Positions 1 through 64,000 of a stretch of 64,000 bases of DNA are shown piece by piece. Numbering within the stretch: the stretch's first letter is position 1; each line of letters opens with the position of its first letter. Under the pieces are notes generated by a model. The model did not search any database and was not told the DNA's origin. It worked only from the letters and a program-made list of their open reading frames with translations. The translations under genes were made by a program, and so were the position numbers. Source of the DNA: an uncultured Hyphomicrobiales bacterium (lineage in GTDB: Bacteria; Pseudomonadota; Alphaproteobacteria; Rhizobiales; Xanthobacteraceae); contig CAIRGJ010000036.1 of assembly GCA_903878085.1 (NCBI GenBank), forward strand, positions 62,001 to 126,000, given 5' to 3'.

Positions 1-3000
1 GGATCACAAAACTACGCAGGAACAGATGGCCTACCTGCGGCGCCTCGTCCTGGGTCGGGGGGTCCATCGCCACCCACATCTGGCCGCCGACCATGCGCGG
101 ATAAACATCGGTGAATCTGAACAATGAGCCGGCGTCGTCGGTCTCGAAATAGACGACCTGGTGATTGTCGCGCGCGCGCACGCGCAAATCGCCGAGCAGC
201 GCCGTATCGCGGCCGATTTTGGAGGCCAGAGAGAACGTGCGGATGCGCCCGCCGCGGCGCGTCAGCCTGAGGTCGAGCCCGCGCATCGTCTCGCCATTAT
301 GGCCGGCCACGGTGCCAAGCTTGATGTCGAGATCGAGATCGGCCTGCTTCTTGTTCTTGTCCGCCGCGCCGGCCAGCGACGCCTTGACGAACTGGCGGCC
401 GTCATAGACGTCGCCGCGCATCGTCACGCGCAATACGTTGTCGGTGCCGCGATCGGCCTTAAGCGAGGTCTTGTCGCCATCCGACAGGCTGAACACCGGG
501 AAGTTCGCCGCCAGCAACTCGCCTGAATTATCGATTTCGACCGAACCTTTTACCGAGGCGCCGGCACCGTCGATGCTGAGATCGTCGAGCTTCGCCGATT
601 TGGCGGTCCTGGTCAGTGTGTAGGTCGCCCGCGCCGGTTTGCCCGCGGCCTTCAGCCAGCCTGGCAACAGATTGTCGATCTTCACCGGGGTTAGATCGGC
701 CTCCACACTCATCTTGTCTTCGGTCGAATTGTCGCCGACGCGGCCATTCACTTTAATGGGAATCGAGCCGGTAATTGCGCCGCCGAGATCCATGCCGAGC
801 CTGCGCCGCGACGCTTCGTCGATGTTCGCGGTCATGCGCAATTCGGCGTCGGCGTCGCCTTTCTGCCTGCGCAGATCGATGGTGGCCGGCGTGCCGTTGA
901 TCTTGACGTCGCCTTTGACCTGATAGCCGTCAGGGCCAGCCGTCACGCGTAGCGCCGATGCTTCGAGCTTTTGCCCGAGCAGCATCTTGTCGGCGGCAAA
1001 GTTGGTCAGGTCGGCGGTGACGGAATAAGTCACTGCTCCCTTCGCAATTGTCTTCGCCAACGGCACGCTGACGGTCACCTGCGCGGCGACGGTGCCGCGG
1101 CTCGACGCCGGATCGAGCATGATGCCGACATTATCGCGCAAGCCGTCGGTGGCCAGCAAAGCCGCGGCCGCGGCCATGGTGCCATCGATGCGGAAGATGG
1201 CGCGCGCCAGTGCAGGCTTCGGATGGGTGTCTGGCACCTCGAACACGCCGCTCGCGACATTGAGCTTGCGGCCGCCGGCCTCGACGGTGCCGCGGCCGAG
1301 ACTGACGGTGGCGCTGCGCCCGGTGATGCGGATCGTCAGATCGGCGTCCCGGATCGGCGGCAAGTTGTCGATCGGGCGCAAGGTCGTGCCGCTGGTTTCG
1401 ATATCGATGGAGAGGCCGTCTTCGGGAGTCGGCGGGCCGCCGTTCTTGAAGTCGATCAGCGGCGCGTTGCCGGCGACCACCACGCGCTCGACCGTGCCGC
1501 CCGATATATGATCCTCGACCCAAGTGCGCACCTCATTGGCGGCAAACACCGGCCACACCCGTTTCATCACCGATGTCGGCATGCGGGTGCCGGCGACGCC
1601 GAACGCCAGACGCGGCTCGCCCGAATAATCCAGACTGCCCGTGACCGCGATACCGACGTTACGCAGCGGCCGGGTGTCGATGCGGCTGAAGTCGCCCTGG
1701 TCGAGGTCGATGCGTTTGCGCACCGGATCGATGCGGGCGCGCACCGCGATGCGGTTGAGCGCGGTGCCCTCCTCGTCGCCCGCTCCCGCCGAACCGAGAA
1801 TGACCGGATCGATTACCGGATCGCCGCGCGTGACGGTCAAGTTCCACGCCGTCTGATCGGCGGCGGGCGCCTCCAACATGGCCTGCAGGGTGAACTGGTT
1901 GCCGCCGGACTTGATCTGGAACGGAACGATCAAATTGCGCCGCGCCGCATCCCAATTGAACCGGACGTCGGCATGGTCGATGGCGACGTGAACATCCGGA
2001 TTGTCGTGATCGGTAATGGTGCCGGCGTCCGCCAGCAACTGGCCCTGGATCGCTTGCGGCGTGCCATCGGGCAGAATGTCGGCGCGGATGCTGGCCGACA
2101 GCGGCAGATCGGCGTCGATGGCGGCGGTCTCGTTGATGCGCAACGCAAGCAGAATATCGCGCGCCGCGACGTTGCGGGCCTCGACGCCGACCGCGCGGAT
2201 GCCGTCGGCAAGCGGCCGCATCGCCGCGCTGAGCACCCACGGCCTTGCCGGGTTGTCGGACTCGAGACGGAAGATCACGCCGCCCTGCGCCGGCCGCCTC
2301 AGGCTGGCGTTGATCTGGTCGAATTTCCACTGCTTGCCGTTGCGCCGATCGTCGACCACCAGATTACCGTTCTTGAGGCCGAGCTCGCGCAACTCGTGAC
2401 CGTCAAAGCCGGTGGCGCCGGCGCCGTCGATCCAGGCCATCAGGCCGGTGACGTCTTCCAGTTCATTGCGCAATGAGGCCTGCGGCGTGGCATTCGCAGC
2501 CGGCCGTGCCGGCGCGAGCGCAGGAGAAGCGGTCGCCAGTGGCCGGTTGTCGGCGCCGGCGAAGACCGTGACGCGGCCGTCGGTTTCGATACGGACCGCC
2601 ATTTCGGCGCCGACCAGATTGAGACTCTGCGCCCGCACATGACCGCTAAGCAGGCTCAAACCGGAAATTCCGACTTCCGCCTTGGGCGCGCTCGCCACCA
2701 CTGTGCCGTCGCCATCGCGTACGACGATGTCGCGCAACCGCAACGAGGTACGTCCCTTCTCGTCGCGTTCGATCTGGGTGCCGCCGACCACGACGGTGTG
2801 TTTGTCGCTGAAGTTTTCCTCGATCGCCGCCTTCAGCCAAGGCGTCGCCATTTCGAGCTCGATGGGACCGTTCGACAGCCGCCACCACAGGCCGAGAGAG
2901 CCGACCGTCGCCACCGCCACCACGATCGTGGTGCCCCAGAACAGCCGGCGCAGATAACGATGGCGCAGAAAGCGGGCGGCACCGCGGCGCATCGCGCCCC

Positions 3001-3097
3001 AGCGTCTGCGGCCTAAACCATGCGCGGCGTGACGATGCCGCGCATGACCCGACGCCGGCGCGTGGTGAGCTGGGTGCTTGTGGTCTTTACCCGTCAT
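1..3097 (-). CDS. AsmA-like / DUF3971 domain envelope protein, C-terminus beyond left edge
   Basis: A long open frame starts at the ATG at 3097 and runs off the left edge after 1032 complete codons with no stop. The N-terminus is His/Arg-rich (residues 1-50) and is followed by one hydrophobic segment at about 52-72 (LFWGTTIVVAVATVGSLGL). This is the inner-membrane anchor expected of AsmA/YhdP-type proteins, whose large periplasmic beta-rich region is thought to move phospholipid toward the outer membrane. After the anchor the sequence has the repetitive short beta-strand character of DUF3971 proteins (for example SLRLRDIVVRDGDG and AQSLNLVGAEMAVRIETDG). The gene is divergent from the bcp peroxiredoxin gene, about 200 bp away. 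Family assignment comes from architecture and composition, so the exact subfamily is uncertain. Confidence 0.8.
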   Translation of the reverse strand, partial: MTGKDHKHPAHHAPASGHARHRHAAHGLGRRRWGAMRRGAARFLRHRYLRRLFWGTTIVVAVATVGSLGLWWRLSNGPIELEMATPWLKAAIEENFSDKHTVVVGGTQIERDEKGRTSLRLRDIVVRDGDGTVVASAPKAEVGISGLSLLSGHVRAQSLNLVGAEMAVRIETDGRVTVFAGADNRPLATASPALAPARPAANATPQASLRNELEDVTGLMAWIDGAGATGFDGHELRELGLKNGNLVVDDRRNGKQWKFDQINASLRRPAQGGVIFRLESDNPARPWVLSAAMRPLADGIRAVGVEARNVAARDILLALRINETAAIDADLPLSASIRADILPDGTPQAIQGQLLADAGTITDHDNPDVHVAIDHADVRFNWDAARRNLIVPFQIKSGGNQFTLQAMLEAPAADQTAWNLTVTRGDPVIDPVILGSAGAGDEEGTALNRIAVRARIDPVRKRIDLDQGDFSRIDTRPLRNVGIAVTGSLDYSGEPRLAFGVAGTRMPTSVMKRVWPVFAANEVRTWVEDHISGGTVERVVVAGNAPLIDFKNGGPPTPEDGLSIDIETSGTTLRPIDNLPPIRDADLTIRITGRSATVSLGRGTVEAGGRKLNVASGVFEVPDTHPKPALARAIFRIDGTMAAAAALLATDGLRDNVGIMLDPASSRGTVAAQVTVSVPLAKTIAKGAVTYSVTADLTNFAADKMLLGQKLEASALRVTAGPDGYQVKGDVKINGTPATIDLRRQKGDADAELRMTANIDEASRRRLGMDLGGAITGSIPIKVNGRVGDNSTEDKMSVEADLTPVKIDNLLPGWLKAAGKPARATYTLTRTAKSAKLDDLSIDGAGASVKGSVEIDNSGELLAANFPVFSLSDGDKTSLKADRGTDNVLRVTMRGDVYDGRQFVKASLAGAADKNKKQADLDLDIKLGTVAGHNGETMRGLDLRLTRRGGRIRTFSLASKIGRDTALLGDLRVRARDNHQVVYFETDDAGSLFRFTDVYPRMVGGQMWVAMDPPTQDEAPQVGHLFLRSFVI

Positions 3098-3298
3098 GCC
3101 GCTAGAATTTTGTCCCTGGAAATTCGCCTGCGCATGTGTCGCGCACGCTGCGGGCGCCCGCCCGCACAAGCGGACGGCACGGCATCTGGCCGATTCGTCG
3201 GCCCAAATCGATGGACCCGGTTGCGCCCACCCCGCGCAAATGGCAATGGCGGTCTATTGACCGACATTGACCGGTCGAAAACGACGAAAGGAAGGCAT

Positions 3299-3781
3299 AT
3301 GGCGCGTGAATTGCCCCGAGAATTGGCAGAAGGCGACAAGGCGCCGCCCTTCACCCTGGTCCGCGATGGCGGCACGCGCGTGTCGCTGAAGGATTTCAAA
3401 GGCCGCAAGCTGGTCCTCTATTTCTATCCAAAGGCCAACACGCCGGGCTGCACCAAGGAAGCCATCGCGTTTTCCGGCCTGCGCGCGGCCTTTGCCAAGG
3501 CCGATACCGACATTCTGGGTGTTTCCGCCGATCCGGTGGCGGCACAGGACAAATTCAAAGCCAAACATAAACTCTCGATCGCGCTCGCGTCCGATGAGTC
3601 GAAGGAGATGCTGCAAGCCTATGGCGCTTGGGGTGAGAAATCGATGTATGGCCTAAAATTCATTGGCGTCATCCGCAAGACGTTCCTCATCGGGCCCGAC
3701 GGCCGCATTGCCCAGATCTGGCCGAAGGTCCGCGTGCCGGGCCACGCCGAAGCGGTGCTAGAGGCTGCCCGCAGCCTTTGA
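3299..3781 (+). CDS. bcp: Thioredoxin-dependent peroxiredoxin, BCP/PrxQ type (1-Cys)
   Basis: Reduces hydrogen peroxide and organic hydroperoxides in the cytoplasm. The 160-residue product has the AhpC/TSA fold signature: YFYPKANTPGCT with the peroxidatic Cys51, then GVSADP and the late Arg-containing strand. No second cysteine exists anywhere in the protein, so the resolving Cys found five residues downstream in 2-Cys BCPs is missing and an external thiol must resolve the sulfenate. The frame is open upstream to 3020, but the ATG at 3299 is preceded by AAAGGAAGG and matches the family N-terminus (residues LAEGDKAPPF), so it was chosen. It is divergent from the DUF3971 gene. Confidence 0.95.
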   Translation: MARELPRELAEGDKAPPFTLVRDGGTRVSLKDFKGRKLVLYFYPKANTPGCTKEAIAFSGLRAAFAKADTDILGVSADPVAAQDKFKAKHKLSIALASDESKEMLQAYGAWGEKSMYGLKFIGVIRKTFLIGPDGRIAQIWPKVRVPGHAEAVLEAARSL

Positions 3782-3959
3782 TGGGCGTGATCTGACCCGG
3801 AAAAAGGTACCCAGTTTTTGGGATTACGCGCGGTAATACCCTGCTTTTACAGTAGAATCGTACCGCTTGCAGGCCGGAATTTCCGCTTTTTTAACCGTAT
3901 CGGTTTGATATCGGCGCGGCCGGTCCGCGCGCCCGCGGCCGAACCGGCGCGGAGCGTTC

Positions 3960-5312
3960 ATGTCGAATTCCTATCACTCTCCCTATGAATACACCGGGCG
4001 CGCCGCCCCTGTTGGCGCCGCCCGCGCCCAGTCGGCCGGTACGGTGTCGCAACATCTGCATCGGGCCCGCGGTAGCGACTACACGCTGGTGCACGGCGGC
4101 CACCAGGTCCGCATCGGGCCGGTGGCGTTTTGGATCGTGGTCGGCACTCTGGTGGTGATGGGCGTGTGGTCGATTGCCACCGGCACCTATTTCGCCTTCA
4201 GCAATGACGTGCTGACGCGGCTGGTCGGCCGCCAGGCCGAGTTGCAGTTCGCGTATGAAGACCGCATTGCCGAACTGCGCGGCCAGGTAGATCGCATCAC
4301 CAGCCGGCAACTGCTCGACCAGGAGCAGTTCGAACAGAAGCTCTCCAGCCTGATGCAACGGCAAGCGGTTCTGGAATCCCGCACCTCGGCGCTGTCAGGC
4401 GATCTCTCCACCACCGGCTCGATCAAGCCGGCCCGCATCGCGCCGCCGCCCGAGCCGGCGAAGCCGAAAGCGCGGCCGATCAGCGATACCGTCATCTTCA
4501 CCGCCCCACCCGATCGCGAGGCGCGGCTGCAGTCGCGTGAACTGCCAGGCACCGCCACCCGCACCGCCGAACGCGGCAATGCCACGGGGCTCGACGGCAT
4601 TCTGACCCGTGTCGCCTTTTCGCTCGACAAGATCGAGCGCAAGCAGACCGCGACGCTCACCGACATGGAAGAGCGCATCGACAGCAAGGCGCGCAGCATG
4701 CGCAGCGTGCTCGCCGATCTGGGCGTCGAAGTCGGTCCAGCGCCGAAGGGCGGCGGCATCGGCGGACCCTATGTGCCGGTCAAGACGCCGACCTCAGGCG
4801 CCAGCGCCTTCGAGCGCCAGATGTATCGCATCAGTGTCGCGCGCGCGCAGGTCAACCAATATTCCAACACCCTGGTCACCGTTCCGGTGCGCAAGCCGAT
4901 CTTCGGCGATATCGACATGAGCTCGCCGTTCGGCATGCGCATGGATCCGTTCATGAAAGGCCCGGCCATCCACACCGGCATCGACATGCGCGGCGACACC
5001 GGCGATCCGGTGCGCGTCACCGCCAATGGCACCGTGACGGTCGCCGGCTGGAACGGCGGCTATGGCAACATGGTCGAGGTCGATCACGGCAATGGCTTCG
5101 CCACCCGTTACGGTCATATGTCGAAGATCGAAGTGAAAGTCGGCCAGCACGTTCGGATCGGCGAAACCATCGGCCGCATCGGCTCGACCGGCCGCTCGAC
5201 CGGCCCACATCTGCACTATGAGACGCGGATCGATGGCGAAGCGGTCGACCCGCAGAAATTTTTGCGGGCGGGGTTGCGGTTGGGCAGCGGGATATTAGGC
5301 AGCAATATCTAA
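3960..5312 (+). CDS. M23 family metallopeptidase (membrane-anchored, coiled coil)
   Basis: A 450-residue cell-wall endopeptidase or endopeptidase regulator. Order of parts: a polar N-terminus, one transmembrane helix at about 56-78 (VAFWIVVGTLVVMGVW), a predicted coiled coil at about 88-145 (RQAELQFAYEDRIAELRG), a Pro/Ala-rich linker, then a LytM/M23 domain from about residue 310. The zinc site is intact: H338 and D342 (HTGID) and the HLH motif at 417-419, so it should be an active DD-endopeptidase and not a degenerate EnvC/NlpD-type activator. It probably cleaves peptidoglycan cross-links in the periplasm. The long inverted repeat just after the stop probably separates it from convergent prfB. 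Confidence 0.93.
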   Translation: MSNSYHSPYEYTGRAAPVGAARAQSAGTVSQHLHRARGSDYTLVHGGHQVRIGPVAFWIVVGTLVVMGVWSIATGTYFAFSNDVLTRLVGRQAELQFAYEDRIAELRGQVDRITSRQLLDQEQFEQKLSSLMQRQAVLESRTSALSGDLSTTGSIKPARIAPPPEPAKPKARPISDTVIFTAPPDREARLQSRELPGTATRTAERGNATGLDGILTRVAFSLDKIERKQTATLTDMEERIDSKARSMRSVLADLGVEVGPAPKGGGIGGPYVPVKTPTSGASAFERQMYRISVARAQVNQYSNTLVTVPVRKPIFGDIDMSSPFGMRMDPFMKGPAIHTGIDMRGDTGDPVRVTANGTVTVAGWNGGYGNMVEVDHGNGFATRYGHMSKIEVKVGQHVRIGETIGRIGSTGRSTGPHLHYETRIDGEAVDPQKFLRAGLRLGSGILGSNI

Positions 5313-5315
5313 ACT

Positions 5316-5406
5316 CGTCATGATCGGGCTTGTCCCGGCCATCCACGACTTACTTCTTCTTAAAATCTCTAAGACGTGGATGCCCGGGACAAGGCCGGGC
5401 ATGACG
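5316..5406. repeat. Intergenic imperfect palindrome (about 35-bp arms)
   Basis: The left arm (5316-5350, beginning CGTCATGATCGGGCTTGTCC) and right arm (5372-5406, ending CCGGGCATGACG) are inverted copies with about five mismatches, separated by 21 nt. It fills the space between the convergent M23 and prfB genes. The arm sequence resembles dispersed palindromic elements of the type CATGCCCGGCCTTGTCCCGG that I recall from intergenic regions of Bradyrhizobium-type genomes. It would form a strong hairpin in RNA from either strand and may end transcription in both directions. Confidence 0.8.
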
Positions 5407-5438
5407 CCGAGAGAGAGGTGCATCGCCACGACGCTCCC

Positions 5439-6570
5439 CTACTCCACGTCCTCGACGCTCTCCGGCCCGCCGCCGAACGCCTTCTGCGCCAATGCTGCCT
5501 GCATGAAGGGATCGAGATCGCCATCGAGCACGGCGCCGGTGTCTGAAGTCGAAATGCCGGTGCGCAGGTCTTTGACCATCTGATAGGGCTGCAACACGTA
5601 AGAGCGGATCTGGTGGCCCCAGCCGATGTCGGTCTTGGCGGCCTGATCGAGCACCGCCTTGTCCTCGCGCTTCTTCATCTCGGCTTCGAACAATTTGGCG
5701 CGCAGCATGTCCCAGGCCATGGCGCGATTGCGGTGCTGCGAACGATCCTGCTGGCACTTCACCACGGTGTTGGTGGGAATATGCGTCAGCCGCACCGCCG
5801 ACTCGGTCTTGTTGACGTGCTGGCCGCCGGCGCCGCCCGAGCGCATAACGTCGGTCCGGACGTCGTTCTCGTTGATGTCGATCTTGATGCGGTCGTCGAC
5901 CACCGGAAACACCACGACGCTGGCGAACGACGTGTGCCGGCGCGCGTTGGAATCGAACGGCGAGATGCGCACCAGCCGGTGCACGCCGTTCTCGTTCTTG
6001 AGCCAGCCATAGGCATTGTGGCCCTTGATCTGGACGGTCGCCGATTTGATGCCGGCGCCCTCGCCTTCGCTCTCTTCGATCCAGTCGACCTTGTAGCCGT
6101 GCTGTTCGGCCCAGCGCACATACATGCGCGCCAGCATGTTGGCCCAGTCCTGGCTCTCGGTACCGCCGGCGCCGGCGTGGACCTCGAGATAGCAATCATT
6201 GGCGTCGGCTTCGCCCGACAGCAGCGCCTCGAGCTCGCGCCGCGCCACTTCGGCCTTGAGATTCTTGAGGGCGGTCTCCGCCTCGGTGACGGTGGCGTCG
6301 TCCTTTTCGGACTCGCCCAGCTCAATCAACATCAGCTGATCGTCGAGATCGCGCTCGATGCGGCCAATGGCGTTGAGAGAATCGTCCAACGCGTCGCGCT
6401 CGCGCATGGTGCGCTGCGCCTTGGCCTGGTCGTTCCAGAATGTCGGGTCTTCGGTCGCCTTGTTCAGTTCGGCGAGACGCCGTTGCGCGGTATCGACGTC
6501 AAAGATGCCTCCTCAGCAGTCCGACGGACTGCTTGATGTCATCGATGAGGCTCTGAGTTTCAGCGCGCAT
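5439..6570 (-). CDS. prfB: Peptide chain release factor 2, with programmed +1 frameshift
   Basis: Recognises UGA and UAA in the ribosomal A site and triggers peptide release. Translation starts at the ATG at 6570 and reads 23 codons ([11 protein letters not shown]...LLRRHL) to an in-frame TGA at 6501-6499. A +1 shift continues as [14 protein letters not shown] and on to the stop at 5439, giving about 376 residues, normal for RF2. The body contains SPF (stop-codon recognition tripeptide, in [12 protein letters not shown]) and GGQ ([12 protein letters not shown], peptidyl-tRNA hydrolysis). It lies 92 bp downstream of mrcA on the same strand. Annotation that ignores the shift would start falsely at 6407 and lose 54 residues. 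Confidence 0.96.
6499..6513 (-). promoter_or_regulatory. prfB: RF2 programmed +1 frameshift site (autoregulation)
   Basis: On the minus strand the sequence reads AGGAGG CAT CTT TGA C. An internal Shine-Dalgarno-like AGGAGG (6513-6508) sits three bases before the slippery CTT, which is followed by the in-frame TGA and a C. This is the classical arrangement: slow termination at UGA, when RF2 is scarce, lets peptidyl-tRNA-Leu slip from CUU to UUU. The zero-frame product would be only 23 residues long. Confidence 0.97.
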
Positions 6571-6662
6571 GTTCTATGTCCGTCGCCGCCTGCGGGCGGC
6601 CTTCAAATCCGGGTTGGGATGTAGCGTTGCAATCGCGCCGGCGCAACCAGCGCTTCAGACCG

Positions 6663-9140
6663 TCAGTACAGCCCGCCGGTGCCGGAGCGCACGGCGCGGT
6701 CGGCGTCGGGCGACACGCCCGCGCCCCAGGCGCGGCCGCCGCCCTGCCCGCCTTGATCGTTGCCGTAGCCAACCACCGAGTAATTATCCGGCGGTGCGGT
6801 GCCAGGTTTGAAGGCTTCCAAAATCGCCTTCTCGGTGCCGGGGCCGGCGCGCATGCCGGTCTTGGCATCGACCCGGATCAGCTTGATGCCGGGCGGCACA
6901 CGGAACGGCGAGCCGGCCTTGTCGGCCAATGCGAGCTTCATGAAATCCTTGACGATCGGCGCCGCCAAGGCGCCGCCGGTGGCGCGGTTCGCCAAATGGC
7001 GCGGCTTGTCGTAGCCGAGATAGACGCCGACCACGACGTCGGACGTATAGCCAATGAACCAGGCGTCTTTTTCGTCGTTGGTGGTGCCGGTCTTGCCGGC
7101 GACCGGCTTGCCAACTTCCTTTTGGAAGCCGGCGCCGCCGGCGGTGCCGCGCAGCACGACGCCTTCCATGATCGATGTCATCTGATAGGCGGTCATCGGA
7201 TCGAGCACCTGCTCGCGCCGGTCGACCAGTGACGGCTCGGGCTGGTTCGCCCATTTCTTGGCATCGCAGGCCGGGCATTCGCGCTCGTCGTGCCGATACA
7301 CGGTGTGGCCGTAGCGGTCCTGGATGCGGTCGACCAGCGTCGGCTTCACGCGGCGGCCGCCATTGTCGAACATCGCATAGGCGGTCACCATGCGCAGCAG
7401 CGTCGTTTCGCCAGCGCCGAGCGCGAAGGACAAATAAGGCGGCAGATCGTCATAGATGCCGAAGCGCTTGGCATAGTCGGCAATGATCGGCATGCCGATG
7501 TCTTGCGCCAGCCGCACCGTCATGACGTTGCGCGAATGCTCGATACCGAAACGCAACGTCGATGGCCCGAAGAAATTGCCTTCGTAATTCTCCGGCTTCC
7601 AGACGCCGAGGCCTGGCCCCTGATCGATCTCGAGCGGTGCGTCGAGGATGAGTGTCGACGGCGTATAGCCGTTATCGAGGGCTGCGGCGTAGACGATCGG
7701 CTTGAACGAGGAGCCCGGCTGGCGCAGCGCCTGCGTCGCGCGGTTAAACTGGCTCTGGTCGTAGGAGAAACCGCCGACCATCGCGAGGACGCGCCCGGTC
7801 CAGGGATCTTCCACCACCATCGCGCCGGAGACTTCGGGAATCTGGTGCAGCCGGTACTGGCCCTCGGCACTGGCCGGCTCGACATAGATGACGTCGCCGG
7901 GATTGATCACCTGGCTGACCTTGGCCGGCGCCTTGCCGCCGGTCCGGGCCCACTTCACGCCGTCCAGCGGCACGATGCCGATGGTGCGGTCCTTGCTGAC
8001 ATAGCCGCCCGGCTCGCGGCCCGGCTGCAAGCCGATGCGCGCCGACGCGTCGCCGACCTCAAGCACGACGGCCAAACGCCACGGCGCGATGTCGGCCAGC
8101 GCCTTGACCTCGGCGAGCTTTGTGCCCCAGTCGCCGGAAATATCGGCCTTGGCGACCGGACCGCGCCAGCCCTGCTTTTCGTCGAATTGCACGAGGCCGT
8201 CGGTCAGCGTCTTGCGCGCGATCACCTGCATCTTGGTGTCGAGCGAGGTGCGCACCGACAGGCCGCCTTCGTACAGCTTCTTTTCGCCGTAGCGGTCGTT
8301 GAGTTCGCGGCGCACTTCCTCGGTGAAGTATTCCGCCGCGAAGGTGTGCACGCTGGAAGGCTTCTGCGTCACGCCGAGCCCGGTCTTTTTGGCCTTGTCG
8401 GCGTCGGCGGCCTTGATGAAGCCGGACTCCGCCATACGGTCGATCACCCAGTTGCGCCGCTCCATCGCCCGCTCGCGGAAGCGGAACGGGTGATAGTTGT
8501 TCGGCGCCTTCGGCAGCGAGGCGAGATAGGCGACTTCGGGGATGGTCAGTTCGTTGACGGACTTGTCGAAGTAGACGAGCGACGCGGCGGCGATGCCGTA
8601 GGCGCCAAGGCCGAGATATATCTCGTTCAAGTAAAGCTCGAGGATCTTCTCTTTGCTGTAAGTGCGCTCGATCTTGAGCGCCAACAGCGCTTCCTTGGCT
8701 TTGCGTGCGATCGAAACTTCGTTCGATAACAAGAAGTTCTTGGCGACTTGTTGCGTGATAGTCGAGGCGCCTTGCGGCCTGCGGCTGGAGCCGAAATTCT
8801 GCAGATAGTTGAAGCCGGCGCGCGCGATGCCGGTGAAATCCAAGCCCCCATGCTCGTAGAAGTTCTTATCCTCGGCCGCGAGGAAGCCGGAGATCACCAG
8901 CTTCGGCACCGCCTGGATCGGGATATAGAGACGGCGTTCGCGGGCATATTCGCCGAGCAGCGAGCCGTCGGCGGCGTGCACCCGCGTCATCACCGGCGGC
9001 TCGTAATCCTGGAGCTGCGAGTAGTCCGGCAGGTCCTTGGAAAAATGCCACAGCAAACCGGCCGTGGCTGCGACACCGACCACGAACAGGATGGTGCCCA
9101 CCGCGAACAGAAAACCTAGGAAGCGCAGAACGAGCTTCAT
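6663..9140 (-). CDS. mrcA: Penicillin-binding protein 1A (bifunctional transglycosylase/transpeptidase)
   Basis: An 825-residue class A PBP that polymerises glycan strands and cross-links peptides in the periplasm. Visible parts: an N-terminal membrane anchor (residues about 8-32), a GT51 transglycosylase domain with catalytic E90 in EDKNFYEHGG, then a transpeptidase domain. The latter has the SxxK motif at S477-K480 (PGSSFKP), an SRN motif (EHSRNVMT) and KTGT at 683-686. An OB-like insert lies between the two domains. The C-terminus is a Gly/Asp-rich tail (GNDQGGQGGGRAWG). It follows amiC by 136 bp and precedes prfB by 92 bp on the same strand, so a cell-wall operon is plausible. Confidence 0.96.
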   Translation of the reverse strand: MKLVLRFLGFLFAVGTILFVVGVAATAGLLWHFSKDLPDYSQLQDYEPPVMTRVHAADGSLLGEYARERRLYIPIQAVPKLVISGFLAAEDKNFYEHGGLDFTGIARAGFNYLQNFGSSRRPQGASTITQQVAKNFLLSNEVSIARKAKEALLALKIERTYSKEKILELYLNEIYLGLGAYGIAAASLVYFDKSVNELTIPEVAYLASLPKAPNNYHPFRFRERAMERRNWVIDRMAESGFIKAADADKAKKTGLGVTQKPSSVHTFAAEYFTEEVRRELNDRYGEKKLYEGGLSVRTSLDTKMQVIARKTLTDGLVQFDEKQGWRGPVAKADISGDWGTKLAEVKALADIAPWRLAVVLEVGDASARIGLQPGREPGGYVSKDRTIGIVPLDGVKWARTGGKAPAKVSQVINPGDVIYVEPASAEGQYRLHQIPEVSGAMVVEDPWTGRVLAMVGGFSYDQSQFNRATQALRQPGSSFKPIVYAAALDNGYTPSTLILDAPLEIDQGPGLGVWKPENYEGNFFGPSTLRFGIEHSRNVMTVRLAQDIGMPIIADYAKRFGIYDDLPPYLSFALGAGETTLLRMVTAYAMFDNGGRRVKPTLVDRIQDRYGHTVYRHDERECPACDAKKWANQPEPSLVDRREQVLDPMTAYQMTSIMEGVVLRGTAGGAGFQKEVGKPVAGKTGTTNDEKDAWFIGYTSDVVVGVYLGYDKPRHLANRATGGALAAPIVKDFMKLALADKAGSPFRVPPGIKLIRVDAKTGMRAGPGTEKAILEAFKPGTAPPDNYSVVGYGNDQGGQGGGRAWGAGVSPDADRAVRSGTGGLY

Positions 9141-9276
9141 GAACGAATGGTCCCGCCTCGAATCGGCGCAAGTTCAGGATAGATCATGCCGGTATCGCCC
9201 CGATGCAAGGTTCCGGCAAGGCTCTGTGGTCGCCCGGTTTTATGTTGAAACTGAGGCCGTTTAACCAGCGTCCGCA

Positions 9277-10533
9277 TCAGTTTGCCCTCATAGCGCCGCG
9301 CGCCAGCCGGGGCGCAAAATACGTATCGACCGCCTGCGCCAGCGCCGCCGCGGTCTTGGCCTGCCAGGCCGTCGAGGTCAGCAGCTTGAGATCGTCTTTG
9401 GTCGACATATAGCCAAGCTCCACCAGCACCGACGGCACGTCCGGCGCGGTCAGAACCTTGAAGCCGGCCGACTTCATCGGGTTCTTGTGCAGCCGCGCCG
9501 TACTTTTGAGTTCGCCGACCAAAGTGCGGGCGAACTGACCCGAATAGGTCTTGGTCTCGCGCTGCGCCAGATCCACCAGTATGTTGGCGACGTCACCCGG
9601 CTCCGCGGTCAGATCGATGCCGGCGATGACGTCGGCCTTGTTCTCGGATTCGGCGAGGCGCGCCGCCTCGGCGTCGGAGGCATTTTCCGACAGCGTATAG
9701 ACCGTGGCGCCTTCGGCCTGCCCTTCGCCCTTCGGGATGGCGTCGGCATGGATCGAGACGAACAGCGCGGCGCCATGGGCGCGGGCAAACTTCACGCGCT
9801 CGGACAGCGCGATGAACGTGTCGTCGCTGCGCGTCATGGCGATCTGGTATTTGCCGGAGGCTTCGAGCCTGGCGCGCAAGGTCTGGGCGAACTGCAGCAC
9901 GACGTCTTTCTCGAGTTCGCCGCTCGCCGCTTTGGCGCCGTTGTCGATGCCGCCATGGCCCGGATCGAGCACGATCAGCGGCCGCGGATCGCCGGACGGT
10001 TTCGGCGCGATTTCGCTCGGCTTCACGGCCGGACTGCGCGGCGCCCGGGTTTCGAGCGAGGCCGCGCGGTTGAAGCTGTCGCTGTCAGTGGTGCTGAGAT
10101 CGACCACCAGCCGCGCCGGCTGATCGCCGGTGGCGTCGATCACGAAGGCCTTGTCGACCCGCACCGGCCCCTTGGTGTCGAGCACGATGCGCGAGCCGCC
10201 CTGCATGATCAGGCCGTAGCGGAATGCCTTGACCAGGCCGCGGGCCTGATCGGCCGCTTGGGGCGACAGCCGGAAGGCGATCTGCGGCAGGTCGACCACC
10301 ACGCGGTAGGGATTGGCCAGCGCAAAGGCGGTGACGTCGATCTTCTGGGTCAGGTCGACGACAAAGCGGGTCATCTTGTCGTCGCCGCCGACCCGGACGT
10401 CGGTCGCGGCCGGCAGCGATTCTGTCGTCGCGGCAGCCTGCGGCGGTAGCGCGCCGGTGCGGTCGGCGGCATGGACGGCCGTGCCGAGCAAACCGGCGGT
10501 GAGCGCGCTGACAATGGCAAAGCGGTGAAGCAT
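9277..10533 (-). CDS. amiC: N-acetylmuramoyl-L-alanine amidase with AMIN domain
   Basis: A periplasmic zinc amidase that removes stem peptides from peptidoglycan during cell separation. The 418-residue product has a Sec signal peptide ending near AVHAAD, an AMIN domain (about 40-150; VGGDDKMTRFVVDL) for septal or peptidoglycan targeting, a Pro-rich linker, and an Amidase_3 domain from about 185. Zinc ligands are visible as the His of DPGHGG, the Glu of GELEKD and the His of SIHADA, with the catalytic Glu in VLVELGYMS. It is divergent from rne. It is the first gene of an apparent amiC-mrcA-prfB run and functionally pairs with PBP1A. Confidence 0.95.
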   Translation of the reverse strand: MLHRFAIVSALTAGLLGTAVHAADRTGALPPQAAATTESLPAATDVRVGGDDKMTRFVVDLTQKIDVTAFALANPYRVVVDLPQIAFRLSPQAADQARGLVKAFRYGLIMQGGSRIVLDTKGPVRVDKAFVIDATGDQPARLVVDLSTTDSDSFNRAASLETRAPRSPAVKPSEIAPKPSGDPRPLIVLDPGHGGIDNGAKAASGELEKDVVLQFAQTLRARLEASGKYQIAMTRSDDTFIALSERVKFARAHGAALFVSIHADAIPKGEGQAEGATVYTLSENASDAEAARLAESENKADVIAGIDLTAEPGDVANILVDLAQRETKTYSGQFARTLVGELKSTARLHKNPMKSAGFKVLTAPDVPSVLVELGYMSTKDDLKLLTSTAWQAKTAAALAQAVDTYFAPRLARGAMRAN

Positions 10534-11120
10534 CGCGAATCCGACCCTTTCGCGGCTGTTTTACCCTATTAGCGGCTGCTTCGGTTAAGGGAACTTGAGC
10601 AATTCGGGTGTTCCCGGACCAAGTGTGGCCCGCTTACAAGCTTTCCTTGCCTTCAAGGGCTTAGAGCCGTATGTAGGGTTCTGCTGACGGTTAAAAGTTC
10701 CGGTTGTGCCGCGTTCGGGCCCCCGGCCCGCCGCTCCAGTGTCGCCCCCTCGAGGAAGCCGGGCGAACGGACGGCAGCCAAGCCGAAGCCCTTGTGAAGG
10801 ACATCCGGATCGACAGCGGCCACTCTGGCCGTCGTATTTACACCGTGAGCGACAGAAACCTCGGCGGCGCTGCTTTTAGCGCAGCCGCAGCGCTACGGGT
10901 CGCAATTTTATGCTGCCAAGTTTGCAGCAAAGGCAATACGAGGTCCAACGCTCCAGCGACGCAATCGCTACGGCGCGTTTTGCTATGGGCCCCGGCTGCC
11001 TTTCGCGTGAAAACGCGCCCCTTCCCTTCAACACCCATCAGGCCACCGCCTTATTGCGTCGCCTTGCGCCGTCAGAGACGCGCGAGAACGCTAGGTCGTC
11101 CGCCTCAGTGAGACTTTACA
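10534..11120. other. Intergenic region between amiC and rne (rne leader)
   Basis: These 587 bp separate divergent amiC and rne. Open frames in it (for example from 10704) overlap one another, have no good ribosome-binding site and match nothing I recognise, so I treat it as non-coding. Small hairpins are visible: CGGGCC-3 nt-GGCCCG at 10716-10730 and TGCTGC-7 nt-GCAGCA at 10911-10929. A long structured 5' leader is expected for rne, because RNase E is known in enterics to autoregulate through its own leader. No convincing promoter hexamers were found. Confidence 0.6.
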
Positions 11121-14100
11121 ATGGCCGACAAAATGCTGATCGACGCGACCCACCCGGAGGAGACCCGGGTGGTCGTTCTACGCGGCAACCGCGTCGAAGA
11201 ATTCGACTTCGAGTCCGCTAACCGCAAGCAGCTTCGCGGTAACATCTACCTCGCCAAGGTCACGCGCGTTGAGCCGTCGTTGCAGGCGGCCTTTATCGAT
11301 TACGGTGGCAACCGCCACGGCTTCCTGGCATTCTCGGAAATCCATCCCGATTATTATCAGATCCCGGTCGCCGACCGGCAGGCCCTGCTGGCGCAGGAAG
11401 AAAGCGATGCGCGCGACGCCGAGACCGAGGCCGACAACCGCGCCAGCGGCCGCCGCGGCGGCCGCAGCCGCCATCGCCGCTCCGGCGCCGATCGCCCGCG
11501 CGATGCGGTGCGCACCGAACCGTTCAACGGCGACGAACCGGCCCAACAGGAAGCTTTAGGCGACGCCGCCCAGATTCCGGCCAGCGAAGGCGTCATGGGT
11601 CAAGAGACCCAGAGCGACACGCAGCAAGAGACGCAACAAGCGACGCCGCACGAAGCCCAGCACGACACGCACGCAGGCGACGCCGGGCATGAGACCGCTG
11701 CCCAGATCGCCGACGCCGCGGCGCCGATCGCGACCGTCGAGCCAACAGCTGTAACAACGCAGGTTGAAGAGCAGGAAAAAGAAGACGCCCGTGACGAAGC
11801 CCGCGAGGCCTATGAGGCCCCCGCCGGTGACATCGAAATGCCGGTGCAGCCGGAAGGCGGCGAATACCACGCCGAAACCGGCGACCATCTCGCCCCCGAC
11901 GCGCAGACCGGCACCGAGAACCACGCCATCGAGCCGCGTTCGGACGAAGATCAGAACGGCGCCGATCACGGCGACGACAACCACGAACATGAAGACGAGC
12001 ATGTGGAATCGGTCGGCGGCGCCGACGCGCTTGAAGAAGCGCAAGAGCGCGCGCCGCGCTTTCGCCGCAACTACAAGATTCAGGAAGTCATCAAGCGCCG
12101 CCAGGTCATGCTGGTACAGGTGGTCAAGGAAGAGCGCGGTTCCAAGGGCGCGGCGCTGACGACCTACTTGTCGCTTGCGGGACGTTATTCGGTGCTGATG
12201 CCCAACACTGCGCGCGGCGGCGGCATCTCGCGCAAGATTTCTTCGGGCGAGGATCGCTCGCGTCTCAAAGAAATCATGCAGGAGCTCGAAGTGCCGGAAG
12301 GCATGGGCGTGATCCTGCGCACCGCCGGCGCCAGCCGCACCAAGCTCGAGGTCAAACGCGACTTCGAATATCTGCTGCGGCTGTGGGAGACCGTGCGCGA
12401 TCTGACGCTCAAGTCGATGGCGCCGAAGCTGGTCTACGAGGAAGGCTCGCTGACCAAGCGCTCGATCCGCGATCTCTACTCCAAGGAAATCGACGAGATC
12501 ATCGTCTCCGGCGAGGAAGGCTACAAGGAAGCGCGCGAGTTCATGCGCATGCTGATGCCGAGCCACGCCAAGAACGTCAAACTCTACAATGACGGCACGC
12601 CGCTGTTCACGCGCTGGGGCATCGAGAGCCAACTCGACGCCATGTTCTCGCCGACGGTGCAACTGCGCTCGGGCGGCTATATCGTCATCAACCAGACCGA
12701 AGCGCTGGTCGCCATCGACGTCAACTCAGGGCGTGCGACGCGCGAGCATCACATCGAGGACACCGCGCTCAAGACCAATTGCGAGGCGGCCGACGAAGTC
12801 GCCCGGCAATTGCGTCTGCGCGATCTCGCCGGTCTGATCGTGATCGACTTCATCGACATGGACGAAGGCCGCAACAACCGCACGGTCGAACGGCGGATGA
12901 AGGACGCGCTCAAGCATGACCGCGCCCGCATCCAGGTCGGCCGCATCTCGCATTTCGGCCTCTTGGAAATGTCGCGTCAACGCATCCGCACCTCGGTGCT
13001 GGAAAGCTCGACCGAAAAATGCCCGGTGTGCGGCGGCTCAGGCCACGTGCGTTCGGTTTCTTCCGTCGCGCTGCAGTTGCTACGCGCCATCGAGGAAATG
13101 CTGAACAAGGGCGCCACGCACAATCTGATCGTGCGCACCCGCTCGGAGGTTGCGCTCTATGTGCTCAACCACAAGCGCGGCCATCTGCGCGCGCTGGAAG
13201 AGCGATTCCGCATCACCATCACCATCACCGCCGACCCGACGGTGAGCGCGCAAATCTCCTACACCGTCGACCGCGGCGAGCAGGTGCACACCGCCGAGGC
13301 CGCCAAGGCGCTGGCGGCGTCGCAACCGGCGATGATTTCGACGCTCGGCGAGGAAGAAGATATTCTCGACGCCGCGGCCGAAGAAGAAGCCGAGGATGAA
13401 GACATTGAGGCCGAGGCCGGCTTGGAAGCCGAAGAAGAGACCTTCGGGCATGAGGCCGGACACATCGAGCAGGTCGATGCCGGTGCGCCGGAAGCGGACG
13501 GTGAACGCCAGGAACGCGGTGGCGGCGAACGCGGTCCGCGCGTCGAAGGCGAACGCGACGGCGGCCGCAGGCGGCGCCGGCGTGGCCGCGGACGCGGCCG
13601 CAGCGGCGAGCCGCGCGAGGGCGGTCAGCGGGAAGGTATGCCGCGTGAAGGCAATCGCGATAATTTGCCGCGCGAGGGCGCTCAGCAGTTCACCCACGAC
13701 ACCGTCGCCGAGCATGCCATTGCGCATGAAGATCACAATGACGGCCCGCTCGATGCCGAAGGCAACCTGCCGCAGCGCCAGGAAGGCGCGCCGGTTACTG
13801 GCGAAGGCGCCGAGGATATTCGCCGCCGCCGCCGCCGTGGCCGCCGTGGCGGACGCCGCAACAAACATCGCAACGGCGATGCGCCGCTCAATGCCAACGA
13901 GAACGGCCAGGGTCGCGAAGATTTCGCGCCGGAGCGCCAGCACGGCGCTGCGGATTTCCCGCCGGTCAGCGACGAAGATGCCTCCGGCATCGCGCCGCCG
14001 TTCGAACGGCCGATGAGCCCACCGCCGGAAGCCGCGCCTTACGCGCCCGCACCGGAACCGGCACCCGCTTCGGCTGAGGCAACGCCGCAAGAAGCTCCAC

Positions 14101-14261
14101 GCCGCCGCTCGACCATCCGCGAACCGGCGCCGATCGGCGCCAGCGCGCCGGTGGCTCCCGCGCCGGTCACCCCGCCACCGACGCCGGTGGTTTCAAGCAC
14201 CGCGCCCGAAACCGCCGCGCCCAAGCGCGGCTGGTGGGGCAAGCGCCTGCTCGGCGACTGA
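11121..14261 (+). CDS. rne: Ribonuclease E with acidic insert in the S1 domain
   Basis: The main endoribonuclease of mRNA decay and rRNA/tRNA processing and the scaffold of the degradosome (1046 residues). The S1 domain begins normally (residues 35-95, GNIYLAKVTRVEPSLQAAFIDYGG) but is split by an acidic, low-complexity insert at about 95-310 before resuming at NYKIQEVIKRRQ, as is typical of alphaproteobacterial RNase E. The DNase-like catalytic domain has its metal-binding aspartates in AIDVNSG (D533) and VIDFIDM (D576). The Zn-link CPVC is at 634-637. The C-terminal third is disordered and alternates acidic and Arg-rich blocks, presumably for RNA and partner binding. The start codon follows a weak ribosome-binding site. 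Confidence 0.96.
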   Translation: MADKMLIDATHPEETRVVVLRGNRVEEFDFESANRKQLRGNIYLAKVTRVEPSLQAAFIDYGGNRHGFLAFSEIHPDYYQIPVADRQALLAQEESDARDAETEADNRASGRRGGRSRHRRSGADRPRDAVRTEPFNGDEPAQQEALGDAAQIPASEGVMGQETQSDTQQETQQATPHEAQHDTHAGDAGHETAAQIADAAAPIATVEPTAVTTQVEEQEKEDARDEAREAYEAPAGDIEMPVQPEGGEYHAETGDHLAPDAQTGTENHAIEPRSDEDQNGADHGDDNHEHEDEHVESVGGADALEEAQERAPRFRRNYKIQEVIKRRQVMLVQVVKEERGSKGAALTTYLSLAGRYSVLMPNTARGGGISRKISSGEDRSRLKEIMQELEVPEGMGVILRTAGASRTKLEVKRDFEYLLRLWETVRDLTLKSMAPKLVYEEGSLTKRSIRDLYSKEIDEIIVSGEEGYKEAREFMRMLMPSHAKNVKLYNDGTPLFTRWGIESQLDAMFSPTVQLRSGGYIVINQTEALVAIDVNSGRATREHHIEDTALKTNCEAADEVARQLRLRDLAGLIVIDFIDMDEGRNNRTVERRMKDALKHDRARIQVGRISHFGLLEMSRQRIRTSVLESSTEKCPVCGGSGHVRSVSSVALQLLRAIEEMLNKGATHNLIVRTRSEVALYVLNHKRGHLRALEERFRITITITADPTVSAQISYTVDRGEQVHTAEAAKALAASQPAMISTLGEEEDILDAAAEEEAEDEDIEAEAGLEAEEETFGHEAGHIEQVDAGAPEADGERQERGGGERGPRVEGERDGGRRRRRRGRGRGRSGEPREGGQREGMPREGNRDNLPREGAQQFTHDTVAEHAIAHEDHNDGPLDAEGNLPQRQEGAPVTGEGAEDIRRRRRRGRRGGRRNKHRNGDAPLNANENGQGREDFAPERQHGAADFPPVSDEDASGIAPPFERPMSPPPEAAPYAPAPEPAPASAEATPQEAPRRRSTIREPAPIGASAPVAPAPVTPPPTPVVSSTAPETAAPKRGWWGKRLLGD

Positions 14262-14268
14262 GGCCACG

Positions 14269-16323
14269 ATGCAGTCAGCCTGGGTCGAGCGCGACGCAAA
14301 GGACGCGGTCGATCATTACGGCAAAGCCGGCATCGCCGCCGACTTGGCGCTGCGAGTCTATTCGACGCGTCTGCTCGGCCGCGATCCCAGACTGGTGCTG
14401 CACGGCGGCGGCAACACCTCCGTCAAGCTGACGGCGCATGAGTTGACCGGCGCGCCAGTGCCGGCGCTGCACATCAAGGGCTCCGGCTGGGACATGGGCG
14501 CGATCGAGCCGGCCGGCATGCCGGCGGTGCGGCTCGACCCGTTGCTGACCATGCGGGCGCGCGAGGCGCTCTCCGACGACGACATGGCGCGCGTGCTGCG
14601 CTCGACGCTGCTCGACCCGCAGGCGCCCTCGCCGTCGGTCGAAACGCTGCTGCATGCTTTCGTGCCGGCGAAATTCGTCGACCACACCCACGCCACCGCG
14701 GTACTGTCTTTGATCGATCAGCCGAACGCCGCGCAACTGTGCACGGAGGCTTACGGCGAGCGGCTCGGCTTTGTGCCTTACATCATGCCCGGCTTCGCAC
14801 TGGCGAAAACGGCGGCGGACGCCTTCGACAAGAATCCAAAGGTCGAAGGGCTGATCCTCGACAAGCACGGCATCTTTACCTTCGGCGCCACGGCGCGCGA
14901 AGCTTATGAGCGCATGATCGAGCTGGTGACGCTGGCCGAGCAGCGCGTCGCCAAAGGCACTAAGACGTTCAGTGCTGCGGCGCAGCCGCAGCAGATCGCG
15001 TCCGTCACCGATGTCGCGCCGATTGTGCGCGGCGCTTGCACGCTTAAGGACTTCAGCGGCGAAGGCGCCCACAAGCGGCTGATCCTGGAATTCCGCACCG
15101 GCGACGCCATCCTCACTTACGTCAACGGCAAGGACCTCGCGCGCACCGCCAAAGCCGGCGTGCTGACGCCCGACCACGCCATTCGCACCAAATCCTGGCC
15201 GCTGATCGTGGCGGCCCCCGAGGCCGGCAAGCTCGACGCCTTCAAGACCGCCGCGCACCGGGCTGCGCAGCAGTTCGTCGCCGATTACAAAGTGTATTTC
15301 GAGCGCAACAAGTCACGCGCACCGGCGGCCAAGATGCACGATCCGCTGCCGCGCGTGGTGCTGGTGCCCGGCCTCGGCCTGTTCGGACTCGGCAACACGG
15401 CGAAAGACGCCCGCATCGCCGCCGACATCGCCGAGGCGGCTATCGAGGGCATCACCGGCGCTGAAGCGATCGGCACCTTCACGTCCATCACTGAAGCCGA
15501 CATGTTCGACATGGAATATTGGTCGCTGGAACTGGCCAAGCTCGGCGCGCGTAAGGCGCTGCCACTGGAAGGTCAGGTCGCGATGATCACCGGCGGCGGC
15601 GGCGCCATTGGTGCGGCGACCGCGAAATTGTTTGCCGCGGCGGGCGCCGAAGTCGCCCTGCTCGACCGCGACGCCAAGGCGGCGGCAGAAAAGGCCAAAG
15701 CCATCGGCGGCACGGCCATTGCCGTCCCATGCGACGTCACCGATGCCGCGTCAGTGCGCCCCGCGTTCGACCAAGTCGTCGCCACGTTCGGCGGCGTCGA
15801 TATCGTGGTCTCGAACGCCGGCGCCGCCTGGCAAGGCAAGATCGGCGAAGTCGACGAAGCGATCCTGCGCGAAAGCTTCGAACTGAATTTCTTCGGCCAT
15901 CAGAAGGTGGCGCAGGCCGCGGTCAAGATCATGCTCGCCCAAAGCGCCGGCGGCTGTTTGCTGTTCAACGTGTCGAAACAGGCGGTGAATCCGGGCGCGA
16001 ATTTCGGCCCCTATGGCCTGCCAAAGGCGGCACTGCTGTTCCTGGTGCGCCAGTACGCGCTCGATTACGGCGCCGACGGCATCCGCGCCAATGCGGTCAA
16101 CGCCGACCGCATCCGCTCCGGCCTGCTCACCGACGATTTCATCAAAGAGCGGTCGAAGGCGCGCGGCCTGTCCGAGCAGGATTACATGACCGGCAACCTG
16201 CTGGCGCGCGAGGTCACCGCGCAGGATGTGGCCCAGGCTTTCCTCGCCCAGGCGGTGGCGCTGAAAACCACCGCCAACGTCACCACGGTGGATGGCGGCA
16301 ATATCGCGGCGGCCTTGCGCTAG
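14269..16323 (+). CDS. Bifunctional class II aldolase / short-chain dehydrogenase (RhaD-type)
   Basis: A 684-residue fusion. The N-terminal half (about 1-400) is a class II aldolase/adducin domain with HGGGNTSVK and the metal-binding DHTHATAVL. The C-terminal half (about 430-684) is a short-chain dehydrogenase with the nucleotide-binding TGGGGAIG, the SNAG motif and the YxxxK pair in YGLPK. Fusions of this kind act in rhamnose or other deoxy-sugar breakdown: the aldolase splits the sugar (phosphate) and the dehydrogenase oxidises lactaldehyde. No kinase, isomerase or transporter of such a pathway is adjacent, so the substrate is unknown. It starts only 7 bp after rne, suggesting shared transcription. 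Confidence 0.92.
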   Translation: MQSAWVERDAKDAVDHYGKAGIAADLALRVYSTRLLGRDPRLVLHGGGNTSVKLTAHELTGAPVPALHIKGSGWDMGAIEPAGMPAVRLDPLLTMRAREALSDDDMARVLRSTLLDPQAPSPSVETLLHAFVPAKFVDHTHATAVLSLIDQPNAAQLCTEAYGERLGFVPYIMPGFALAKTAADAFDKNPKVEGLILDKHGIFTFGATAREAYERMIELVTLAEQRVAKGTKTFSAAAQPQQIASVTDVAPIVRGACTLKDFSGEGAHKRLILEFRTGDAILTYVNGKDLARTAKAGVLTPDHAIRTKSWPLIVAAPEAGKLDAFKTAAHRAAQQFVADYKVYFERNKSRAPAAKMHDPLPRVVLVPGLGLFGLGNTAKDARIAADIAEAAIEGITGAEAIGTFTSITEADMFDMEYWSLELAKLGARKALPLEGQVAMITGGGGAIGAATAKLFAAAGAEVALLDRDAKAAAEKAKAIGGTAIAVPCDVTDAASVRPAFDQVVATFGGVDIVVSNAGAAWQGKIGEVDEAILRESFELNFFGHQKVAQAAVKIMLAQSAGGCLLFNVSKQAVNPGANFGPYGLPKAALLFLVRQYALDYGADGIRANAVNADRIRSGLLTDDFIKERSKARGLSEQDYMTGNLLAREVTAQDVAQAFLAQAVALKTTANVTTVDGGNIAAALR

Positions 16324-16385
16324 GTCATACCCGCCCGCTCAAAGCGTGCTAAATATAATTGTATGTTTCGCCCCTTAGAGGAGCC

Positions 16386-16646
16386 ATGCCGATGCACCGG
16401 ACCCTGATCGCCAAGAGCTTGACTGCCATGAGCCTGCTGCCGCTCCTGCTGGCAGCGACGCCGGCATCGGCGGTCACCAAGGAAGAGAAGCTGGCAACCT
16501 GCACTTTCGGTGCCGACGACGCCAAGCTCGAAGGCGCCAAGCGCAAGACCTTCATGACCAAGTGCATGTCGAACCGCGACGACAAGCGCGGCCCGGCGAT
16601 GAAGCCTTCCAACGAGATGGCACCGGGCGTCGACAAGAAGGGCTGA
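16386..16646 (+). CDS. PsiF repeat family secreted protein
   Basis: A small (86-residue) exported protein. The N-terminus is a clear signal peptide ending in ATPASA. The mature part contains one PsiF-type unit with paired cysteines (KLATCTFGADDAKLEGAKR and FMTKCMSNR). PsiF is phosphate-starvation-inducible in E. coli, where two repeats are present; its function is unknown. The frame is open back to 16359, but the ATG at 16386 has an AGAGGAG ribosome-binding site at the right distance. The gene ends 3 bp before the stop of the convergent HtrA-like protease. Confidence 0.85.
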   Translation: MPMHRTLIAKSLTAMSLLPLLLAATPASAVTKEEKLATCTFGADDAKLEGAKRKTFMTKCMSNRDDKRGPAMKPSNEMAPGVDKKG

Positions 16647-16649
16647 GGC

Positions 16650-17696
16650 TTACGCCGCCTTCGCGGTGGGCCGCTCCAGCGGCACCACCGTAAGGCTGCG
16701 TAGCGTGCCTCGCCGCAGCACGTCGATCGTAATGGCACGGCCGATCCGCTCGTTGTTGAGCAGCCGGATCAAGTCGTCGACGCCGGTGATGGCTTGGCCG
16801 TCAACCCGCACGATGGTGTCGAGCGACATCAGCCCGGCCTTCGCCGCCGGCCCGTTCGGCTCCAGCGCCGTCACCATCGCACCCGAGACATTGTCGATGC
16901 TGGCATTGCGGGCGTGGCGGCGCGGCACCGCCGCGGTCTGCCCGGAGACGCCGATATAGCCGCGGCGCACGCGGCCGTGCTGGATCAACTCGCTCAGCAC
17001 AAACTGCGCGGTGTTCGAGGCGACCGCAAAGCAAATGCCCTGCGCGCCCATGATCACCGCGGTGTTGATGCCGATCACCTCGCCACGTGACGACACCAGC
17101 GGCCCACCGGAATTGCCGGGATTGAGCGCCGCATCGGTCTGGATCACGTCCTCGATCAGCCGACCATTCTTGGCGCGCAGGCTCCGCCCAAGCGCCGAAA
17201 TCACGCCGGCTGTCACAGTCGACTCGAAGCCGAGCGGATTGCCGATGGCGACGACCAATTGGCCGCGCTTGAGCCTCTTGGAATCGCCGAGCGCCGCGTG
17301 CGGCAGGTCGCGGGCCGAGCCGGCGCGCAGCAGCGCCAGGTCGGTGTCTGGATCGACGCCGAGCACGCGCGCTTCCATGACGCGGCCTTCGCTGTCGCGC
17401 AGATGGATTTGCCCAGCGCCTTCGACGACGTGGCAGTTGGTCAGCACCAGCCCGTCCGGCGCGATGACGACGCCGGAGCCGACGCCGCCACCCTGGCTCC
17501 CACCGTGCCCGCCACTTTGGTGGCCCTTGCCGCCCCGCGTTTCGACGCCCAGCACCGCCGGGCCGACCGCGTCGGCCACGGACGTCACGGCATGGGAATA
17601 GGCGTCGAGGATTTCGGTGTCGGGCGCCAACAGCACCGTATTCGGCGCGGAACGGCCATCATCCTCATGGTGTGGATTTGATGTGAAGTCGAGCAT
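16650..17696 (-). CDS. HtrA/DegP-like S1C serine protease with one PDZ domain, no obvious signal peptide
   Basis: A 348-residue trypsin-like protease. The triad is H89 (TNCHV), D119 (DPDTDLALL) and S196 (NPGNSGGP). One PDZ domain follows at about 250-340 (GAMVTALEPNGPAAKAGL). A His/Gly-rich loop (KGHQSGGHGGSQGGG) precedes the protease core. HtrA proteins normally act in the periplasm, but this N-terminus (MLDFTSNPHHEDDGRSAP) lacks a hydrophobic stretch, so it may be cytoplasmic. The frame is open upstream to 18140, but that would overlap the divergent ferritin gene entirely, so the ATG at 17696 was chosen. It shares a 108-bp divergent region with the EncFtn gene. Confidence 0.9.
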   Translation of the reverse strand: MLDFTSNPHHEDDGRSAPNTVLLAPDTEILDAYSHAVTSVADAVGPAVLGVETRGGKGHQSGGHGGSQGGGVGSGVVIAPDGLVLTNCHVVEGAGQIHLRDSEGRVMEARVLGVDPDTDLALLRAGSARDLPHAALGDSKRLKRGQLVVAIGNPLGFESTVTAGVISALGRSLRAKNGRLIEDVIQTDAALNPGNSGGPLVSSRGEVIGINTAVIMGAQGICFAVASNTAQFVLSELIQHGRVRRGYIGVSGQTAAVPRRHARNASIDNVSGAMVTALEPNGPAAKAGLMSLDTIVRVDGQAITGVDDLIRLLNNERIGRAITIDVLRRGTLRSLTVVPLERPTAKAA

Positions 17697-17804
17697 GGAG
17701 CGTGGATGTAGGTGCGCGCGGGCAAAATGGAAGGGAACCCGGAACCCTCTTTGGAACTTATCCGCGGGCGACCGGCCACAGTTCCAAACAGGAAAGCGAA
17801 AACC

Positions 17805-18119
17805 ATGGGTTTCGATCAATATCACGAGCCGCCCGACGAATTGTCCCAGAAGACGCGCACCTTCGCGCGCATGTGCACCTCCTTGATCGAGGAAGCCGAA
17901 GCCATCGGCTGGTACGAGCAGCGCATTTCGCTGGAAAAGGACCCGCAAGCGAAGGCGATCATGAAGAATGCCCAGAAGGAAGAGTTCAAGCACTTCGGCA
18001 TGGATCTTGAATTCCTGCTGCGCCGCAAGCCTGAATGGCGCACCGAACTCAAGCGAATCCTGTTCACCAAAGGCGATATTGTCGAGGCCGGCGAAGCCGC
18101 CGAAAAGGCCGTCGACTGA
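17805..18119 (+). CDS. EncFtn-like (encapsulated) ferritin, orphan
   Basis: A short (104-residue) ferritin-like protein of the type normally packed inside encapsulin shells, where it oxidises Fe(II). Comparing it from memory with Rhodospirillum rubrum EncFtn, the ferroxidase-site residues line up: E30 and E32 with WY at 36-37 (EEAEAIGWYEQR), and E60/H63 (QKEEFKHF), followed by the shared tail RRKPEWRTELKRILFT. These proteins form two-helix antiparallel dimers that assemble into rings. The C-terminus (GEAAEKAVD) lacks a recognisable LTVGSLR-type encapsulin targeting peptide, and no encapsulin gene is in the window. The ATG at 17805 has an AGGAAAG ribosome-binding site. A strong terminator follows. 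Confidence 0.85.
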   Translation: MGFDQYHEPPDELSQKTRTFARMCTSLIEEAEAIGWYEQRISLEKDPQAKAIMKNAQKEEFKHFGMDLEFLLRRKPEWRTELKRILFTKGDIVEAGEAAEKAVD

Positions 18120-18144
18120 ATTCGACAATTGACCGCACATAAAA

Positions 18145-18189
18145 ATAGGCCGCCGCGTCCATCATGACCGGCGGCCTATTATAATTTTT
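18145..18189. terminator. Bidirectional intrinsic terminator after EncFtn
   Basis: A perfect 11-bp stem, ATAGGCCGCCG (18145-18155) and CGGCGGCCTAT (18169-18179), with a 13-nt loop is followed by TATAATTTTT on the plus strand. It is preceded by AAAA, which gives a U-tract on the minus strand. It can end both the ferritin transcript and the small minus-strand gene at 18205-18291. Confidence 0.92.
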
Positions 18190-18204
18190 CGCCAGTGTTC
18201 CGTC

Positions 18205-18291
18205 TTAGTGATGCATGAACAACGCCAGGATCAGAATGATCGGCAGCGGCACGCCCAACAGCCACAACAGTGCGCCTCGTCCAAAGCCCAT
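18205..18291 (-). CDS. Very small membrane protein (28 residues)
   Basis: Start ATG at 18291 with an excellent ribosome-binding site (GGAGGCTGTT-ATG) and stop at 18205. The product, MGFGRGALLWLLGVPLP followed by IILILALFMHH, is essentially one transmembrane helix. Its core LLGVPLPIILIL resembles that of the 24-residue protein encoded at 19429 (LLGLPISLIIIL). A GGAAC-N16-GGTT promoter lies 30-54 bp upstream, and the bidirectional terminator lies just downstream, so this is a complete monocistronic unit. The function is unknown; placement under a stress-type promoter suggests a role in membrane stress. Confidence 0.75.
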   Translation of the reverse strand: MGFGRGALLWLLGVPLPIILILALFMHH

Positions 18292-18320
18292 AACAGCCTC
18301 CACATTGATGATGGGTTGAG

Positions 18321-18345
18321 AACCACGCCCGCGCCGTTTTGTTCC
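18321..18345 (-). promoter_or_regulatory. EcfG-type (general stress response) promoter, minus strand
   Basis: On the minus strand, GGAAC (18345-18341), a 16-nt spacer and GGTT (18324-18321). This matches the alphaproteobacterial EcfG/PhyR-regulon consensus GGAAC-N16/17-CGTT except for the first base of the -10. Transcription would start about 20 nt before the 28-residue gene. Confidence 0.65.
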
Positions 18346-18388
18346 GTCCGGTTCCAGGCACGCTGCTGCAAACAATAACGGCAGGCGC

Positions 18389-18413
18389 GGAACCAATATT
18401 CCGCGCACCGGTT
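18389..18413 (+). promoter_or_regulatory. EcfG-type (general stress response) promoter, plus strand
   Basis: GGAAC (18389-18393), a 16-nt spacer and GGTT (18410-18413): the same spacing and -10 sequence as the divergent promoter at 18321-18345. It is positioned about 50 bp before the 313-residue membrane protein gene, whose GGAGG lies in the leader. Confidence 0.65.
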
Positions 18414-18464
18414 AAGCCGCTGCCAAGCGTGAATGATTCCACTTGGATTGGGAGGCTTAAGACG

Positions 18465-19406
18465 ATGATCACGAAGACCGAGAACCCAACATTCGAAGAC
18501 GCCGGCTCGGCGGTCAGCTGGAAGGCGATATTCGCGGGTGCCACGGCCACGCTCGCCATCACGATGATCTTGATCGCATTCGGTATCGGCGTTGGCTTTA
18601 CGATCATTTCGCCGTGGGGCGATCAGGGCGTGTCCGCGACCACCTTCACGGTCACCGCCGCGGTCTACCTGTTCTGTGTTTCGATGCTGTCCTCGACTAT
18701 CGGCGGCTATCTCGCCGGCCGGCTGCGCTCGCGCTGGCAGACCGTGAATGAACACGAACGCTATTTTCGCGATTCCGCGCACGGCTTTCTCGTCTGGGCG
18801 CTGGCGGCCGTCGTTGGTGCCGCGATGATGAGCGGCGCGGTCACACATATTGTCGCCGGCGCAAGCTCGGGCCTGGCACCTGCTGCAAACACGGCCGCAC
18901 AGAGCTCACCGGCCGACATCTATGTCGACCAACTGCTGCGCACCAATCCGGCGCAAGGCAGCGCCGCTGCGGTGCCCGCCGTCACCGCCGCGCAAGCCAC
19001 CTCGCCTAATGCCGGCGACCATGCCGCTGCACCGTTGCAAGGCGGTCAGATCGCACTGCCTGCGCGCCAGAATATCGGCAACCGCGCCGAGATCACCCGC
19101 ATCATCGCACCAAGCATGCTCAAGGGCGGTGCGGTGTCAGACGCGGACAAGAAGTATCTCGCAAGCGTTGTCGCTGCCCGCGGCGGCCTGACGCAGGCCG
19201 ACGCCGAAGCCCGCGTCGACTCCGTGATCAACCAGGCCAAGCAGACCGCCGACAAGGCCCGCAAGTCGACTGCGCTGTTCGGCCTCTGGCTGACGGCATC
19301 GATGCTGGCCGGTGCGCTGTCGGCGGCGCTGGCCGCGATCGAAGGCGGCAACCTGCGTAACCGCGAATGGTACCTCGAAGGCACGCGCGCGGTCCCGGCC
19401 GAGTAG
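18465..19406 (+). CDS. Multi-pass membrane protein of unknown function
   Basis: A 313-residue protein with hydrophobic segments at about 20-45 (IFAGATATLAITMILIAFGIG), 55-80, 100-125 (GFLVWALAAVVGAAMMSGAV) and 272-297 (LFGLWLTASMLAGALSAAL). Between the third and fourth is an Ala/Gln-rich soluble stretch of about 140 residues. A GGYLAGRLR motif follows the second segment. I do not recognise a named family. The frame is open to 18339, but the ATG at 18465 lies after GGAGGC and downstream of the EcfG-type promoter. It forms a two-gene unit with the 24-residue membrane protein 22 bp downstream. Confidence 0.85.
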   Translation: MITKTENPTFEDAGSAVSWKAIFAGATATLAITMILIAFGIGVGFTIISPWGDQGVSATTFTVTAAVYLFCVSMLSSTIGGYLAGRLRSRWQTVNEHERYFRDSAHGFLVWALAAVVGAAMMSGAVTHIVAGASSGLAPAANTAAQSSPADIYVDQLLRTNPAQGSAAAVPAVTAAQATSPNAGDHAAAPLQGGQIALPARQNIGNRAEITRIIAPSMLKGGAVSDADKKYLASVVAARGGLTQADAEARVDSVINQAKQTADKARKSTALFGLWLTASMLAGALSAALAAIEGGNLRNREWYLEGTRAVPAE

Positions 19407-19428
19407 TTCAGACAACAGGAGACCTGAA

Positions 19429-19503
19429 ATGCCGATTATTCTTTATCTGCTGGGCCTGCCGATCAGCCTCATCATCATCCTGATGTTGCTGGGTGCGGCC
19501 TGA
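19429..19503 (+). CDS. Very small membrane protein (24 residues)
   Basis: ATG at 19429 after CAGGAGACCTGAA and stop at 19501-19503. The product begins MPIILYLLGLPISLII and ends ILMLLGAA; it is entirely hydrophobic, a single transmembrane helix. It shares the LLGxP core with the 28-residue protein at 18205-18291. It is the last gene before the terminator at 19523 and is probably co-transcribed with the membrane protein gene at 18465 from the EcfG-type promoter. Such peptides are routinely missed by gene finders. The function is unknown. Confidence 0.75.
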   Translation: MPIILYLLGLPISLIIILMLLGAA

Positions 19504-19522
19504 GCCCTCGCCAAGACGAAGC

Positions 19523-19556
19523 AACCCGCCGGTGGCAACGCCGGCGGGTTTTGCGT
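19523..19556 (+). terminator. Intrinsic terminator
   Basis: A perfect 10-bp stem, AACCCGCCGG (19523-19532) and CCGGCGGGTT (19541-19550), with an 8-nt loop and then TT. It ends the unit containing the genes at 18465 and 19429. Confidence 0.9.
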
Positions 19557-19661
19557 TCAGGGCGCCGTCTAAGCGTCTTTATTCAGTTTTGATCCAACGC
19601 AATGCATCTGTTTGCGAACCGCATTTTATGGGGCGCGCGACATCTATAGGTGGAGGTTGCC

Positions 19662-20105
19662 ATGCTTCGGCGATTTGCAGGAGCGCTGATCGGCGCACTA
19701 CTTTTGATCGTCCCGGCACACGCGCAAACGACTGTGCCGCAGGCGCTGGTGCAAGAGAAGCTCATCAAAACCTACCTGCTCACGTTTAACGACGCAAACC
19801 TGACCGGCAATTACACGGTCCTACACGCTAAGCTATCAAAGCCGTTTCGCCTGGAGTTCACTCCGGAAAAGTTGAAAGAAGCGTTCAAGGGCTTCGCCGA
19901 CAAAGAAATCGATCTGGGCATCATCGCCGCCAAGCCGCCGGTCGCCACCACTGAGGCGACCATCGACAAGCGCGGCGCGCTGATTCTACGCGGCTATTTC
20001 GATACTACGCCGAGTCGAGTCATCTATGAACTCGACTTCGTCCCGTCCGAAGGCGAGTGGAAACCGATCAAATTAAACGTCAGCGTGAAGGCGGCGGGCG
20101 GCTGA
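19662..20105 (+). CDS. Exported hypothetical protein
   Basis: A 147-residue protein with a signal peptide (MLRRFAGALIGALLLIVPAHA). The mature part has alternating amphipathic helix and strand segments (RLEFTPEKLKEAFKGFADKEIDLG; GYFDTTPSRVIYELDFVPSEGEWKP). The general shape recalls small NTF2-like or DUF3887-type periplasmic proteins, but I cannot assign a family. GGAGG lies 6 bp upstream of the ATG at 19662; the GTG at 19650 in the same frame would place that ribosome-binding site inside the gene, so it was rejected. Confidence 0.75.
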   Translation: MLRRFAGALIGALLLIVPAHAQTTVPQALVQEKLIKTYLLTFNDANLTGNYTVLHAKLSKPFRLEFTPEKLKEAFKGFADKEIDLGIIAAKPPVATTEATIDKRGALILRGYFDTTPSRVIYELDFVPSEGEWKPIKLNVSVKAAGG

Positions 20106-20153
20106 CAAGGCGGTCGCGCTCAAGACATAGCAAGGCAACGATCAAGGTGCTTC

Positions 20154-20414
20154 ATGTCCAACCCCACTCAGCCTGAGGCGGCCAAGCCGGTCTCGACAAC
20201 GCGCAAGGTGTTTGCCGGCATCCTCGATTTCATCTTCGTGATGGTGATCGCCGGCTACGCCATCGGCTACATGACCGGTAACGTCACCGATGAAGGATTC
20301 AATCTCAAGGGCGGACCGGCGTTCCTGCTGTTTGCGATCATCATCCTCTACTTCGTGATCTTTACGAGGTATCTGGGCGGCACAGTCTGGCAGCGCCTGC
20401 TCGGCGTCCGGTAA
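20154..20414 (+). CDS. Short RDD family membrane protein
   Basis: An 86-residue protein with two transmembrane helices (about 22-42 and 55-75) and the C-terminal WQRLLGVR, which is the characteristic RDD-family end. Typical RDD proteins are longer (about 130-160 residues) with a third helix; this is a minimal version. Function of the family is unclear; some members have been linked to ion or osmolyte movement. It lies 48 bp after the exported hypothetical gene and is convergent with the YitT-family gene. Confidence 0.75.
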   Translation: MSNPTQPEAAKPVSTTRKVFAGILDFIFVMVIAGYAIGYMTGNVTDEGFNLKGGPAFLLFAIIILYFVIFTRYLGGTVWQRLLGVR

Positions 20415-20451
20415 CAGATGGAAATCCAAATACGGCCGCGATTTTAATTGG

Positions 20452-21075
20452 CTAAGGAGCCGACCAGGCGACGTAACGGTCGCGGCGGTGGTTCATCCAG
20501 ATCACCAGGTTGATGGCGATCGCGCCGAGCACCGACGCCGCCATCGCCGTCGGCGCGACCACGAAGTACGACATCGCCAGTATGACCAGATCGATGGCCA
20601 TCTGCAGTTTGCCGGCACGAACGCCATAACGATCCTGCACATATAGCGCCAGAATGTTGACGCCGCCCAAGCTCGCTTGGTGGCGGAACAGCACAATAAA
20701 GCCGACGCCCATCAACAGCCCGCCGAACACCGCCGCATAGAACGGGTCGAGGCCGCCGATGTGAATGAAGCGGCCGTGCAGCTCGGTCAGTACCGACACC
20801 AGCGCCACGGCGCAGAAGGTTTTCACGGTGAAGCGCCAGCCCATGCGCCGGAACGCCAGATAATAAAACGGCAGATTGATTACGAAAAACACCGCGCCGA
20901 ACGGCAGCGCGGTGACGTAGAAAACCAGAAATGCCAAGCCGGCAGTGCTACCGGTGAGCAGGCCAGCCTGTTTGAACAGCGCCAGGCCGAACGAGACGAA
21001 CAGCGTGCCGATGAAAATGGCGAGGACGTCTTCGGCCAGCGTATGTCTGGGGGCTTCGGGATCGGTCGCGGTCAT
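20452..21075 (-). CDS. YitT family membrane protein
   Basis: A 207-residue protein with five to six transmembrane segments. It has the family pattern FKQAGLLTGSTAGLAFL near residue 33 and ASLGGVNILALYVQDRYG near 130, which are the two related half-domains of DUF161/YitT proteins. Those proteins are thought to be transporters of unknown substrate. Gram-positive members carry a C-terminal cytosolic DUF2179 domain, which is absent here. The start is the ATG at 21075. It follows phaZ by 31 bp on the same strand. Confidence 0.85.
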   Translation of the reverse strand: MTATDPEAPRHTLAEDVLAIFIGTLFVSFGLALFKQAGLLTGSTAGLAFLVFYVTALPFGAVFFVINLPFYYLAFRRMGWRFTVKTFCAVALVSVLTELHGRFIHIGGLDPFYAAVFGGLLMGVGFIVLFRHQASLGGVNILALYVQDRYGVRAGKLQMAIDLVILAMSYFVVAPTAMAASVLGAIAINLVIWMNHRRDRYVAWSAP

Positions 21076-21106
21076 GGCGGCACCTTAATTGCCCCGCCGC
21101 TCAGGC

Positions 21107-22324
21107 TCAATCGCTCTGCAGAATGACGTTCTTCACCATCGGATAGATCTGGTTCTGCCAGGTGCGACCGGAAAACACGCCGTAATGGCCGACGCCGGCC
21201 TGCATGTGGTGGCGCTTGCGATAGGGCCGCAGCGAGGTGCACAATTCGTGCGCGGCCAGCGTCTGCCCGACCGCGCAGATGTCGTCCTTCTCGCCTTCCA
21301 CCGTGAACAGCATGGTGCGCCGGATTGCCGACGGATCGACCTTGTCGTTTTCATAGGTCAGTTGGCCGAGCGGCAGCGCGTGATCCTGAAACACCAGTTT
21401 CACCGTTTCCAGATAGAATTCCGAGGCGAGATCGAGCACGGCAAAATATTCGTCGTAGAACGCCTTGGTGGTCGCGGCCTTTTCTCGCTCGCCGTTGGCG
21501 AGATTCTCGTAAAGCTCGCGGTGTGCCTTGATGTGGCGGTCCATGTTCATGGCCATGAAGGCGGCAAGCTGCACAAAGCCGGGATAGACCCTGCGGCCCG
21601 CGCCGGGATAGCGGCTCGGCACCTTGGCGATCAGCTTCTTTTCGAACCAGTCCATCGGCTTGCCCTTGGCAAGCTCGTTGACTTTGGTCGGATTGACGCG
21701 GGTGTCGATCGGGCCGGCCATCAACGTCATCGAGCGCGGCTGCGCCGGATTATCGCGTTGCGCCATCACGCTCGCCGCCACCAACGCGCTGACGCAGGGC
21801 TGGCACACCGCCACCATATGCGCGCCCGGCCCGATTTTCTCCAGGAAGCGGATCAGGTGGGCGGTATAGTCGTTGAAGCTGAAAGGCCCGTCGCTCAGCG
21901 GCACGTCGCGGGCGTTGTGCCAATCGGTAATGTAAACGTCATGTTCGGCGAGCATGGTCTTTACGGTGGCGCGTAGCAGCGTTGCGAAGTGGCCGGACAA
22001 AGGCGCGATCAGCAGCACGCGCGGCTGCGTCTGGTCAACGTCCTTCTTGAAATGCCGCAGCGTCGCGAACGGTGTCACGTCGGCTATTTCTTCGGTAACC
22101 GCCACTTCGCGGTTTCCCACCATGACGCTGTCGATGCCGTAAGGCGGCCGCGTGTGGGTCAGCCCTGCCCGCGCGATCAGCTCATAGGCCGCGGTCAGGT
22201 TACTGAGCGCCGACGGCCGCGCCGAGCCGTTAAGCTTGGCGCTGATGGCCTTGAGGGCCTCGCCGGCAAACGCGCGCACCGGCACCATGATGTCCGATTG
22301 CGCCTGATAAGCCTGATATAGCAT
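21107..22324 (-). CDS. phaZ: Intracellular polyhydroxyalkanoate depolymerase
   Basis: A 405-residue alpha/beta-hydrolase that mobilises stored PHB/PHA granules in the cytoplasm. The nucleophile is a cysteine in the lipase-box-like VAVCQPCVSAL, as in Cupriavidus-type PhaZ, and the late FTVEGEKDDICAVGQT and GVGHYGVFSGRTWQNQIYP segments supply the Asp and His of the triad. The frame can start with GTG at 22330, but the ATG at 22324 follows GGGGTG and gives the usual MLYQAYQ N-terminus. Its presence implies that the organism stores PHA; no synthase is in the window. Confidence 0.93.
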   Translation of the reverse strand: MLYQAYQAQSDIMVPVRAFAGEALKAISAKLNGSARPSALSNLTAAYELIARAGLTHTRPPYGIDSVMVGNREVAVTEEIADVTPFATLRHFKKDVDQTQPRVLLIAPLSGHFATLLRATVKTMLAEHDVYITDWHNARDVPLSDGPFSFNDYTAHLIRFLEKIGPGAHMVAVCQPCVSALVAASVMAQRDNPAQPRSMTLMAGPIDTRVNPTKVNELAKGKPMDWFEKKLIAKVPSRYPGAGRRVYPGFVQLAAFMAMNMDRHIKAHRELYENLANGEREKAATTKAFYDEYFAVLDLASEFYLETVKLVFQDHALPLGQLTYENDKVDPSAIRRTMLFTVEGEKDDICAVGQTLAAHELCTSLRPYRKRHHMQAGVGHYGVFSGRTWQNQIYPMVKNVILQSD

Positions 22325-22529
22325 CGACACCCCGACGACCCGGCAGACCGCTGGCGAAAGGTTAGTTCATTTAATGTTGCACTGCGAGATAAAAATTTGG
22401 GCGATGCAGTGAACCAGGGGACAAAGCGGCTGCCATCTCGTTTTGCGGTACGGGAAGGTATTGAATAATCTGTACTTTCGTCTAAGCTGGCTTTGCCGGG
22501 CCGGGATTTAACAGGGATAAGTGCGCCCC

Positions 22530-23201
22530 ATGGCCAAAGCTGCCCCGAGCAAGGCTACGCTCACAATTGCCAGTAAGAATTATGGCTCCTGGTCGCTGCG
22601 CGGCTGGTTGCTGTGCAAAATGGCCGGACTCGACTTCGACGAGCAGGTGGTCGCCAGCGACGACCCGTCGGCGCGCGCGGAACTTCTGCTGCTGTCGCCG
22701 TCCTTCCTGGTGCCCTGCCTGACCCATGACGGGGTCAAGATCTGGGACACGCTGGCGATTGGCGAATATCTCAGCGAGACGCTGCCCGACACCGGCCTGT
22801 TGCCGACCCATAAGGCGGCGCGCGCGCATTGCCGCTCGATCTGCGGCGAAATGCATTCCGGTTTCACCAATATGCGCTCGGCCTTGCCGATGAACCTGAA
22901 GGCGCATCACCCCGGCTTCAAGGTCTGGGCCGGCGCGCAGGCCGACATCGACCGCATCGTGAGCATCTGGCGCGAATGCCTCGCCAGCACCAAGGGACCG
23001 TTTTTGTTCGGCAAGCGTCCGGGCATGGCCGACGCCATGTTCGCGCCGGTGGTGACGCGCTTTTTGACCTATGACGTGAAGCTCGACTCGGACTGCGCCG
23101 CCTACTGCAAGGACATCATGGCGCTGCCGGCGATGCTGGAATGGGTCGAAGGCGCCAAGGCCGAGCCAGACGAAGTGGTGGAATTGGATGTGGAGTTTTA
23201 G
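22530..23201 (+). CDS. Glutathione S-transferase family protein
   Basis: A 223-residue protein with a thioredoxin-fold N-terminal domain (about 1-85) and an alpha-helical C-terminal domain. The N-terminal SKNYGSWSLRGWLL carries the Ser/Tyr that would contact the glutathione thiol, followed by PSFLVPCL (the cis-Pro contact) and IWDTLAIGEYL. These match the GST class that includes maleylacetoacetate-isomerase-like proteins. The substrate is unknown; detoxification in the cytoplasm is likely. A GTG at 22521 is an alternative start closer to AGGGA. A GC-rich terminator follows. Confidence 0.87.
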   Translation: MAKAAPSKATLTIASKNYGSWSLRGWLLCKMAGLDFDEQVVASDDPSARAELLLLSPSFLVPCLTHDGVKIWDTLAIGEYLSETLPDTGLLPTHKAARAHCRSICGEMHSGFTNMRSALPMNLKAHHPGFKVWAGAQADIDRIVSIWRECLASTKGPFLFGKRPGMADAMFAPVVTRFLTYDVKLDSDCAAYCKDIMALPAMLEWVEGAKAEPDEVVELDVEF

Positions 23202-23223
23202 CGAAGTGACAACATAAATAAGA

Positions 23224-23256
23224 TGGGGCGGCTCGACCGGCCGCCCCACCTGTTTA
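23224..23256 (+). terminator. Probable terminator between GST and EB_dh-type genes
   Basis: A perfect 9-bp stem, TGGGGCGGC (23224-23232) and GCCGCCCCA (23240-23248), with a 7-nt loop sits between convergent genes. The following CCTGTTTA is only a weak U-tract. Confidence 0.65.
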
Positions 23257-23284
23257 CCTACGAACAACCGTCGTCACATGGTCG

Positions 23285-24325
23285 TTACTTGGCGAACTTC
23301 AATTGCAGCACGCCCATATTGTAGGCGTGACGCACCTGTGCATTGTCGAAGGTCGCCAGACCGAAGTCATACGTTGCGTCAAGCTTGTCGAACTGCACAT
23401 CGGTCTTGCTGCCGGTCACAAGCTTGCGCGACATGACGGCGGTCCACTTGCCACCCTTCCAGCCGATCGCAGTTGCGATGTCACCGCGGTCGCCGGTGAA
23501 CGGCGCAACGATGATCGACGCCACTTCGTCGCCGGCCTTGAACTTGCTGTCGTCGAAGGCGACCTTGTCCGCCTCCTTGATGTAATACAAGCCGCCCTTC
23601 TTGTTCGAAGGAGTGCCGCTCTTGTCCATAAACTCGGGCTTGCCGTTGACCAATTTGACGTCGGTATAGCCGCCGCCAGTCTTCGCATCGCTCTTGCGTC
23701 CAGCATCTGGTGACTTGTCTTTGTCGAAGCGCGTGTCATCGAGATACTGATCGTCGACTTGGCCGATATAGCCGGTGCGAATCGACTTCATGTGCCAGAT
23801 GTCACCGATTTCGCCGGCGCTTGCGGTGTACTTGTTGCCGAACGGCTTGCTGGGCTCGCCGGCGTGGCAGGCGACCATGCAGCCCTGCTGATCGAATCCC
23901 TTGATCGAATTGTTGATGTTCCAGATCAGCGCGAACTTGTCTTCGTAATAGACGTTGTCGTCGCCGCCTTTGTCCTTGGCGTCTTTCAGCTTCTTCCAGG
24001 TGCCGTCGGCCTGCTTCTGATACGGGAAGCGCTGCACCGACTGGGTCGGATCGTCGTACTGCAGCAGCATGTAGAGCATGTCGCCGGAATAGACTGCCTT
24101 CAGCGTCGCATTGGTGGCGCCCTTGCCATTCTTGAAGTTCACCCCGCCCATGAGTTTGACGGGCAGCACCTTCGCCTTGGCCCATGCCGGATCGACCGCC
24201 CCGGCGGCGAGCACCGGCGGTTTCGCGACATTGACCGCCGTAACTACATCGGCGGCCGATGCTGGACCGGTGAATGCCGCAGCGAGCAAGACACTCGCGG
24301 CTGCGGCGATTGTCATTTTGCGCAT
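23285..24325 (-). CDS. Periplasmic ethylbenzene dehydrogenase-related haem-binding-type protein with CX3CH motif
   Basis: A 346-residue exported protein (signal peptide to about residue 24, GPASA). The body resembles the EB_dh / cytochrome c-552-like domain (DPAWAKAKVLPVKLMGG near 45; SGDMLYMLLQYDDPTQS; GEIGDIWHMKSIRTGYIGQ), a beta-sandwich that binds haem in the gamma subunits of DMSO-reductase-family enzymes. It contains C149-MVA-C153-H154, a CX3CH arrangement, in place of the standard CXXCH. It may be an electron-transfer protein. The start at 24325 has GGAGG 8 bp upstream; starts further upstream (24385) lack one. No molybdoenzyme genes are adjacent. Confidence 0.82.
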   Translation of the reverse strand: MRKMTIAAAASVLLAAAFTGPASAADVVTAVNVAKPPVLAAGAVDPAWAKAKVLPVKLMGGVNFKNGKGATNATLKAVYSGDMLYMLLQYDDPTQSVQRFPYQKQADGTWKKLKDAKDKGGDDNVYYEDKFALIWNINNSIKGFDQQGCMVACHAGEPSKPFGNKYTASAGEIGDIWHMKSIRTGYIGQVDDQYLDDTRFDKDKSPDAGRKSDAKTGGGYTDVKLVNGKPEFMDKSGTPSNKKGGLYYIKEADKVAFDDSKFKAGDEVASIIVAPFTGDRGDIATAIGWKGGKWTAVMSRKLVTGSKTDVQFDKLDATYDFGLATFDNAQVRHAYNMGVLQLKFAK

Positions 24326-24548
24326 ATAGAAATCCTCCATTGGCATTAGTCTAAAGTCGCACGAGATGAATCTAAGCCATTTCATTACTTATATTTTTCT
24401 AATTCGCATTTTGTTGCAGTGCATTGCGAAATATCAATACGTCCCATCCACGACGCGCGGTCGCGTGGGCAAATCGTTCAGTCAGGATTACATTTTATTT
24501 GCAATCGGTTAGGGCGCGCCGATTGCCGTCTTGCGGCTGGACCTGCGG

Positions 24549-25724
24549 CTATCGCGTGAGCCAATTCCCGATCCGCTCCACCGCCTCATGCATCTCGGCG
24601 CTCGAACCCGCATAACAAAAGCGCAAGAAGTTGTGGCCGTTGACCGGATCGAAATCGATTCCCGGCGTGGCGGCGACGCCCGCTTCGTTCAACATGCGCT
24701 TGGCGAAGTCGAGGCTGTCGTTGGAAAAGCCTGAAACGTCGGCATAGAGATAAAACGCGCCATCGACCGGCAGGAATTTATCGAGCCCGATCTTCGGCAG
24801 GCCTTGCGTGAGAATGCGGCGGTTCTCCTCGTAGCCGTGCTTGACCGTCTCCATCTCAGCGCGGCCGTCGAACGCCGCTTCGGCTGCGATCTGCGCCAGC
24901 GTCGGCACCGAAATCGCAAGATTTTGCTGCAACCGCTCGACCGCGCGCAGCAGGCTCGGCGGCACCACCATCCAGCCGACGCGCCAGCCGGTCATGCAGA
25001 AATATTTCGAGAATGAATTGATCACCAGCGCGCGCTCGGAAACCTTCGCCGCGGTCTCGGCGGCGAAGGCGTAGTCGAGACCGTGATAGATTTCGTCCGA
25101 GATGACGCGAATGCCCTCGGCTTCGGCCACGGCGATCAGCTGCGACAGCGCGTCGGCGTCCATCATCGTGCCGGTCGGATTGGCCGGGCTGGCGATCAGC
25201 AGGCCCTTGAGCGGCTTTTCTCTGTGAGCCGCTATCAAGGCCTTGGCCGAAAGCGCCCAGCGCGTCGCCGCCGAGGTTTCGATCAGCACCGGCTCGCAGC
25301 CGAGCGCCGACAAAATATGCCGGTACGGCGGATAGCCCGGATTGGCCAAGGCGACCCGGTCACCCGGCTCGAACAGGGCCAGAAACGCCAGGATGAAGCC
25401 GCCCGAGGAACCGGTCGTCACCACCACCCGGGCCGGATCGAGCGCGAGGCCGTAGCTATCTTGATAATGCCGGGCAATGCGGGCCCGCAGCGACGGGATG
25501 CCGAGCGCCTCGGTATAGCCGATGCGGCCATGGTCGAGCGCGGCGTGGGCCGCCGCTAAGGCGGTGGCCGGCGCCGGCCGGGCCGGCTGGCCCACTTCCA
25601 TATGAATGACGCGCCCGCCTTTGGACTCGAGGGCGGCGGCCGCCGCCATCACGTCCATGACGATAAAGGGCGGCACATCGCTGCGTTTGGAGGGCATCAA
25701 CAGCTGATTTGCCGCATCGAACAT
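24549..25724 (-). CDS. Class I/II pyridoxal-phosphate aminotransferase
   Basis: A cytoplasmic fold-type I aminotransferase of 391 residues. Recognisable features are the cofactor region TTGSSGGFILAF, the NPTGTMMD motif, SDEIYHGLDY (the Asp that holds the pyridine nitrogen) and the Schiff-base lysine in SFSKYFCMTGWRVGW. The C-terminal Arg that binds the substrate carboxylate lies in NFLRFCYA. The family includes aspartate, aromatic and methionine aminotransferases; the substrate cannot be read from the sequence. The ATG at 25724 was chosen; the frame is open to 25778. It is divergent from the M48 gene. Confidence 0.9.
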   Translation of the reverse strand: MFDAANQLLMPSKRSDVPPFIVMDVMAAAAALESKGGRVIHMEVGQPARPAPATALAAAHAALDHGRIGYTEALGIPSLRARIARHYQDSYGLALDPARVVVTTGSSGGFILAFLALFEPGDRVALANPGYPPYRHILSALGCEPVLIETSAATRWALSAKALIAAHREKPLKGLLIASPANPTGTMMDADALSQLIAVAEAEGIRVISDEIYHGLDYAFAAETAAKVSERALVINSFSKYFCMTGWRVGWMVVPPSLLRAVERLQQNLAISVPTLAQIAAEAAFDGRAEMETVKHGYEENRRILTQGLPKIGLDKFLPVDGAFYLYADVSGFSNDSLDFAKRMLNEAGVAATPGIDFDPVNGHNFLRFCYAGSSAEMHEAVERIGNWLTR

Positions 25725-25893
25725 GGATTTGGACCATCTTTGGGGCGCTTTAGCGACCCCGCCCCGCTGTTGCCGCATTCGGGCAGCTTGCTCGCCTTCG
25801 TGCGCTTGTCATGACTCAGTCGTGATCGCACGCCGCGTTGACCGCTATAATGCGCGTCAATAGGTTCACGTGTATCCACTGGCGAAAATCGGC

Positions 25894-27327
25894 ATGATCG
25901 AGAACGGCACACCTATCAGGACGCGGGCAGGCGCGCCAGCAGGGCGGGCTTTGGCGCTGGCGACGGCGCTTGCTGTCGCGCTGTCCGGCATTGCGCCGTC
26001 GCCGCAGCCGGCGCGCGCGCAGGAGACGGCGCTGCGCGGCATGCCGATCGTGCGCGACACCGAGATCGAGCAGCTGCTGCGCGATTACGCCCAGCCGATC
26101 CTCAGGGCCGCCGGCCTCGCCAAGCAGAACGTGCGGGTGGTAGTGCTCAACGACCGCGCCTTCAACGCCTTCGTCATGGACGGCCGCCACATCTTCATCA
26201 ATGCCGGGGCGCTGTTCGACGCCAAGACACCGAACGAAGTCATCGGCGTGTTCGCGCACGAGACCGGGCATCTTGCCGGCGGCCACCTGATGAAGCTTCG
26301 CGAGCAACTGGCTTCGGCGCAGACCGCCTCGATTGTCGCCATGCTGCTCGGCGTCGGCGCCATGGTTGCCGGCGCCCGCTCCGGCCAGACCGGAGGCGCC
26401 GATATCGGCGCTGCGGCGATCATGGCGCCGCAGTCGGCAATCATGCGTTCGCTGCTGGCTTACGTGCGCACCCAGGAAGACCAGGCCGATCACGCCGGCG
26501 TGAAGTTTCTCACCGCCACCCAGCAATCGCCCCGCGGCATGGTCGAACTATTCAAGCGCCTGAGCAACGAATCGTTGTTCAATTCGCGCTACATCGATCC
26601 TTATATGCAGACTCACCCGATGCCGGCCGAACGCGTCGCCGCGCTTGAAGCGCTCGGCAAGGCCAGCCCCTATTGGGACCGCAAAGATTCGGCCGAGTTG
26701 CAACTGCGCCATGACATGATGCGCGCCAAACTGGCCGGCTTCCTGGACAAACCCGACACCGTCGCGCGCCGTTATCCGCTCGGCGACCACAGCCTGCCGG
26801 CGCAATATGCCCACGCCATTTCGACCTACCGTTACGGCGATTTGCGCCAAGCGATCGTACAGATCGACGCGATGATCCAGTTGCAGCCGGCCAATCCGTA
26901 TTTCCACGAACTCAAAGGCCAGGCGCTGCTCGAAGGCGGCCATCCGGCCGAAGCGATCGGGCCGCTGCGTCACGCCGTGCAACTCGCGCCCTTCGCGCCG
27001 CTGCTGCACATTATGCTGGCGCAGGCGCTGATCGCATCCAACAATCCGAAGGTCGCCGAGGAAGCGGTCGAACTGCTGCGCACCGCGCTGCTCAGCGAAC
27101 CCGAAGCGCCGGAAGCCTATTCGCAGCTCGCCATGGCCTATGGCCGCAAGGGCGACCTCGCCAATGCCGATCTCGCCTCGGCGCAAGCCGCCTTTACCCG
27201 CGGCGATCTGCCGACCGCCCGCCAACTCGCGACCCGCGCCAAGACCCGCCTGCCGGTCGGCTCGCCGGCCTGGATGCGCGCCGACGATATCGTCAACGTC
27301 AAATCGCCCAACTCAAAAAGCAACTGA
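25894..27327 (+). CDS. M48 family zinc metalloprotease with TPR repeats (BepA-like)
   Basis: A periplasmic protease/chaperone of about 477 residues related to BepA/YfgC, which in E. coli helps assemble or degrade the LPS transporter LptD and BAM substrates. An N-terminal signal peptide ends near PARAQ. The zinc motif is HETGH (H122-H126), with the third ligand expected in the EDQADHAG segment. The C-terminal third is made of TPR-like helices (YRYGDLRQAIVQIDAMIQLQ; GHPAEAIGPLRHAVQLAP). A GTG at 25870 in frame is an alternative start. The DsbA-like gene follows by 42 bp, so an envelope protein-quality operon is likely. Confidence 0.92.
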   Translation: MIENGTPIRTRAGAPAGRALALATALAVALSGIAPSPQPARAQETALRGMPIVRDTEIEQLLRDYAQPILRAAGLAKQNVRVVVLNDRAFNAFVMDGRHIFINAGALFDAKTPNEVIGVFAHETGHLAGGHLMKLREQLASAQTASIVAMLLGVGAMVAGARSGQTGGADIGAAAIMAPQSAIMRSLLAYVRTQEDQADHAGVKFLTATQQSPRGMVELFKRLSNESLFNSRYIDPYMQTHPMPAERVAALEALGKASPYWDRKDSAELQLRHDMMRAKLAGFLDKPDTVARRYPLGDHSLPAQYAHAISTYRYGDLRQAIVQIDAMIQLQPANPYFHELKGQALLEGGHPAEAIGPLRHAVQLAPFAPLLHIMLAQALIASNNPKVAEEAVELLRTALLSEPEAPEAYSQLAMAYGRKGDLANADLASAQAAFTRGDLPTARQLATRAKTRLPVGSPAWMRADDIVNVKSPNSKSN

Positions 27328-27369
27328 TCAATTCAACAACTAAACACCGATCGCCAAAGGACATTATCC

Positions 27370-28146
27370 ATGACATTCCGTCCGCGCCTTCTAGCCGCCG
27401 CCACCGGCCTGGCCGCGCTGCTGGCCTTCGCTGCGCCGCAAGGCCTGCGTGCCGCCGAGTTTTCCACGCCGCAGCGCGGCGAGATCGAGAGCATCGTGCG
27501 CGAATATCTGATCGCGCATCCGGAAGTCTTGCAGGAAGCCATGACTGAACTGGAGAGGCGCCAGACCGCGGCGGAATCCGAGAAGCACAAATCCGCGGTC
27601 AAGGACAACGCGCAGACGATCTTCTCGTCGCCGCGCCAGGTCAACCTGGGCAACCCGGACGGCAACGTCACCTTCGTCGAGTTCTTCGATTACAACTGCG
27701 GCTACTGCAAGCGCGCCATGACCGACATGCTGACGCTGATCAAGGACGATCCCAAACTTAAGGTCGTGCTGAAGGAGTTCCCGGTGCTCGGACCCGGCTC
27801 TGTCGAAGCGGCGCAAGTCGCGGTCGCGGTCCGCATGCAGGACAAGACCGGCAAGAAATATCTCGAATTCCACCAGAAGCTGTTGGGCGGCCGCGGTCAG
27901 GCCGACAAGGCGCATGCGCTGGCCGCCGCCAAGGATGTCGGCCTCGACATGGCGCGGCTCGAAAAGGACCTGGCTGGCCCCGAAGTGAAAGCGACGCTGG
28001 AGGAAAGCCTCAAGCTCGCCGAAGCGCTCGGACTGAACGGTACGCCGAGCTACGTGATCGGCTCCGACGTGGTAATCGGCGCCGTCGGCCTCGCTGCGCT
28101 GCAGGAGAAGATCAATACCAACCGTTGCGGCAAGGCGACGTGTTAA
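27370..28146 (+). CDS. DsbA family thiol-disulfide oxidoreductase (ScsC/Com1-like)
   Basis: A 258-residue exported thioredoxin-fold protein. It has a signal peptide to about residue 28 and a helical N-terminal extension (EIESIVREYLIAHPEVLQEA, DUF-type oligomerisation segment seen in ScsC and Bdb/Com1 proteins). The active-site CGYC is at 110-113 (NCGYCKRAM), with the cis-Pro loop GTPSYV near residue 223. Proteins with this N-terminal extension can trimerise and isomerise disulfides. A second cysteine pair lies at the extreme C-terminus (NRCGKATC), which is unusual. It is probably co-transcribed with the M48 protease. Confidence 0.93.
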   Translation: MTFRPRLLAAATGLAALLAFAAPQGLRAAEFSTPQRGEIESIVREYLIAHPEVLQEAMTELERRQTAAESEKHKSAVKDNAQTIFSSPRQVNLGNPDGNVTFVEFFDYNCGYCKRAMTDMLTLIKDDPKLKVVLKEFPVLGPGSVEAAQVAVAVRMQDKTGKKYLEFHQKLLGGRGQADKAHALAAAKDVGLDMARLEKDLAGPEVKATLEESLKLAEALGLNGTPSYVIGSDVVIGAVGLAALQEKINTNRCGKATC

Positions 28147-28168
28147 GCCGAGGCGTTAAGCGGGCTGG

Positions 28169-29689
28169 TTAGTTCGGCTTGCGCCGGATTTTATAAAGCA
28201 CAAACCGGGAGGAGCGCGTGCGCTCCTCCAAGAGATCGGGCAGCGGATTCGCCACCGGCGGCCCGAGCACGTAGAGATATTGGAAGTCGCGGTGCCACTG
28301 CCGCAGATACAGCGGCACGATATCGGCGGTTTTGCCAGCGGCTATGGCGCTCAGGATCGGCAGCGGCACCGGCCCGCCATAGCTCACGGCGAGCCGGTGC
28401 ATGTCAGGGCGCACCGTCACCGGCTGCTTGCCGGCTTCGGCAAACAAATTCGGCACGAAGGCTTGCGCGTAATGCACCGCCAGCGCCGGCGCATAATAAA
28501 ACGGATAGTCGGTGAGGTCGTTGAACGGCGGGTCGTCGCCGCTGCCGCTGGTGGCCGACAGCACCGTTGCGCCCTTCTCTATCCTGTCGAACGACGCGAT
28601 CAGCGCCGCATAATCGGTCCGGTACGACAGCCACACGACGTAAACCACCGCCAGATTGGCGAGCGTGACCGCGGTGACGCAGCCGAGCGCCGCGGTGGCC
28701 CATCGCCGGTTCGGCGGCGACAGCGTGCAGAAGGCCGGCAGCACGAAGGCCGCGGCGGCGATGACGCGGAAATCGACAAACGACGTGCCGAACAATTTCG
28801 ACGGGATCGCCAGATAGAGCAGCACAAAGCCGAGCGCCAGCCACAACCCACCGGGCGCCAACGTCAGCACGCCGCGCTTGGCCGCGACATAGACCAAGCC
28901 CAGCAGCACGACCACGCTCGCCGCCGATACCGTCAGGCTGTAGCCGTTGAGAATGCGGAACGGCCACAGCGGCTTGAACGCGAAGAACCATTCGGTGCCC
29001 TCAGCACCGATGCTGCCGGCGGTGAGCGTCATCAGCGCGAGCAGCGCCACAGCGGGCGCGGCGAGCACCGCCAGCCGCAGCGCGGCATCGCGATACGTCT
29101 TGCGGTCCGCTGCGCGCCACAACTCGTAAATACCTAGCGTCGCGCCGTAGATGCCGAGCGCGAAAAAATGCGCCGTAAACAGCGCCGCGACAAGCACCGC
29201 ATTGACGACGAGCCGCACTGGCCAGGGCCGCTCCCGCACTATCAGCATCGCGGCGATGCCCCACAGTGCAACGCCCAGCCCGAATTCGAAATTCACGAAG
29301 CCCCAGGCGAACGGCAGGCAGTATAAAAACATCAGCGCGACAAAGCCGGACAGCTGCACGCGGCCTTTGACCACGCGCTCGAGCGCCATCGCGCCGCCGA
29401 CGAGCAGGATTTGGCTGAGCAGCAAAAACAGCCGCGTCGCGCTGTCGACTCCGATCAGCCGCGCCATCTGCGGGACGGCTAAATCCATCGCCAGGTTCGG
29501 ATAGAGCGCCCAGGCGGAGCGGTAATACGGGTTGGCATCCGGCGTGCCGGCGGTGCTGAGCAGGTACATGCGCGCCAGGTGATTCGGATAATCGACCATC
29601 GCCGGGATCGGCGTCAGCAGCACTGGGCCGAGCGCCGCACAAAGCAAAATCGCAAATATGATCTTTGTGACGGAATTACCGGAAGGCAT
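28169..29689 (-). CDS. Multi-pass membrane protein, glycosyltransferase-C-like topology
   Basis: A 506-residue integral membrane protein with about ten to twelve hydrophobic helices and a soluble C-terminal end of about 130 residues. The first loop after helix 1 has PAMVDYPNHLARMYLL, where the acidic residue follows the first transmembrane helix as in GT-C enzymes that use lipid-linked sugars. That resemblance is only topological, and I cannot name a family. It is convergent with the DsbA-like gene and divergent from ybdK. Confidence 0.75.
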   Translation of the reverse strand: MPSGNSVTKIIFAILLCAALGPVLLTPIPAMVDYPNHLARMYLLSTAGTPDANPYYRSAWALYPNLAMDLAVPQMARLIGVDSATRLFLLLSQILLVGGAMALERVVKGRVQLSGFVALMFLYCLPFAWGFVNFEFGLGVALWGIAAMLIVRERPWPVRLVVNAVLVAALFTAHFFALGIYGATLGIYELWRAADRKTYRDAALRLAVLAAPAVALLALMTLTAGSIGAEGTEWFFAFKPLWPFRILNGYSLTVSAASVVVLLGLVYVAAKRGVLTLAPGGLWLALGFVLLYLAIPSKLFGTSFVDFRVIAAAAFVLPAFCTLSPPNRRWATAALGCVTAVTLANLAVVYVVWLSYRTDYAALIASFDRIEKGATVLSATSGSGDDPPFNDLTDYPFYYAPALAVHYAQAFVPNLFAEAGKQPVTVRPDMHRLAVSYGGPVPLPILSAIAAGKTADIVPLYLRQWHRDFQYLYVLGPPVANPLPDLLEERTRSSRFVLYKIRRKPN

Positions 29690-29808
29690 TGCCGCATTTC
29701 ATAGCAAAGCCGCCAACAAATCATTAGCAACACGCTCGTTTTACGGCCTTATCCCCTGCCGGCACATATATTTTGGAACCGATCACCCCCGAAAGTGTTG
29801 TTGCGCGC

Positions 29809-30951
29809 ATGTATACGCTTGGCATCGAAGAAGAATATTTCGTGTTCGACGCCAAGACGCGCCGGGCCGTGCGCAGCCGTGACAAGAAATTCTTCGCGCT
29901 CGCGCAGCAACAGCTTGGCGACCGCGTCATGCCCGAGATGCTGCAATCGCAGATCGAGGTGGCGACGCCGCCCTGCACGACGATGGACGAAGCACGTGCG
30001 CATCTGGTGCATTACCGCCGCGCGCTCGGCAAAGCGGCGCGCGAGCGCAAGCTTGGCATCGCCGCCATGGGTACCTTCCCGCTGGCGTTCTGGCCGGAGC
30101 AGCAGGTCACCAAGAAGGCGCGCTACGGCGCCCTGCTCGACGACCTCCAGATCATCGGCCAACGCAACATGCTGTGCGGCATGCATGTGCACGTGCAGGT
30201 GCCCGAGCTCGATAGCCGCGTCGATCTGATCTTGCGGCTGACCGCCTATCTGCCGTTGCTGCTGGCGCTGTCGACCTCGTCGCCGTTCTGGCAGGGCCAT
30301 CTCACCGGGCTGTCCGGCTATCGGCTGGCCGCCTACGACGAAATGCCGCGCACCGGCCTGCCCGAACTGTTCCGCACCAAGCAGGATTACGACGAATTCG
30401 TCGCGGCGCTGGTCTGGGCCAAAATCATCCCGGATGCGAGTTACATATGGTGGGCGATCCGCCCGTCGCATGCCAATCCGACCGTCGAACTTCGCGTCGC
30501 CGACACCTGCACGCGGCTCGACGACGCGATCGCGATCGCGGCGCTGTTCCGCTGCCTGGTGCGCGCGCTCGACCGCGACCGCAACCTCAATTCGGGTTTC
30601 GACCGGGTCGGCCGCGCCATCACCCAGGAGAACAAGTGGCACGCCCAGCGCTATGGCGTGGCCGCGATTTTCGTCGATCCGTTTTCCCGCTCGCCGCTGA
30701 CCGTCAAGGAGTGGCTCGACCAGGTGCTCGATTTCATCGCCGAGGATGTCGATGCGCTCGGTTGCGGCGCCGACATCGAGCACCTCAACAGCATCGTGTC
30801 CGCCGGCACCAGCGCCGACCGCCAGATCGAGCTGTTCGCCAAGGCTAAGGCATCGGGGCGCAAAAGGTTAACGGCGCTGGCCGATGTCATCGATTGGGTC
30901 GCAGCCGAGACCCTTAGCCCCGGCCGCGGAAAGGCCCCGGTAAAGGCTTAA
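29809..30951 (+). CDS. ybdK: Carboxylate-amine ligase, YbdK / GCS2 family
   Basis: A 380-residue ATP-dependent ligase related to glutamate-cysteine ligase type 2. Signature segments are YTLGIEEEYFVFD at the N-terminus, SQIEVATPPC, and GMHVHVQVP (GMHVHV metal/ATP region), with ELRVADTC near the end. E. coli YbdK has weak glutamate-cysteine ligase activity in vitro; the real substrate is unclear. The ATG at 29809 gives the usual N-terminus; the TTG at 29773 and GTG at 29797 are possible in-frame alternatives, and none has a strong ribosome-binding site. It stands alone between the GT-C-like gene and aroQ. Confidence 0.9.
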   Translation: MYTLGIEEEYFVFDAKTRRAVRSRDKKFFALAQQQLGDRVMPEMLQSQIEVATPPCTTMDEARAHLVHYRRALGKAARERKLGIAAMGTFPLAFWPEQQVTKKARYGALLDDLQIIGQRNMLCGMHVHVQVPELDSRVDLILRLTAYLPLLLALSTSSPFWQGHLTGLSGYRLAAYDEMPRTGLPELFRTKQDYDEFVAALVWAKIIPDASYIWWAIRPSHANPTVELRVADTCTRLDDAIAIAALFRCLVRALDRDRNLNSGFDRVGRAITQENKWHAQRYGVAAIFVDPFSRSPLTVKEWLDQVLDFIAEDVDALGCGADIEHLNSIVSAGTSADRQIELFAKAKASGRKRLTALADVIDWVAAETLSPGRGKAPVKA

Positions 30952-31032
30952 GCCTCTCTTCGGGCTGGGCTTCCCCTTGGCGTCGCGGCCACCTATAAAG
31001 CGCGGAACATTCGCTGCCCCGCCGGAAAGCCC

Positions 31033-31488
31033 ATGGCCAAAACGATCTACGTCCTCAACGGCTCGAATATGAACATGCTCGGGACGCGCGAGCCGGAAAA
31101 ATACGGCACCGCGACGCTGGCCGACGTCGAGAAGCTGTGCCGCGACACCGCCAAACGCTACGGCATCGACGTCGAGTTCCGCCAGTCAAACCACGAAGGC
31201 GACATCGTCGATTCGATCCACGAGGCCTACGCCAAGAAGGCTGACGGCATCGCCATCAACGCGGCCGGCTTCACCACCACCTCGATTTCGATCATGGACG
31301 CGCTGCTGGCCGTCAAATTGCCGGTCATCGAAGTGCACATGACCAATATCCACGCCCGGGAAAGTTTCCGGCACAATTCCTATATGTCGAAGGCGGCCAA
31401 GGGCATAATCGCCGGCTTCGGCACCGAGAGCTACACGCTGGCGATCATCGGCCTGGCCGGCATGATCGGCGCCAAGGCTAAAGATTGA
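31033..31488 (+). CDS. aroQ: Type II 3-dehydroquinate dehydratase
   Basis: Third step of the shikimate pathway: 3-dehydroquinate to 3-dehydroshikimate by trans elimination. The 151-residue product is the normal size of the dodecameric type II enzyme. Active-site residues are in place: Y24 (EPEKYG, mobile loop with R19), H102 ([11 protein letters not shown]) and R113. The N-terminal motif reads [10 protein letters not shown] where most homologues have LNGPNLNLLG, a small divergence at a usually invariant Pro. It is the first gene of aroQ-accB-accC, an order common in alphaproteobacteria. Confidence 0.95.
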
Positions 31489-31502
31489 ACCGGAAAGGCG
31501 CG

Positions 31503-31970
31503 ATGGCAAAACCTCCTAAACCGACGGCATCGCTGGTCGATCACGACCTGATCCTCGAGCTGACCAAGCTCCTGGACGAAACCGGGCTAACCGAGATCGA
31601 GATCGAACAGGACGGCAAGCGCGTGCGCGTTGCGCGCGGCGCCGTTGCCGCGGCGGCTCCTGCCCCCGTGCGTCCGGCGAGCGCACCGCAGCCGGTCGGC
31701 GAACCCGCCGCCGTACCGATGGACCCATCCAAGCATCCTGGCGTCGTCGCCTCGCCGATGGTCGGCACCGCCTATGGCAGCGCCGAGCCCGGCGCCAAGC
31801 CGTTCATCGATATCGGCAGCGTGGTCAAAGCCGGCGACACGCTGCTGATCATCGAAGCGATGAAGACGATGAACCAGATCCCGGCACCGCGCGCCGGCAC
31901 CGTGATGCAGATCCTGTTCGAAGACGGCAAGCCGGTCGAGTTCGGTGAGCCGCTGGTGATTATTGAATAA
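31503..31970 (+). CDS. accB: Biotin carboxyl carrier protein of acetyl-CoA carboxylase
   Basis: Carries the carboxybiotin between biotin carboxylase and carboxyltransferase in the first committed step of fatty acid synthesis. 155 residues: an N-terminal helix region ([20 protein letters not shown]), a Pro/Ala-rich linker (about 50-75) and a C-terminal biotinyl domain. The biotinylated lysine is K121 in EAMKTMN, where the usual second Met after Lys is displaced by Thr, as in many rhizobial AccB. The start at 31503 follows GAAAGG. It lies 14 bp after aroQ and 36 bp before accC. Confidence 0.96.
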
Positions 31971-32006
31971 TGCGAAGCCCTCGCCATTCGCTTCTGATCG
32001 GTAGAC

Positions 32007-33359
32007 ATGTTCGATAAAATCCTGATCGCCAATCGCGGCGAGATCGCCATGCGGGTGATCCGCGCCTGCAAGGAGCTCGGCATCCTGACCGTCGCGGTGC
32101 ATTCCACCGCCGACGCCGACGCCATGCACGTGCGCTTTGCCGACGAGAGCGTCTGCATCGGCCCGCCGGCGGCGAAAGATAGCTATCTCAACGTCCCTGC
32201 CATTCTCTCGGCCTGCGAAATCACCGGCGCCGACGCCGTGCATCCCGGCTACGGATTCTTGTCGGAAAACGCGCGTTTCGCCGAAATCCTCAACGACCAC
32301 GGCGTGCATTTCATCGGGCCGAAGCCCGAGCACATCCGCATCATGGGCGACAAGATCGAGGCCAAGCGCACCGCCAAGCGCCTCGGCATTCCGGTCGTGC
32401 CCGGCTCCGAAGGCGGCATCACCGATGACGTGGAAGCAGCGCGCGTCGCCAACGAGATCGGCTATCCGGTACTGATCAAGGCGGCTTCCGGCGGCGGCGG
32501 CCGCGGCATGAAGGTTGCGCGCACCGAGGCCGATCTTTCGACCGCGCTGTCGACCGCGCGCTCCGAGGCCAAGGCCGCCTTCGGCGACGACGCCGTCTAT
32601 CTGGAAAAATATCTGGAAAAGCCGCGCCACATCGAGATTCAAGTGCTCGGCGACGGCAAAGGCAACGCCATCCATCTCGGCGAGCGCGACTGCTCGCTGC
32701 AGCGCCGCCATCAGAAGGTGCTGGAGGAAAGCCCCTCGCCCGCGCTCAATGCGCAGATGCGCAGCACCATCGGCGAGACCGTGGCGAAAGCCATGCGCGA
32801 GATCGAATATCTCGGCGTCGGCACCGTCGAGTTCCTGTTCGAGGACGACAAATTCTACTTCATCGAGATGAACACGCGCATCCAGGTCGAGCATCCGGTG
32901 ACCGAAATGATCACCGACATCGACCTGATCTTCGAGCAAATCCGCGTCGCCGCCGGCGCACCGCTGACGCTCAAGCAGAGCGACATCGAATTCCGCGGCC
33001 ACTCCATCGAGTGCCGCATCAATGCGGAAAACCCGGTGTCGTTTCGGCCGTCGCCCGGCAAGATCCTGCATTACCACCCGCCCGGCGGCCTGGGCGTACG
33101 CATCGATTCAGCGGTCTATCAGGGCTACACCATCCCGCCTTATTACGACTCGCTGGTCGGCAAGCTGATCGTGCATGGCAAGACCCGGCCCGAGGCGCTG
33201 ATGCGGCTCAAGCGCGCGCTCGACGAAGTGGTGGTGGACGGCATCGAGACCACGCTGCCGCTGTTCCGCGCACTGGTGGCCGAAAAGGACATCATCGACG
33301 GCAACTACCACATCCACTGGCTCGAGCAGTTCCTCGCCCGTGGCGGGATGGATGAATAG
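32007..33359 (+). CDS. accC: Acetyl-CoA carboxylase, biotin carboxylase subunit
   Basis: ATP-dependent carboxylation of biotin on AccB. The 450-residue product has the full ATP-grasp layout: the N-terminal [24 protein letters not shown], the glycine-rich ATP loop [12 protein letters not shown], the catalytic [14 protein letters not shown], and a C-terminal biotin carboxylase domain ([12 protein letters not shown]). Length is typical (about 450). It follows accB in the same operon. The AccA and AccD carboxyltransferase subunits are not in this window. Confidence 0.97.
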
Positions 33360-33420
33360 AGCGGCGTTCTTCTGACTATTTCGTCAGCCGCGCCGACTGC
33401 ACGACTTTCTGGAACAGCGC

Positions 33421-34716
33421 TCATCCCTGCGAAATTCCATCGGTCGGGCTGACCTCGAAATAAAACCCCGTCGACGCGCAGGCCTGCATATTCTGCGCGA
33501 TCTCGCTGTTCGGCGACGGACCGTAAGGTCCTTTGTTGAACGGATCGACCCAGCTCATGTACCAGCCGTTGGTCGGCAGCGCCAAATAGGTGGTGTACAG
33601 CACCGCGATCGTGATGCCGCGATTCTTGAGCGCGGTGCACAGCGACACCGTGAGCGGTTCCTGGCAGCGCGTATAATTCGTGCCGGTCTGCGGGTCCTGC
33701 CCCGCCGTCGTCGTCTTGGTGCAGGAAATATTGGCGGCATCGGCGACGCCATCGGAGACGAAGAACAGCACCTTCTGCGGCGTCGACGACGTCGTGCCGT
33801 CGCCCGGCGTCGCGATCTCGTTGTTCATGGCCGGAAATATCTTGTCGAAATTGGTGTCGGTGTCGCTGGCGTAGTTCTGATACGGCACCGTCATCAGGTC
33901 GATATTGGCGGCGGCGGTTTTCGCGGCCGACAGGCTGGACGACAGTGAGAATATCTTGGTCAGATTAGCGTTGGTGGCGGACGAACCGAAGGTATAGATC
34001 GCGGTGCGGAATTGGCCGGTCGCCGTTTGCGTCACCGTCGCGGTATCCATCAACTGCTGGGTCGCGCTGCGCACCACGTCGATGCGCGTGGTGACGCCGA
34101 GGCTCTTGGCCAAACCGTAATAGTCGTTCGGCGCCACATCCAACTGGTGGCAGGCGAAGGCGCACTGGTCGGAGGTGTTGGCGACCATCTTGGCCACATC
34201 GGCGGGCGTAGCACCCACGCCCATCGACGGCGTGTTGTCGAGCAGCAGATAGAAATCGATATAAGTCGGTACCGCCGACGCGGCGCTCGATGTGCCGCCA
34301 ATGTTGAGGTTCTGAATACCGGCGATGGCGGAGAACGTCGTCGGCACCGTGGCGGTGTAGCTGACGACGGCGCTGCGTGAATTGTTGGCGTCGGTCACCT
34401 TCGCGGTCACCGTGCTGACCGTGCCGCGCTTGAGCGAGGCGGCCTGGGCATTGAAGTAAGTCACCGCATTGGTCTGCGCCGTCGCCGCGGACACCGACAT
34501 CGCCGCTTGATTGGTCACCGACAGCACCGCCGCATCCGCAATGGCGTCGAGCACCGCCTTGGAGCGGTTCGCCGCGCTGTAGTCCACCGCCGCGCCGACG
34601 GCCAGGATGATCGGAAAGGCCGCGATGGCAAACGTGATCGCGACGTTGCCGCGGGGCTCTTTGAGAAATGAAGTGGCCGTGCCGAGATGGCGCCTGACAA
34701 CAGCTGATGCGCTCAA
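33421..34716 (-). CDS. TadG-like Flp pilus assembly protein with von Willebrand A domain, apparent early stop
   Basis: A 431-residue TadE/TadG-type protein. The N-terminus has a basic segment followed by one hydrophobic helix (GNVAITFAIAAFPIILAVGAAVDY), the TadE-like signature. A vWA domain starts near residue 155 with DNTPSM, a MIDAS motif in which the usual DxSxS serine is Thr. The last residues before TGA are SPTDGISQG. In the same frame after TGA come 14 codons (ALFQKVVQSARLTK) and a TAG at 33378-33376; that segment looks like the normal C-terminus of TadG proteins, which end in a similar helix. No other tad genes are adjacent. Confidence 0.85.
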   Translation of the reverse strand: MSASAVVRRHLGTATSFLKEPRGNVAITFAIAAFPIILAVGAAVDYSAANRSKAVLDAIADAAVLSVTNQAAMSVSAATAQTNAVTYFNAQAASLKRGTVSTVTAKVTDANNSRSAVVSYTATVPTTFSAIAGIQNLNIGGTSSAASAVPTYIDFYLLLDNTPSMGVGATPADVAKMVANTSDQCAFACHQLDVAPNDYYGLAKSLGVTTRIDVVRSATQQLMDTATVTQTATGQFRTAIYTFGSSATNANLTKIFSLSSSLSAAKTAAANIDLMTVPYQNYASDTDTNFDKIFPAMNNEIATPGDGTTSSTPQKVLFFVSDGVADAANISCTKTTTAGQDPQTGTNYTRCQEPLTVSLCTALKNRGITIAVLYTTYLALPTNGWYMSWVDPFNKGPYGPSPNSEIAQNMQACASTGFYFEVSPTDGISQG

Positions 34717-34815
34717 AGTAACTCTCCCGCTCTAGAACGGAAGACGATAGGCCGTAGCCCTTAAAAAACTGGGAACTTAAACTGAGAATCGGATCGTTAA
34801 TGGCCGGTTAACGCC

Positions 34816-35193
34816 TCAGTGCGCCGTCCCGGTCAGCCGCGTCAGCAGCGTGCACAACTCCGCCAAGTCGTAGGGTTTTTTGACGAAAATCGAACGCGAC
34901 ATCAGCGGCCCCATGGCGCTGGGCGAACAACGTCCCGAGCAGTAGACGATCGGCAGATCCGGGCGTCGCTCGCGCGCCGCTTTGGCCAGCGCCGCGCCGT
35001 CCATGCAGCCCTCGATATTGATGTCGGTGAACAGTACGTCCACCTCCGGGCCGGATTCCAGATAGCGCAAGGCCATCTCGCCATTGGTGAAGGCATGAAC
35101 ATCGAAGCCGTTTTCCGACAAGACCTCAAACACCATCTCACTGATCATGACTTCGTCTTCGACGACAAGAACATTGGCTCGGCGTGGCGCCAT
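34816..35193 (-). CDS. Single-domain response regulator (CheY-like)
   Basis: A 125-residue receiver domain with no output domain. Acidic pocket E12/D13, phosphoacceptor D57 (LFTDINIEG), S86 in place of Thr, and the conserved lysine in FVKKPYD (105-106). Stand-alone receivers of this type pass phosphoryl groups or act by protein contact. No histidine kinase is nearby. The frame is open to 35457, but the ATG at 35193 has GAGGTG 5 bp upstream and gives the expected start just before VLVVEDE. Confidence 0.9.
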   Translation of the reverse strand: MAPRRANVLVVEDEVMISEMVFEVLSENGFDVHAFTNGEMALRYLESGPEVDVLFTDINIEGCMDGAALAKAARERRPDLPIVYCSGRCSPSAMGPLMSRSIFVKKPYDLAELCTLLTRLTGTAH

Positions 35194-35404
35194 GGCGACA
35201 CCTCGGTAACGTTTGCCGCCGGTTACCCGCGGCATGGACTTTGCTTTGAACTGACTTTGCAATGAGCTAACGCCCAAGCCCCCACTCGGTTCAAACTTTA
35301 GCGAGTTCCGGCCCGCTGAGATGAGCGCAAGGTTAATTTCGTCCTCCCCTCCGCGTGAGTCGCCGTGTAAAATGCGCCGATCCAACGTGGAACCGTAAAC
35401 CGGC

Positions 35405-36079
35405 ATGGCTAACCGCGAAAATACCGTCGTCGAGATCACGCCGGAGGTGCTGCTCAAGGCCTATGCCTGCGGCATCTTCCCGATGGCGGAAAGCGCCGAG
35501 GATCCGGCGCTGTATTGGATCGAGCCGGAGATGCGCGGCATCGTGCCGCTCGACGGCTTCCACGTGGCATCAAGGCTGGCGCGCACCGTGCGCACGACGC
35601 CCTATACGGTCTGGGTCGATCGCGATTTCGACGCCACGGTCGATGGCTGCGCCGAAGCGAAAGAAGACCGCGCCAAGACCTGGATCAACGCGCGCATCCG
35701 CAAACTTTATCGCAGCCTGTTCGACCACGGCCACGCCCACAGCGTCGAAGTCTATGACGGCGATACGCTGGTCGGCGGGCTCTATGGCGTGTCGCTCGGC
35801 CGCGCCTTTTTCGGCGAAAGCATGTTCCACCGCGCCCGCGACGCGTCCAAGATCGCGCTGGTGCATCTGGTGGCGCGCCTGCGCGCCGGCGGCTATCGCC
35901 TGCTCGACACGCAATACGTCACCGAACATCTCAAGACCTTCGGCGCCGTCGAGGTCGGCAAGCGCCGCTATCACCGTTTGCTGGAAGATGCGCTCCAAGG
36001 CGAGGCCGACTTCGCCGCCTTGCCGCTCGACCGTCCGGTCAGCGGCCTTGAAGCGCTGGCGTTGTTAAAGAGCGAGTAG
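35405..36079 (+). CDS. aat: Leucyl/phenylalanyl-tRNA--protein transferase
   Basis: Adds Leu or Phe from tRNA to proteins with N-terminal Arg or Lys, marking them for ClpS/ClpAP degradation (N-degron pathway). The 224-residue product carries the family signature blocks: [15 protein letters not shown] and [14 protein letters not shown] near the N-terminus, then the acyltransferase core [19 protein letters not shown] and [16 protein letters not shown]. The length is normal for the alphaproteobacterial form. It abuts the stop codon of the convergent DUF2155 gene with no intervening base. Confidence 0.96.
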
Positions 36080-37039
36080 CTATCGCAACGCCGGCATGAA
36101 ACCGGGGTCCTGCTGCGCGCGCGGCTGCGGCGGCCTCGGTTGCTGCTGCACCGGCGGCTGACGCGTCGGCGGCGGCGTGCGCGCCGGCTGCTTGGGGGCT
36201 ACGGGCGTAGCTGGCACGTCGGCAACGGCGGGACCGGGCGCGCCTTTGCAGTCGGTGAGCCACACGTCATAGACCGGATGCTCGACCGCGTGCAGACCGG
36301 GGCTCTCCGCAAACATCCAGCCGTCGAAGATGCGCTTGATCTCGCCTTGCAGCGTCACTTCGTCGACTTCGATGAAGGCATCGGTGTTCGGCGTCTCGGT
36401 CGGTGGCCGCGAATAGCACACGCGCGGCGTCACCTGCAGCGCACCGAACTGCACCGTCTCATTGATGTTGACGTCGAAGTTGATGATGCGCCCGGTGATC
36501 TTGTCGAGGCCGGAGAACACCGCCTGCGGATTGGCGATGCGCTGCGGCGGCGGCTCGACCACCACCTCGTCGCCCGGCTGCGGCGCGGTGTTGGCCTGTT
36601 GCGGTGCGCCCCTTGGCTGACGCTGGCCGGGCGGCAGGCCGGGCAAACCCTGCGGATTGGTCCGCGCGCCCTGCTGCGGCTGTTCCTCCGGCGGCGGCGC
36701 GGGCGCCACCGGACCGCCGGGCAACGGCGCCAGCGGCGCCGATTCGATCGAGTTGGCGCCCGGACGGCTCGATGGCGGCAGATTCATCGGCGCCGGCAGC
36801 AGCTGCGCCGGCGGCTCGTCGGAACGCAGGTCGGCAGGCGGCCGCGGAGCGGCGCGACTCGGAAAATTGCTCTGCGGCGGCGGGAGAGTAGCGGGCGGAC
36901 GGCCAACATCGCCCGGCGGGCGCGGCGGGTCGTCGCGAAAGATCGAGCCGAATTGCGCGTGCGCCGGTGGCGCCGCAAGCACTGCCAAAAGCAGCGTCGC
37001 AACCGCAAGCATGCCGACTGAAAGCCTGGGGCGCGCCAT
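36080..37039 (-). CDS. DUF2155 domain periplasmic protein
   Basis: A 319-residue exported protein. The signal peptide ends near PPAHA. A long Pro-rich, low-complexity region (about 30-165) precedes the DUF2155 domain (about 170-270), recognised from DKITGRIINFDVNINETVQFGAL, the cysteine in TPRVCYSRPPTETPNTDAF, and FDGWMFAESPGLHAVEHPVYDVWLTDC. The two cysteines could pair. A second Pro/Gln-rich tail follows. The domain is widespread in alphaproteobacteria and usually adjacent to aat and NDUFA12, as here. Its function is unknown. The ATG at 37039 was preferred to the TTG at 37042. Confidence 0.9.
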   Translation of the reverse strand: MARPRLSVGMLAVATLLLAVLAAPPAHAQFGSIFRDDPPRPPGDVGRPPATLPPPQSNFPSRAAPRPPADLRSDEPPAQLLPAPMNLPPSSRPGANSIESAPLAPLPGGPVAPAPPPEEQPQQGARTNPQGLPGLPPGQRQPRGAPQQANTAPQPGDEVVVEPPPQRIANPQAVFSGLDKITGRIINFDVNINETVQFGALQVTPRVCYSRPPTETPNTDAFIEVDEVTLQGEIKRIFDGWMFAESPGLHAVEHPVYDVWLTDCKGAPGPAVADVPATPVAPKQPARTPPPTRQPPVQQQPRPPQPRAQQDPGFMPALR

Positions 37040-37193
37040 CAAAATCCGGTCCAGTGTGGCGCCCGGTTAACACGGCGAATGCGGCGGCGGAAGGGCGGCC
37101 CCTGCCCCGCCGCCGCTCTTGTCCGCTCAGACCGGATCGCGCATTGTTCCGCCCATAACAGACCGCACAAAAATTGCGTGACAGGGGGAAACG

Positions 37194-38180
37194 ATGAGGC
37201 TCATTCTCGGCAGCGCGCTGGCGCTCGGATTGGCGCTGGCCGGCGCGCCCGCGACGGCAGACGCGCAGGCGCAGGATTACCCGAACCGCACCGTCACCAT
37301 CGTGGTGCCGCTGGCGCCGGGCTCCGGCCTCGATGCGGTGGTGCGGCTTTATGCCGACAAGCTGTCGCAAGCGTTCGGCAAGCCGGTGATCGTTGAGAAC
37401 AAGCCCGGCGCCGCCTTGATGCTGGCCGCTCAATACGTCGCCACCGCCGCGCCCGATGGCTACACGCTGCTGGTCTCGACCAGTTCGGCGATGGCGATCA
37501 ATCTGACGCTGTACAAGCAGGTCAACTACGCGGTGAAGGACTTCACCCCGGTTTCGTATTATCTCAAGTCGCCGTTCATTCTGGTGACCAATCCGGACCT
37601 GCCGGCCAAGACCGTGCCCGAGTTGATCAAGCTCGCCAAGGAACGGCCAACACCGCTTAACTACAGTTCGCCAGGCGCCGGCGTCGCCCAGCATCTGTCG
37701 ATGGAATACATGAAGCAGCGTTTCGGCCTGAACATGACGCACGTGCCTTATCGCAGCACGCCGCAGTCGATCCAGGACATCGTCGCCGACCACGTGCAAC
37801 TCGGCTTTGCCGAAGCCGGCGCCTCGCTGCCGCTGATCCGCGAAGGCAAACTGCGCGCGCTCGCGGTGTCGGCCTCGACCAGGCTGCCGAGCCTGCCCGA
37901 CGTGCCGCCGTTCGCCGAAGCCGCCAACGCGCCCGACTTCGAAGCGGTGTCGTGGCACATGTTGTTTGCCCCGGCGGCGACGCCGAAGCCGATCGTCGAG
38001 AAGCTTCACGCCGAGATGGACAAGATCATGCGCGATCCGGAGATGAAGCAGAAAATCCTGACCATCGGCCTGTTGCCGATCGACCCGCCCTCACTCGCCG
38101 ACACCGACAAGTATCTGGCCTCCGAGCGGGAGAAGTGGGGCTCGCTGGTGAAGAAGCTGGGGCTCGAGGGCTCGCAGTAG
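37194..38180 (+). CDS. Tripartite tricarboxylate transporter substrate-binding protein (TctC/Bug family)
   Basis: A 328-residue periplasmic solute receptor. The signal peptide ends near TADAQA. The mature protein starts with the Bug motif YPNRTVTIVVPLAPGSGLDAVVR and continues with NKPGAALMLAAQYVATAAPDGYTLL, NYSSPGAGVAQHLSMEYMKQ and HVPYRSTPQSIQDIVADHVQ. Bug proteins bind carboxylates or other small acids. Membrane subunits TctA and TctB are not adjacent, so it is an orphan receptor, as is common for this family. The ribosome-binding site is AGGGGG. Confidence 0.92.
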   Translation: MRLILGSALALGLALAGAPATADAQAQDYPNRTVTIVVPLAPGSGLDAVVRLYADKLSQAFGKPVIVENKPGAALMLAAQYVATAAPDGYTLLVSTSSAMAINLTLYKQVNYAVKDFTPVSYYLKSPFILVTNPDLPAKTVPELIKLAKERPTPLNYSSPGAGVAQHLSMEYMKQRFGLNMTHVPYRSTPQSIQDIVADHVQLGFAEAGASLPLIREGKLRALAVSASTRLPSLPDVPPFAEAANAPDFEAVSWHMLFAPAATPKPIVEKLHAEMDKIMRDPEMKQKILTIGLLPIDPPSLADTDKYLASEREKWGSLVKKLGLEGSQ

Positions 38181-38193
38181 CGATCGACATCGC

Positions 38194-38219
38194 GCCGTTT
38201 GGCGATTCCGCCAAACGGC
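38194..38219. terminator. Perfect hairpin between convergent genes
   Basis: GCCGTTTGGCG (38194-38204), 4-nt loop ATTC, CGCCAAACGGC (38209-38219): an 11-bp perfect stem between the TctC-like and helix-hairpin-helix genes. There is no U-tract on either side, so it may be a factor-assisted terminator or a 3'-end stabiliser. Confidence 0.6.
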
Positions 38220-38233
38220 CTGGGCGTCGTGCC

Positions 38234-38578
38234 TTACATCTGATGCGCGATGATCTTGTCCTTGATGGCGTCGTAGACATTCTGCGGAATGATCTTGCGC
38301 CGGGTTAGTTCATCCTTCGCCTTATAGGGCCGTCCGGCGATGATGGCCTGTGACCGCGCGGCGCCGATACCGGGCAGCGCGTCGAGGTCCGCCGCGGAAG
38401 CGCGGTTGATGTCGATCAGGACGGCCTTCGGTGCGGCCTTCGGCGCCTCTTTCGGCGCTTCCTTCTTTGCCGCGGCAGCAGCCTTCGGCACCGGCGTCTG
38501 AGCGAAGGTGCTCTGAACAAGCGCGGGCGAAAGCCCCAACAGCGCTCCGATCATCAAGGTCATTGCCAAGCGGCGCAT
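38234..38578 (-). CDS. Exported helix-hairpin-helix (ComEA-like) protein
   Basis: A 114-residue protein with a signal peptide (to about STFAQ), an Ala/Lys/Pro-rich linker (KKEAPKEAPKAAPKA) and one helix-hairpin-helix domain (IDINRASAADLDALPGIGAARSQAII). The domain matches the non-specific DNA-binding HhH of ComEA, the periplasmic DNA receptor in natural transformation, though many small exported HhH proteins have unknown roles. No competence genes are nearby. Confidence 0.85.
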   Translation of the reverse strand: MRRLAMTLMIGALLGLSPALVQSTFAQTPVPKAAAAAKKEAPKEAPKAAPKAVLIDINRASAADLDALPGIGAARSQAIIAGRPYKAKDELTRRKIIPQNVYDAIKDKIIAHQM

Positions 38579-38713
38579 GTCAGTCGCTCCCTCTGTGCGG
38601 CTTGATTGCCGCGGTCAGTTTCGATGCTGAAAAAGCCGGACGTGAGTCCGCCCGGCTTATGGCAGCTATACCGAAGCAATAAGACAATCTCGGGATCGTG
38701 ATGACGGCGCCGC

Positions 38714-39118
38714 CTACGGCGTCCAGGCCTTGTAATCGCCGGTCGCCTTGGGTCGCCGGCCGGAGGCCAGCGTCGATCCCGGCGGCCGCAGCGCTCCGGA
38801 CGTGCCGGTCATGTTCACCCGGTGCGGCTTCTGCCACGGGCGCGGCTGGTAGTTTTCTTCCGTCGGCGGCGTATCCACGGTGTGGTGCATCCAGCCATGC
38901 CAAGACGGCGGAATGCTCGAGGCCTCCGCATAGCCATTGAAAATCACCCAACGCCGCTCGAAGAGGAGCCGCTTGTCGATCTTGCCGCCGGCAGTGCGGT
39001 AATAGCGATTGCCGAACTCGTCTTCGCCGACAGCTTCGCCATACAGCCAGGTCCAGAACTGGGTCCCGAAGGTCTGACCGTTCCACCAGGTGAATAGCTT
39101 AAGGAAAAAAATTTTCAT
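38714..39118 (-). CDS. NADH:ubiquinone oxidoreductase accessory subunit NDUFA12 family
   Basis: A 134-residue protein matching the alphaproteobacterial homologue of the mitochondrial complex I accessory subunit NDUFA12 (17.2 kDa). Recognised by FFLKLFTWWNGQTFGTQFWTWLYG, GEDEFGNRYY, ERRWVIFNGYAEASSIPPSWHGWMHH and PRPWQKPHRVNMTGT. It sits at the periphery of complex I. The ATG at 39118 is used; ATG at 39124 and an open frame to 39163 also exist, and none has a clear ribosome-binding site. It belongs to the conserved neighbourhood with aat and DUF2155. Confidence 0.92.
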   Translation of the reverse strand: MKIFFLKLFTWWNGQTFGTQFWTWLYGEAVGEDEFGNRYYRTAGGKIDKRLLFERRWVIFNGYAEASSIPPSWHGWMHHTVDTPPTEENYQPRPWQKPHRVNMTGTSGALRPPGSTLASGRRPKATGDYKAWTP

Positions 39119-39354
39119 GGCCATCGCGCTTTGAAGAGGTTTGCGACACAGGCGTTTTGGCACCTCGCCCGGCGCATGTCCAGCACGCCTCCCCTGCGAA
39201 ATGCACGGGGCAGCGCGTCGGGTTGCGGCGGCTCATTGATATTGCGCCTGTCTAGTTTTTGCGGTTATGGTGCCTAGGAATTCATCAGCGCGATGCCGAG
39301 TCGGGCAATTCGATCAGGTGAGCGCCGATATTCAGGAATGACAGTGCCGGTGCG

Positions 39355-39384
39355 AAAGGCGGACCCGAAAAGGTCCGCCTTTTT
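39355..39384. terminator. Intrinsic terminator downstream of hpf
   Basis: AAAGGCGGACC (39355-39365), 6-nt loop, GGTCCGCCTTT (39372-39382), then TT: an 11-bp stem. The longer T-run (39380-39384) is on the plus strand; on the minus strand, the direction of hpf, the tail is only TTT. It can work in both directions. Confidence 0.8.
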
Positions 39385-39408
39385 CGCGTCTTGGGCCATT
39401 AGCCGCCG

Positions 39409-39744
39409 CTAGTGGTGATCGCGCAGGCCCGCCAGGCTGCTTTCGCGGCTCAACGTGCTCTCGATCAGCCTCTTGAGCTTGCCGGCGGCGCCATCGACGG
39501 CCAGGTCTGGCGTCGTATCTTGGTGGGTCACGGCAATCGCCGGACGTCCCAGCAGCCGGACTTCCATCACGCAACGGGTTTCATCGCGGCCGACTTTATG
39601 GCCATTCACGTCGCTGAGATGGACTTCGACGCGGGAAATTCGGTCGCTGAACCGGCTCATCGCGCTCTCCACCACGGTTTTGATGTGGGTTGCGAGTGCC
39701 TCGTGGCCTTCGCGGATGTTGTCGGTTCTGACGTCGATCAGCAT
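39409..39744 (-). CDS. HPF/RaiA family ribosome-associated protein
   Basis: A 111-residue protein with the S30AE-type fold that binds the decoding region of the ribosome and stops translation in stationary phase or stress. Recognised from IREGHEALATHIKTVVESAMSR and ISRVEVHLSDVNGHKVGRDETRCVMEVRLLG. It lacks the C-terminal dimerisation domain of long HPF, so it is a short form. Upstream in-frame codons to 39810 are unlikely to be coding; the ATG at 39744 follows AAAGG. The long region before nrdJ lies upstream. Confidence 0.88.
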   Translation of the reverse strand: MLIDVRTDNIREGHEALATHIKTVVESAMSRFSDRISRVEVHLSDVNGHKVGRDETRCVMEVRLLGRPAIAVTHQDTTPDLAVDGAAGKLKRLIESTLSRESSLAGLRDHH

Positions 39745-40214
39745 TTTTTTGCCTTTGGTTTTCTTGGGTCTGGTCACGAGGCTAAGTAGTAGCTGCGCCA
39801 TTTCGTTCATTCTACGGCCGGAGTTTCCGAAAATTCGGCAATTCCCCGGCCGCGGGTGAATTCACAGTCCGGAGTATCCTCCCCACACTGACCGCCGGTC
39901 CGCGGATGCCATCTAAGGCACTGACGCGGTTTCGAGAATCAGCGAGCGCGGTTGCCGCTTGCCATTAGTTTTCCCGCAGTTGTCCACGGCGCGGCGGCGC
40001 GGCCTATTGGCGGGGGAAAAGTCCGCAATCCCCATTTTGCGTCATTTTTCCTTCATTCCGGCCGGGATTAAAACCTACCGGCTGCTCACAAGAAAAACCC
40101 TTTCCGGGGCCGCCGGATAGCTCAATACTGCCCTCGTTCTCATCCAGCTTTGTCCCCATATTCCACCGGGTTGGCACAACAGGTAGTTTGTTAACCAGCG
40201 GGACATACTATCGC

Positions 40215-40243
40215 TTGACGTCTTGGGTGAGTCCACTTAGCTT
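40215..40243 (+). promoter_or_regulatory. Candidate sigma-70-type promoter for nrdJ
   Basis: TTGACG (40215-40220), a 17-nt spacer and TAGCTT (40238-40243). The -35 is strong and the -10 is weak. It would give a leader of about 270 nt before nrdJ, long enough for an RNA control element. Confidence 0.4.
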
Positions 40244-40451
40244 CAGATTGTTCGGTGCGGTGTGAGTTTAAGTCGCGGCCCGAACGTTCAAAACGACGCT
40301 TAGTCGCTCAGCCCACGCCAGAAAATGGCGTTTTGGGACGGGGAACTTCTGTGTCGCGGGGGTCAAAAAACCCGGGCGGTACCGGTGCCGGATCAGAGTA
40401 CCGGACTTAACGTAACGGTGGCGTGTCGAACGGCGTGCGTAGAGCAAAACA

Positions 40452-40498
40452 GGCGGACAGGGACAGGTCCGCCGGTCATAATCGGGCGGCAAGCCGCC
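40452..40498 (+). promoter_or_regulatory. Paired hairpins just upstream of nrdJ
   Basis: GGCGGAC (40452-40458) pairs with GTCCGCC (40467-40473), and GGCGGC (40485-40490) pairs with GCCGCC (40493-40498). They end 25 bp before the nrdJ ATG and just upstream of its AAGGGG ribosome-binding site, so they could influence translation. The second has only a 2-nt loop and must open by at least one pair. Confidence 0.4.
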
Positions 40499-40523
40499 TG
40501 GCCAATTTAAGGGGCTAGAGAAC

Positions 40524-43500
40524 ATGCGGATCGATCGGCGCTACACCAAGGACGGACAGTCAGCCTACGCCGGCCTGAATTTCCGACTCACCACCAGCGA
40601 GATCAAGAATCCTGACGGCTCGATCGTGTTCAAGCTCGATAATGTCGAGGTCCCGGAATTCTGGTCGCAGGTCGCCTCCGACGTTCTGGCGCAGAAGTAT
40701 TTCCGCAAAGCTGGCGTTCCGTCATGTCTGAAGAAGGTGGAAGAAAACACCGTACCCTCGTTCCTGTGGCGCTCGGTCGCCGACGAGGACGCGCTCGCTG
40801 CCCTGCCCGAAAAAGAACGCATCATCGGCGAGCACTCCGCCAAGCAGGTGTTCGATCGCCTGGCCGGCACCTGGACCTACTGGGGCTGGAAGGGCGGCTA
40901 CTTCGACACCGAAGCCGACGCGCAGGCCTTCTTCGACGAGTTGCGCTACATGCTGGCCGCGCAGATGTGCGCGCCGAACTCGCCGCAATGGTTCAACACC
41001 GGACTTCATTGGGCATACGGCATCGACGGCCCGAGCCAGGGCCACTTCTATGTCGACCCCTTCAGCAAGACGCTGACCAAGTCGGAATCCTCCTACGAGC
41101 ATCCGCAGCCGCACGCCTGCTTCATCCAGGGCATCAACGACGACCTGGTGAACGAAGGCGGCATCATGGATCTGTGGGTGCGCGAGGCGCGCCTGTTCAA
41201 ATACGGCTCCGGCACCGGCTCGAACTTCTCGCGGCTGCGCGGCGAAGGCGAGAAGCTGTCCGGCGGCGGCCGCTCCTCCGGCCTGATGTCGTTCCTCAAG
41301 ATCGGCGACCGCGCCGCGGGCGCCATCAAGTCGGGCGGCACCACGCGCCGCGCGGCCAAGATGGTGGTGGTCGACGTCGATCACCCCGACATCGAGCAGT
41401 ACATCGACTGGAAGGTGATGGAAGAGCAGAAGGTGGCAGCCCTCGTCACCGGCTCCAAGATCAACCAGAAGCACCTCAAGGCGATCCTGAAAGCCTGCGT
41501 CAACTGCGAAGGCTCCGGCGACGACTGCTTCATGCCGGAGAAGAACCCGGCGCTGAAGCGCGAGATCAAGCTGGCGCGCCGCTCGATGGTGCCGGACAAC
41601 TTCATCAAACGCGTCATCCAGTTCGCCAAGCAGGGCTACAAGGACATCAATCTGCCGATCTACGACACCGACTGGGATAGCGAAGCCTATCTCACCGTCG
41701 CCGGGCAGAACTCCAACAACTCGGTGCGCATCACCGACGGCTTCTTGCGTGCGGTCGAGACCGACGGCACCTGGGACCTCACCTATCGCAAGACCGGCAA
41801 GGTCAAGAAGAGCCTGCCGGCGCGCGAATTGTGGGAAAAGATCGGCTACGCCGCCTGGGCCTCGGCCGATCCGGGCCTGCAATACCACACCACGATCAAC
41901 GACTGGCACACCTGCCCGGCTTCCGGCGAAATCCGCGCCAGCAATCCGTGCTCGGAATACATGTTCCTCGACGACACCGCCTGCAACCTCGCCTCGCTGA
42001 ACCTGTTGACCTTCCGCGACAAGGACACCGGCCAGTTCAACGCCGAGAGCTACGAGCATGGCGTCCGGCTGTGGACCGTCGTCCTGGAAATTTCGGTGAT
42101 GATGGCGCAGTTCCCGTCGCGCCAGATCGCGGAGCTGTCTTACGAGTACCGCACGCTGGGCTTAGGCTACGCCAACATCGGCGGCCTGCTGATGACCTCC
42201 GGCATTCCCTATGACTCCGCGGAAGGCCGCGCCATTGCCGGCGCGCTGACCGCGATCATGACCGGCGTGTCCTATGCGACCTCGGCGGAAATGGCGAAAG
42301 GGCTCGGCCCCTTCCCCGGCTTTGCCAAGAACCGCGAGGCCATGCTGCGCGTGATCCGCAACCACCGCCGCGCCGCTTACGGCGAAGCCAACGGCTACGA
42401 GCAGCTGGCGATCGCGCCGGTGCCGCTGGATCACACCTCGATCCTCGACGGCGTGAAGGGCAATGTCGCGCTCAAAGGCTTCCTCGAACTGTCGGCCCAC
42501 GCCAAGCTGGCCTGGGACCGGGCGCTGGAACTCGGCGAAGCCCACGGCTACCGCAACGCGCAGGCCACCGTGATCGCGCCGACCGGCACCATCGGTCTGG
42601 TGATGGATTGCGACACCACCGGCATCGAGCCCGACTTCGCGCTGGTGAAGTTCAAGAAGCTGGCCGGCGGCGGCTACTGGAAGATCATCAACCGCGCTGT
42701 GCCTGAGGCGCTGCGCACGCTCGGCTACTCGGAAAGCGACATCGCCGAGATCGAGGCCTATGCCGTCGGCCACGGCAATCTCGGCCAGGCGCCGGCGATC
42801 AACCACACCACCTTGAAGGCCAAGGGCTTCACCGACGAGGCGCTGGCGAAGGCCGAGAAGGCCTTGCCGACAGCCTTCGACATCAAGTTCGTCTTCAACA
42901 AGTGGACGCTGGGCGAGGACTTCTGCCGCGACGCGCTCGGCATTGCGGCCGAGACCATCGCGCAGCCGAACTTCGACCTGCTCACCGCCATCGGCTTCGG
43001 CAAGCGCGAGATCGAGGCCGCCAACATCCACGTCTGCGGCGCCATGACGGTGGAAGGCGCGCCGCACCTCAAGCCCCAGCACTACGCCGTGTTCGACTGC
43101 GCCAATCCGTGCGGCCGCACCGGCAAGCGCTACCTGTCGGTCGAGAGCCACATCCGCATGATGGCGGCGGCGCAGCCCTTCATCTCCGGCGCCATCTCCA
43201 AGACCATCAACATGCCGAACGAGGCGACCGTCGAGGACTGCAAGGAGGCCTATCTCCTGTCCTGGCAGCTCGCGCTCAAGGCCAACGCGCTCTACCGCGA
43301 CGGCTCGAAACTGTCGCAGCCGCTCAACTCGCAGCTCATCGCCGATGACGAGGACGAAGACGACGCCGTCGAGAGCTTCATCGACAAGCCGAACGCCGCG
43401 CGCGTCGCGGGTCTCGCCGAAAAAGTCGTCGAGCGCATCGTCGAGCGCATCACCGTGCTGCGCGAGCGCGAGAAGCTGCCGTCGCGCCGCAAGGGCTACA

Positions 43501-44249
43501 CCCAGAAGGCGGTGGTCGGCGGCCACAAGATCTACCTGCGCACCGGCGAATACGACGACGGCCGCATCGGCGAGATCTTCGTCGACATGCACAAGGAAGG
43601 CGCGGCGTTGCGCTCGCTCTTGAACAACTTCGCCATCGCGGTGTCGCTCGGCCTGCAATACGGCGTGCCGCTGGAGGAATATGTCGACGCCTTCACCTTC
43701 ACGCGCTTCGAGCCGCAGGGCCCGGTGCAGGGCAACGACTCGATCAAATACGCCACCTCGATCCTCGATTACGTGTTCCGCGAGCTGGCGGTGAGCTACC
43801 TCGAGCGTTTCGACCTCGCCCATGTCGATCCGACCAAAGGCGGCTTCGACGAACTCGGCGAAGGCATCGACGAAGGCAAGCCTGCGCCGAACTTCGTCTC
43901 CAAGGGCCTGACCCGCTCGCGCGCCGACAAGCTGTCGGTGGTGAGCTCGTCCGGCACGGCGCATGCCACTTCGCCCTCCGCCCATGGCGGGTCGCTGAAC
44001 GTGACCGCGCTGCACGGCAATGCCGCAACCGCGCTCAAAGCCGAACCGGAAATGAAGCTGTCGCCGGCGCAGCAACTGGAGACGCGCACGCAGCCGACCG
44101 CCAAGCAGGCCGCGTCCGAGCGGCGCGCCGAGGCCAAGGCCAAGGGCTACGAAGGCGACTCCTGCGGCGAGTGCGGCAACTTCACGCTTGTGCGGAACGG
44201 CACCTGCATGAAGTGCGACACCTGCGGCGCGACGAGCGGGTGTAGTTGA
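40524..44249 (+). CDS. nrdJ: Adenosylcobalamin-dependent (class II) ribonucleotide reductase
   Basis: Reduces ribonucleotides to deoxyribonucleotides using a B12-generated thiyl radical, with or without oxygen. The 1241-residue product has an N-terminal domain, the ten-stranded barrel with [34 protein letters not shown] (active-site Cys region) and [20 protein letters not shown], and a C-terminal cysteine-rich tail ([21 protein letters not shown]) that shuttles electrons or binds zinc. This is the long form typical of alphaproteobacteria. It is the last core gene before the defence island, which starts about 190 bp downstream. Confidence 0.97.
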
Positions 44250-44278
44250 AACCTAAAAATTGCGGGCGGTTGAAGTGC

Positions 44279-44370
44279 CGGGCAAAGTTTGCCCGCGATG
44301 AGTAAAAAGCCCGCTCGGCGCCGTTGATCTGGCCGAGAAATGCAAACGCGGCGAGCTTTGGCTCGCCGCG
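44279..44370. repeat. Two palindromes at the nrdJ / defence-island junction
   Basis: CGGGCAAA-G-TTTGCCCG (44279-44295) and CGCGGCGAGC-TTTG-GCTCGCCGCG (44347-44370, perfect 10-bp stem with a 4-nt loop). Neither has a U-tract, so they are weak intrinsic terminators at best. They occupy the 188 bp between nrdJ and qatA and mark the change from core to accessory sequence. Confidence 0.6.
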
Positions 44371-44437
44371 TAATGGCTCAACGAACGAATCGTGAATCAA
44401 CTCTGAGACGTAAAATTTCGTAAACACGAGTGTGCCC

Positions 44438-46309
44438 ATGTGGCCCGATAACGAGACCGAGCGTGATTTCCTGAACTTCTCGGGTGTCGCCGATACCGTA
44501 GCGGAAATCATCGTTCAGGCGCGAGGACGGCCGATTTCAATCGGGGTGTCGGGAGCCTGGGGCATCGGCAAGTCGTCGATGATCAAACTCACGCGAGCCG
44601 CAGTCGCGGCGCGCGAGAGCAAAGACGGTGCCAGCAAGTACGTCTTCGTCGAATTCAACGCCTGGCTCTACCAGGGCTATGACGACGCGCGCGCGGCGCT
44701 CATGGACGTCATTGCGGACAAGCTTGAGCAGGAGGCCCAGAGCCGCCAGACCGCACTCGACAAGGTCAAATCGCTGGCCAAGCGGATCAAGTGGCTACGG
44801 GCCGCGAGGCTCGCCGCGACCTCCACCGCCTCGATATACTTCGGCATCCCTCCGGTTGGCGCCGCCGGCGAACTCTTCGATCTCGGCAAGAAAGTCTGGA
44901 CCGAGGGCGTCGGAAAGGACACCGCTGACGCGGCCAAGAAGGCAGCAGCGGACGTCGCTGCGGAGGGCAGCGGGCTCCTGAAGCCAAAGGAGGACACATC
45001 TCCGCCGAAGGAGATCCAGGCCCTGCGGGATGCCTTCGAGCAGACCCTTGAGGAGCTTGGGATTACGCTCGTCGTTCTGATCGACGATCTGGACCGGTGC
45101 CTGCCCGAGACGACAATCTCGACGCTGGAAGCGATCCGGCTGTTCCTCTTCCTAAAGAACACCGCCTTCGTCATCGCAGCCGACAACGACATGATCAAAC
45201 ACGCCGTGCGGAAGCATTTCGTCGGCGTAAACGACGATTTGCTTATAACCAACTACTTCGACAAGCTCATCCAGGTGCCAATCCGGGTGCCGCAGCTGGG
45301 CACTCAGGAAGTCCGAGCCTACATCATGCTGCTGTTCGTGGAGAACAGCGGGCTTTCCGAGGGTGACAAGGAAAAAATCCGCGCGTCTGTGATCGATCAA
45401 CTCAAGCGGACGTGGCAAGGCAAAAAGGTCGACCGCGCTTTCGTTCAGTCGCTAGGCGTGACGCTGCCCGAACAACTCATAGGGCAGTTCGACACCGCCG
45501 AACGCCTCTCATCGCTCATGACGACCGCGTCGGGAATCCTGGGCAATCCGCGTCTCATCAAGCGATTCCTCAACGCGCTATCGATCCGCATGACGATTTC
45601 GAAGGCGCAGGGCGTCGGCGTCGATGAAGCCGTACTCGCCAAGCTGCTGCTGTTTGAGCGCATCGGCGACGCTGCCGCATACGCCGAACTGGTCAAGAAC
45701 GTCAGCATCGACAGCGAAGGCAAGCCAACGTTCCTTAAGGAGTGGGAGGAGGATGCCATCGCCGGCCGCGATTTAGATCTGAAAGGACCGTGGACAGGCG
45801 ATTTCGTCAAGGAGTGGCTGGCGCTGTCTCCGCCACTGAATGACACCGACCTTCGTGGAGCGCTTTATGTCAGCCGCGAGCATGCGCCGTTGATCACGCC
45901 GGAGGATCGGCTGTCGTCCGAAGCGGCTGAACTCCTCGCAGCTATGCTTGAACATCCGGAGGTGGCATCTCGCCTGAAGGAGCGGCTCGTGCGCGTGCCG
46001 CGCATCGAAACAACCGTAATGATGGACCGGTTGCTGGAACGCGCCAGGAAAGAGCAGGAATGGGGTGCGCCGCCGATACTCAACGCGTGTATAGCCCTCG
46101 CAGACGCCGATCCGGTCCAAGGACCACGGTTGGCGGCATTTCTAGCGAGCCGGCCACCGCAGCAGATTCAGCCCAGCATCGTACCGAAGATCAGCGACCG
46201 ACCATGGGCGGGCTCCGTTCTCGACGCGTGGAATTCGTCGACTGAGATTTCTAGGCCGGTCAAGAACGCGATCAAGAGGACGAGGGAAAATGGGCACGTC
46301 GCAGTCTAG
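44438..46309 (+). CDS. qatA: QatA: KAP family P-loop NTPase of the Qat anti-phage system
   Basis: The ATPase of the four-gene Qat (QatABCD) phage-defence system. The 623-residue product has Walker A GAWGIGKS at 39-46, a KAP-type insert with a hydrophobic pair near 125-150 (ATSTASIYFGIPPVGAAGELF), and Walker B VVLIDDLDR (D216/D217). The N-terminus WPDNETERDFLNFSGVADT is typical of QatA. KAP NTPases often associate with membranes, and this one may sense infection or drive the effector. A GTG at 44432 is an alternative start. The end overlaps qatB by 20 bp. Confidence 0.92.
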   Translation: MWPDNETERDFLNFSGVADTVAEIIVQARGRPISIGVSGAWGIGKSSMIKLTRAAVAARESKDGASKYVFVEFNAWLYQGYDDARAALMDVIADKLEQEAQSRQTALDKVKSLAKRIKWLRAARLAATSTASIYFGIPPVGAAGELFDLGKKVWTEGVGKDTADAAKKAAADVAAEGSGLLKPKEDTSPPKEIQALRDAFEQTLEELGITLVVLIDDLDRCLPETTISTLEAIRLFLFLKNTAFVIAADNDMIKHAVRKHFVGVNDDLLITNYFDKLIQVPIRVPQLGTQEVRAYIMLLFVENSGLSEGDKEKIRASVIDQLKRTWQGKKVDRAFVQSLGVTLPEQLIGQFDTAERLSSLMTTASGILGNPRLIKRFLNALSIRMTISKAQGVGVDEAVLAKLLLFERIGDAAAYAELVKNVSIDSEGKPTFLKEWEEDAIAGRDLDLKGPWTGDFVKEWLALSPPLNDTDLRGALYVSREHAPLITPEDRLSSEAAELLAAMLEHPEVASRLKERLVRVPRIETTVMMDRLLERARKEQEWGAPPILNACIALADADPVQGPRLAAFLASRPPQQIQPSIVPKISDRPWAGSVLDAWNSSTEISRPVKNAIKRTRENGHVAV

Positions 46310-47159
46310 CGATGGACCGGGCCCCGGCGTGCCGATGGTGCCGCCATGGACGCCTGCCGCGCCTCAAGATCCTGCACCCCAGCCTCCGGCCGGCGAAGCT
46401 CCGGACGACACGACTGACGACGGGGCTCAGCCCGGCGTTCCTACAGCACCTCTTGCGGCCCCACCGCCCGTGCTTCCGCCCTCACCGATCGCCCCCGAAA
46501 AGCGGTTCGGTGGCGTTCGCACGAGTCTCGGAAACTTCGCCCGGTCCGGGGACAACCACGATCTCAAGCGTGGACTCGGGCACTACGTCCGCAACGGCTA
46601 TGGAGGCTCGAACACCGCCACGAGGCGGTTCGGCGGGACCGCTCAGACCGCTGGCACGCTCGGGCACGCGTTCTCTTCCACCGCAAGCGGCGCCGCGGAT
46701 GCCCCGATCGACACGGCATCTCTCGCCGGGCGATCCACAGAGGAGATCGCGACCGCAATCATCGAAGCCGTTAGACCGGTTGATGGTACTCAGGACGCGG
46801 AAGCCGAACGTGCCGCGATCCATGACGCGATGTCCGATCTGCTCGGCGAATTCCCGGACGCCGATCTGCTCAATCTGTCGGACGAGCAAAGGGACTTCGT
46901 CATCGAACGGTTCACCGCAATCGACGTTGCACGGCGCTTCGAGCTGGATGTCGGCAAACACCTGCTCGAAAAGGCAGCGACGGCTACGGTAGCGATGGCG
47001 CGGCTGAAGCAGATGCGTTCCTACATTAAGGAGACAGTGGCCGCCTCATTCCGCAAATTGAGGGATCAGGGAAGAACACTCTCACCAGGTCGTATCGCAC
47101 GCGTCGTGCAAGCCGCGCTGCGCGAGACGTTCGAGGTCTTCGAAGGATACGAAGAATGA
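46290..47159 (+). CDS. qatB: QatB of the Qat anti-phage system
   Basis: A 289-residue protein specific to Qat loci. It starts MGTSQSSDGPGPGVPMVPPW, the conserved Gly-second N-terminus of the family, then a long Pro/Ala-rich region (to about 70), a Gly-rich, Arg-rich stretch (GHYVRNGYGGSNTATRRFGGT), and a helical C-terminal half (about 150-289). From memory, recent work on QueC-like defence enzymes reports attachment of a deazaguanine to the N-terminal glycine of such partners; this N-terminus fits, but modification here is an inference. It overlaps qatA by 20 bp and qatC by 4 bp (ATGA). Confidence 0.88.
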   Translation: MGTSQSSDGPGPGVPMVPPWTPAAPQDPAPQPPAGEAPDDTTDDGAQPGVPTAPLAAPPPVLPPSPIAPEKRFGGVRTSLGNFARSGDNHDLKRGLGHYVRNGYGGSNTATRRFGGTAQTAGTLGHAFSSTASGAADAPIDTASLAGRSTEEIATAIIEAVRPVDGTQDAEAERAAIHDAMSDLLGEFPDADLLNLSDEQRDFVIERFTAIDVARRFELDVGKHLLEKAATATVAMARLKQMRSYIKETVAASFRKLRDQGRTLSPGRIARVVQAALRETFEVFEGYEE

Positions 47160-48430
47160 GATTGCTGTGTGCGCCGGCCGAAGTCGGCCGCATGAACGAG
47201 CAAGATACCCTTAGGGTCGTCCTGTACGGACAGGCTGGCGCCGACGACCGCGCGAGCGCGGGAGCCGCGCTTCGTAACGATATCCGCAGGGCCCGTCTCG
47301 GTCCGACGCGCCGAGCCTGGGACCTCATTTCGATCGCTATGTCGGCTATGGCGGCGGATGCGGCCGGCTCGCGGAGTCAGAGCCCCGACGGCTGGACTCG
47401 TGAGTTCGAAATGGAGATTGCAGTCGCCGAGCCGACGTTCTGGAACGGGGCGGCCGCCCCACTTGCGGATGCGCTGGCGTTTCTCACGACCGACCGTTGG
47501 CGATTCCGCTTCATCGCTGGCGGCGCCGCCCCAACCCCGCCGGCGGAGGCCTTCAGACCTCCCGAAAGCTCGGTTGTGTTGCTATCCGGCGGTCTCGACA
47601 GCCTGAGCGGAGCGATCGATCTCGCCGCACAAGGCAACCGGCCGGTTGCCGTCAGCAAGACGGTTCGGGGTGATGCAGCCAAGCAGATCGACTTCGCATC
47701 AAGGATCGGCGGCGGGCTAAGGCACTTCCAGTTGAACGACAACGCAAGCGTCCCAGGTCCCGAAGACACATCACAGAGGGCGCGCTCGATCATTTTTTTG
47801 GCCTTCGGCATTCTAATCGCAACGTCGCTTAAGCCGTATCGTACCGGTGGGGATTTGCCGCTGTACGTGTGTGAAAATGGTTTCATCGCCGTCAACCCTC
47901 CGCTCACGGGCAGCCGCATCGGCAGTCTCAGCACGCGAACAGCACACCCTTATTTCCTGCGGCTTTTCCAGGATGTTCTCGACGCCGCGAAGATCGGTGT
48001 GCAGATCCGCACCCCTTACGCCATCAAGACGAAGGGAGAGATGCTCAAGGAGTGCGCCGATCAGAAGCTGCTGACTGAGCTGGCTGCGACCTCGACAAGT
48101 TGCGGACGCTTTCAACGGTTCAACTATCGCCATTGCGGACGCTGCGTGCCCTGCCAAGTCAGAAGGGCGGCCTTCCTCGCGTGGGGAAAAGGCGATCCGA
48201 CCGAGTATGTCTTCGAACCCCTCGGACGCGACGATCATGATCATGCCGGCTTCGACGACGTGCGTTCGGTCGGCATGGCTTTGGCGGCAGTGAAGGGGGG
48301 AAGTTTCGATGAATGGCTCGGGAGCGCCTTGTCCTGGCCGCGGCTCGACCAACGTGACGAGTTGAAAGATATGCTGCGCCGAGGGTTAGCCGAGCTCGGC
48401 GCGCTGCACGTCAAACACGGTGTCAAGTGA
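47156..48430 (+). CDS. qatC: QatC: QueC-like PP-loop enzyme of the Qat system
   Basis: A 424-residue homologue of 7-cyano-7-deazaguanine synthase QueC with an extra N-terminal domain (about 1-135). The PP-loop SGGLDS is at 144-149 for ATP-dependent activation, and the zinc cluster is C316, C327, C330, C333 (TSCGRF and CGRCVPC). In QueC this chemistry turns a carboxy-deazaguanine into amide and nitrile; in Qat it is thought to act in defence and not in tRNA modification. No other queuosine genes are present nearby, supporting a stand-alone defence role. Start and stop overlap qatB and qatD by 4 bp, so translation is coupled. Confidence 0.93.
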   Translation: MRLLCAPAEVGRMNEQDTLRVVLYGQAGADDRASAGAALRNDIRRARLGPTRRAWDLISIAMSAMAADAAGSRSQSPDGWTREFEMEIAVAEPTFWNGAAAPLADALAFLTTDRWRFRFIAGGAAPTPPAEAFRPPESSVVLLSGGLDSLSGAIDLAAQGNRPVAVSKTVRGDAAKQIDFASRIGGGLRHFQLNDNASVPGPEDTSQRARSIIFLAFGILIATSLKPYRTGGDLPLYVCENGFIAVNPPLTGSRIGSLSTRTAHPYFLRLFQDVLDAAKIGVQIRTPYAIKTKGEMLKECADQKLLTELAATSTSCGRFQRFNYRHCGRCVPCQVRRAAFLAWGKGDPTEYVFEPLGRDDHDHAGFDDVRSVGMALAAVKGGSFDEWLGSALSWPRLDQRDELKDMLRRGLAELGALHVKHGVK

Positions 48431-49188
48431 TCGATCTCCACGCCCATCTCGATTTGTATCCGGACCCAATCGCTACGACGAAGGAATGCGTTGAGCGCAA
48501 CCTATTCGTCCTGTCTGTAACGACAACGCCTTCAGCCTGGTCGGGTACAGCCGCTCTCGCGAAGGACGCCCCCCGCATCCGGACAGCCATCGGTCTGCAT
48601 CCGCAAATCGCGCAGGAACGCCACGGAGAACTCGCGCTCTTTGATGAGCTACTTCCGCAGTCGCGGTACGTTGGAGAGATCGGTCTCGACGGCGGTTCCG
48701 AGCTCAAGAATACATGGGAAGTTCAGCGAAGGGTGTTCGACGAGATCCTGAGAATGTGCGGCGCCGCCGGCGGTCGCATTCTGACGATCCACAGTCGACG
48801 CGCCGCCACACCGGTACTCGAATGTCTCGCCTCCAGGGAGGACGCCGGCGTGGCCGTTCTCCACTGGTTCTCGGGATCGCAACGCGAACTTCAACGCGCG
48901 ATCGATCAGGGCTGCTGGTTCAGCGTGGGACCGGCGATGCTCGCCAGCGAGAAAGGCCGCGCGATGGCAGCGGCGATGCCGCCCGACCGGATCCTTACGG
49001 AGTCGGACGGACCGTTTGCCCAGGTCGACGGCCGTTCTCTTGTTCCATGGGATACCGCGATCGCCGAAAGAGCGCTCGCGGAGATTTGGGGTGTTACTGC
49101 GGCGGAAGCGCAGCAGCGGCTGCTAGGGAATCTCAGACGATTGGTGAGCCTTGCCGCTCCAAGTCCGCGGTCCTCAAACGATCTGTGA
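48427..49188 (+). CDS. qatD: QatD: TatD-like metal-dependent DNase of the Qat system
   Basis: A 253-residue TIM-barrel hydrolase of the TatD family. It starts with GTG overlapping the qatC stop (GTGA). Metal ligands are the HxH at H5/H7 (LHAHLDL), the Glu in VGEIGLDGG, the His in LTIHSRR and the Asp in LTESDGPF, so the site is complete. It is the presumed nuclease effector or processing enzyme of Qat. The family usually has about 250-260 residues, so it is full length. The gene ends 32 bp from the stop of convergent brxL with no strong hairpin between. Confidence 0.92.
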   Translation: MIDLHAHLDLYPDPIATTKECVERNLFVLSVTTTPSAWSGTAALAKDAPRIRTAIGLHPQIAQERHGELALFDELLPQSRYVGEIGLDGGSELKNTWEVQRRVFDEILRMCGAAGGRILTIHSRRAATPVLECLASREDAGVAVLHWFSGSQRELQRAIDQGCWFSVGPAMLASEKGRAMAAAMPPDRILTESDGPFAQVDGRSLVPWDTAIAERALAEIWGVTAAEAQQRLLGNLRRLVSLAAPSPRSSNDL

Positions 49189-49220
49189 CGCTGAAGCGGC
49201 AATAACCGATCGGCATCCGC

Positions 49221-51269
49221 TTAACTCACGCCGAGAGCCTTAAATACTGCATCCCCAGCGTCCGCATAGAATCCGGTCTGGAATTTCGCAAACAGCTCTC
49301 CTGGGATCGTCGGAATGTCCTTCACGCTGGCCATGGGCAGCAGGATGCGCTTGGCACCGGCGTCGAACGCCACTTGCAGAGATTCAGCCAAGTTCTCTAC
49401 GGGAACGATGTTCCCACCCAGGCTCATGTTACCAAGGATGACCATCTGTTGCTGGATCGGCTTGGCCAGCGCTCCAGAACAGAGGGCGACAAATGTCGCC
49501 AGCGTCATCGCCGTGGTCGCCCCAGTATTGTGGAGTTCGACGACATGGAGGTGATAGTCGTGATCACCGGCCTTAATCGACGCACTCACGCGGTGGACGT
49601 TCGCCTTGAAGTAATCAAAGCCGACCTTGATCGCTTCTCGGGCACCTGAGTTGGATCCAAGCCCTGAGGTCTTCAAGGCGCCGTTTCCAGCCGTAACTTG
49701 CGTTTCCAGACGGTAGAGACCGAGGTGGCCGCCGGATCCCGTCGCGACGGTGTGCATGACGCCAGGATTCAACGGACCGTCCGGAATGAGCGAGCCGCCG
49801 CCCTGCTCCGGTACGCTGATGAATTTCTCTTCCAGAGTCTCGACGTCGATGTAGGAGAAGTGGACGTCGAAAAACTCCATGCCGCCGATCTTTTTCAATT
49901 GCTCCTTCACGCGCCGGCGGCACTCAAGTGCATACTCCAGGCACCGCCTGACGGCCTCCTTGTCATACTGCTCATTCGGATAGAGCAGCTTCAGGAGGCC
50001 GGAGACGGTGTGCTTCACCGCGATCGTATCGCGCTGGTTCAGGTCCCGGCCCAGCTTGAAATACTTATTGATCGCATCGCCGAAGTTTCGCTTCCGCATC
50101 TCCCGGAGCCATTCGGCCAAATAGTCAACAATTAGGCCGTACTGATTGGTGAAGAACTCCGGCCGCATCTTCGGGATTTCCCAGCCTGGAACGTAGGCAT
50201 GAAACCGGTCGAAGAACGCCGAGTCGATCATGACATCCGGAAACGGAGCAAACAGGTGGCTCGTCTTGACCAGAGTGTCGACCGACTGGTTGATGTTACC
50301 GACGAAGACCATTGAGGCATACGCGTTGACCGAATCACGGCCGCGGGCGAACGACCCCGACGCCATGTAGTCCTTCATGATCTGCACGCCGTCCTTGTCT
50401 TTGAACGAGATGCCGGCAACTTCGTCGAACGCAACTACGTCCCACAACCCGACAAGGCCGACCTGGTGCCTGGCCATGTTGTAGAAAAGGTTGGCGACAG
50501 TGGTCTGGCCACCCGAGATAAGAATGCTGTTCGGACTGATTTCCTTGTAGATGTGGCTCTTACCCGTACCGCGTGGGCCAAGCTCCGCGAGGTTGTAGTT
50601 GTTTTCGACCAGCGGGATCATGCGGGCCAGGAGGTGCCATTTCACACGCTCCTTAAAATTGGTCGGCTCCATACCGGTGGACCGCAGCAGGACGTCGATC
50701 CATTGCCCCTCGTTAAATTCACCCCGGGCATGGAAGAGCTCGTCCATATCCATGTTCGGCATCTGGATCGGCTTCAGGTCCCCAAGTAGAAACGGAGTTC
50801 CTTTTTGGTCTTCCTCGAAGAAGTATTCCAGCGTGACGATGCACCAGATGCCGCCGACCAGAAGCTTCTCGAACTTCTTCACGATCGAACTTGGGACGAC
50901 GATCTTGCTGACCCCGAGGTTACCCAGGACCGCTTCGTAGACATCGCGCTTTTCGTTAAGCGTGACCGTGACTTTGTCGATCACCTTGAGGCTGCCGCGC
51001 TCACGGATCGTCGACTTCACCTTTTCGGCTTCGTCCGGCCTCACATAGTTTTCGGTGAGGATCTTTTTGACCGTCCGGAGACCCTCGGCGATCACGACTT
51101 CGTCGTTCGACGCGCAATAGCTGCCGAGGAGATATTCCAGCACGTAAACCGGGACGTTGGCGCCTTCCTTGACCAGCTTGGTCAAGTCCTTGCGAACGAC
51201 CTTGCCGGGAAAATGCCGGTTCAGCAGGTCATCCAATCCGCTGTCGAGTACCTGGCTTTCAGAAGTCAT
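49221..51269 (-). CDS. brxL: BrxL: AAA+ / Lon-like protein of type I BREX
   Basis: Last gene of the BREX operon, 682 residues. An N-terminal domain is followed by an AAA+ ATPase with Walker A GPRGTGKS at 231-238 and the BrxL signature ILISGGQTTVANLFYNMARHQ, then a C-terminal Lon-like domain (about 540-682, ending FKALGVS). In the Lon alignment the catalytic Ser position reads GATTA and the Lys position (GGLKEK in Lon) reads ENLAES, so the Ser-Lys dyad appears absent. The ATG at 51269 was chosen (the frame opens with TTG at 51287); it overlaps pglZ by 11 bp. Confidence 0.95.
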   Translation of the reverse strand: MTSESQVLDSGLDDLLNRHFPGKVVRKDLTKLVKEGANVPVYVLEYLLGSYCASNDEVVIAEGLRTVKKILTENYVRPDEAEKVKSTIRERGSLKVIDKVTVTLNEKRDVYEAVLGNLGVSKIVVPSSIVKKFEKLLVGGIWCIVTLEYFFEEDQKGTPFLLGDLKPIQMPNMDMDELFHARGEFNEGQWIDVLLRSTGMEPTNFKERVKWHLLARMIPLVENNYNLAELGPRGTGKSHIYKEISPNSILISGGQTTVANLFYNMARHQVGLVGLWDVVAFDEVAGISFKDKDGVQIMKDYMASGSFARGRDSVNAYASMVFVGNINQSVDTLVKTSHLFAPFPDVMIDSAFFDRFHAYVPGWEIPKMRPEFFTNQYGLIVDYLAEWLREMRKRNFGDAINKYFKLGRDLNQRDTIAVKHTVSGLLKLLYPNEQYDKEAVRRCLEYALECRRRVKEQLKKIGGMEFFDVHFSYIDVETLEEKFISVPEQGGGSLIPDGPLNPGVMHTVATGSGGHLGLYRLETQVTAGNGALKTSGLGSNSGAREAIKVGFDYFKANVHRVSASIKAGDHDYHLHVVELHNTGATTAMTLATFVALCSGALAKPIQQQMVILGNMSLGGNIVPVENLAESLQVAFDAGAKRILLPMASVKDIPTIPGELFAKFQTGFYADAGDAVFKALGVS

Positions 51270-53877
51270 CGGTGAACGCCCTGTCAATTAGAACTTCAAC
51301 ACTCTGCTGCTCGATGCCCGTTTCCGCGTCCGTCAGGGCCAAGCGGTACGGTGTCTTCTTGTTGTAGTCCCGGTCCTTCAGAACCAGGTTGACCCACTTC
51401 TTTCGTTCGTCGAAGTTTCCCGACGCGCTGTCGAACTTGATTGTCTGGACGTCGGTTACAGGCTCCTGGCCCTCATAAACGGCGACTCGCAACGTTATCG
51501 GCTTCAGCCTTTCGCTGACGGATTCCATTTGGATCAATTGGAACCGGCAATAGGCGCTGGTGATGCGGTGATTGGTCCCGAGCACCTGAACCGTGACCGG
51601 TTTGGTCTTGGTTTCCTGAGCCGACTTTCCGCGGACATGTTTGACGGTGACCACCGGGACGACGATCTCCTGCGGCATGGCTCCACCGTGCACGAATCGG
51701 GCGCCGCCCACGAAGTGGAACAGGTTGGTTCCCTTCGGAATCCAGAAATCCATGTCGCCGTCGGCTTTGGCGGTAACGCTGGTCTTGCCATGCCAGGCGG
51801 CGTCGTGGTCCGGAAGATGCGGGGCGAGGAGGTAGCGCTTCTTGGCTATGACCGCGTTGTCCGGCTTGTCGCTTAGCTTGCTCTTGTCCGTCTCGACAGG
51901 CCCGGTTTCCGTGAAGAGAAAGCCGTGGTCGGCCGTAACGAGGATGTGGTGGCCATTGAGGCTGTTGACTATGTAGCCGACCAAGGCCGTCAATTCGTTG
52001 ATCGCCTTCCTTACCGCCTCGAAGGTATGGCCCTCGGTCTTGCTGTCGTCCCCGATCGCATCGACAGCGTCGTGATAGATGTAGACCACCCGCTTGTCCT
52101 TGACGAATTCACGCCCTTCTTCCTTCTTTTTCGACATCAACTCGTCGTACTTGCAAGCCATCCCGCCTACGGCCTTTAGGATCCCGTCCCTGTCGCCAGC
52201 GGCGCTAGCATGCCCATCCACGAGCACGTCAGCCCCCTTGTACGCGAGCGACTTGTGCGGAAGCAGACTGGCCATTCCCAGCGCCGTGTAAGAAGGCAAC
52301 ACGCCAAGCTGAGACGACAGGACCGCGCCGAACCGGTATTTCCCGTTCAGCTCAGCGGTGAGCTCGTGAGCCGCTTCGTATCGGAAGGCATCACTGATTA
52401 TGACGAATGCCCGCCGACTATCAGCTTCCTCCACCCAGGGCCGCACGTGGCGCTCGTAGAACCGGTACTGGTTCGGGACGTCGTTGATCTGCCACTTTGC
52501 CAGCAAGCCATCCTTCGGCTCCAGGAACTTGCCCCAAGCCAACGAAAGCGACGTCAGATACCAGTTGCCGTAGTGAGCCTCGATCTCCGCCCGCAGCGGC
52601 TTGACGATATTCCAGCCACGCACTTCGGCGCTGTCGGCGGCTTCGCAAAAGCGCCTGTAAAGCTGATCAAATTGATAAAGCTCGGCCTCGTACGCACGGT
52701 ACATCGCCGTCGCGTCTGGATAATCGAAGCCGGTTTTGTGGATGTTCCGCAGCGCATAAAACTCAGATGCCGCTACCAAGGCGTCATACACGTCATGGAG
52801 GGCCTTTCTGGGAGCGTCTGGAGACTCGGCCCCCTCAAGGGATGCCCAGTGCCCAACTTGGCGGCGCGCGGCGATGGCGCGAATGTCGTCGGCGTTAATC
52901 GTCTCGGCCGTCGTCTGCACACGCTCCCGCAAACTGCTGGCAATGCGCTTCTCAACGGCCAAGAACGTCATCACGCTGGCTAGTTGATCGATCTCAAGGT
53001 CGGCTAGATGATCCTCAATCTTGAGGATGGCAGCAGCCAGACCGGAGAGCTTGTCGTAGCTTCCACCCTTGCTGCTGCTGTCACGCCATTGCGCGAGACA
53101 AACGACCACATTGGACGCTCCGGCTCGCGGTAGCACGAAGCCGCGAACAGCCTGGGGAATATCGCCGTTCAATTGATGGGCGTAGTCAGTCACCAACAGC
53201 GCAAAAAGCAGCTTCTTCAGCGACGGATGTTCATCGGCGTACCCGAACGCCGTCCTCACCATTTGCCAAAATGGACCGTCCAGATCGAATTTCTCGACAT
53301 TCGCCCAGGCGACCGGAGGATCGTCGACGTCAACATCAACGCCGGCCTCGACCCATGCATGGAAGATCGTCCGGAGAATGTTAAACAGTTCCGGCTGCTC
53401 CGCCTTGGTGACGACCGCGATCATCTTGCGATCGATGTCAGCCGCGGTATCGTCCGGCGCAACCAACCCCTTGATTTTCTGAAACCGGTCCTTGGCATCG
53501 AAAAACTTACGTCGATCCGCGATATGGCTTCGCAGGTGCTGGTTGGTCAGACCCAAGTCCTGCAACAGGATGCTGGCGCGATCAGCACGAAAGCTGCGGC
53601 TGTAGAGTCTGATATCGAGCAGCCAATCGTCCTCGTAGTCCGGCTCCTCCGCAGGAGAGTACAGCAAGAATTTCGTCGTGGGCTCGTCGCGCTCTACGCG
53701 GATCTTTACCTCCAGCGCGCCAACTTGGTCCAACCGCACCGGCGTAACCCCGTCTACGACAATCGTCGGAAGCGCATCCAAGAATTCGCGATCCGGATCG
53801 TTCCAGAAGACGATGCGCTGGTCCTCCTCGTGGAAGACACGATAGAGCGCGGCGTGGATTTGCTTGAAATCGCTCAC
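51259..53877 (-). CDS. pglZ: PglZ (BrxZ): alkaline-phosphatase-superfamily protein of type I BREX
   Basis: An 872-residue BREX core protein, type A. The C-terminal half carries the PglZ phosphatase-superfamily domain: FVIISDAFRYEAAHELTAELNG (first metal Asp and the position of the nucleophile), VVYIYHDAVDAIGDDSKTE, and HILVTADHGFLFTETGP (DHG metal ligands). The N-terminal half is helical and BREX-specific. In BREX it is essential for both host methylation and phage exclusion. It starts with GTG, overlapping the pglX stop by 4 bp (GTGA), so it is translationally coupled. Confidence 0.95.
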   Translation of the reverse strand: MSDFKQIHAALYRVFHEEDQRIVFWNDPDREFLDALPTIVVDGVTPVRLDQVGALEVKIRVERDEPTTKFLLYSPAEEPDYEDDWLLDIRLYSRSFRADRASILLQDLGLTNQHLRSHIADRRKFFDAKDRFQKIKGLVAPDDTAADIDRKMIAVVTKAEQPELFNILRTIFHAWVEAGVDVDVDDPPVAWANVEKFDLDGPFWQMVRTAFGYADEHPSLKKLLFALLVTDYAHQLNGDIPQAVRGFVLPRAGASNVVVCLAQWRDSSSKGGSYDKLSGLAAAILKIEDHLADLEIDQLASVMTFLAVEKRIASSLRERVQTTAETINADDIRAIAARRQVGHWASLEGAESPDAPRKALHDVYDALVAASEFYALRNIHKTGFDYPDATAMYRAYEAELYQFDQLYRRFCEAADSAEVRGWNIVKPLRAEIEAHYGNWYLTSLSLAWGKFLEPKDGLLAKWQINDVPNQYRFYERHVRPWVEEADSRRAFVIISDAFRYEAAHELTAELNGKYRFGAVLSSQLGVLPSYTALGMASLLPHKSLAYKGADVLVDGHASAAGDRDGILKAVGGMACKYDELMSKKKEEGREFVKDKRVVYIYHDAVDAIGDDSKTEGHTFEAVRKAINELTALVGYIVNSLNGHHILVTADHGFLFTETGPVETDKSKLSDKPDNAVIAKKRYLLAPHLPDHDAAWHGKTSVTAKADGDMDFWIPKGTNLFHFVGGARFVHGGAMPQEIVVPVVTVKHVRGKSAQETKTKPVTVQVLGTNHRITSAYCRFQLIQMESVSERLKPITLRVAVYEGQEPVTDVQTIKFDSASGNFDERKKWVNLVLKDRDYNKKTPYRLALTDAETGIEQQSVEVLIDRAFTDDF

Positions 53878-56800
53878 TCGTCGTCTTTCCCGCCAGTGAC
53901 CGCTTTCACTTCGGCCAGAAGGTCCCCGAATTTGCTGTAATTGACCTTCACACCGTCACCGAGATTCAAGCTGATCTTCTGATCCGAAAAATGCTTCAGC
54001 TTCTCATCGAAGATGAGTAATTCGGTCTGCTTCTTTTTAAGATCGTCTTGCTCTTTCTGCAATTTCTTGCGCTGGCTAGTGCTGGACGCTTTTCCTTTGT
54101 CGGCTTCGATCTGTTCGATCCTGCTGCCGACCTGGCCTTGTAGTGGAATCACATACTCTGTCCGCATGCGCGCCAGGGTACCTTCGTTGTAGCGATGAAG
54201 GTATACAAGGCACTGAAAAGCCCGCTGTTTGCCGCTGCAAAAAAGCCAATAAATAGGACGTTTCTTATATGCAGCGAGGTGATGTTTGTAGAAGCCACCA
54301 GCGAGATATTTGCGTATCGCGGCGATCGGTGACTCGCCATTATTGGTTCCAAGTCCGTCGGCAATAAACTTCACGTTCTCCTGCAAAGACTCTGGAGAGA
54401 ACGTGCAATTGATGAAATCGGCCAAACGATCCGTTGCGTCGTCAATCATTCCCCAATCGGTATCCAGCAATGGAACGATGCCATCGCTATCGGCTTCAAA
54501 CTTTGTGTAGGCAGCGCTGTCGAACCCGTCGTTTCCATTAGAAGCGTAAACTAGGCCGGGCCTGTCCAGACTGAAGCGCCCCATTACACATCCCATGAAA
54601 TAGGACATGAATTCGCGCACCGTGTCGCTTCGCATGCGATCTTCCCGATCAACCTCAGAAAGATCGTCGTCGTATCGGTAAAACGGATTGTTATTTATCG
54701 TTATCTGGTTGAGGGGGACGTCCGGCAGCAAATCATTGGCTAGGCCGTAAATATCGATAAACAACCGGTTATTAGACTCCTCTAATTTTTGCATCTCCAC
54801 GGTACGAGCACGCCACTCGGCGCGCATACAATTATAGGCATCGACAATAGACCTGGCCCCATTGACCAGCGGTGAAGATGCAAATCCCCAGGAAGTTTCG
54901 AACAAATCCCAATCTGCAGAAGATATCTCTAGTAGATCTTTCGCGTTCGTGATCGCGGTCTGGTTCTTGAAATTTGGTGACAGAGGTAGCTTCTTGAACT
55001 CGCCAATCCCATAGTGCATTGATGGACTTAACAAGGACAAAAAATACGTTCCGACCGTTGAATTAGCGAAAGCCAGCAACGACATCGGATCTTCGTTATC
55101 ATTAAAGGCAGCCATCGTTATGCTCGTGAACGCAAACCCTTCGGAATGCAGTCGAGCGGAAAACGAAGACGTAGAAATGTCTGACCAATTTATTCCTGGC
55201 TTAAAGAACAGGTCGGTGCTGATGATATATCGTGACCAGTGATCACCGGTTCGTTCGGTAATGGCGGACTTAGGTGCGTCGCCATTATCTTTCCAATTTA
55301 CGACAGCCTCTTTGTTGCTTGACCACTTTCGATATGGGCCGCCGTTAAGACAAGGATACCAAGTCTTATCGGATGTATCTGAGGGACCTTTTGCGGAGAA
55401 CTCAATATCGTCTGCCGGAACTTCAAACCATTGACGAAGGAATTTCGCGTTATCGCCAATCGCCATTCCCTTTTTTACAACATATGTTTCAGCGACGCCG
55501 TCATACTCAAACGCTTTCAGCGCCTCGGGGATGGCCCAATAAACGATTGGACTCCCGCCAATTCCTTTGAACGTCTCCTCAGAGGCATAGAAACGAAGGC
55601 GGCAATCCAACTGAGCAATCGCCTGACGGAAAGACTCCTTTTTTTGAGCCTCTGAAATTCCATCTATAAGCCGCAGGTAGTTGCCGTTGAAATTTGGAAT
55701 GCGACACTTTTTCAAAACAAAAGCTGTCGTTGAAACGACTTCACCACTGATGCTGTCGAATGCGCGCGAGCCCAGATGGGCCATGCTAGAAATTGTGTTG
55801 TTCTTCAGCAATTTTGCGCGCAATCCCTCATAGGATGAAATGAACATCCAGCTTTGCATCGTGATCATCGCTACGGTCCCGTGGTCCGCTGCGAAAGCGA
55901 GATTCCGCTCGATGAACATCGCAAAGAGATCGGCCTTACTATCTGGATACTCCCTGCTTGCGTATGACTTAAGGCTGGCGTTCATGCCTTTCGCGCCCAT
56001 GTACGGCGGGTTCGCAACAACACAGTCGTACTTGCCGCTCAGTATTCGAGCTTGGCGCACCAACCGTTCAAGTTGGTCCCGAGCTTCTATTTGAAGATTG
56101 CGTCGTAGCAGGTCTCTGCTGATTGGTTTAGCGATTGCCGTGTCGAGCAACGGCAAGATACTTAAGATGCTTGCGGGTACGTTGATCAGAGATCCGATCG
56201 TTCCCGCGTCAACGAACAAATTAACGATCGCAGAAATCGCCTTCCGAACCGGCCCCCCATAATCATGGCTACTTAGAGTGGGCTCAGGAATGGTTTCTGG
56301 GATCAAATCGTCGCTTGGAACAAGATCATAGCGCCCTTCCTCGAACAGCAGCGCGTCCGCCAACTTAGCGGAATCCAGGGAGGAACTGTCATCGAAACAA
56401 AGGACATTGAGTAACGGCGGATCTGCCAAAATTGTTCGATCGTCAGCGCGAGCCTTCATCAATAATGAGAAGCCAGACAATTGCGCAGCTCGATTATCAA
56501 TATCGAGTCCAAAAAGATTTTTCGTGAGAATGCTTCGTACAGCCTCCTTTTTCGTGTACCCGCACTCCAAATACATTGCGAGGAAAAGGTCATACGCCTC
56601 TGCAACGATGTGACCAGAACCCACAGCCGGGTCTAAGAAAGTTATGGTATCCGGCTTGAGATCTGTTGGTCTCGCCTCCATCAGGGCCAGAACATCTCCC
56701 GTTTGAACCGCAGGCGGCAAATAGTAGTCCATGAGGCTGCGGAGCGAACTGGTTGGGCGGCTCGCGAGCCATTGTGCTCCAACGCTGTTTTGAACTAAAT

Positions 56801-57539
56801 ATTTAACGATCCAGTTTGGCGTAAAAAGCTGAGTGGCTGCGGGAATGTCGGCGCTGGCAACGACCTTGCCGATGACCTCGTCCTTCTTCTCCGAGATGTA
56901 GAACTGGTACAGCCAGCCGATAACCTCGACCTCTCTCCAGTCGTCTTCGTCGATTCCGTCGATTAGCTTTCGGATGAGGGAGTCTGAGTGAAGCAGGTTG
57001 TCCGGGAGCAGCAGTTCAGTTTCGTCGTCGATGCGCTCGAACAGGAACGGCATCGCCTTGTGCAGCGCATTGCATTGGGCGGTGAGCAGAAGGCGATAAA
57101 GCTCGCTTTCCCTGTTTCCTTCCAGCTTCAGGTCGATCGCCATGTCCTTCTTTAGGCCAGGCAAGTCGACGTGTTCGGCATGCTCAAGGATTTCCGGGGT
57201 CTGCTTGCCCTCTGGATGGCTCAAAACCCGGTAGCCGTGGTCCAAGTATTCGTGGAGCTCCATAAAGCGGATCGCAACCAAGCGGTTGAACCATGTGTAG
57301 GCCAGCGCCTCCATGGTCTTTTCGAACCCATCCCTTTCGACGCGCGCCTCAAGCTTTTTACGTTTGTCGGCAACCGCGCGAGGATGATCACGCCCCGCGA
57401 TTACGGCTACATCCCCACGGACAACTGCCGGTTCGATTTTCGAAGCAGTCAGTCCGTAAAATGCGGCGCGGTCCGTCATCGCCTGGATGAAATCGCGGCG
57501 AGCCTCCGGAGCGTAAGTCTTGAGCTTATTGCGGTTCAT
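53874..57539 (-). CDS. pglX: PglX (BrxX): adenine-specific DNA methyltransferase of type I BREX
   Basis: A 1221-residue methyltransferase that marks host DNA at a non-palindromic site so that BREX can tell self from phage. The N-terminus NRNKLKTYAPEARRDFIQ is typical. SAM motif I is DPAVGSGH at 303-310 (Val where Cys is more common) and the catalytic motif IV is NPPY at 510-513 (ANPPYMGAKG). The C-terminal part, with target recognition and then a coiled coil (LQKEQDDLKKKQTELL), is more AT-rich than the neighbouring genes. The start could also be the GTG at 57548, which overlaps the last base of brxC. Confidence 0.96.
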   Translation of the reverse strand: MNRNKLKTYAPEARRDFIQAMTDRAAFYGLTASKIEPAVVRGDVAVIAGRDHPRAVADKRKKLEARVERDGFEKTMEALAYTWFNRLVAIRFMELHEYLDHGYRVLSHPEGKQTPEILEHAEHVDLPGLKKDMAIDLKLEGNRESELYRLLLTAQCNALHKAMPFLFERIDDETELLLPDNLLHSDSLIRKLIDGIDEDDWREVEVIGWLYQFYISEKKDEVIGKVVASADIPAATQLFTPNWIVKYLVQNSVGAQWLASRPTSSLRSLMDYYLPPAVQTGDVLALMEARPTDLKPDTITFLDPAVGSGHIVAEAYDLFLAMYLECGYTKKEAVRSILTKNLFGLDIDNRAAQLSGFSLLMKARADDRTILADPPLLNVLCFDDSSSLDSAKLADALLFEEGRYDLVPSDDLIPETIPEPTLSSHDYGGPVRKAISAIVNLFVDAGTIGSLINVPASILSILPLLDTAIAKPISRDLLRRNLQIEARDQLERLVRQARILSGKYDCVVANPPYMGAKGMNASLKSYASREYPDSKADLFAMFIERNLAFAADHGTVAMITMQSWMFISSYEGLRAKLLKNNTISSMAHLGSRAFDSISGEVVSTTAFVLKKCRIPNFNGNYLRLIDGISEAQKKESFRQAIAQLDCRLRFYASEETFKGIGGSPIVYWAIPEALKAFEYDGVAETYVVKKGMAIGDNAKFLRQWFEVPADDIEFSAKGPSDTSDKTWYPCLNGGPYRKWSSNKEAVVNWKDNGDAPKSAITERTGDHWSRYIISTDLFFKPGINWSDISTSSFSARLHSEGFAFTSITMAAFNDNEDPMSLLAFANSTVGTYFLSLLSPSMHYGIGEFKKLPLSPNFKNQTAITNAKDLLEISSADWDLFETSWGFASSPLVNGARSIVDAYNCMRAEWRARTVEMQKLEESNNRLFIDIYGLANDLLPDVPLNQITINNNPFYRYDDDLSEVDREDRMRSDTVREFMSYFMGCVMGRFSLDRPGLVYASNGNDGFDSAAYTKFEADSDGIVPLLDTDWGMIDDATDRLADFINCTFSPESLQENVKFIADGLGTNNGESPIAAIRKYLAGGFYKHHLAAYKKRPIYWLFCSGKQRAFQCLVYLHRYNEGTLARMRTEYVIPLQGQVGSRIEQIEADKGKASSTSQRKKLQKEQDDLKKKQTELLIFDEKLKHFSDQKISLNLGDGVKVNYSKFGDLLAEVKAVTGGKDDE

Positions 57540-57547
57540 GCTGGCCA

Positions 57548-60500
57548 CTACCGAATCTGAATGCGTTCGTTCTTGGCCAAAGCGTCTTCGAGTTCATCCC
57601 GAAGAGCGCCGAGAAACCGGTTCACGTCGTCTTTCGTCTCCAGGTATGTGACCTCGACCAGATCAGCTGGTTTGACGATCCTCTGTTTTTTCACCTTGGG
57701 AGGCGCTACAGGCGGGCCGCCCGGCCCCCCCGGCGGAACCACTGCGGGAGCCTTGCGGAGGAACTCCTCAATCCGCCCCTGGGCAAGGTCGAACTCCTTG
57801 ACGGCCTCGCCTTCGGCCTGGGTGATGTGAGCCAGGCTTTCCTGCTTCTCAACTTGAGACCCGAGCAACTCAAGCGGCTTCAGGCACGTGGCTCGGAGAA
57901 CCACATCGGCATTGGCTGTGGCGAGATCGGTATTGAGCGTTTTGACGTAGCCGTCGATCTTGACGATTGCCTGGGCGCGTCGTTCGGCCAGCAATGACGA
58001 ATTGACCGCATCGACAACGCCGATCAGGGCATCGACCTCCTTGATAAGCTTGTACGGGCTCTTTGCCTCCAAAATTTCCCGCATCCGGATCAATGCGGGG
58101 CCGGCCTTTTCGTCCTTCCCCAGTTCCAGTCGGTTTAACTGGAACGCTGCATGCGACTTCCGTAGTCGTTCCCAGGCCGGCTTCTGATGATTGTAAAAGT
58201 GGTCGAGTTCGTGAAACTGCTCGCCGACTTCCAGGAGATCCGACTTCAGTCCGTTGAATCGTTCGACGAATTTTCGGCTGTCGGTATCGGCAAGCAATGG
58301 GCCTATCAGCGCCAGCGCATCACCAATCTCGCTGCCGCCGGGATAGTTTCCCGTATCGGCGAGCTGTCGGTAGCCACCGAGCGCCACCTGCCATTCCCTG
58401 ATCTTCGCCTGCAGGTAGATGAACAAAGCGTCTTCGCCGTCCGGGCCCATTTCTGCGAACAGTTCTTTTCCAAGGCTGCGGGCGTCCTGGATGGACTTGG
58501 GATCAGCCGTCTCGCGCTTACGCACGACGATCTTGCGGCGCTTCGCCGGCGTCGTGATGGCGTCGTAGACCTTGTCAATCGGCAGCAACGAAGCGTCCAT
58601 CATCAGGTTGACCTCGCCCAACACAATGAGGCGGGCCAACAGCAGCAAAACCTCGTCCTCGGGCCAGCCGTACGGCCGAATCGAGTACCGCTTCTCCAGC
58701 ATGTCGTGCAGCACGACCTGCTGGCTCTTCATCGAGCTGAGATGCAGGTAGGTACGAAGATCCTCGATCGCCTCGGGATTGTTCTCGCCGGCCTGGAGGT
58801 GAGCTGTTTCCTTTGCGGTGTCGTTGCTACGCAGGATGGCCTGGAGCTCTTTCAGCGGCTCCGCCGAGAGGTTCTTCAGGTAGCTCATCTTGTTGAAGGT
58901 GTTTTGGACGAGGTACTCCAAGACTTCGCTCAAGGCTGCCGATGGCGTCGATGCCTTGATCTTCAACGGCTGACCAGCCACGAAATATTCGCCTGAGGCC
59001 AGCATCTCGCCGAGCAGAACGGTTAGCCGGTCCCGCCGGGCATTATTCTCCTCCGAGCAATCACGAAGGATTCGCTTGGTGGACTCGGACAGAGTGCCGT
59101 CGTTTTTCTTGAGGAGATATTTCTTGGTTTGCTGGTAGGTTTGAAGCTCTCTGCCCAGCCCCTCGTCGTTGCCAAGCCGGATAATGACGCAACCATCTTC
59201 CGCGGTGCTGTCGAGCAGTGCTTTCACCTTGTCGTAGAGATCATAGCCGTCCGCCATCGGCGTGATTACAGACACCGAAAGCGCCGAGTCCCTCGGATTG
59301 CCGACATAGGCGTGGTCGCAGCGGCGATTGAAGTCGAAATCCATCTTATTGGCGGAGAAACGGTGCTTGCGTTGTCCCTTCAAGACGTCTTCGAAAATGA
59401 TCTCACCGAGCAGCTTCGCCTGCTCACCGCTCGACAGGTCGACGTTCTTAATTTCCTTGTTGATGTCGCGCTCTTCGTTGGTCAGGAAGGTGTAGACGTC
59501 CCCGTTCCTGCTGATGAGCGTTTGCTTCTCCAGGCGCCCTAGGCTCTCCTCGATGTGCCGCCGCAGCGCGATGCGGTCGCCGTCCATTTGGTCGAGGCAG
59601 AGCGTGACCAGATTGTCGACGTTGCCCTTCATTTCCTCCACATAACGGATGAGGAACAGAACCTGGAGCAACTTGATGTCGGTCGGCTGAAGGCTCGGAT
59701 TGGAGCCGGCCTGGTCGATCGTCTTCTTCACAACGGTGTCGAGGAAGCTCTCGATAGACGGGTAGAAATCGTAGAGCGGCACCAGGATGCCGACTTCCTT
59801 CTGTGAGGCTGTCTTTGCTGCGGACTGGAAGGCGTCCAGCATCGAACGCTCGCCTCGCGCCAGGTGTAAGCCAGTGGCGCCGGCCTTCCGGATGGATTCA
59901 AAGATCTTCTGGATCAACTGGAACTGGTACGGAGCAAACGGGTAGTTCTTGACGAAGTCGACGCTGTCCCTGAAGGGACGGAACGTCATCCCGCAATCCT
60001 TGAAGGTAAGCTGGTTCTTGAGGATGTCGCCCTTGGCGATAAATTCGCCTTCGAGACCGGCCTTCACTTCCGGAAGCTTTGCCAACAGCCTGGACTGAAT
60101 GACCTCGTCGACGTTAGCGCTGGAAAGCGACAGCGGCGGGAAAAACCGGCCCTGGATCTTCGAAAAATCTTGCTTCTTGGCCCGGCTCATGTCGCCGAGT
60201 ACGGCGTCCATGTCTTCCTGCGACGTCACGACCACCCAAGCCCGGCGCCGGCAAACCGTGCCCAACTCCTCCGTGATGGTCTGGAGGTTGAGCATCAGAT
60301 GGGAGTCGGTGCCGATGAACTGGCCAACCTCGTCCACCAGGAAGACGATACGCTGAAGCGGGCCCTTCGAATCCAGGTACTCCTTGACCCACTTGCAGAA
60401 GTTTTCGACCGAGATCGAGAAGTTGTTCTCCGCGCCTTCGATCCAGCGGACACTGGTCGCCTCACTCTGTCCCAGCGTTTCGCAGAGCGCCTTGACGACC

Positions 60501-61147
60501 TCGTCCTGGTTGAATTCGTAGGCGTCTCGTTCGGCGAGCCAGTCGTTGCCGGTATGCTTCTTGTAGGCATCCTGGAAGGCCGCAAATTTTCCCTTCCCGT
60601 CGAGATACCGCTCCATGTGGGCAATGTGCGGGTGATCGCCGCTGTACCCCTGGAGTTCGTTGAGAACCTTGAGAAAGACCCGCAGGATCAGGTCGCGGCC
60701 GGTCTCGTTGCCGTGGGCCGCCTTGCTGTCGATGTTGAAGAGAATGACGTCGGTGTTTCCGGTGACCACCGCCCGCTTGATGTCGGCATAGAGAACCGCA
60801 TCCTTGACCTTGCTGGAGAAGAAATCGACCGCCTGCTTGCTCTCACCGTTGTGCGTGTGAACCCGGTTCCGGAGCAGATAGGACAGCACCTTCAGGAAGT
60901 GGGATTTGCCGGAGCCGAAGAACCCGGAAATCCACACGCCCATCTTGCCGCCAGGATCGGACGCTTTGCCCTGATCGACGGACTCAAGATACCAGGAGAT
61001 GAACTTGCTGAAATGCAGGTCCAATTCCTGAGTGATGACGAATTCGTCGAGCTCCTGCCATACGGACGAGTCGTCAAGCTGGTCCGCTTTCACGACACCG
61101 TTGATTGGCCGGAAGATATCTCGTTCAAAGAGGTTCTTGATAAGCAT
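57548..61147 (-). CDS. brxC: BrxC: large P-loop ATPase of type I BREX
   Basis: A 1199-residue DUF499/AAA-type protein, the scaffold of the BREX complex. It begins LIKNLFERDIFRPINGVVKAD. Walker A is GFFGSGKS at 75-82, followed by typical BrxC blocks (VVTGNTDVILFNIDSKA; RIVFLVDEVGQFIG, Walker B). The C-terminal region has a Pro/Gly-rich hinge (PAVVPPGGPGGPPVAPP) and a charged end (DELEDALAKNERIQIR). It starts 12 bp after brxB and ends where pglX begins. Confidence 0.96.
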   Translation of the reverse strand: MLIKNLFERDIFRPINGVVKADQLDDSSVWQELDEFVITQELDLHFSKFISWYLESVDQGKASDPGGKMGVWISGFFGSGKSHFLKVLSYLLRNRVHTHNGESKQAVDFFSSKVKDAVLYADIKRAVVTGNTDVILFNIDSKAAHGNETGRDLILRVFLKVLNELQGYSGDHPHIAHMERYLDGKGKFAAFQDAYKKHTGNDWLAERDAYEFNQDEVVKALCETLGQSEATSVRWIEGAENNFSISVENFCKWVKEYLDSKGPLQRIVFLVDEVGQFIGTDSHLMLNLQTITEELGTVCRRRAWVVVTSQEDMDAVLGDMSRAKKQDFSKIQGRFFPPLSLSSANVDEVIQSRLLAKLPEVKAGLEGEFIAKGDILKNQLTFKDCGMTFRPFRDSVDFVKNYPFAPYQFQLIQKIFESIRKAGATGLHLARGERSMLDAFQSAAKTASQKEVGILVPLYDFYPSIESFLDTVVKKTIDQAGSNPSLQPTDIKLLQVLFLIRYVEEMKGNVDNLVTLCLDQMDGDRIALRRHIEESLGRLEKQTLISRNGDVYTFLTNEERDINKEIKNVDLSSGEQAKLLGEIIFEDVLKGQRKHRFSANKMDFDFNRRCDHAYVGNPRDSALSVSVITPMADGYDLYDKVKALLDSTAEDGCVIIRLGNDEGLGRELQTYQQTKKYLLKKNDGTLSESTKRILRDCSEENNARRDRLTVLLGEMLASGEYFVAGQPLKIKASTPSAALSEVLEYLVQNTFNKMSYLKNLSAEPLKELQAILRSNDTAKETAHLQAGENNPEAIEDLRTYLHLSSMKSQQVVLHDMLEKRYSIRPYGWPEDEVLLLLARLIVLGEVNLMMDASLLPIDKVYDAITTPAKRRKIVVRKRETADPKSIQDARSLGKELFAEMGPDGEDALFIYLQAKIREWQVALGGYRQLADTGNYPGGSEIGDALALIGPLLADTDSRKFVERFNGLKSDLLEVGEQFHELDHFYNHQKPAWERLRKSHAAFQLNRLELGKDEKAGPALIRMREILEAKSPYKLIKEVDALIGVVDAVNSSLLAERRAQAIVKIDGYVKTLNTDLATANADVVLRATCLKPLELLGSQVEKQESLAHITQAEGEAVKEFDLAQGRIEEFLRKAPAVVPPGGPGGPPVAPPKVKKQRIVKPADLVEVTYLETKDDVNRFLGALRDELEDALAKNERIQIR

Positions 61148-61159
61148 GACAGCCTCGAC

Positions 61160-61735
61160 CTACGGGACCAGCTTGAACGCGCGGTAATAGTTGTTGCTCT
61201 TCAGTTTGCCGAACAGACGCAAGGACTGCCCGTCGTAGCGTCCCGGGTAAAATAGGAGCAGCGGCGTATTGCCCATGATGGGCTGCAGATTGTTCAGCAA
61301 CGAATGGGTGCGAAGCAGCGGCCAGACCAGGCCGGCTCCAGACGCGATGATCAGATCGTGTTCTGCCGGCTGGGCGGCTTCCGCGAACGGCATGCTCAAC
61401 TTCGATTCGTGCAGCGGTCCGGACAGGGCCTTCTTCAGCGCCTGGTCCCCCTTCGCCCGCTGAAGTTCGATGGCCTTATCGAGCAGGTTCCGGCCGCGAA
61501 GGTGATCCAGCATGAAATCGAACAGATCGATGTGCTTCGCGCGCATTCCGTGACGCTGCGTCGGGATGTGGAGGAGCAGCGTCCGGAGGAAGTCGCGGAC
61601 GCGGAGCTCATCTTCCGGGGGATAGTCGAAGATGTAGAAGGCGATCTCGTTGCCGATGCCCGAGCCACTGAGGAATTCGTCCGAGACGATCCTTGGCATG
61701 ATCTTGTTCAATCGTTCGCTGAGAGGCCCACTCAT
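61160..61735 (-). CDS. brxB: BrxB (DUF1788) of type I BREX
   Basis: A 191-residue BREX protein of the DUF1788 family. It starts MSGPLSERLNKIMPRIVSDEFL and has the conserved block IAFYIFDYPPEDELRVRDFLRTLL, then GLVWPLLRTHSLLNNLQPIMGNTPLLLFYPG, and ends with the conserved YYRAFKLVP. Its role in the complex is structural or unknown. The ATG at 61735 overlaps the brxA stop by 4 bp (ATGA); the frame is open to 61789, but that extension lies inside brxA and has no ribosome-binding site. Confidence 0.93.
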   Translation of the reverse strand: MSGPLSERLNKIMPRIVSDEFLSGSGIGNEIAFYIFDYPPEDELRVRDFLRTLLLHIPTQRHGMRAKHIDLFDFMLDHLRGRNLLDKAIELQRAKGDQALKKALSGPLHESKLSMPFAEAAQPAEHDLIIASGAGLVWPLLRTHSLLNNLQPIMGNTPLLLFYPGRYDGQSLRLFGKLKSNNYYRAFKLVP

Positions 61736-62343
61736 GGCGCGACCTGCAAGCAGCGGAGAACGTAATCCTCGCGATTGGCCTTGAGGCATTGAACGACCTG
61801 GTCCGCGATATGGACGGTCTGAAGTTTGAGACTGCGGGTGTTTTCAATGTATCCGGCTTGCGCCAACATCTGGAAAACCGAGGATCGTATCCTTAGACGG
61901 GTTTCTTCTGTCCACGCCGGCATCAGCGGATCGCGTTCGCGGCAGCCATCCAGGTAGTCGGAGAACATATTGTTCGAAATCGTCTTGCCAAACCGCCGGT
62001 ACTGATCAGCGACGACCATGCCCAAAAAGTCGCCGAGTAAAGGACTTTGCTTGACGGCCGCCGCAAAGATCGCGTGCGTTGCCACCGAACCTTTTCCGTC
62101 GCGGACCAACTTCCACATATCCGGGCCCATCGTCTCAAGGCGAGATCTGATGAGCTTTGCGAGCCGCTGCGCGGTCGCCGGATTTCGCGTTTGAAGGATG
62201 TTGCGCTCTACGATCGCTTTGACCCAGCCTTCGGCATCAATCTTGTGAAGCAACAGGTCGGCGATGCGGCGGCTCTCGGTCACCTTCAAAGAGCCTGCTG
62301 TTATGTCGGCGCGATACCTAGGACCGACTTTCTGATTTGGCAT
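61732..62343 (-). CDS. brxA: BrxA (DUF1819) of type I BREX
   Basis: A 203-residue small BREX protein that binds DNA in characterised homologues. Conserved blocks: YRADITAGSLKVTESRRIADLLL at the N-terminus and WKLVRDGKGSVATHAIFAAAVKQSPLLGDFLG in the middle, with a winged-helix-like C-terminal part (RSSVFQMLAQAGYIENTRSLKL). The frame is open to an ATG at 62487, but the ATG at 62343 is preceded by AGAGGATGAA and gives the normal family length of about 200 residues. It is the first core BREX gene. Confidence 0.92.
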   Translation of the reverse strand: MPNQKVGPRYRADITAGSLKVTESRRIADLLLHKIDAEGWVKAIVERNILQTRNPATAQRLAKLIRSRLETMGPDMWKLVRDGKGSVATHAIFAAAVKQSPLLGDFLGMVVADQYRRFGKTISNNMFSDYLDGCRERDPLMPAWTEETRLRIRSSVFQMLAQAGYIENTRSLKLQTVHIADQVVQCLKANREDYVLRCLQVAP

Positions 62344-62487
62344 TTCATCCTCTGCCGCAGCGGCCCCAGTACCGAGCGTATAGCTAGGCGTTTCTTCGTC
62401 GATCAAACCCGATTGATCGGAAAGCGTCAGAGTCGCCGACAGGGCCGGGAATAGCCGTTCGTCGACGTTGTCGTAGATAGTCGGCAT
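62344..62487 (-). pseudogene. Short coding remnant in frame with brxA, similar to the N-terminus of PLD/helicase defence proteins
   Basis: In frame upstream of brxA, an ATG at 62487 opens 48 codons beginning MPTIYDNVDERLFPALSATL. From memory, this is very close to the start of phospholipase-D-domain SNF2-type helicases of defence islands, which begin like MPTIYDNIE and continue into RADFCVGYFNLRGW. Here the similarity stops after TLTLSD and an unrelated acidic stretch (EETPSYTLGTGAAAAEDE) runs into brxA. It may be a deletion scar of a lost helicase gene, or a longer BrxA N-terminus if translated. Confidence 0.4.
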
Positions 62488-62519
62488 CTGCGGCTTCGGC
62501 TCCCCTACCGAGATTCAAG

Positions 62520-62708
62520 TTATTTGGTCCGTTTCGTCTTCCGCCTCTTGAGCCATTCGGCGACTGCCACCTCGACGCATTCGTAGGCTTTCTTGTCCTC
62601 GGCGAGCGCTGCCATCTTCAGCTCCTTCAGGATCGTCGGATCCATGAAGGTGGTGAGTTGGCGCCGGCCGTCGTCGCGAGGTGGGGTCTTCTTTTCAGCC
62701 TTGGACAT
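62520..62708 (-). CDS. Ribbon-helix-helix-type small protein upstream of BREX
   Basis: A 62-residue basic protein. The central part, RQLTTFMDPTILKELKMAALAEDKKAYECVEVAVAEWL, has the beta-strand plus two-helix pattern of ribbon-helix-helix DNA-binding proteins (strand about 16-21, helices about 23-35 and 40-53). It ends in a Lys/Arg-rich tail. The ATG at 62708 has GGAGAAG at the right distance; the upstream open frame to 62750 is AT-rich leader. It is the promoter-proximal gene of the BREX run and a natural candidate for its transcriptional repressor. A palindrome lies about 95 bp upstream. Confidence 0.82.
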   Translation of the reverse strand: MSKAEKKTPPRDDGRRQLTTFMDPTILKELKMAALAEDKKAYECVEVAVAEWLKRRKTKRTK

Positions 62709-62800
62709 GGCTTCTCCAATATTTCTGACGGCTAACACTCTGCACCACAAATGGATTTTGCAAAGGCACCCCGGCTACCATCCACATTATTTTAGTCCTA

Positions 62801-62820
62801 AAAACATTCTAGAATATTTT
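62801..62820. promoter_or_regulatory. AT-rich palindrome, candidate BREX operator
   Basis: AAAACATTCTAGAATATTTT is symmetrical except at one base pair, with a perfect ATTCTAGAAT core (62806-62815). It lies in the most AT-rich stretch of the region, between the RHH gene and the divergent gene at 62890. A -10-like TAAAAT follows on the minus strand. It is a plausible site for the RHH protein. Confidence 0.45.
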
Positions 62821-62889
62821 TGTTGACTCGTTTAAGCGATAAGGACAGAGAAGAACAGAACAAGAACGTAGCTGTGAGTGATCTGCGTC

Positions 62890-63417
62890 ATGAACACCCC
62901 CGATCACGTTTGGCGAATGCGCCTGATAGGCCGATATCCCGGGCTTTTCCGCGGTCATTCCGGCTACCCCACGTGCGGTGATGGCTGGAGCGACATCCTG
63001 ATCCGGATGTGCGTCCGGATCGCTGCGGCGACGAATGGCTGCCGTCCGGACGCGCTCCGGATCGTCGAGATCAAGCAGAAAATGGGCGGCTTGCGGGTCC
63101 AGTGCGAGGCCAACGGCGTTCCGGACGACGCGATGGACAGGGTCGGCGATGCCGTGGAGCTCGCCGAGGCGCGGGCCTCCTCGACCTGCGAGAAGTGCGG
63201 GGCCGAGGGGCGTCTTCACGACGACCGCGGCTTCCTTCAGACGCTGTGCGGCGACCATGCCGCAGGCGATCTCATCGAAGAGCGCCCTCACCATCGCGGC
63301 TTACACATCCGTTGGCGGTCCATCGACGGCAAGGTGCACGTAGTCAACTGCCGGCGCTACGACCGCCACAGCGACACGTTCATCGCCGTGCCGGTGCCCG
63401 ATGACGTCACCTGGTAG
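62890..63417 (+). CDS. CGDGW-type hypothetical protein with zinc-ribbon-like cysteine pair
   Basis: A 175-residue protein divergent from the BREX operon. It contains CGDGWSDIL near residue 30 and EIKQKMGGLRVQCEA near 65, which correspond to the CGDGWFDLI and QVKEKFGTLRFYV blocks of a small-protein family that I recall from phage and accessory regions. A CEKCG pair near residue 100 with a later Cys/His (LCGDHAA) could bind zinc. Function is unknown. The ATG at 62890 was chosen; GTG at 62878 is an in-frame alternative. The C-terminal 50 residues (VHVVNCRRYDRHSDTFIAVP) are not recognised. Confidence 0.75.
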   Translation: MNTPDHVWRMRLIGRYPGLFRGHSGYPTCGDGWSDILIRMCVRIAAATNGCRPDALRIVEIKQKMGGLRVQCEANGVPDDAMDRVGDAVELAEARASSTCEKCGAEGRLHDDRGFLQTLCGDHAAGDLIEERPHHRGLHIRWRSIDGKVHVVNCRRYDRHSDTFIAVPVPDDVTW

Positions 63418-63524
63418 AGCGCCACGAAACCGAAATCAGATCAGAAGACAGGAAAACCGAACTTCAGGAGATAAGCCGCCTAGCTAGACCACTCCACCAA
63501 CGTCCAATCCAAAGAGTCAAAGTC

Positions 63525-64000
63525 ATGTTGCATCCCCGGCGTAAACCGGACGGGAAATCGCGCCCTTTTTCCGCGACCAAAGTCCACGGCATCATCCCAG
63601 TGCGGTCGGCCAGCATGTACGCTTTGCTGGTACAGAACGTGCTCGATCCTGCAGTCAACTCGATCCGTCACCTTCCGTCGGCGCAATTCCAGGGCGCGGC
63701 CATCGCCGTGGATGCCGTGGTCGTCGAACGGGATGGGAAGCGCATCGCGCTGGACGTTCCGGAGGCCCGGCAGCCCCGGAACATGGACGACGACGCGCTC
63801 GTCCTGCTCGCCTTGGCCGGGCTCGACATCGAAGTCGCGCAGGTCTCTCTGGACGAGATCAGGCGGGAGCCGATGCATACGAACTGCGGGATCGTATGGG
63901 CGTATCGCATGCGCGCTGTTCCCTTCGCGCTCCGGATCCAGATCCTTCACATGCTGGCCGAAGATGGACCGCTCCGGCTTTTTGATCTGCTGAGAAGCAT
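63525..64000 (+). CDS. Unidentified protein, C-terminus beyond right edge
   Basis: An open frame from the ATG at 63525 runs off the right edge after 158 codons without a stop. GC-rich third positions support coding. Segments include HGIIPVRSASMYALLVQNVL, then VVVERDGKRIALDVPEAR, DDDALVLLALAGLDIEVAQVSL and HMLAEDGPLRLFDLLRS. The pattern of a basic N-terminus, a strand with conserved acidic positions and a late helix is loosely like TnsA-type or restriction-endonuclease-like folds, but I cannot assign it. An alternative frame on the minus strand (63480-63950) is less convincing. Confidence 0.6.
   Translation, partial: MLHPRRKPDGKSRPFSATKVHGIIPVRSASMYALLVQNVLDPAVNSIRHLPSAQFQGAAIAVDAVVVERDGKRIALDVPEARQPRNMDDDALVLLALAGLDIEVAQVSLDEIRREPMHTNCGIVWAYRMRAVPFALRIQILHMLAEDGPLRLFDLLRS

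Follow-up and report, generated by a model that had tools for sequence, protein, structure and literature searches.

The QatABCD and type I BREX systems that stand side by side downstream of nrdJ in this contig are most probably (about 88%) cargo of a single Tn7-like transposon of ~29.3 kb, inserted 21 bp past the nrdJ stop codon. This reading draws on the tns genes, the matching inverted ends and the 5-bp duplication at the locus, and on the related elements that lie directly after nrdJ elsewhere. The two systems would thus be neighbours because they share one vehicle, and convergent because two cargo operons sit in one transposon. The whole stretch of DNA that was analysed, 64,000 nucleotides, is called the window; the same contig was followed past its end at 64000, where positions are marked as continued, and the sequence to the right of the element stops at 75165.

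Two defence systems after nrdJ

The defence block starts 182 bp past nrdJ with QatABCD, followed by a six-gene type I BREX system in a tail-to-tail arrangement; all ten defence genes are open frames whose families are assigned by profile matches.

40524-44249, + strand: nrdJ, B12-dependent ribonucleotide reductase (NF005736, 2296 bits)
44432-46309, + strand: qatA (KAP ATPase)
46290-47159, + strand: qatB
47156-48430, + strand: qatC (QueC-like)
48427-49188, + strand: qatD (TatD-type DNase)
49221-51287, - strand: brxL
51259-53877, - strand: pglZ
53874-57548, - strand: pglX (methyltransferase)
57548-61147, - strand: brxC
61160-61789, - strand: brxB
61732-62487, - strand: brxA
62520-62708, - strand: 62-aa ORF, ribbon-helix-helix-like (below threshold), first gene before brxA
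62800-62821, no strand: near-palindrome upstream of the 62-aa ORF, possible operator

For qatA, an ATG at 44438 is also a possible start.

The gene names and the completeness of both systems, as given in a preliminary description of this DNA, are confirmed by the open frames and profile matches; profile searches, which according to that description could overturn it by placing any of the ten genes elsewhere, left all ten in their Qat and BREX families. The 18-kb defence block that it had drawn after nrdJ is also present, but it runs past 64000 into a transposon module. The four qat genes and their order are those of the known QatABCD system, each with a match to its own PADLOC family (2e-145 for QatA), the difference being that QatA here is under its NCBIfam cut-off (452 vs 600 bits). 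Walker A motifs are present in QatA, BrxL and BrxC, an SGGLDS motif in QatC, HAHLD in QatD and NPPY in PglX.

The type I BREX gene set comprises brxA, brxB, brxC, pglX, pglZ and brxL, and all six were found by profiles. BrxA and BrxB match clearly in Pfam but not at all in NCBIfam; PglX scores 1410 bits, and a model of type IIG restriction-methylases comes close at 1388 bits; simple motif patterns written for PglZ and for the protease serine of BrxL gave no match in these proteins. What sets this locus apart from type I BREX is the small ribbon-helix-helix-like ORF that precedes the six genes. A BrxR-type regulator is associated with BREX; none was recognised among the proteins profiled.

Ends and genes of the putative transposon

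The element as delimited here occupies 44271-73570 (continued coordinates); inverted ends that match each other and a 5-bp duplication of the target, GCGGT, enclose Qat, BREX and the tns module together.

44266-44270, + strand: target duplication GCGGT (second copy 73571-73575 continued, L002:15571-15575)
44271-44302, + strand: nrdJ-proximal transposon end, with one TnsB-site-like repeat at 44277-44299
44346-44410, + strand: hairpin (44346-44371) and 28-nt block (44383-44410), common to end regions of related elements
63525-64121 (past the window end at 64000), + strand: 198-aa ORF
64122-66140 continued: AAA+/M41 protease gene
66484-66679 continued: leader RNA
66699-67412 continued: tnsA-like gene
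67416-69596 continued: tnsB
69593-70639 continued: tnsC/tniB
ending at 72462 continued: tniQ
72473-73411 continued: DUF4238 gene, with the element end at 73570
73542-73564 continued (L002:15542-15564): inverted partner of the proximal repeat

The inverted-end match scores 25.4, above the highest of 20 shuffles (22.2). The 5-bp target duplication by which a Tn7-like transposon is recognised is found here as the two GCGGT copies, which lie 6 bp outside the aligned repeat; the chance of a 5-of-5 match is ~2% per alignment, with 23 offsets tried. Repeats resembling TnsB sites number one clear copy at the proximal end, where a direct-repeat signal is absent (p 0.42), and two in matching orientation at the distal end, which begins with TCT, not TG. 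Another end of the same kind begins directly after this element, and no near-identical empty site was found.

Among the tns products, the TnsB-family DDE transposase matches Mu-transpos_C in Pfam (1.2e-06) and its profile reaches a solved TnsB at 1.5e-52, the TnsC/TniB AAA+ ATPase matches TniB (Pfam, 1.7e-15), and the TniQ/TnsD target selector matches TniQ (Pfam, 2e-12), with a profile that reaches TnsD at 0.0014. The TnsA-like protein has no Pfam match; its weak PDB matches, four in number (E 0.08-0.49), are all to TnsA or TnsAB, and its E, D and K residues are conserved. TnsA endonuclease is absent in some Tn7-like branches. A CRISPR-associated transposon combines its tns genes with a Cas effector and a CRISPR array; no Cas effector came up among those of the element's own proteins that were compared with PADLOC.

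Of 23 modules, 12 have an AAA+/M41 protease gene beside tnsA and 9 have a covarying RNA leader before it; the leader was searched for with a covariance model, which replaced a loose motif scan whose matches were mostly noise, and it has no Rfam match at gathering thresholds in the five loci searched. Together, the protease and the covarying leader, both of which appear to be new, suggest a layer of control on Tn7-like transposition of which we found no description.

Could the locus instead be an ordinary defence island, built up after nrdJ by separate recombination events that brought in Qat and BREX, with the Tn7-like module next to them but playing no part in their mobilisation? The modules do differ in GC (qat 61-64%, brx 51-60%, tns 63-66%), Qat and BREX occur apart elsewhere, and the distal end is not canonical; we nevertheless consider such an island improbable, since matching inverted ends and a target duplication enclose both systems, and since the end cassette beside qatA is also found in G645, next to different cargo.

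The nrdJ 3′ end as a candidate attachment site

Relatives point to the nrdJ 3′ end as the attachment site proposed for this transposon family. In the 20 other TnsB-bearing genomes of the bacterial family that were examined, one or more quantitative tests place an element end after nrdJ in 13, such an end is likely in 2 and there is none in 5; G460, G504, G656 and G580, the last with no nrdJ match, were not classed. Five of these 13 have an exact 5-bp duplication at matching ends located 15-35 bp past nrdJ, three of the five having nrdJ and tns on different contigs; of 5 control genomes whose transposon lies elsewhere, none has one. Among the 15 linked genomes compared, 9 yielded no duplication, and the control G617 also exceeds its own shuffles in the inverted-repeat test. 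Element-end repeat arrays follow nrdJ (p <= 0.05) at 10 of 16 linked loci versus 1 of 25 controls. Insertion is oriented next to the conserved gene in 9 of the 11 other genomes that have both genes on one contig, tnsB lying downstream of nrdJ on the same strand. By eye, G379 (class level, 28% TnsB) has no evident end after nrdJ.

A single TniQ clade for nrdJ targeting was rejected: the TniQ tree, in which G379, G664 and G749 carried uncertain labels, shows four label changes. In G609 and G617, whose elements are not at nrdJ, the TnsB branches are 0.03 and the TniQ branches 1.01 and 0.67, a disparity that only hints at retargeting. Support for nrdJ siting beyond the family is weak: in other families of the order TniQ occurs in 12 of 297 genomes (this one counted), and 10 of the other 11 have nrdJ; repeat arrays after nrdJ reach p <= 0.05 in 4 of 10, duplications are found in 0 of the 8 for which tns-side DNA was fetched, and TniQ follows nrdJ at a distance of 56 kb in G880, on the same strand, but lies upstream of it in G966.

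That the place after nrdJ might be a defence hotspot, a check proposed at the outset, is supported for genomes carrying this transposon family, in which 7 of 9 nrdJ-linked islands sampled have other defence genes (CBASS, DISARM-like, Shango, Druantia and others). In the literature searched, no mention of nrdJ as a Tn7 site was found. Two genomes seem to contain an island of the integrase type that uses the nrdJ 3′ end; there, the last 39 aligned codons of nrdJ recur ~0.5 kb downstream (G005, L018) and the last 30 recur ~0.4 kb downstream (G023, L012); delivery of the present cargo by such an island is very improbable, given a single nrdJ C-terminal match on the contig stretch searched (44001-75165) and no site-specific integrase among the ORFs profiled.

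Qat-BREX pairing and comparison with known systems

As first described, the stop codons of qatD and brxL are 32 bp apart, and a scan between them found no terminator-like site. The fold of the 47-nt junction does not surpass that of shuffles on the + strand (z -0.43) and is slightly better on the - strand (z -1.54; 13 of 200 shuffles as good); a special junction was rejected. Of the 391 genomes of the family, this one included, 33 have a QatC and 7 a BrxC that scores above the cut-off for that protein. This genome and G609 have both, in G609 on separate contigs, so that the two systems are adjacent here only. In the fetched flanks of QatD relatives, 0 of 4 had a BREX protein match. This survey led us to reject a conserved Qat-BREX couple, and with it the expectation that the two move together; nothing tested supports coupling of their expression by antisense read-through. 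A selected functional couple linked by read-through over the junction, as the preliminary description had suggested, agrees with convergent genes 32 bp apart and no intervening terminator-like site, but is most unlikely given an adjacency confined to this genome and an unremarkable junction RNA.

For the Tn7-like transposon that we favour, the following course is envisaged: TniQ would read the conserved nrdJ 3′ end in the way that TnsD of Tn7 reads glmS, and would recruit TnsC and TnsAB, which would insert the element just past nrdJ in one orientation and leave the gene intact; insertions could stack at nrdJ, and Qat and BREX would act as separate defences. A wider picture, offered tentatively and rather unlikely to hold as a whole, is that of an undescribed alphaproteobacterial Tn7-like lineage in which TniQ reads the nrdJ end, the new leader RNA controls the tns operon, the element's own FtsH-like AAA+ protease dismantles the transpososome after insertion, and stacked elements make nrdJ an exchangeable phage-defence store. 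In phage Mu, the transpososome is dismantled by ClpX.

An unexplained defence pair thereby becomes a testable mobile unit, with the conserved gene nrdJ as its candidate attachment site. Where this transposon family is present, the DNA that follows nrdJ is a promising place to look for defence genes, unknown ones included, and TniQ proteins at different sites may inform how Tn7-like elements get retargeted.

Defence genes as cargo are a likeness to the Tn7-like transposons of an earlier survey, which in the excerpts available lists BREX (BrxC) in 40 elements and makes no mention of an nrdJ site, Qat or FtsH-like genes (PMC8649781). Tn7 itself, as described in excerpts of two sources, uses TnsABC with TnsD at attTn7 downstream of glmS and has end repeats, a 5-bp duplication and one orientation (PMC11406308, PMC2918618). 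The present element resembles it, to the extent of those excerpts, in its TnsA-like, TnsB, TnsC and TniQ/TnsD genes, its putative end repeats, its 5-bp duplication and its oriented insertion past a conserved gene. Unlike Tn7, it has no TnsE recognised among the proteins profiled; it places a protease gene and a leader RNA before tnsA, carries its cargo between the nrdJ-proximal end and tnsA, and lies past nrdJ, the candidate attachment gene, instead of glmS.

Qat and BREX as probable cargo of a Tn7-like transposon

The QatABCD and type I BREX systems are most likely the cargo of one Tn7-like transposon inserted at a candidate attachment site at the 3' end of nrdJ. The Qat-BREX pair is real: the ten genes lie where the preliminary description had placed them and profile libraries confirm their families, and its count of 32 bp between the qatD and brxL stop codons stands, as does its statement that the interval lacks a terminator-like site (terminator scan). 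Folding of the junction RNA was unremarkable on the + strand (z -0.43) and weak on the - strand (z -1.54). The idea, raised in the same description, that Qat and BREX move together was not borne out. Among 391 family genomes, our own included, 33 have a QatC that exceeds its cut-off, with 58 matching at E <= 1e-10, and 7 have such a BrxC (8 when E <= 1e-10 is the limit). Both exceed their cut-offs in our own genome and in G609, where the copies are on separate contigs; G768 carries BrxC and a sub-cut-off QatC, also on separate contigs. Since co-occurrence otherwise falls on separate contigs, adjacency is seen in our own genome only. No BREX match appeared in the fetched flanks of the four QatD relatives from a named genome collection, which belong to Bradyrhizobium (two), Bradyrhizobiaceae and Methylobacterium (one each).

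Two features of the BREX locus were observed in passing. Ahead of brxA, a small ORF (62520-62708) resembles ribbon-helix-helix (RHH) proteins below threshold (E 0.057) and has a palindrome upstream, the two spanning 62520-62821; G530 and G749 hold relatives (44-53% over 45 aa), the G530 one lying ahead of the Shango genes, with a palindrome judged by eye only. The GC content of pglX (53874-57548) is 51%, versus 57-60% in the remaining brx genes, a difference that agrees with the specificity gene having been exchanged separately.

The contig continues 11,165 bp past the window (G000:C36:62001-126000) into a stretch that carries a transposition module; positions there continue the window numbering (position in locus L002 + 58000).

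Genes of the transposition module and its surroundings
63525-64121, +, 198-aa ORF
64122-66140, +, AAA+/M41 protease
66699-67412, +, TnsA-like protein (start codon picked by us)
67416-69596, +, TnsB
69593-70639, +, TniB/TnsC
ending at 72462, +, TniQ
72473-73411, +, DUF4238 protein
after the DUF4238 gene, metallo-beta-lactamase-fold gene matching candidate defence family PDC-M48B (204/270 positions)
contig end, IS3-type transposase

When alignments of relatives were compared as profiles with the PDB, TnsB matched solved TnsAB and TnsB structures (1.5e-52 and 3.5e-50), TniQ matched TnsD (0.0014), and the TnsA-like protein gave weak matches to TnsA or TnsAB (0.08-0.49). The protease matched VCP-type ATPases best, and FtsH across both domains.

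Element ends and the nrdJ site in relatives

A 23-bp inverted repeat pairs 44277-44299 with 73542-73564, scoring 25.4 against a maximum of 22.2 in 20 shuffles, and six bases outside the repeat copies both ends are flanked by GCGGT (44266-44270 and 73571-73575). The element thus bounded spans 44271-73570, or 29,300 bp, its first base lying 21 bp past the nrdJ stop. Because its distal end begins TCT instead of TG, it is the least clean of six duplication cases. An additional repeat copy in matching orientation lies inside the element at 73454-73473, and directly outside the distal end two copies in opposite orientation (73583-73626) look like a further element beginning there, an arrangement suggestive of stacking. 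After these two outer copies comes the PDC-M48B-like gene, which runs into the IS3-type transposase at the contig end; the region (L002:15583-16482; 73583-74482) is perhaps a stacked, interrupted second element.

At the other end, a hairpin and then a 28-nt block adjoin qatA (44346-44410). Both have a near-identical counterpart next to the CBASS cargo in G645, and G597 and G494 have related versions. A degenerate pattern for the block, three mismatches allowed, matched 4 of 25 genomes once each (our own, G645, G597 and G749, the last beyond tniQ); the reversed pattern matched none of the 25.

TnsB matches at E <= 1e-25 occur in 25 of 391 family genomes and 2 of 385 in the class, our own included in both counts. 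nrdJ was found in 21 of the 22 TnsB-bearing genomes checked, 20 of them in the family, and in 9 of the 11 genomes with both genes on one contig TnsB is encoded on the nrdJ strand, downstream of that gene, at 8.2 kb (G530), 8.6 kb (G645), 14.2 kb (G578), 15.7 kb (G613), 54 kb (G677), 68 kb (G600), 73 kb (G664), 75 kb (G616) or 89 kb (G749); G617 and G755 are the exceptions.

DNA past the nrdJ stop in 20 family genomes was then compared with DNA past tniQ in 19 of them and our own, G610 being left out since its fetched stretch lacked tniQ. Exact 5-bp duplications with matching inverted ends that start TG were found 15-35 bp past the nrdJ stop in G578 (TCCAG), G645 (AAGGG), G494 (CCAGC), G597 (GCGAG) and G676 (GTCGC). 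In the last three the nrdJ-side and tns-side sequences lie on different contigs, and their match is therefore a prediction borne out. G677 and G600 have matching ends that exceed shuffles, with no duplication in that scan; a separate comparison gave one for G600 at a different offset. Repeat arrays (p <= 0.05) lie within the first 110 bp in G530, G613, G616, G528, G769 (exactly 0.05) and G610. At least one quantitative sign of an element end after nrdJ is thus present in 13 of 20 genomes; G664 and G749 were classed as likely linked, i.e. with such an end, by position and appearance, and no element was seen after nrdJ in G617, G609, G755, G662 and G690 (unlinked). Duplications occur in 6/15 linked genomes (own included) versus 0/5 unlinked, inverted repeats above 20 shuffles in 8/15 versus 1/5 (G617), and repeat arrays at p <= 0.05 in 10/16 linked genomes versus 1/25 controls (the 5 unlinked and 20 other nrdJ loci); all three tests are given at nominal, single-trial level.

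In two further genomes the nrdJ 3' end recurs downstream of nrdJ, read with nrdJ on +: G005 (39 codons aligned, ~0.5 kb away, L018:1180-1296) and G023 (30 codons, ~0.4 kb, L012:686-775). It is as if another kind of element uses the nrdJ site too.

Leader RNA, companion genes and target choice

A leader of about 195 nt just ahead of tnsA (66484-66679; L002:8484-8679) is similar in eight modules. All eight leaders fold better than the dinucleotide-shuffle mean (z -2.2 to -4.8), and none was equalled by more than 2 of 100 shuffles. In their alignment both partners changed in 12 pairs (shuffles: 5.3 +- 1.5), and the share of cells that pair is 88%, compared with 31-43% in slid versions; none of 500 shuffles attained the covariation score. 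Deriving the structure from this same alignment tilts these numbers in its favour. A covariance model built from the eight found one untrained copy in 1.03 Mb, before the G530 tnsA (E 6e-6); the next match (E 0.005) falls on a trained copy read in reverse, followed by three places with no tnsA link (E 0.009-0.015), one at window 14618-14816. Nine modules thus have the leader, both at nrdJ and at other sites (L002, L027, L028, L030, L031, L037, L039, L044, L045), and the model did not find it in the remaining 14 at the E level of the G530 copy. Rfam gave no match at the gathering threshold in five loci searched. From its position ahead of tnsA, we infer that this RNA may control the tns operon.

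Upstream of tnsA, the AAA+/M41 protease occurs on the same strand in at least 12 of 23 modules (own included) and the 198-aa ORF in at least 9, lower bounds as some fetched stretches are short. The protease of our element, FtsH-like, has Walker A and HEAAH motifs and may serve either transposition or defence; together with the ORF it spans L002:5525-8140 (63525-66140).

The label "at nrdJ" changes 4 times on each of two trees (TniQ, 22 rows; TnsB, 23 rows) and does not form a single clade there; it is clustered nonetheless, 4 or fewer changes being reached by 21 and 18 of 500 shuffles, respectively. Targeting of nrdJ may, at a guess, be old and then have been lost several times. G609 and G617 have nearly the same TnsB and different TniQ, as would be expected if TniQ changed along with the target.

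Defence cargo and comparison with known Tn7-like elements

The candidate nrdJ site holds varied defence genes in the family. Of 30 proteins selected from the gene calls of nine other nrdJ-linked islands, 15 matched PADLOC at 1e-8; none of 5 proteins from G613 and 1 from G677 did.

PADLOC matches in other nrdJ-linked islands (G616, G664 and G749 proteins, candidate cargo, placed by their distance from nrdJ, within 20 kb)
G645: CBASS effector, cyclase, E1-E2
G578: DrmA, DrmB
G530: Shango SngABC
G600: IetS
G616: Druantia DruE2, DruG2
G664: HerA
G749: dGTPase; partial DpdJ and methylase matches

In G690, which has its tns genes elsewhere than at nrdJ, a Qat system 30-41% identical to ours adjoins them.

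Sites named for Tn7-like elements in PMC10293859, PMC8649781 and PMC11406308 include glmS, tRNA genes, parE, comM, guaC, yciA, ffs and rsmJ, and the word ribonucleotide is absent from the main texts of all three. With a comparison that covers main texts only, we put nrdJ forward as a candidate Tn7-like attachment site and make no claim to priority. Tn7-like elements with BREX are already known, 40 of them in PMC8649781.
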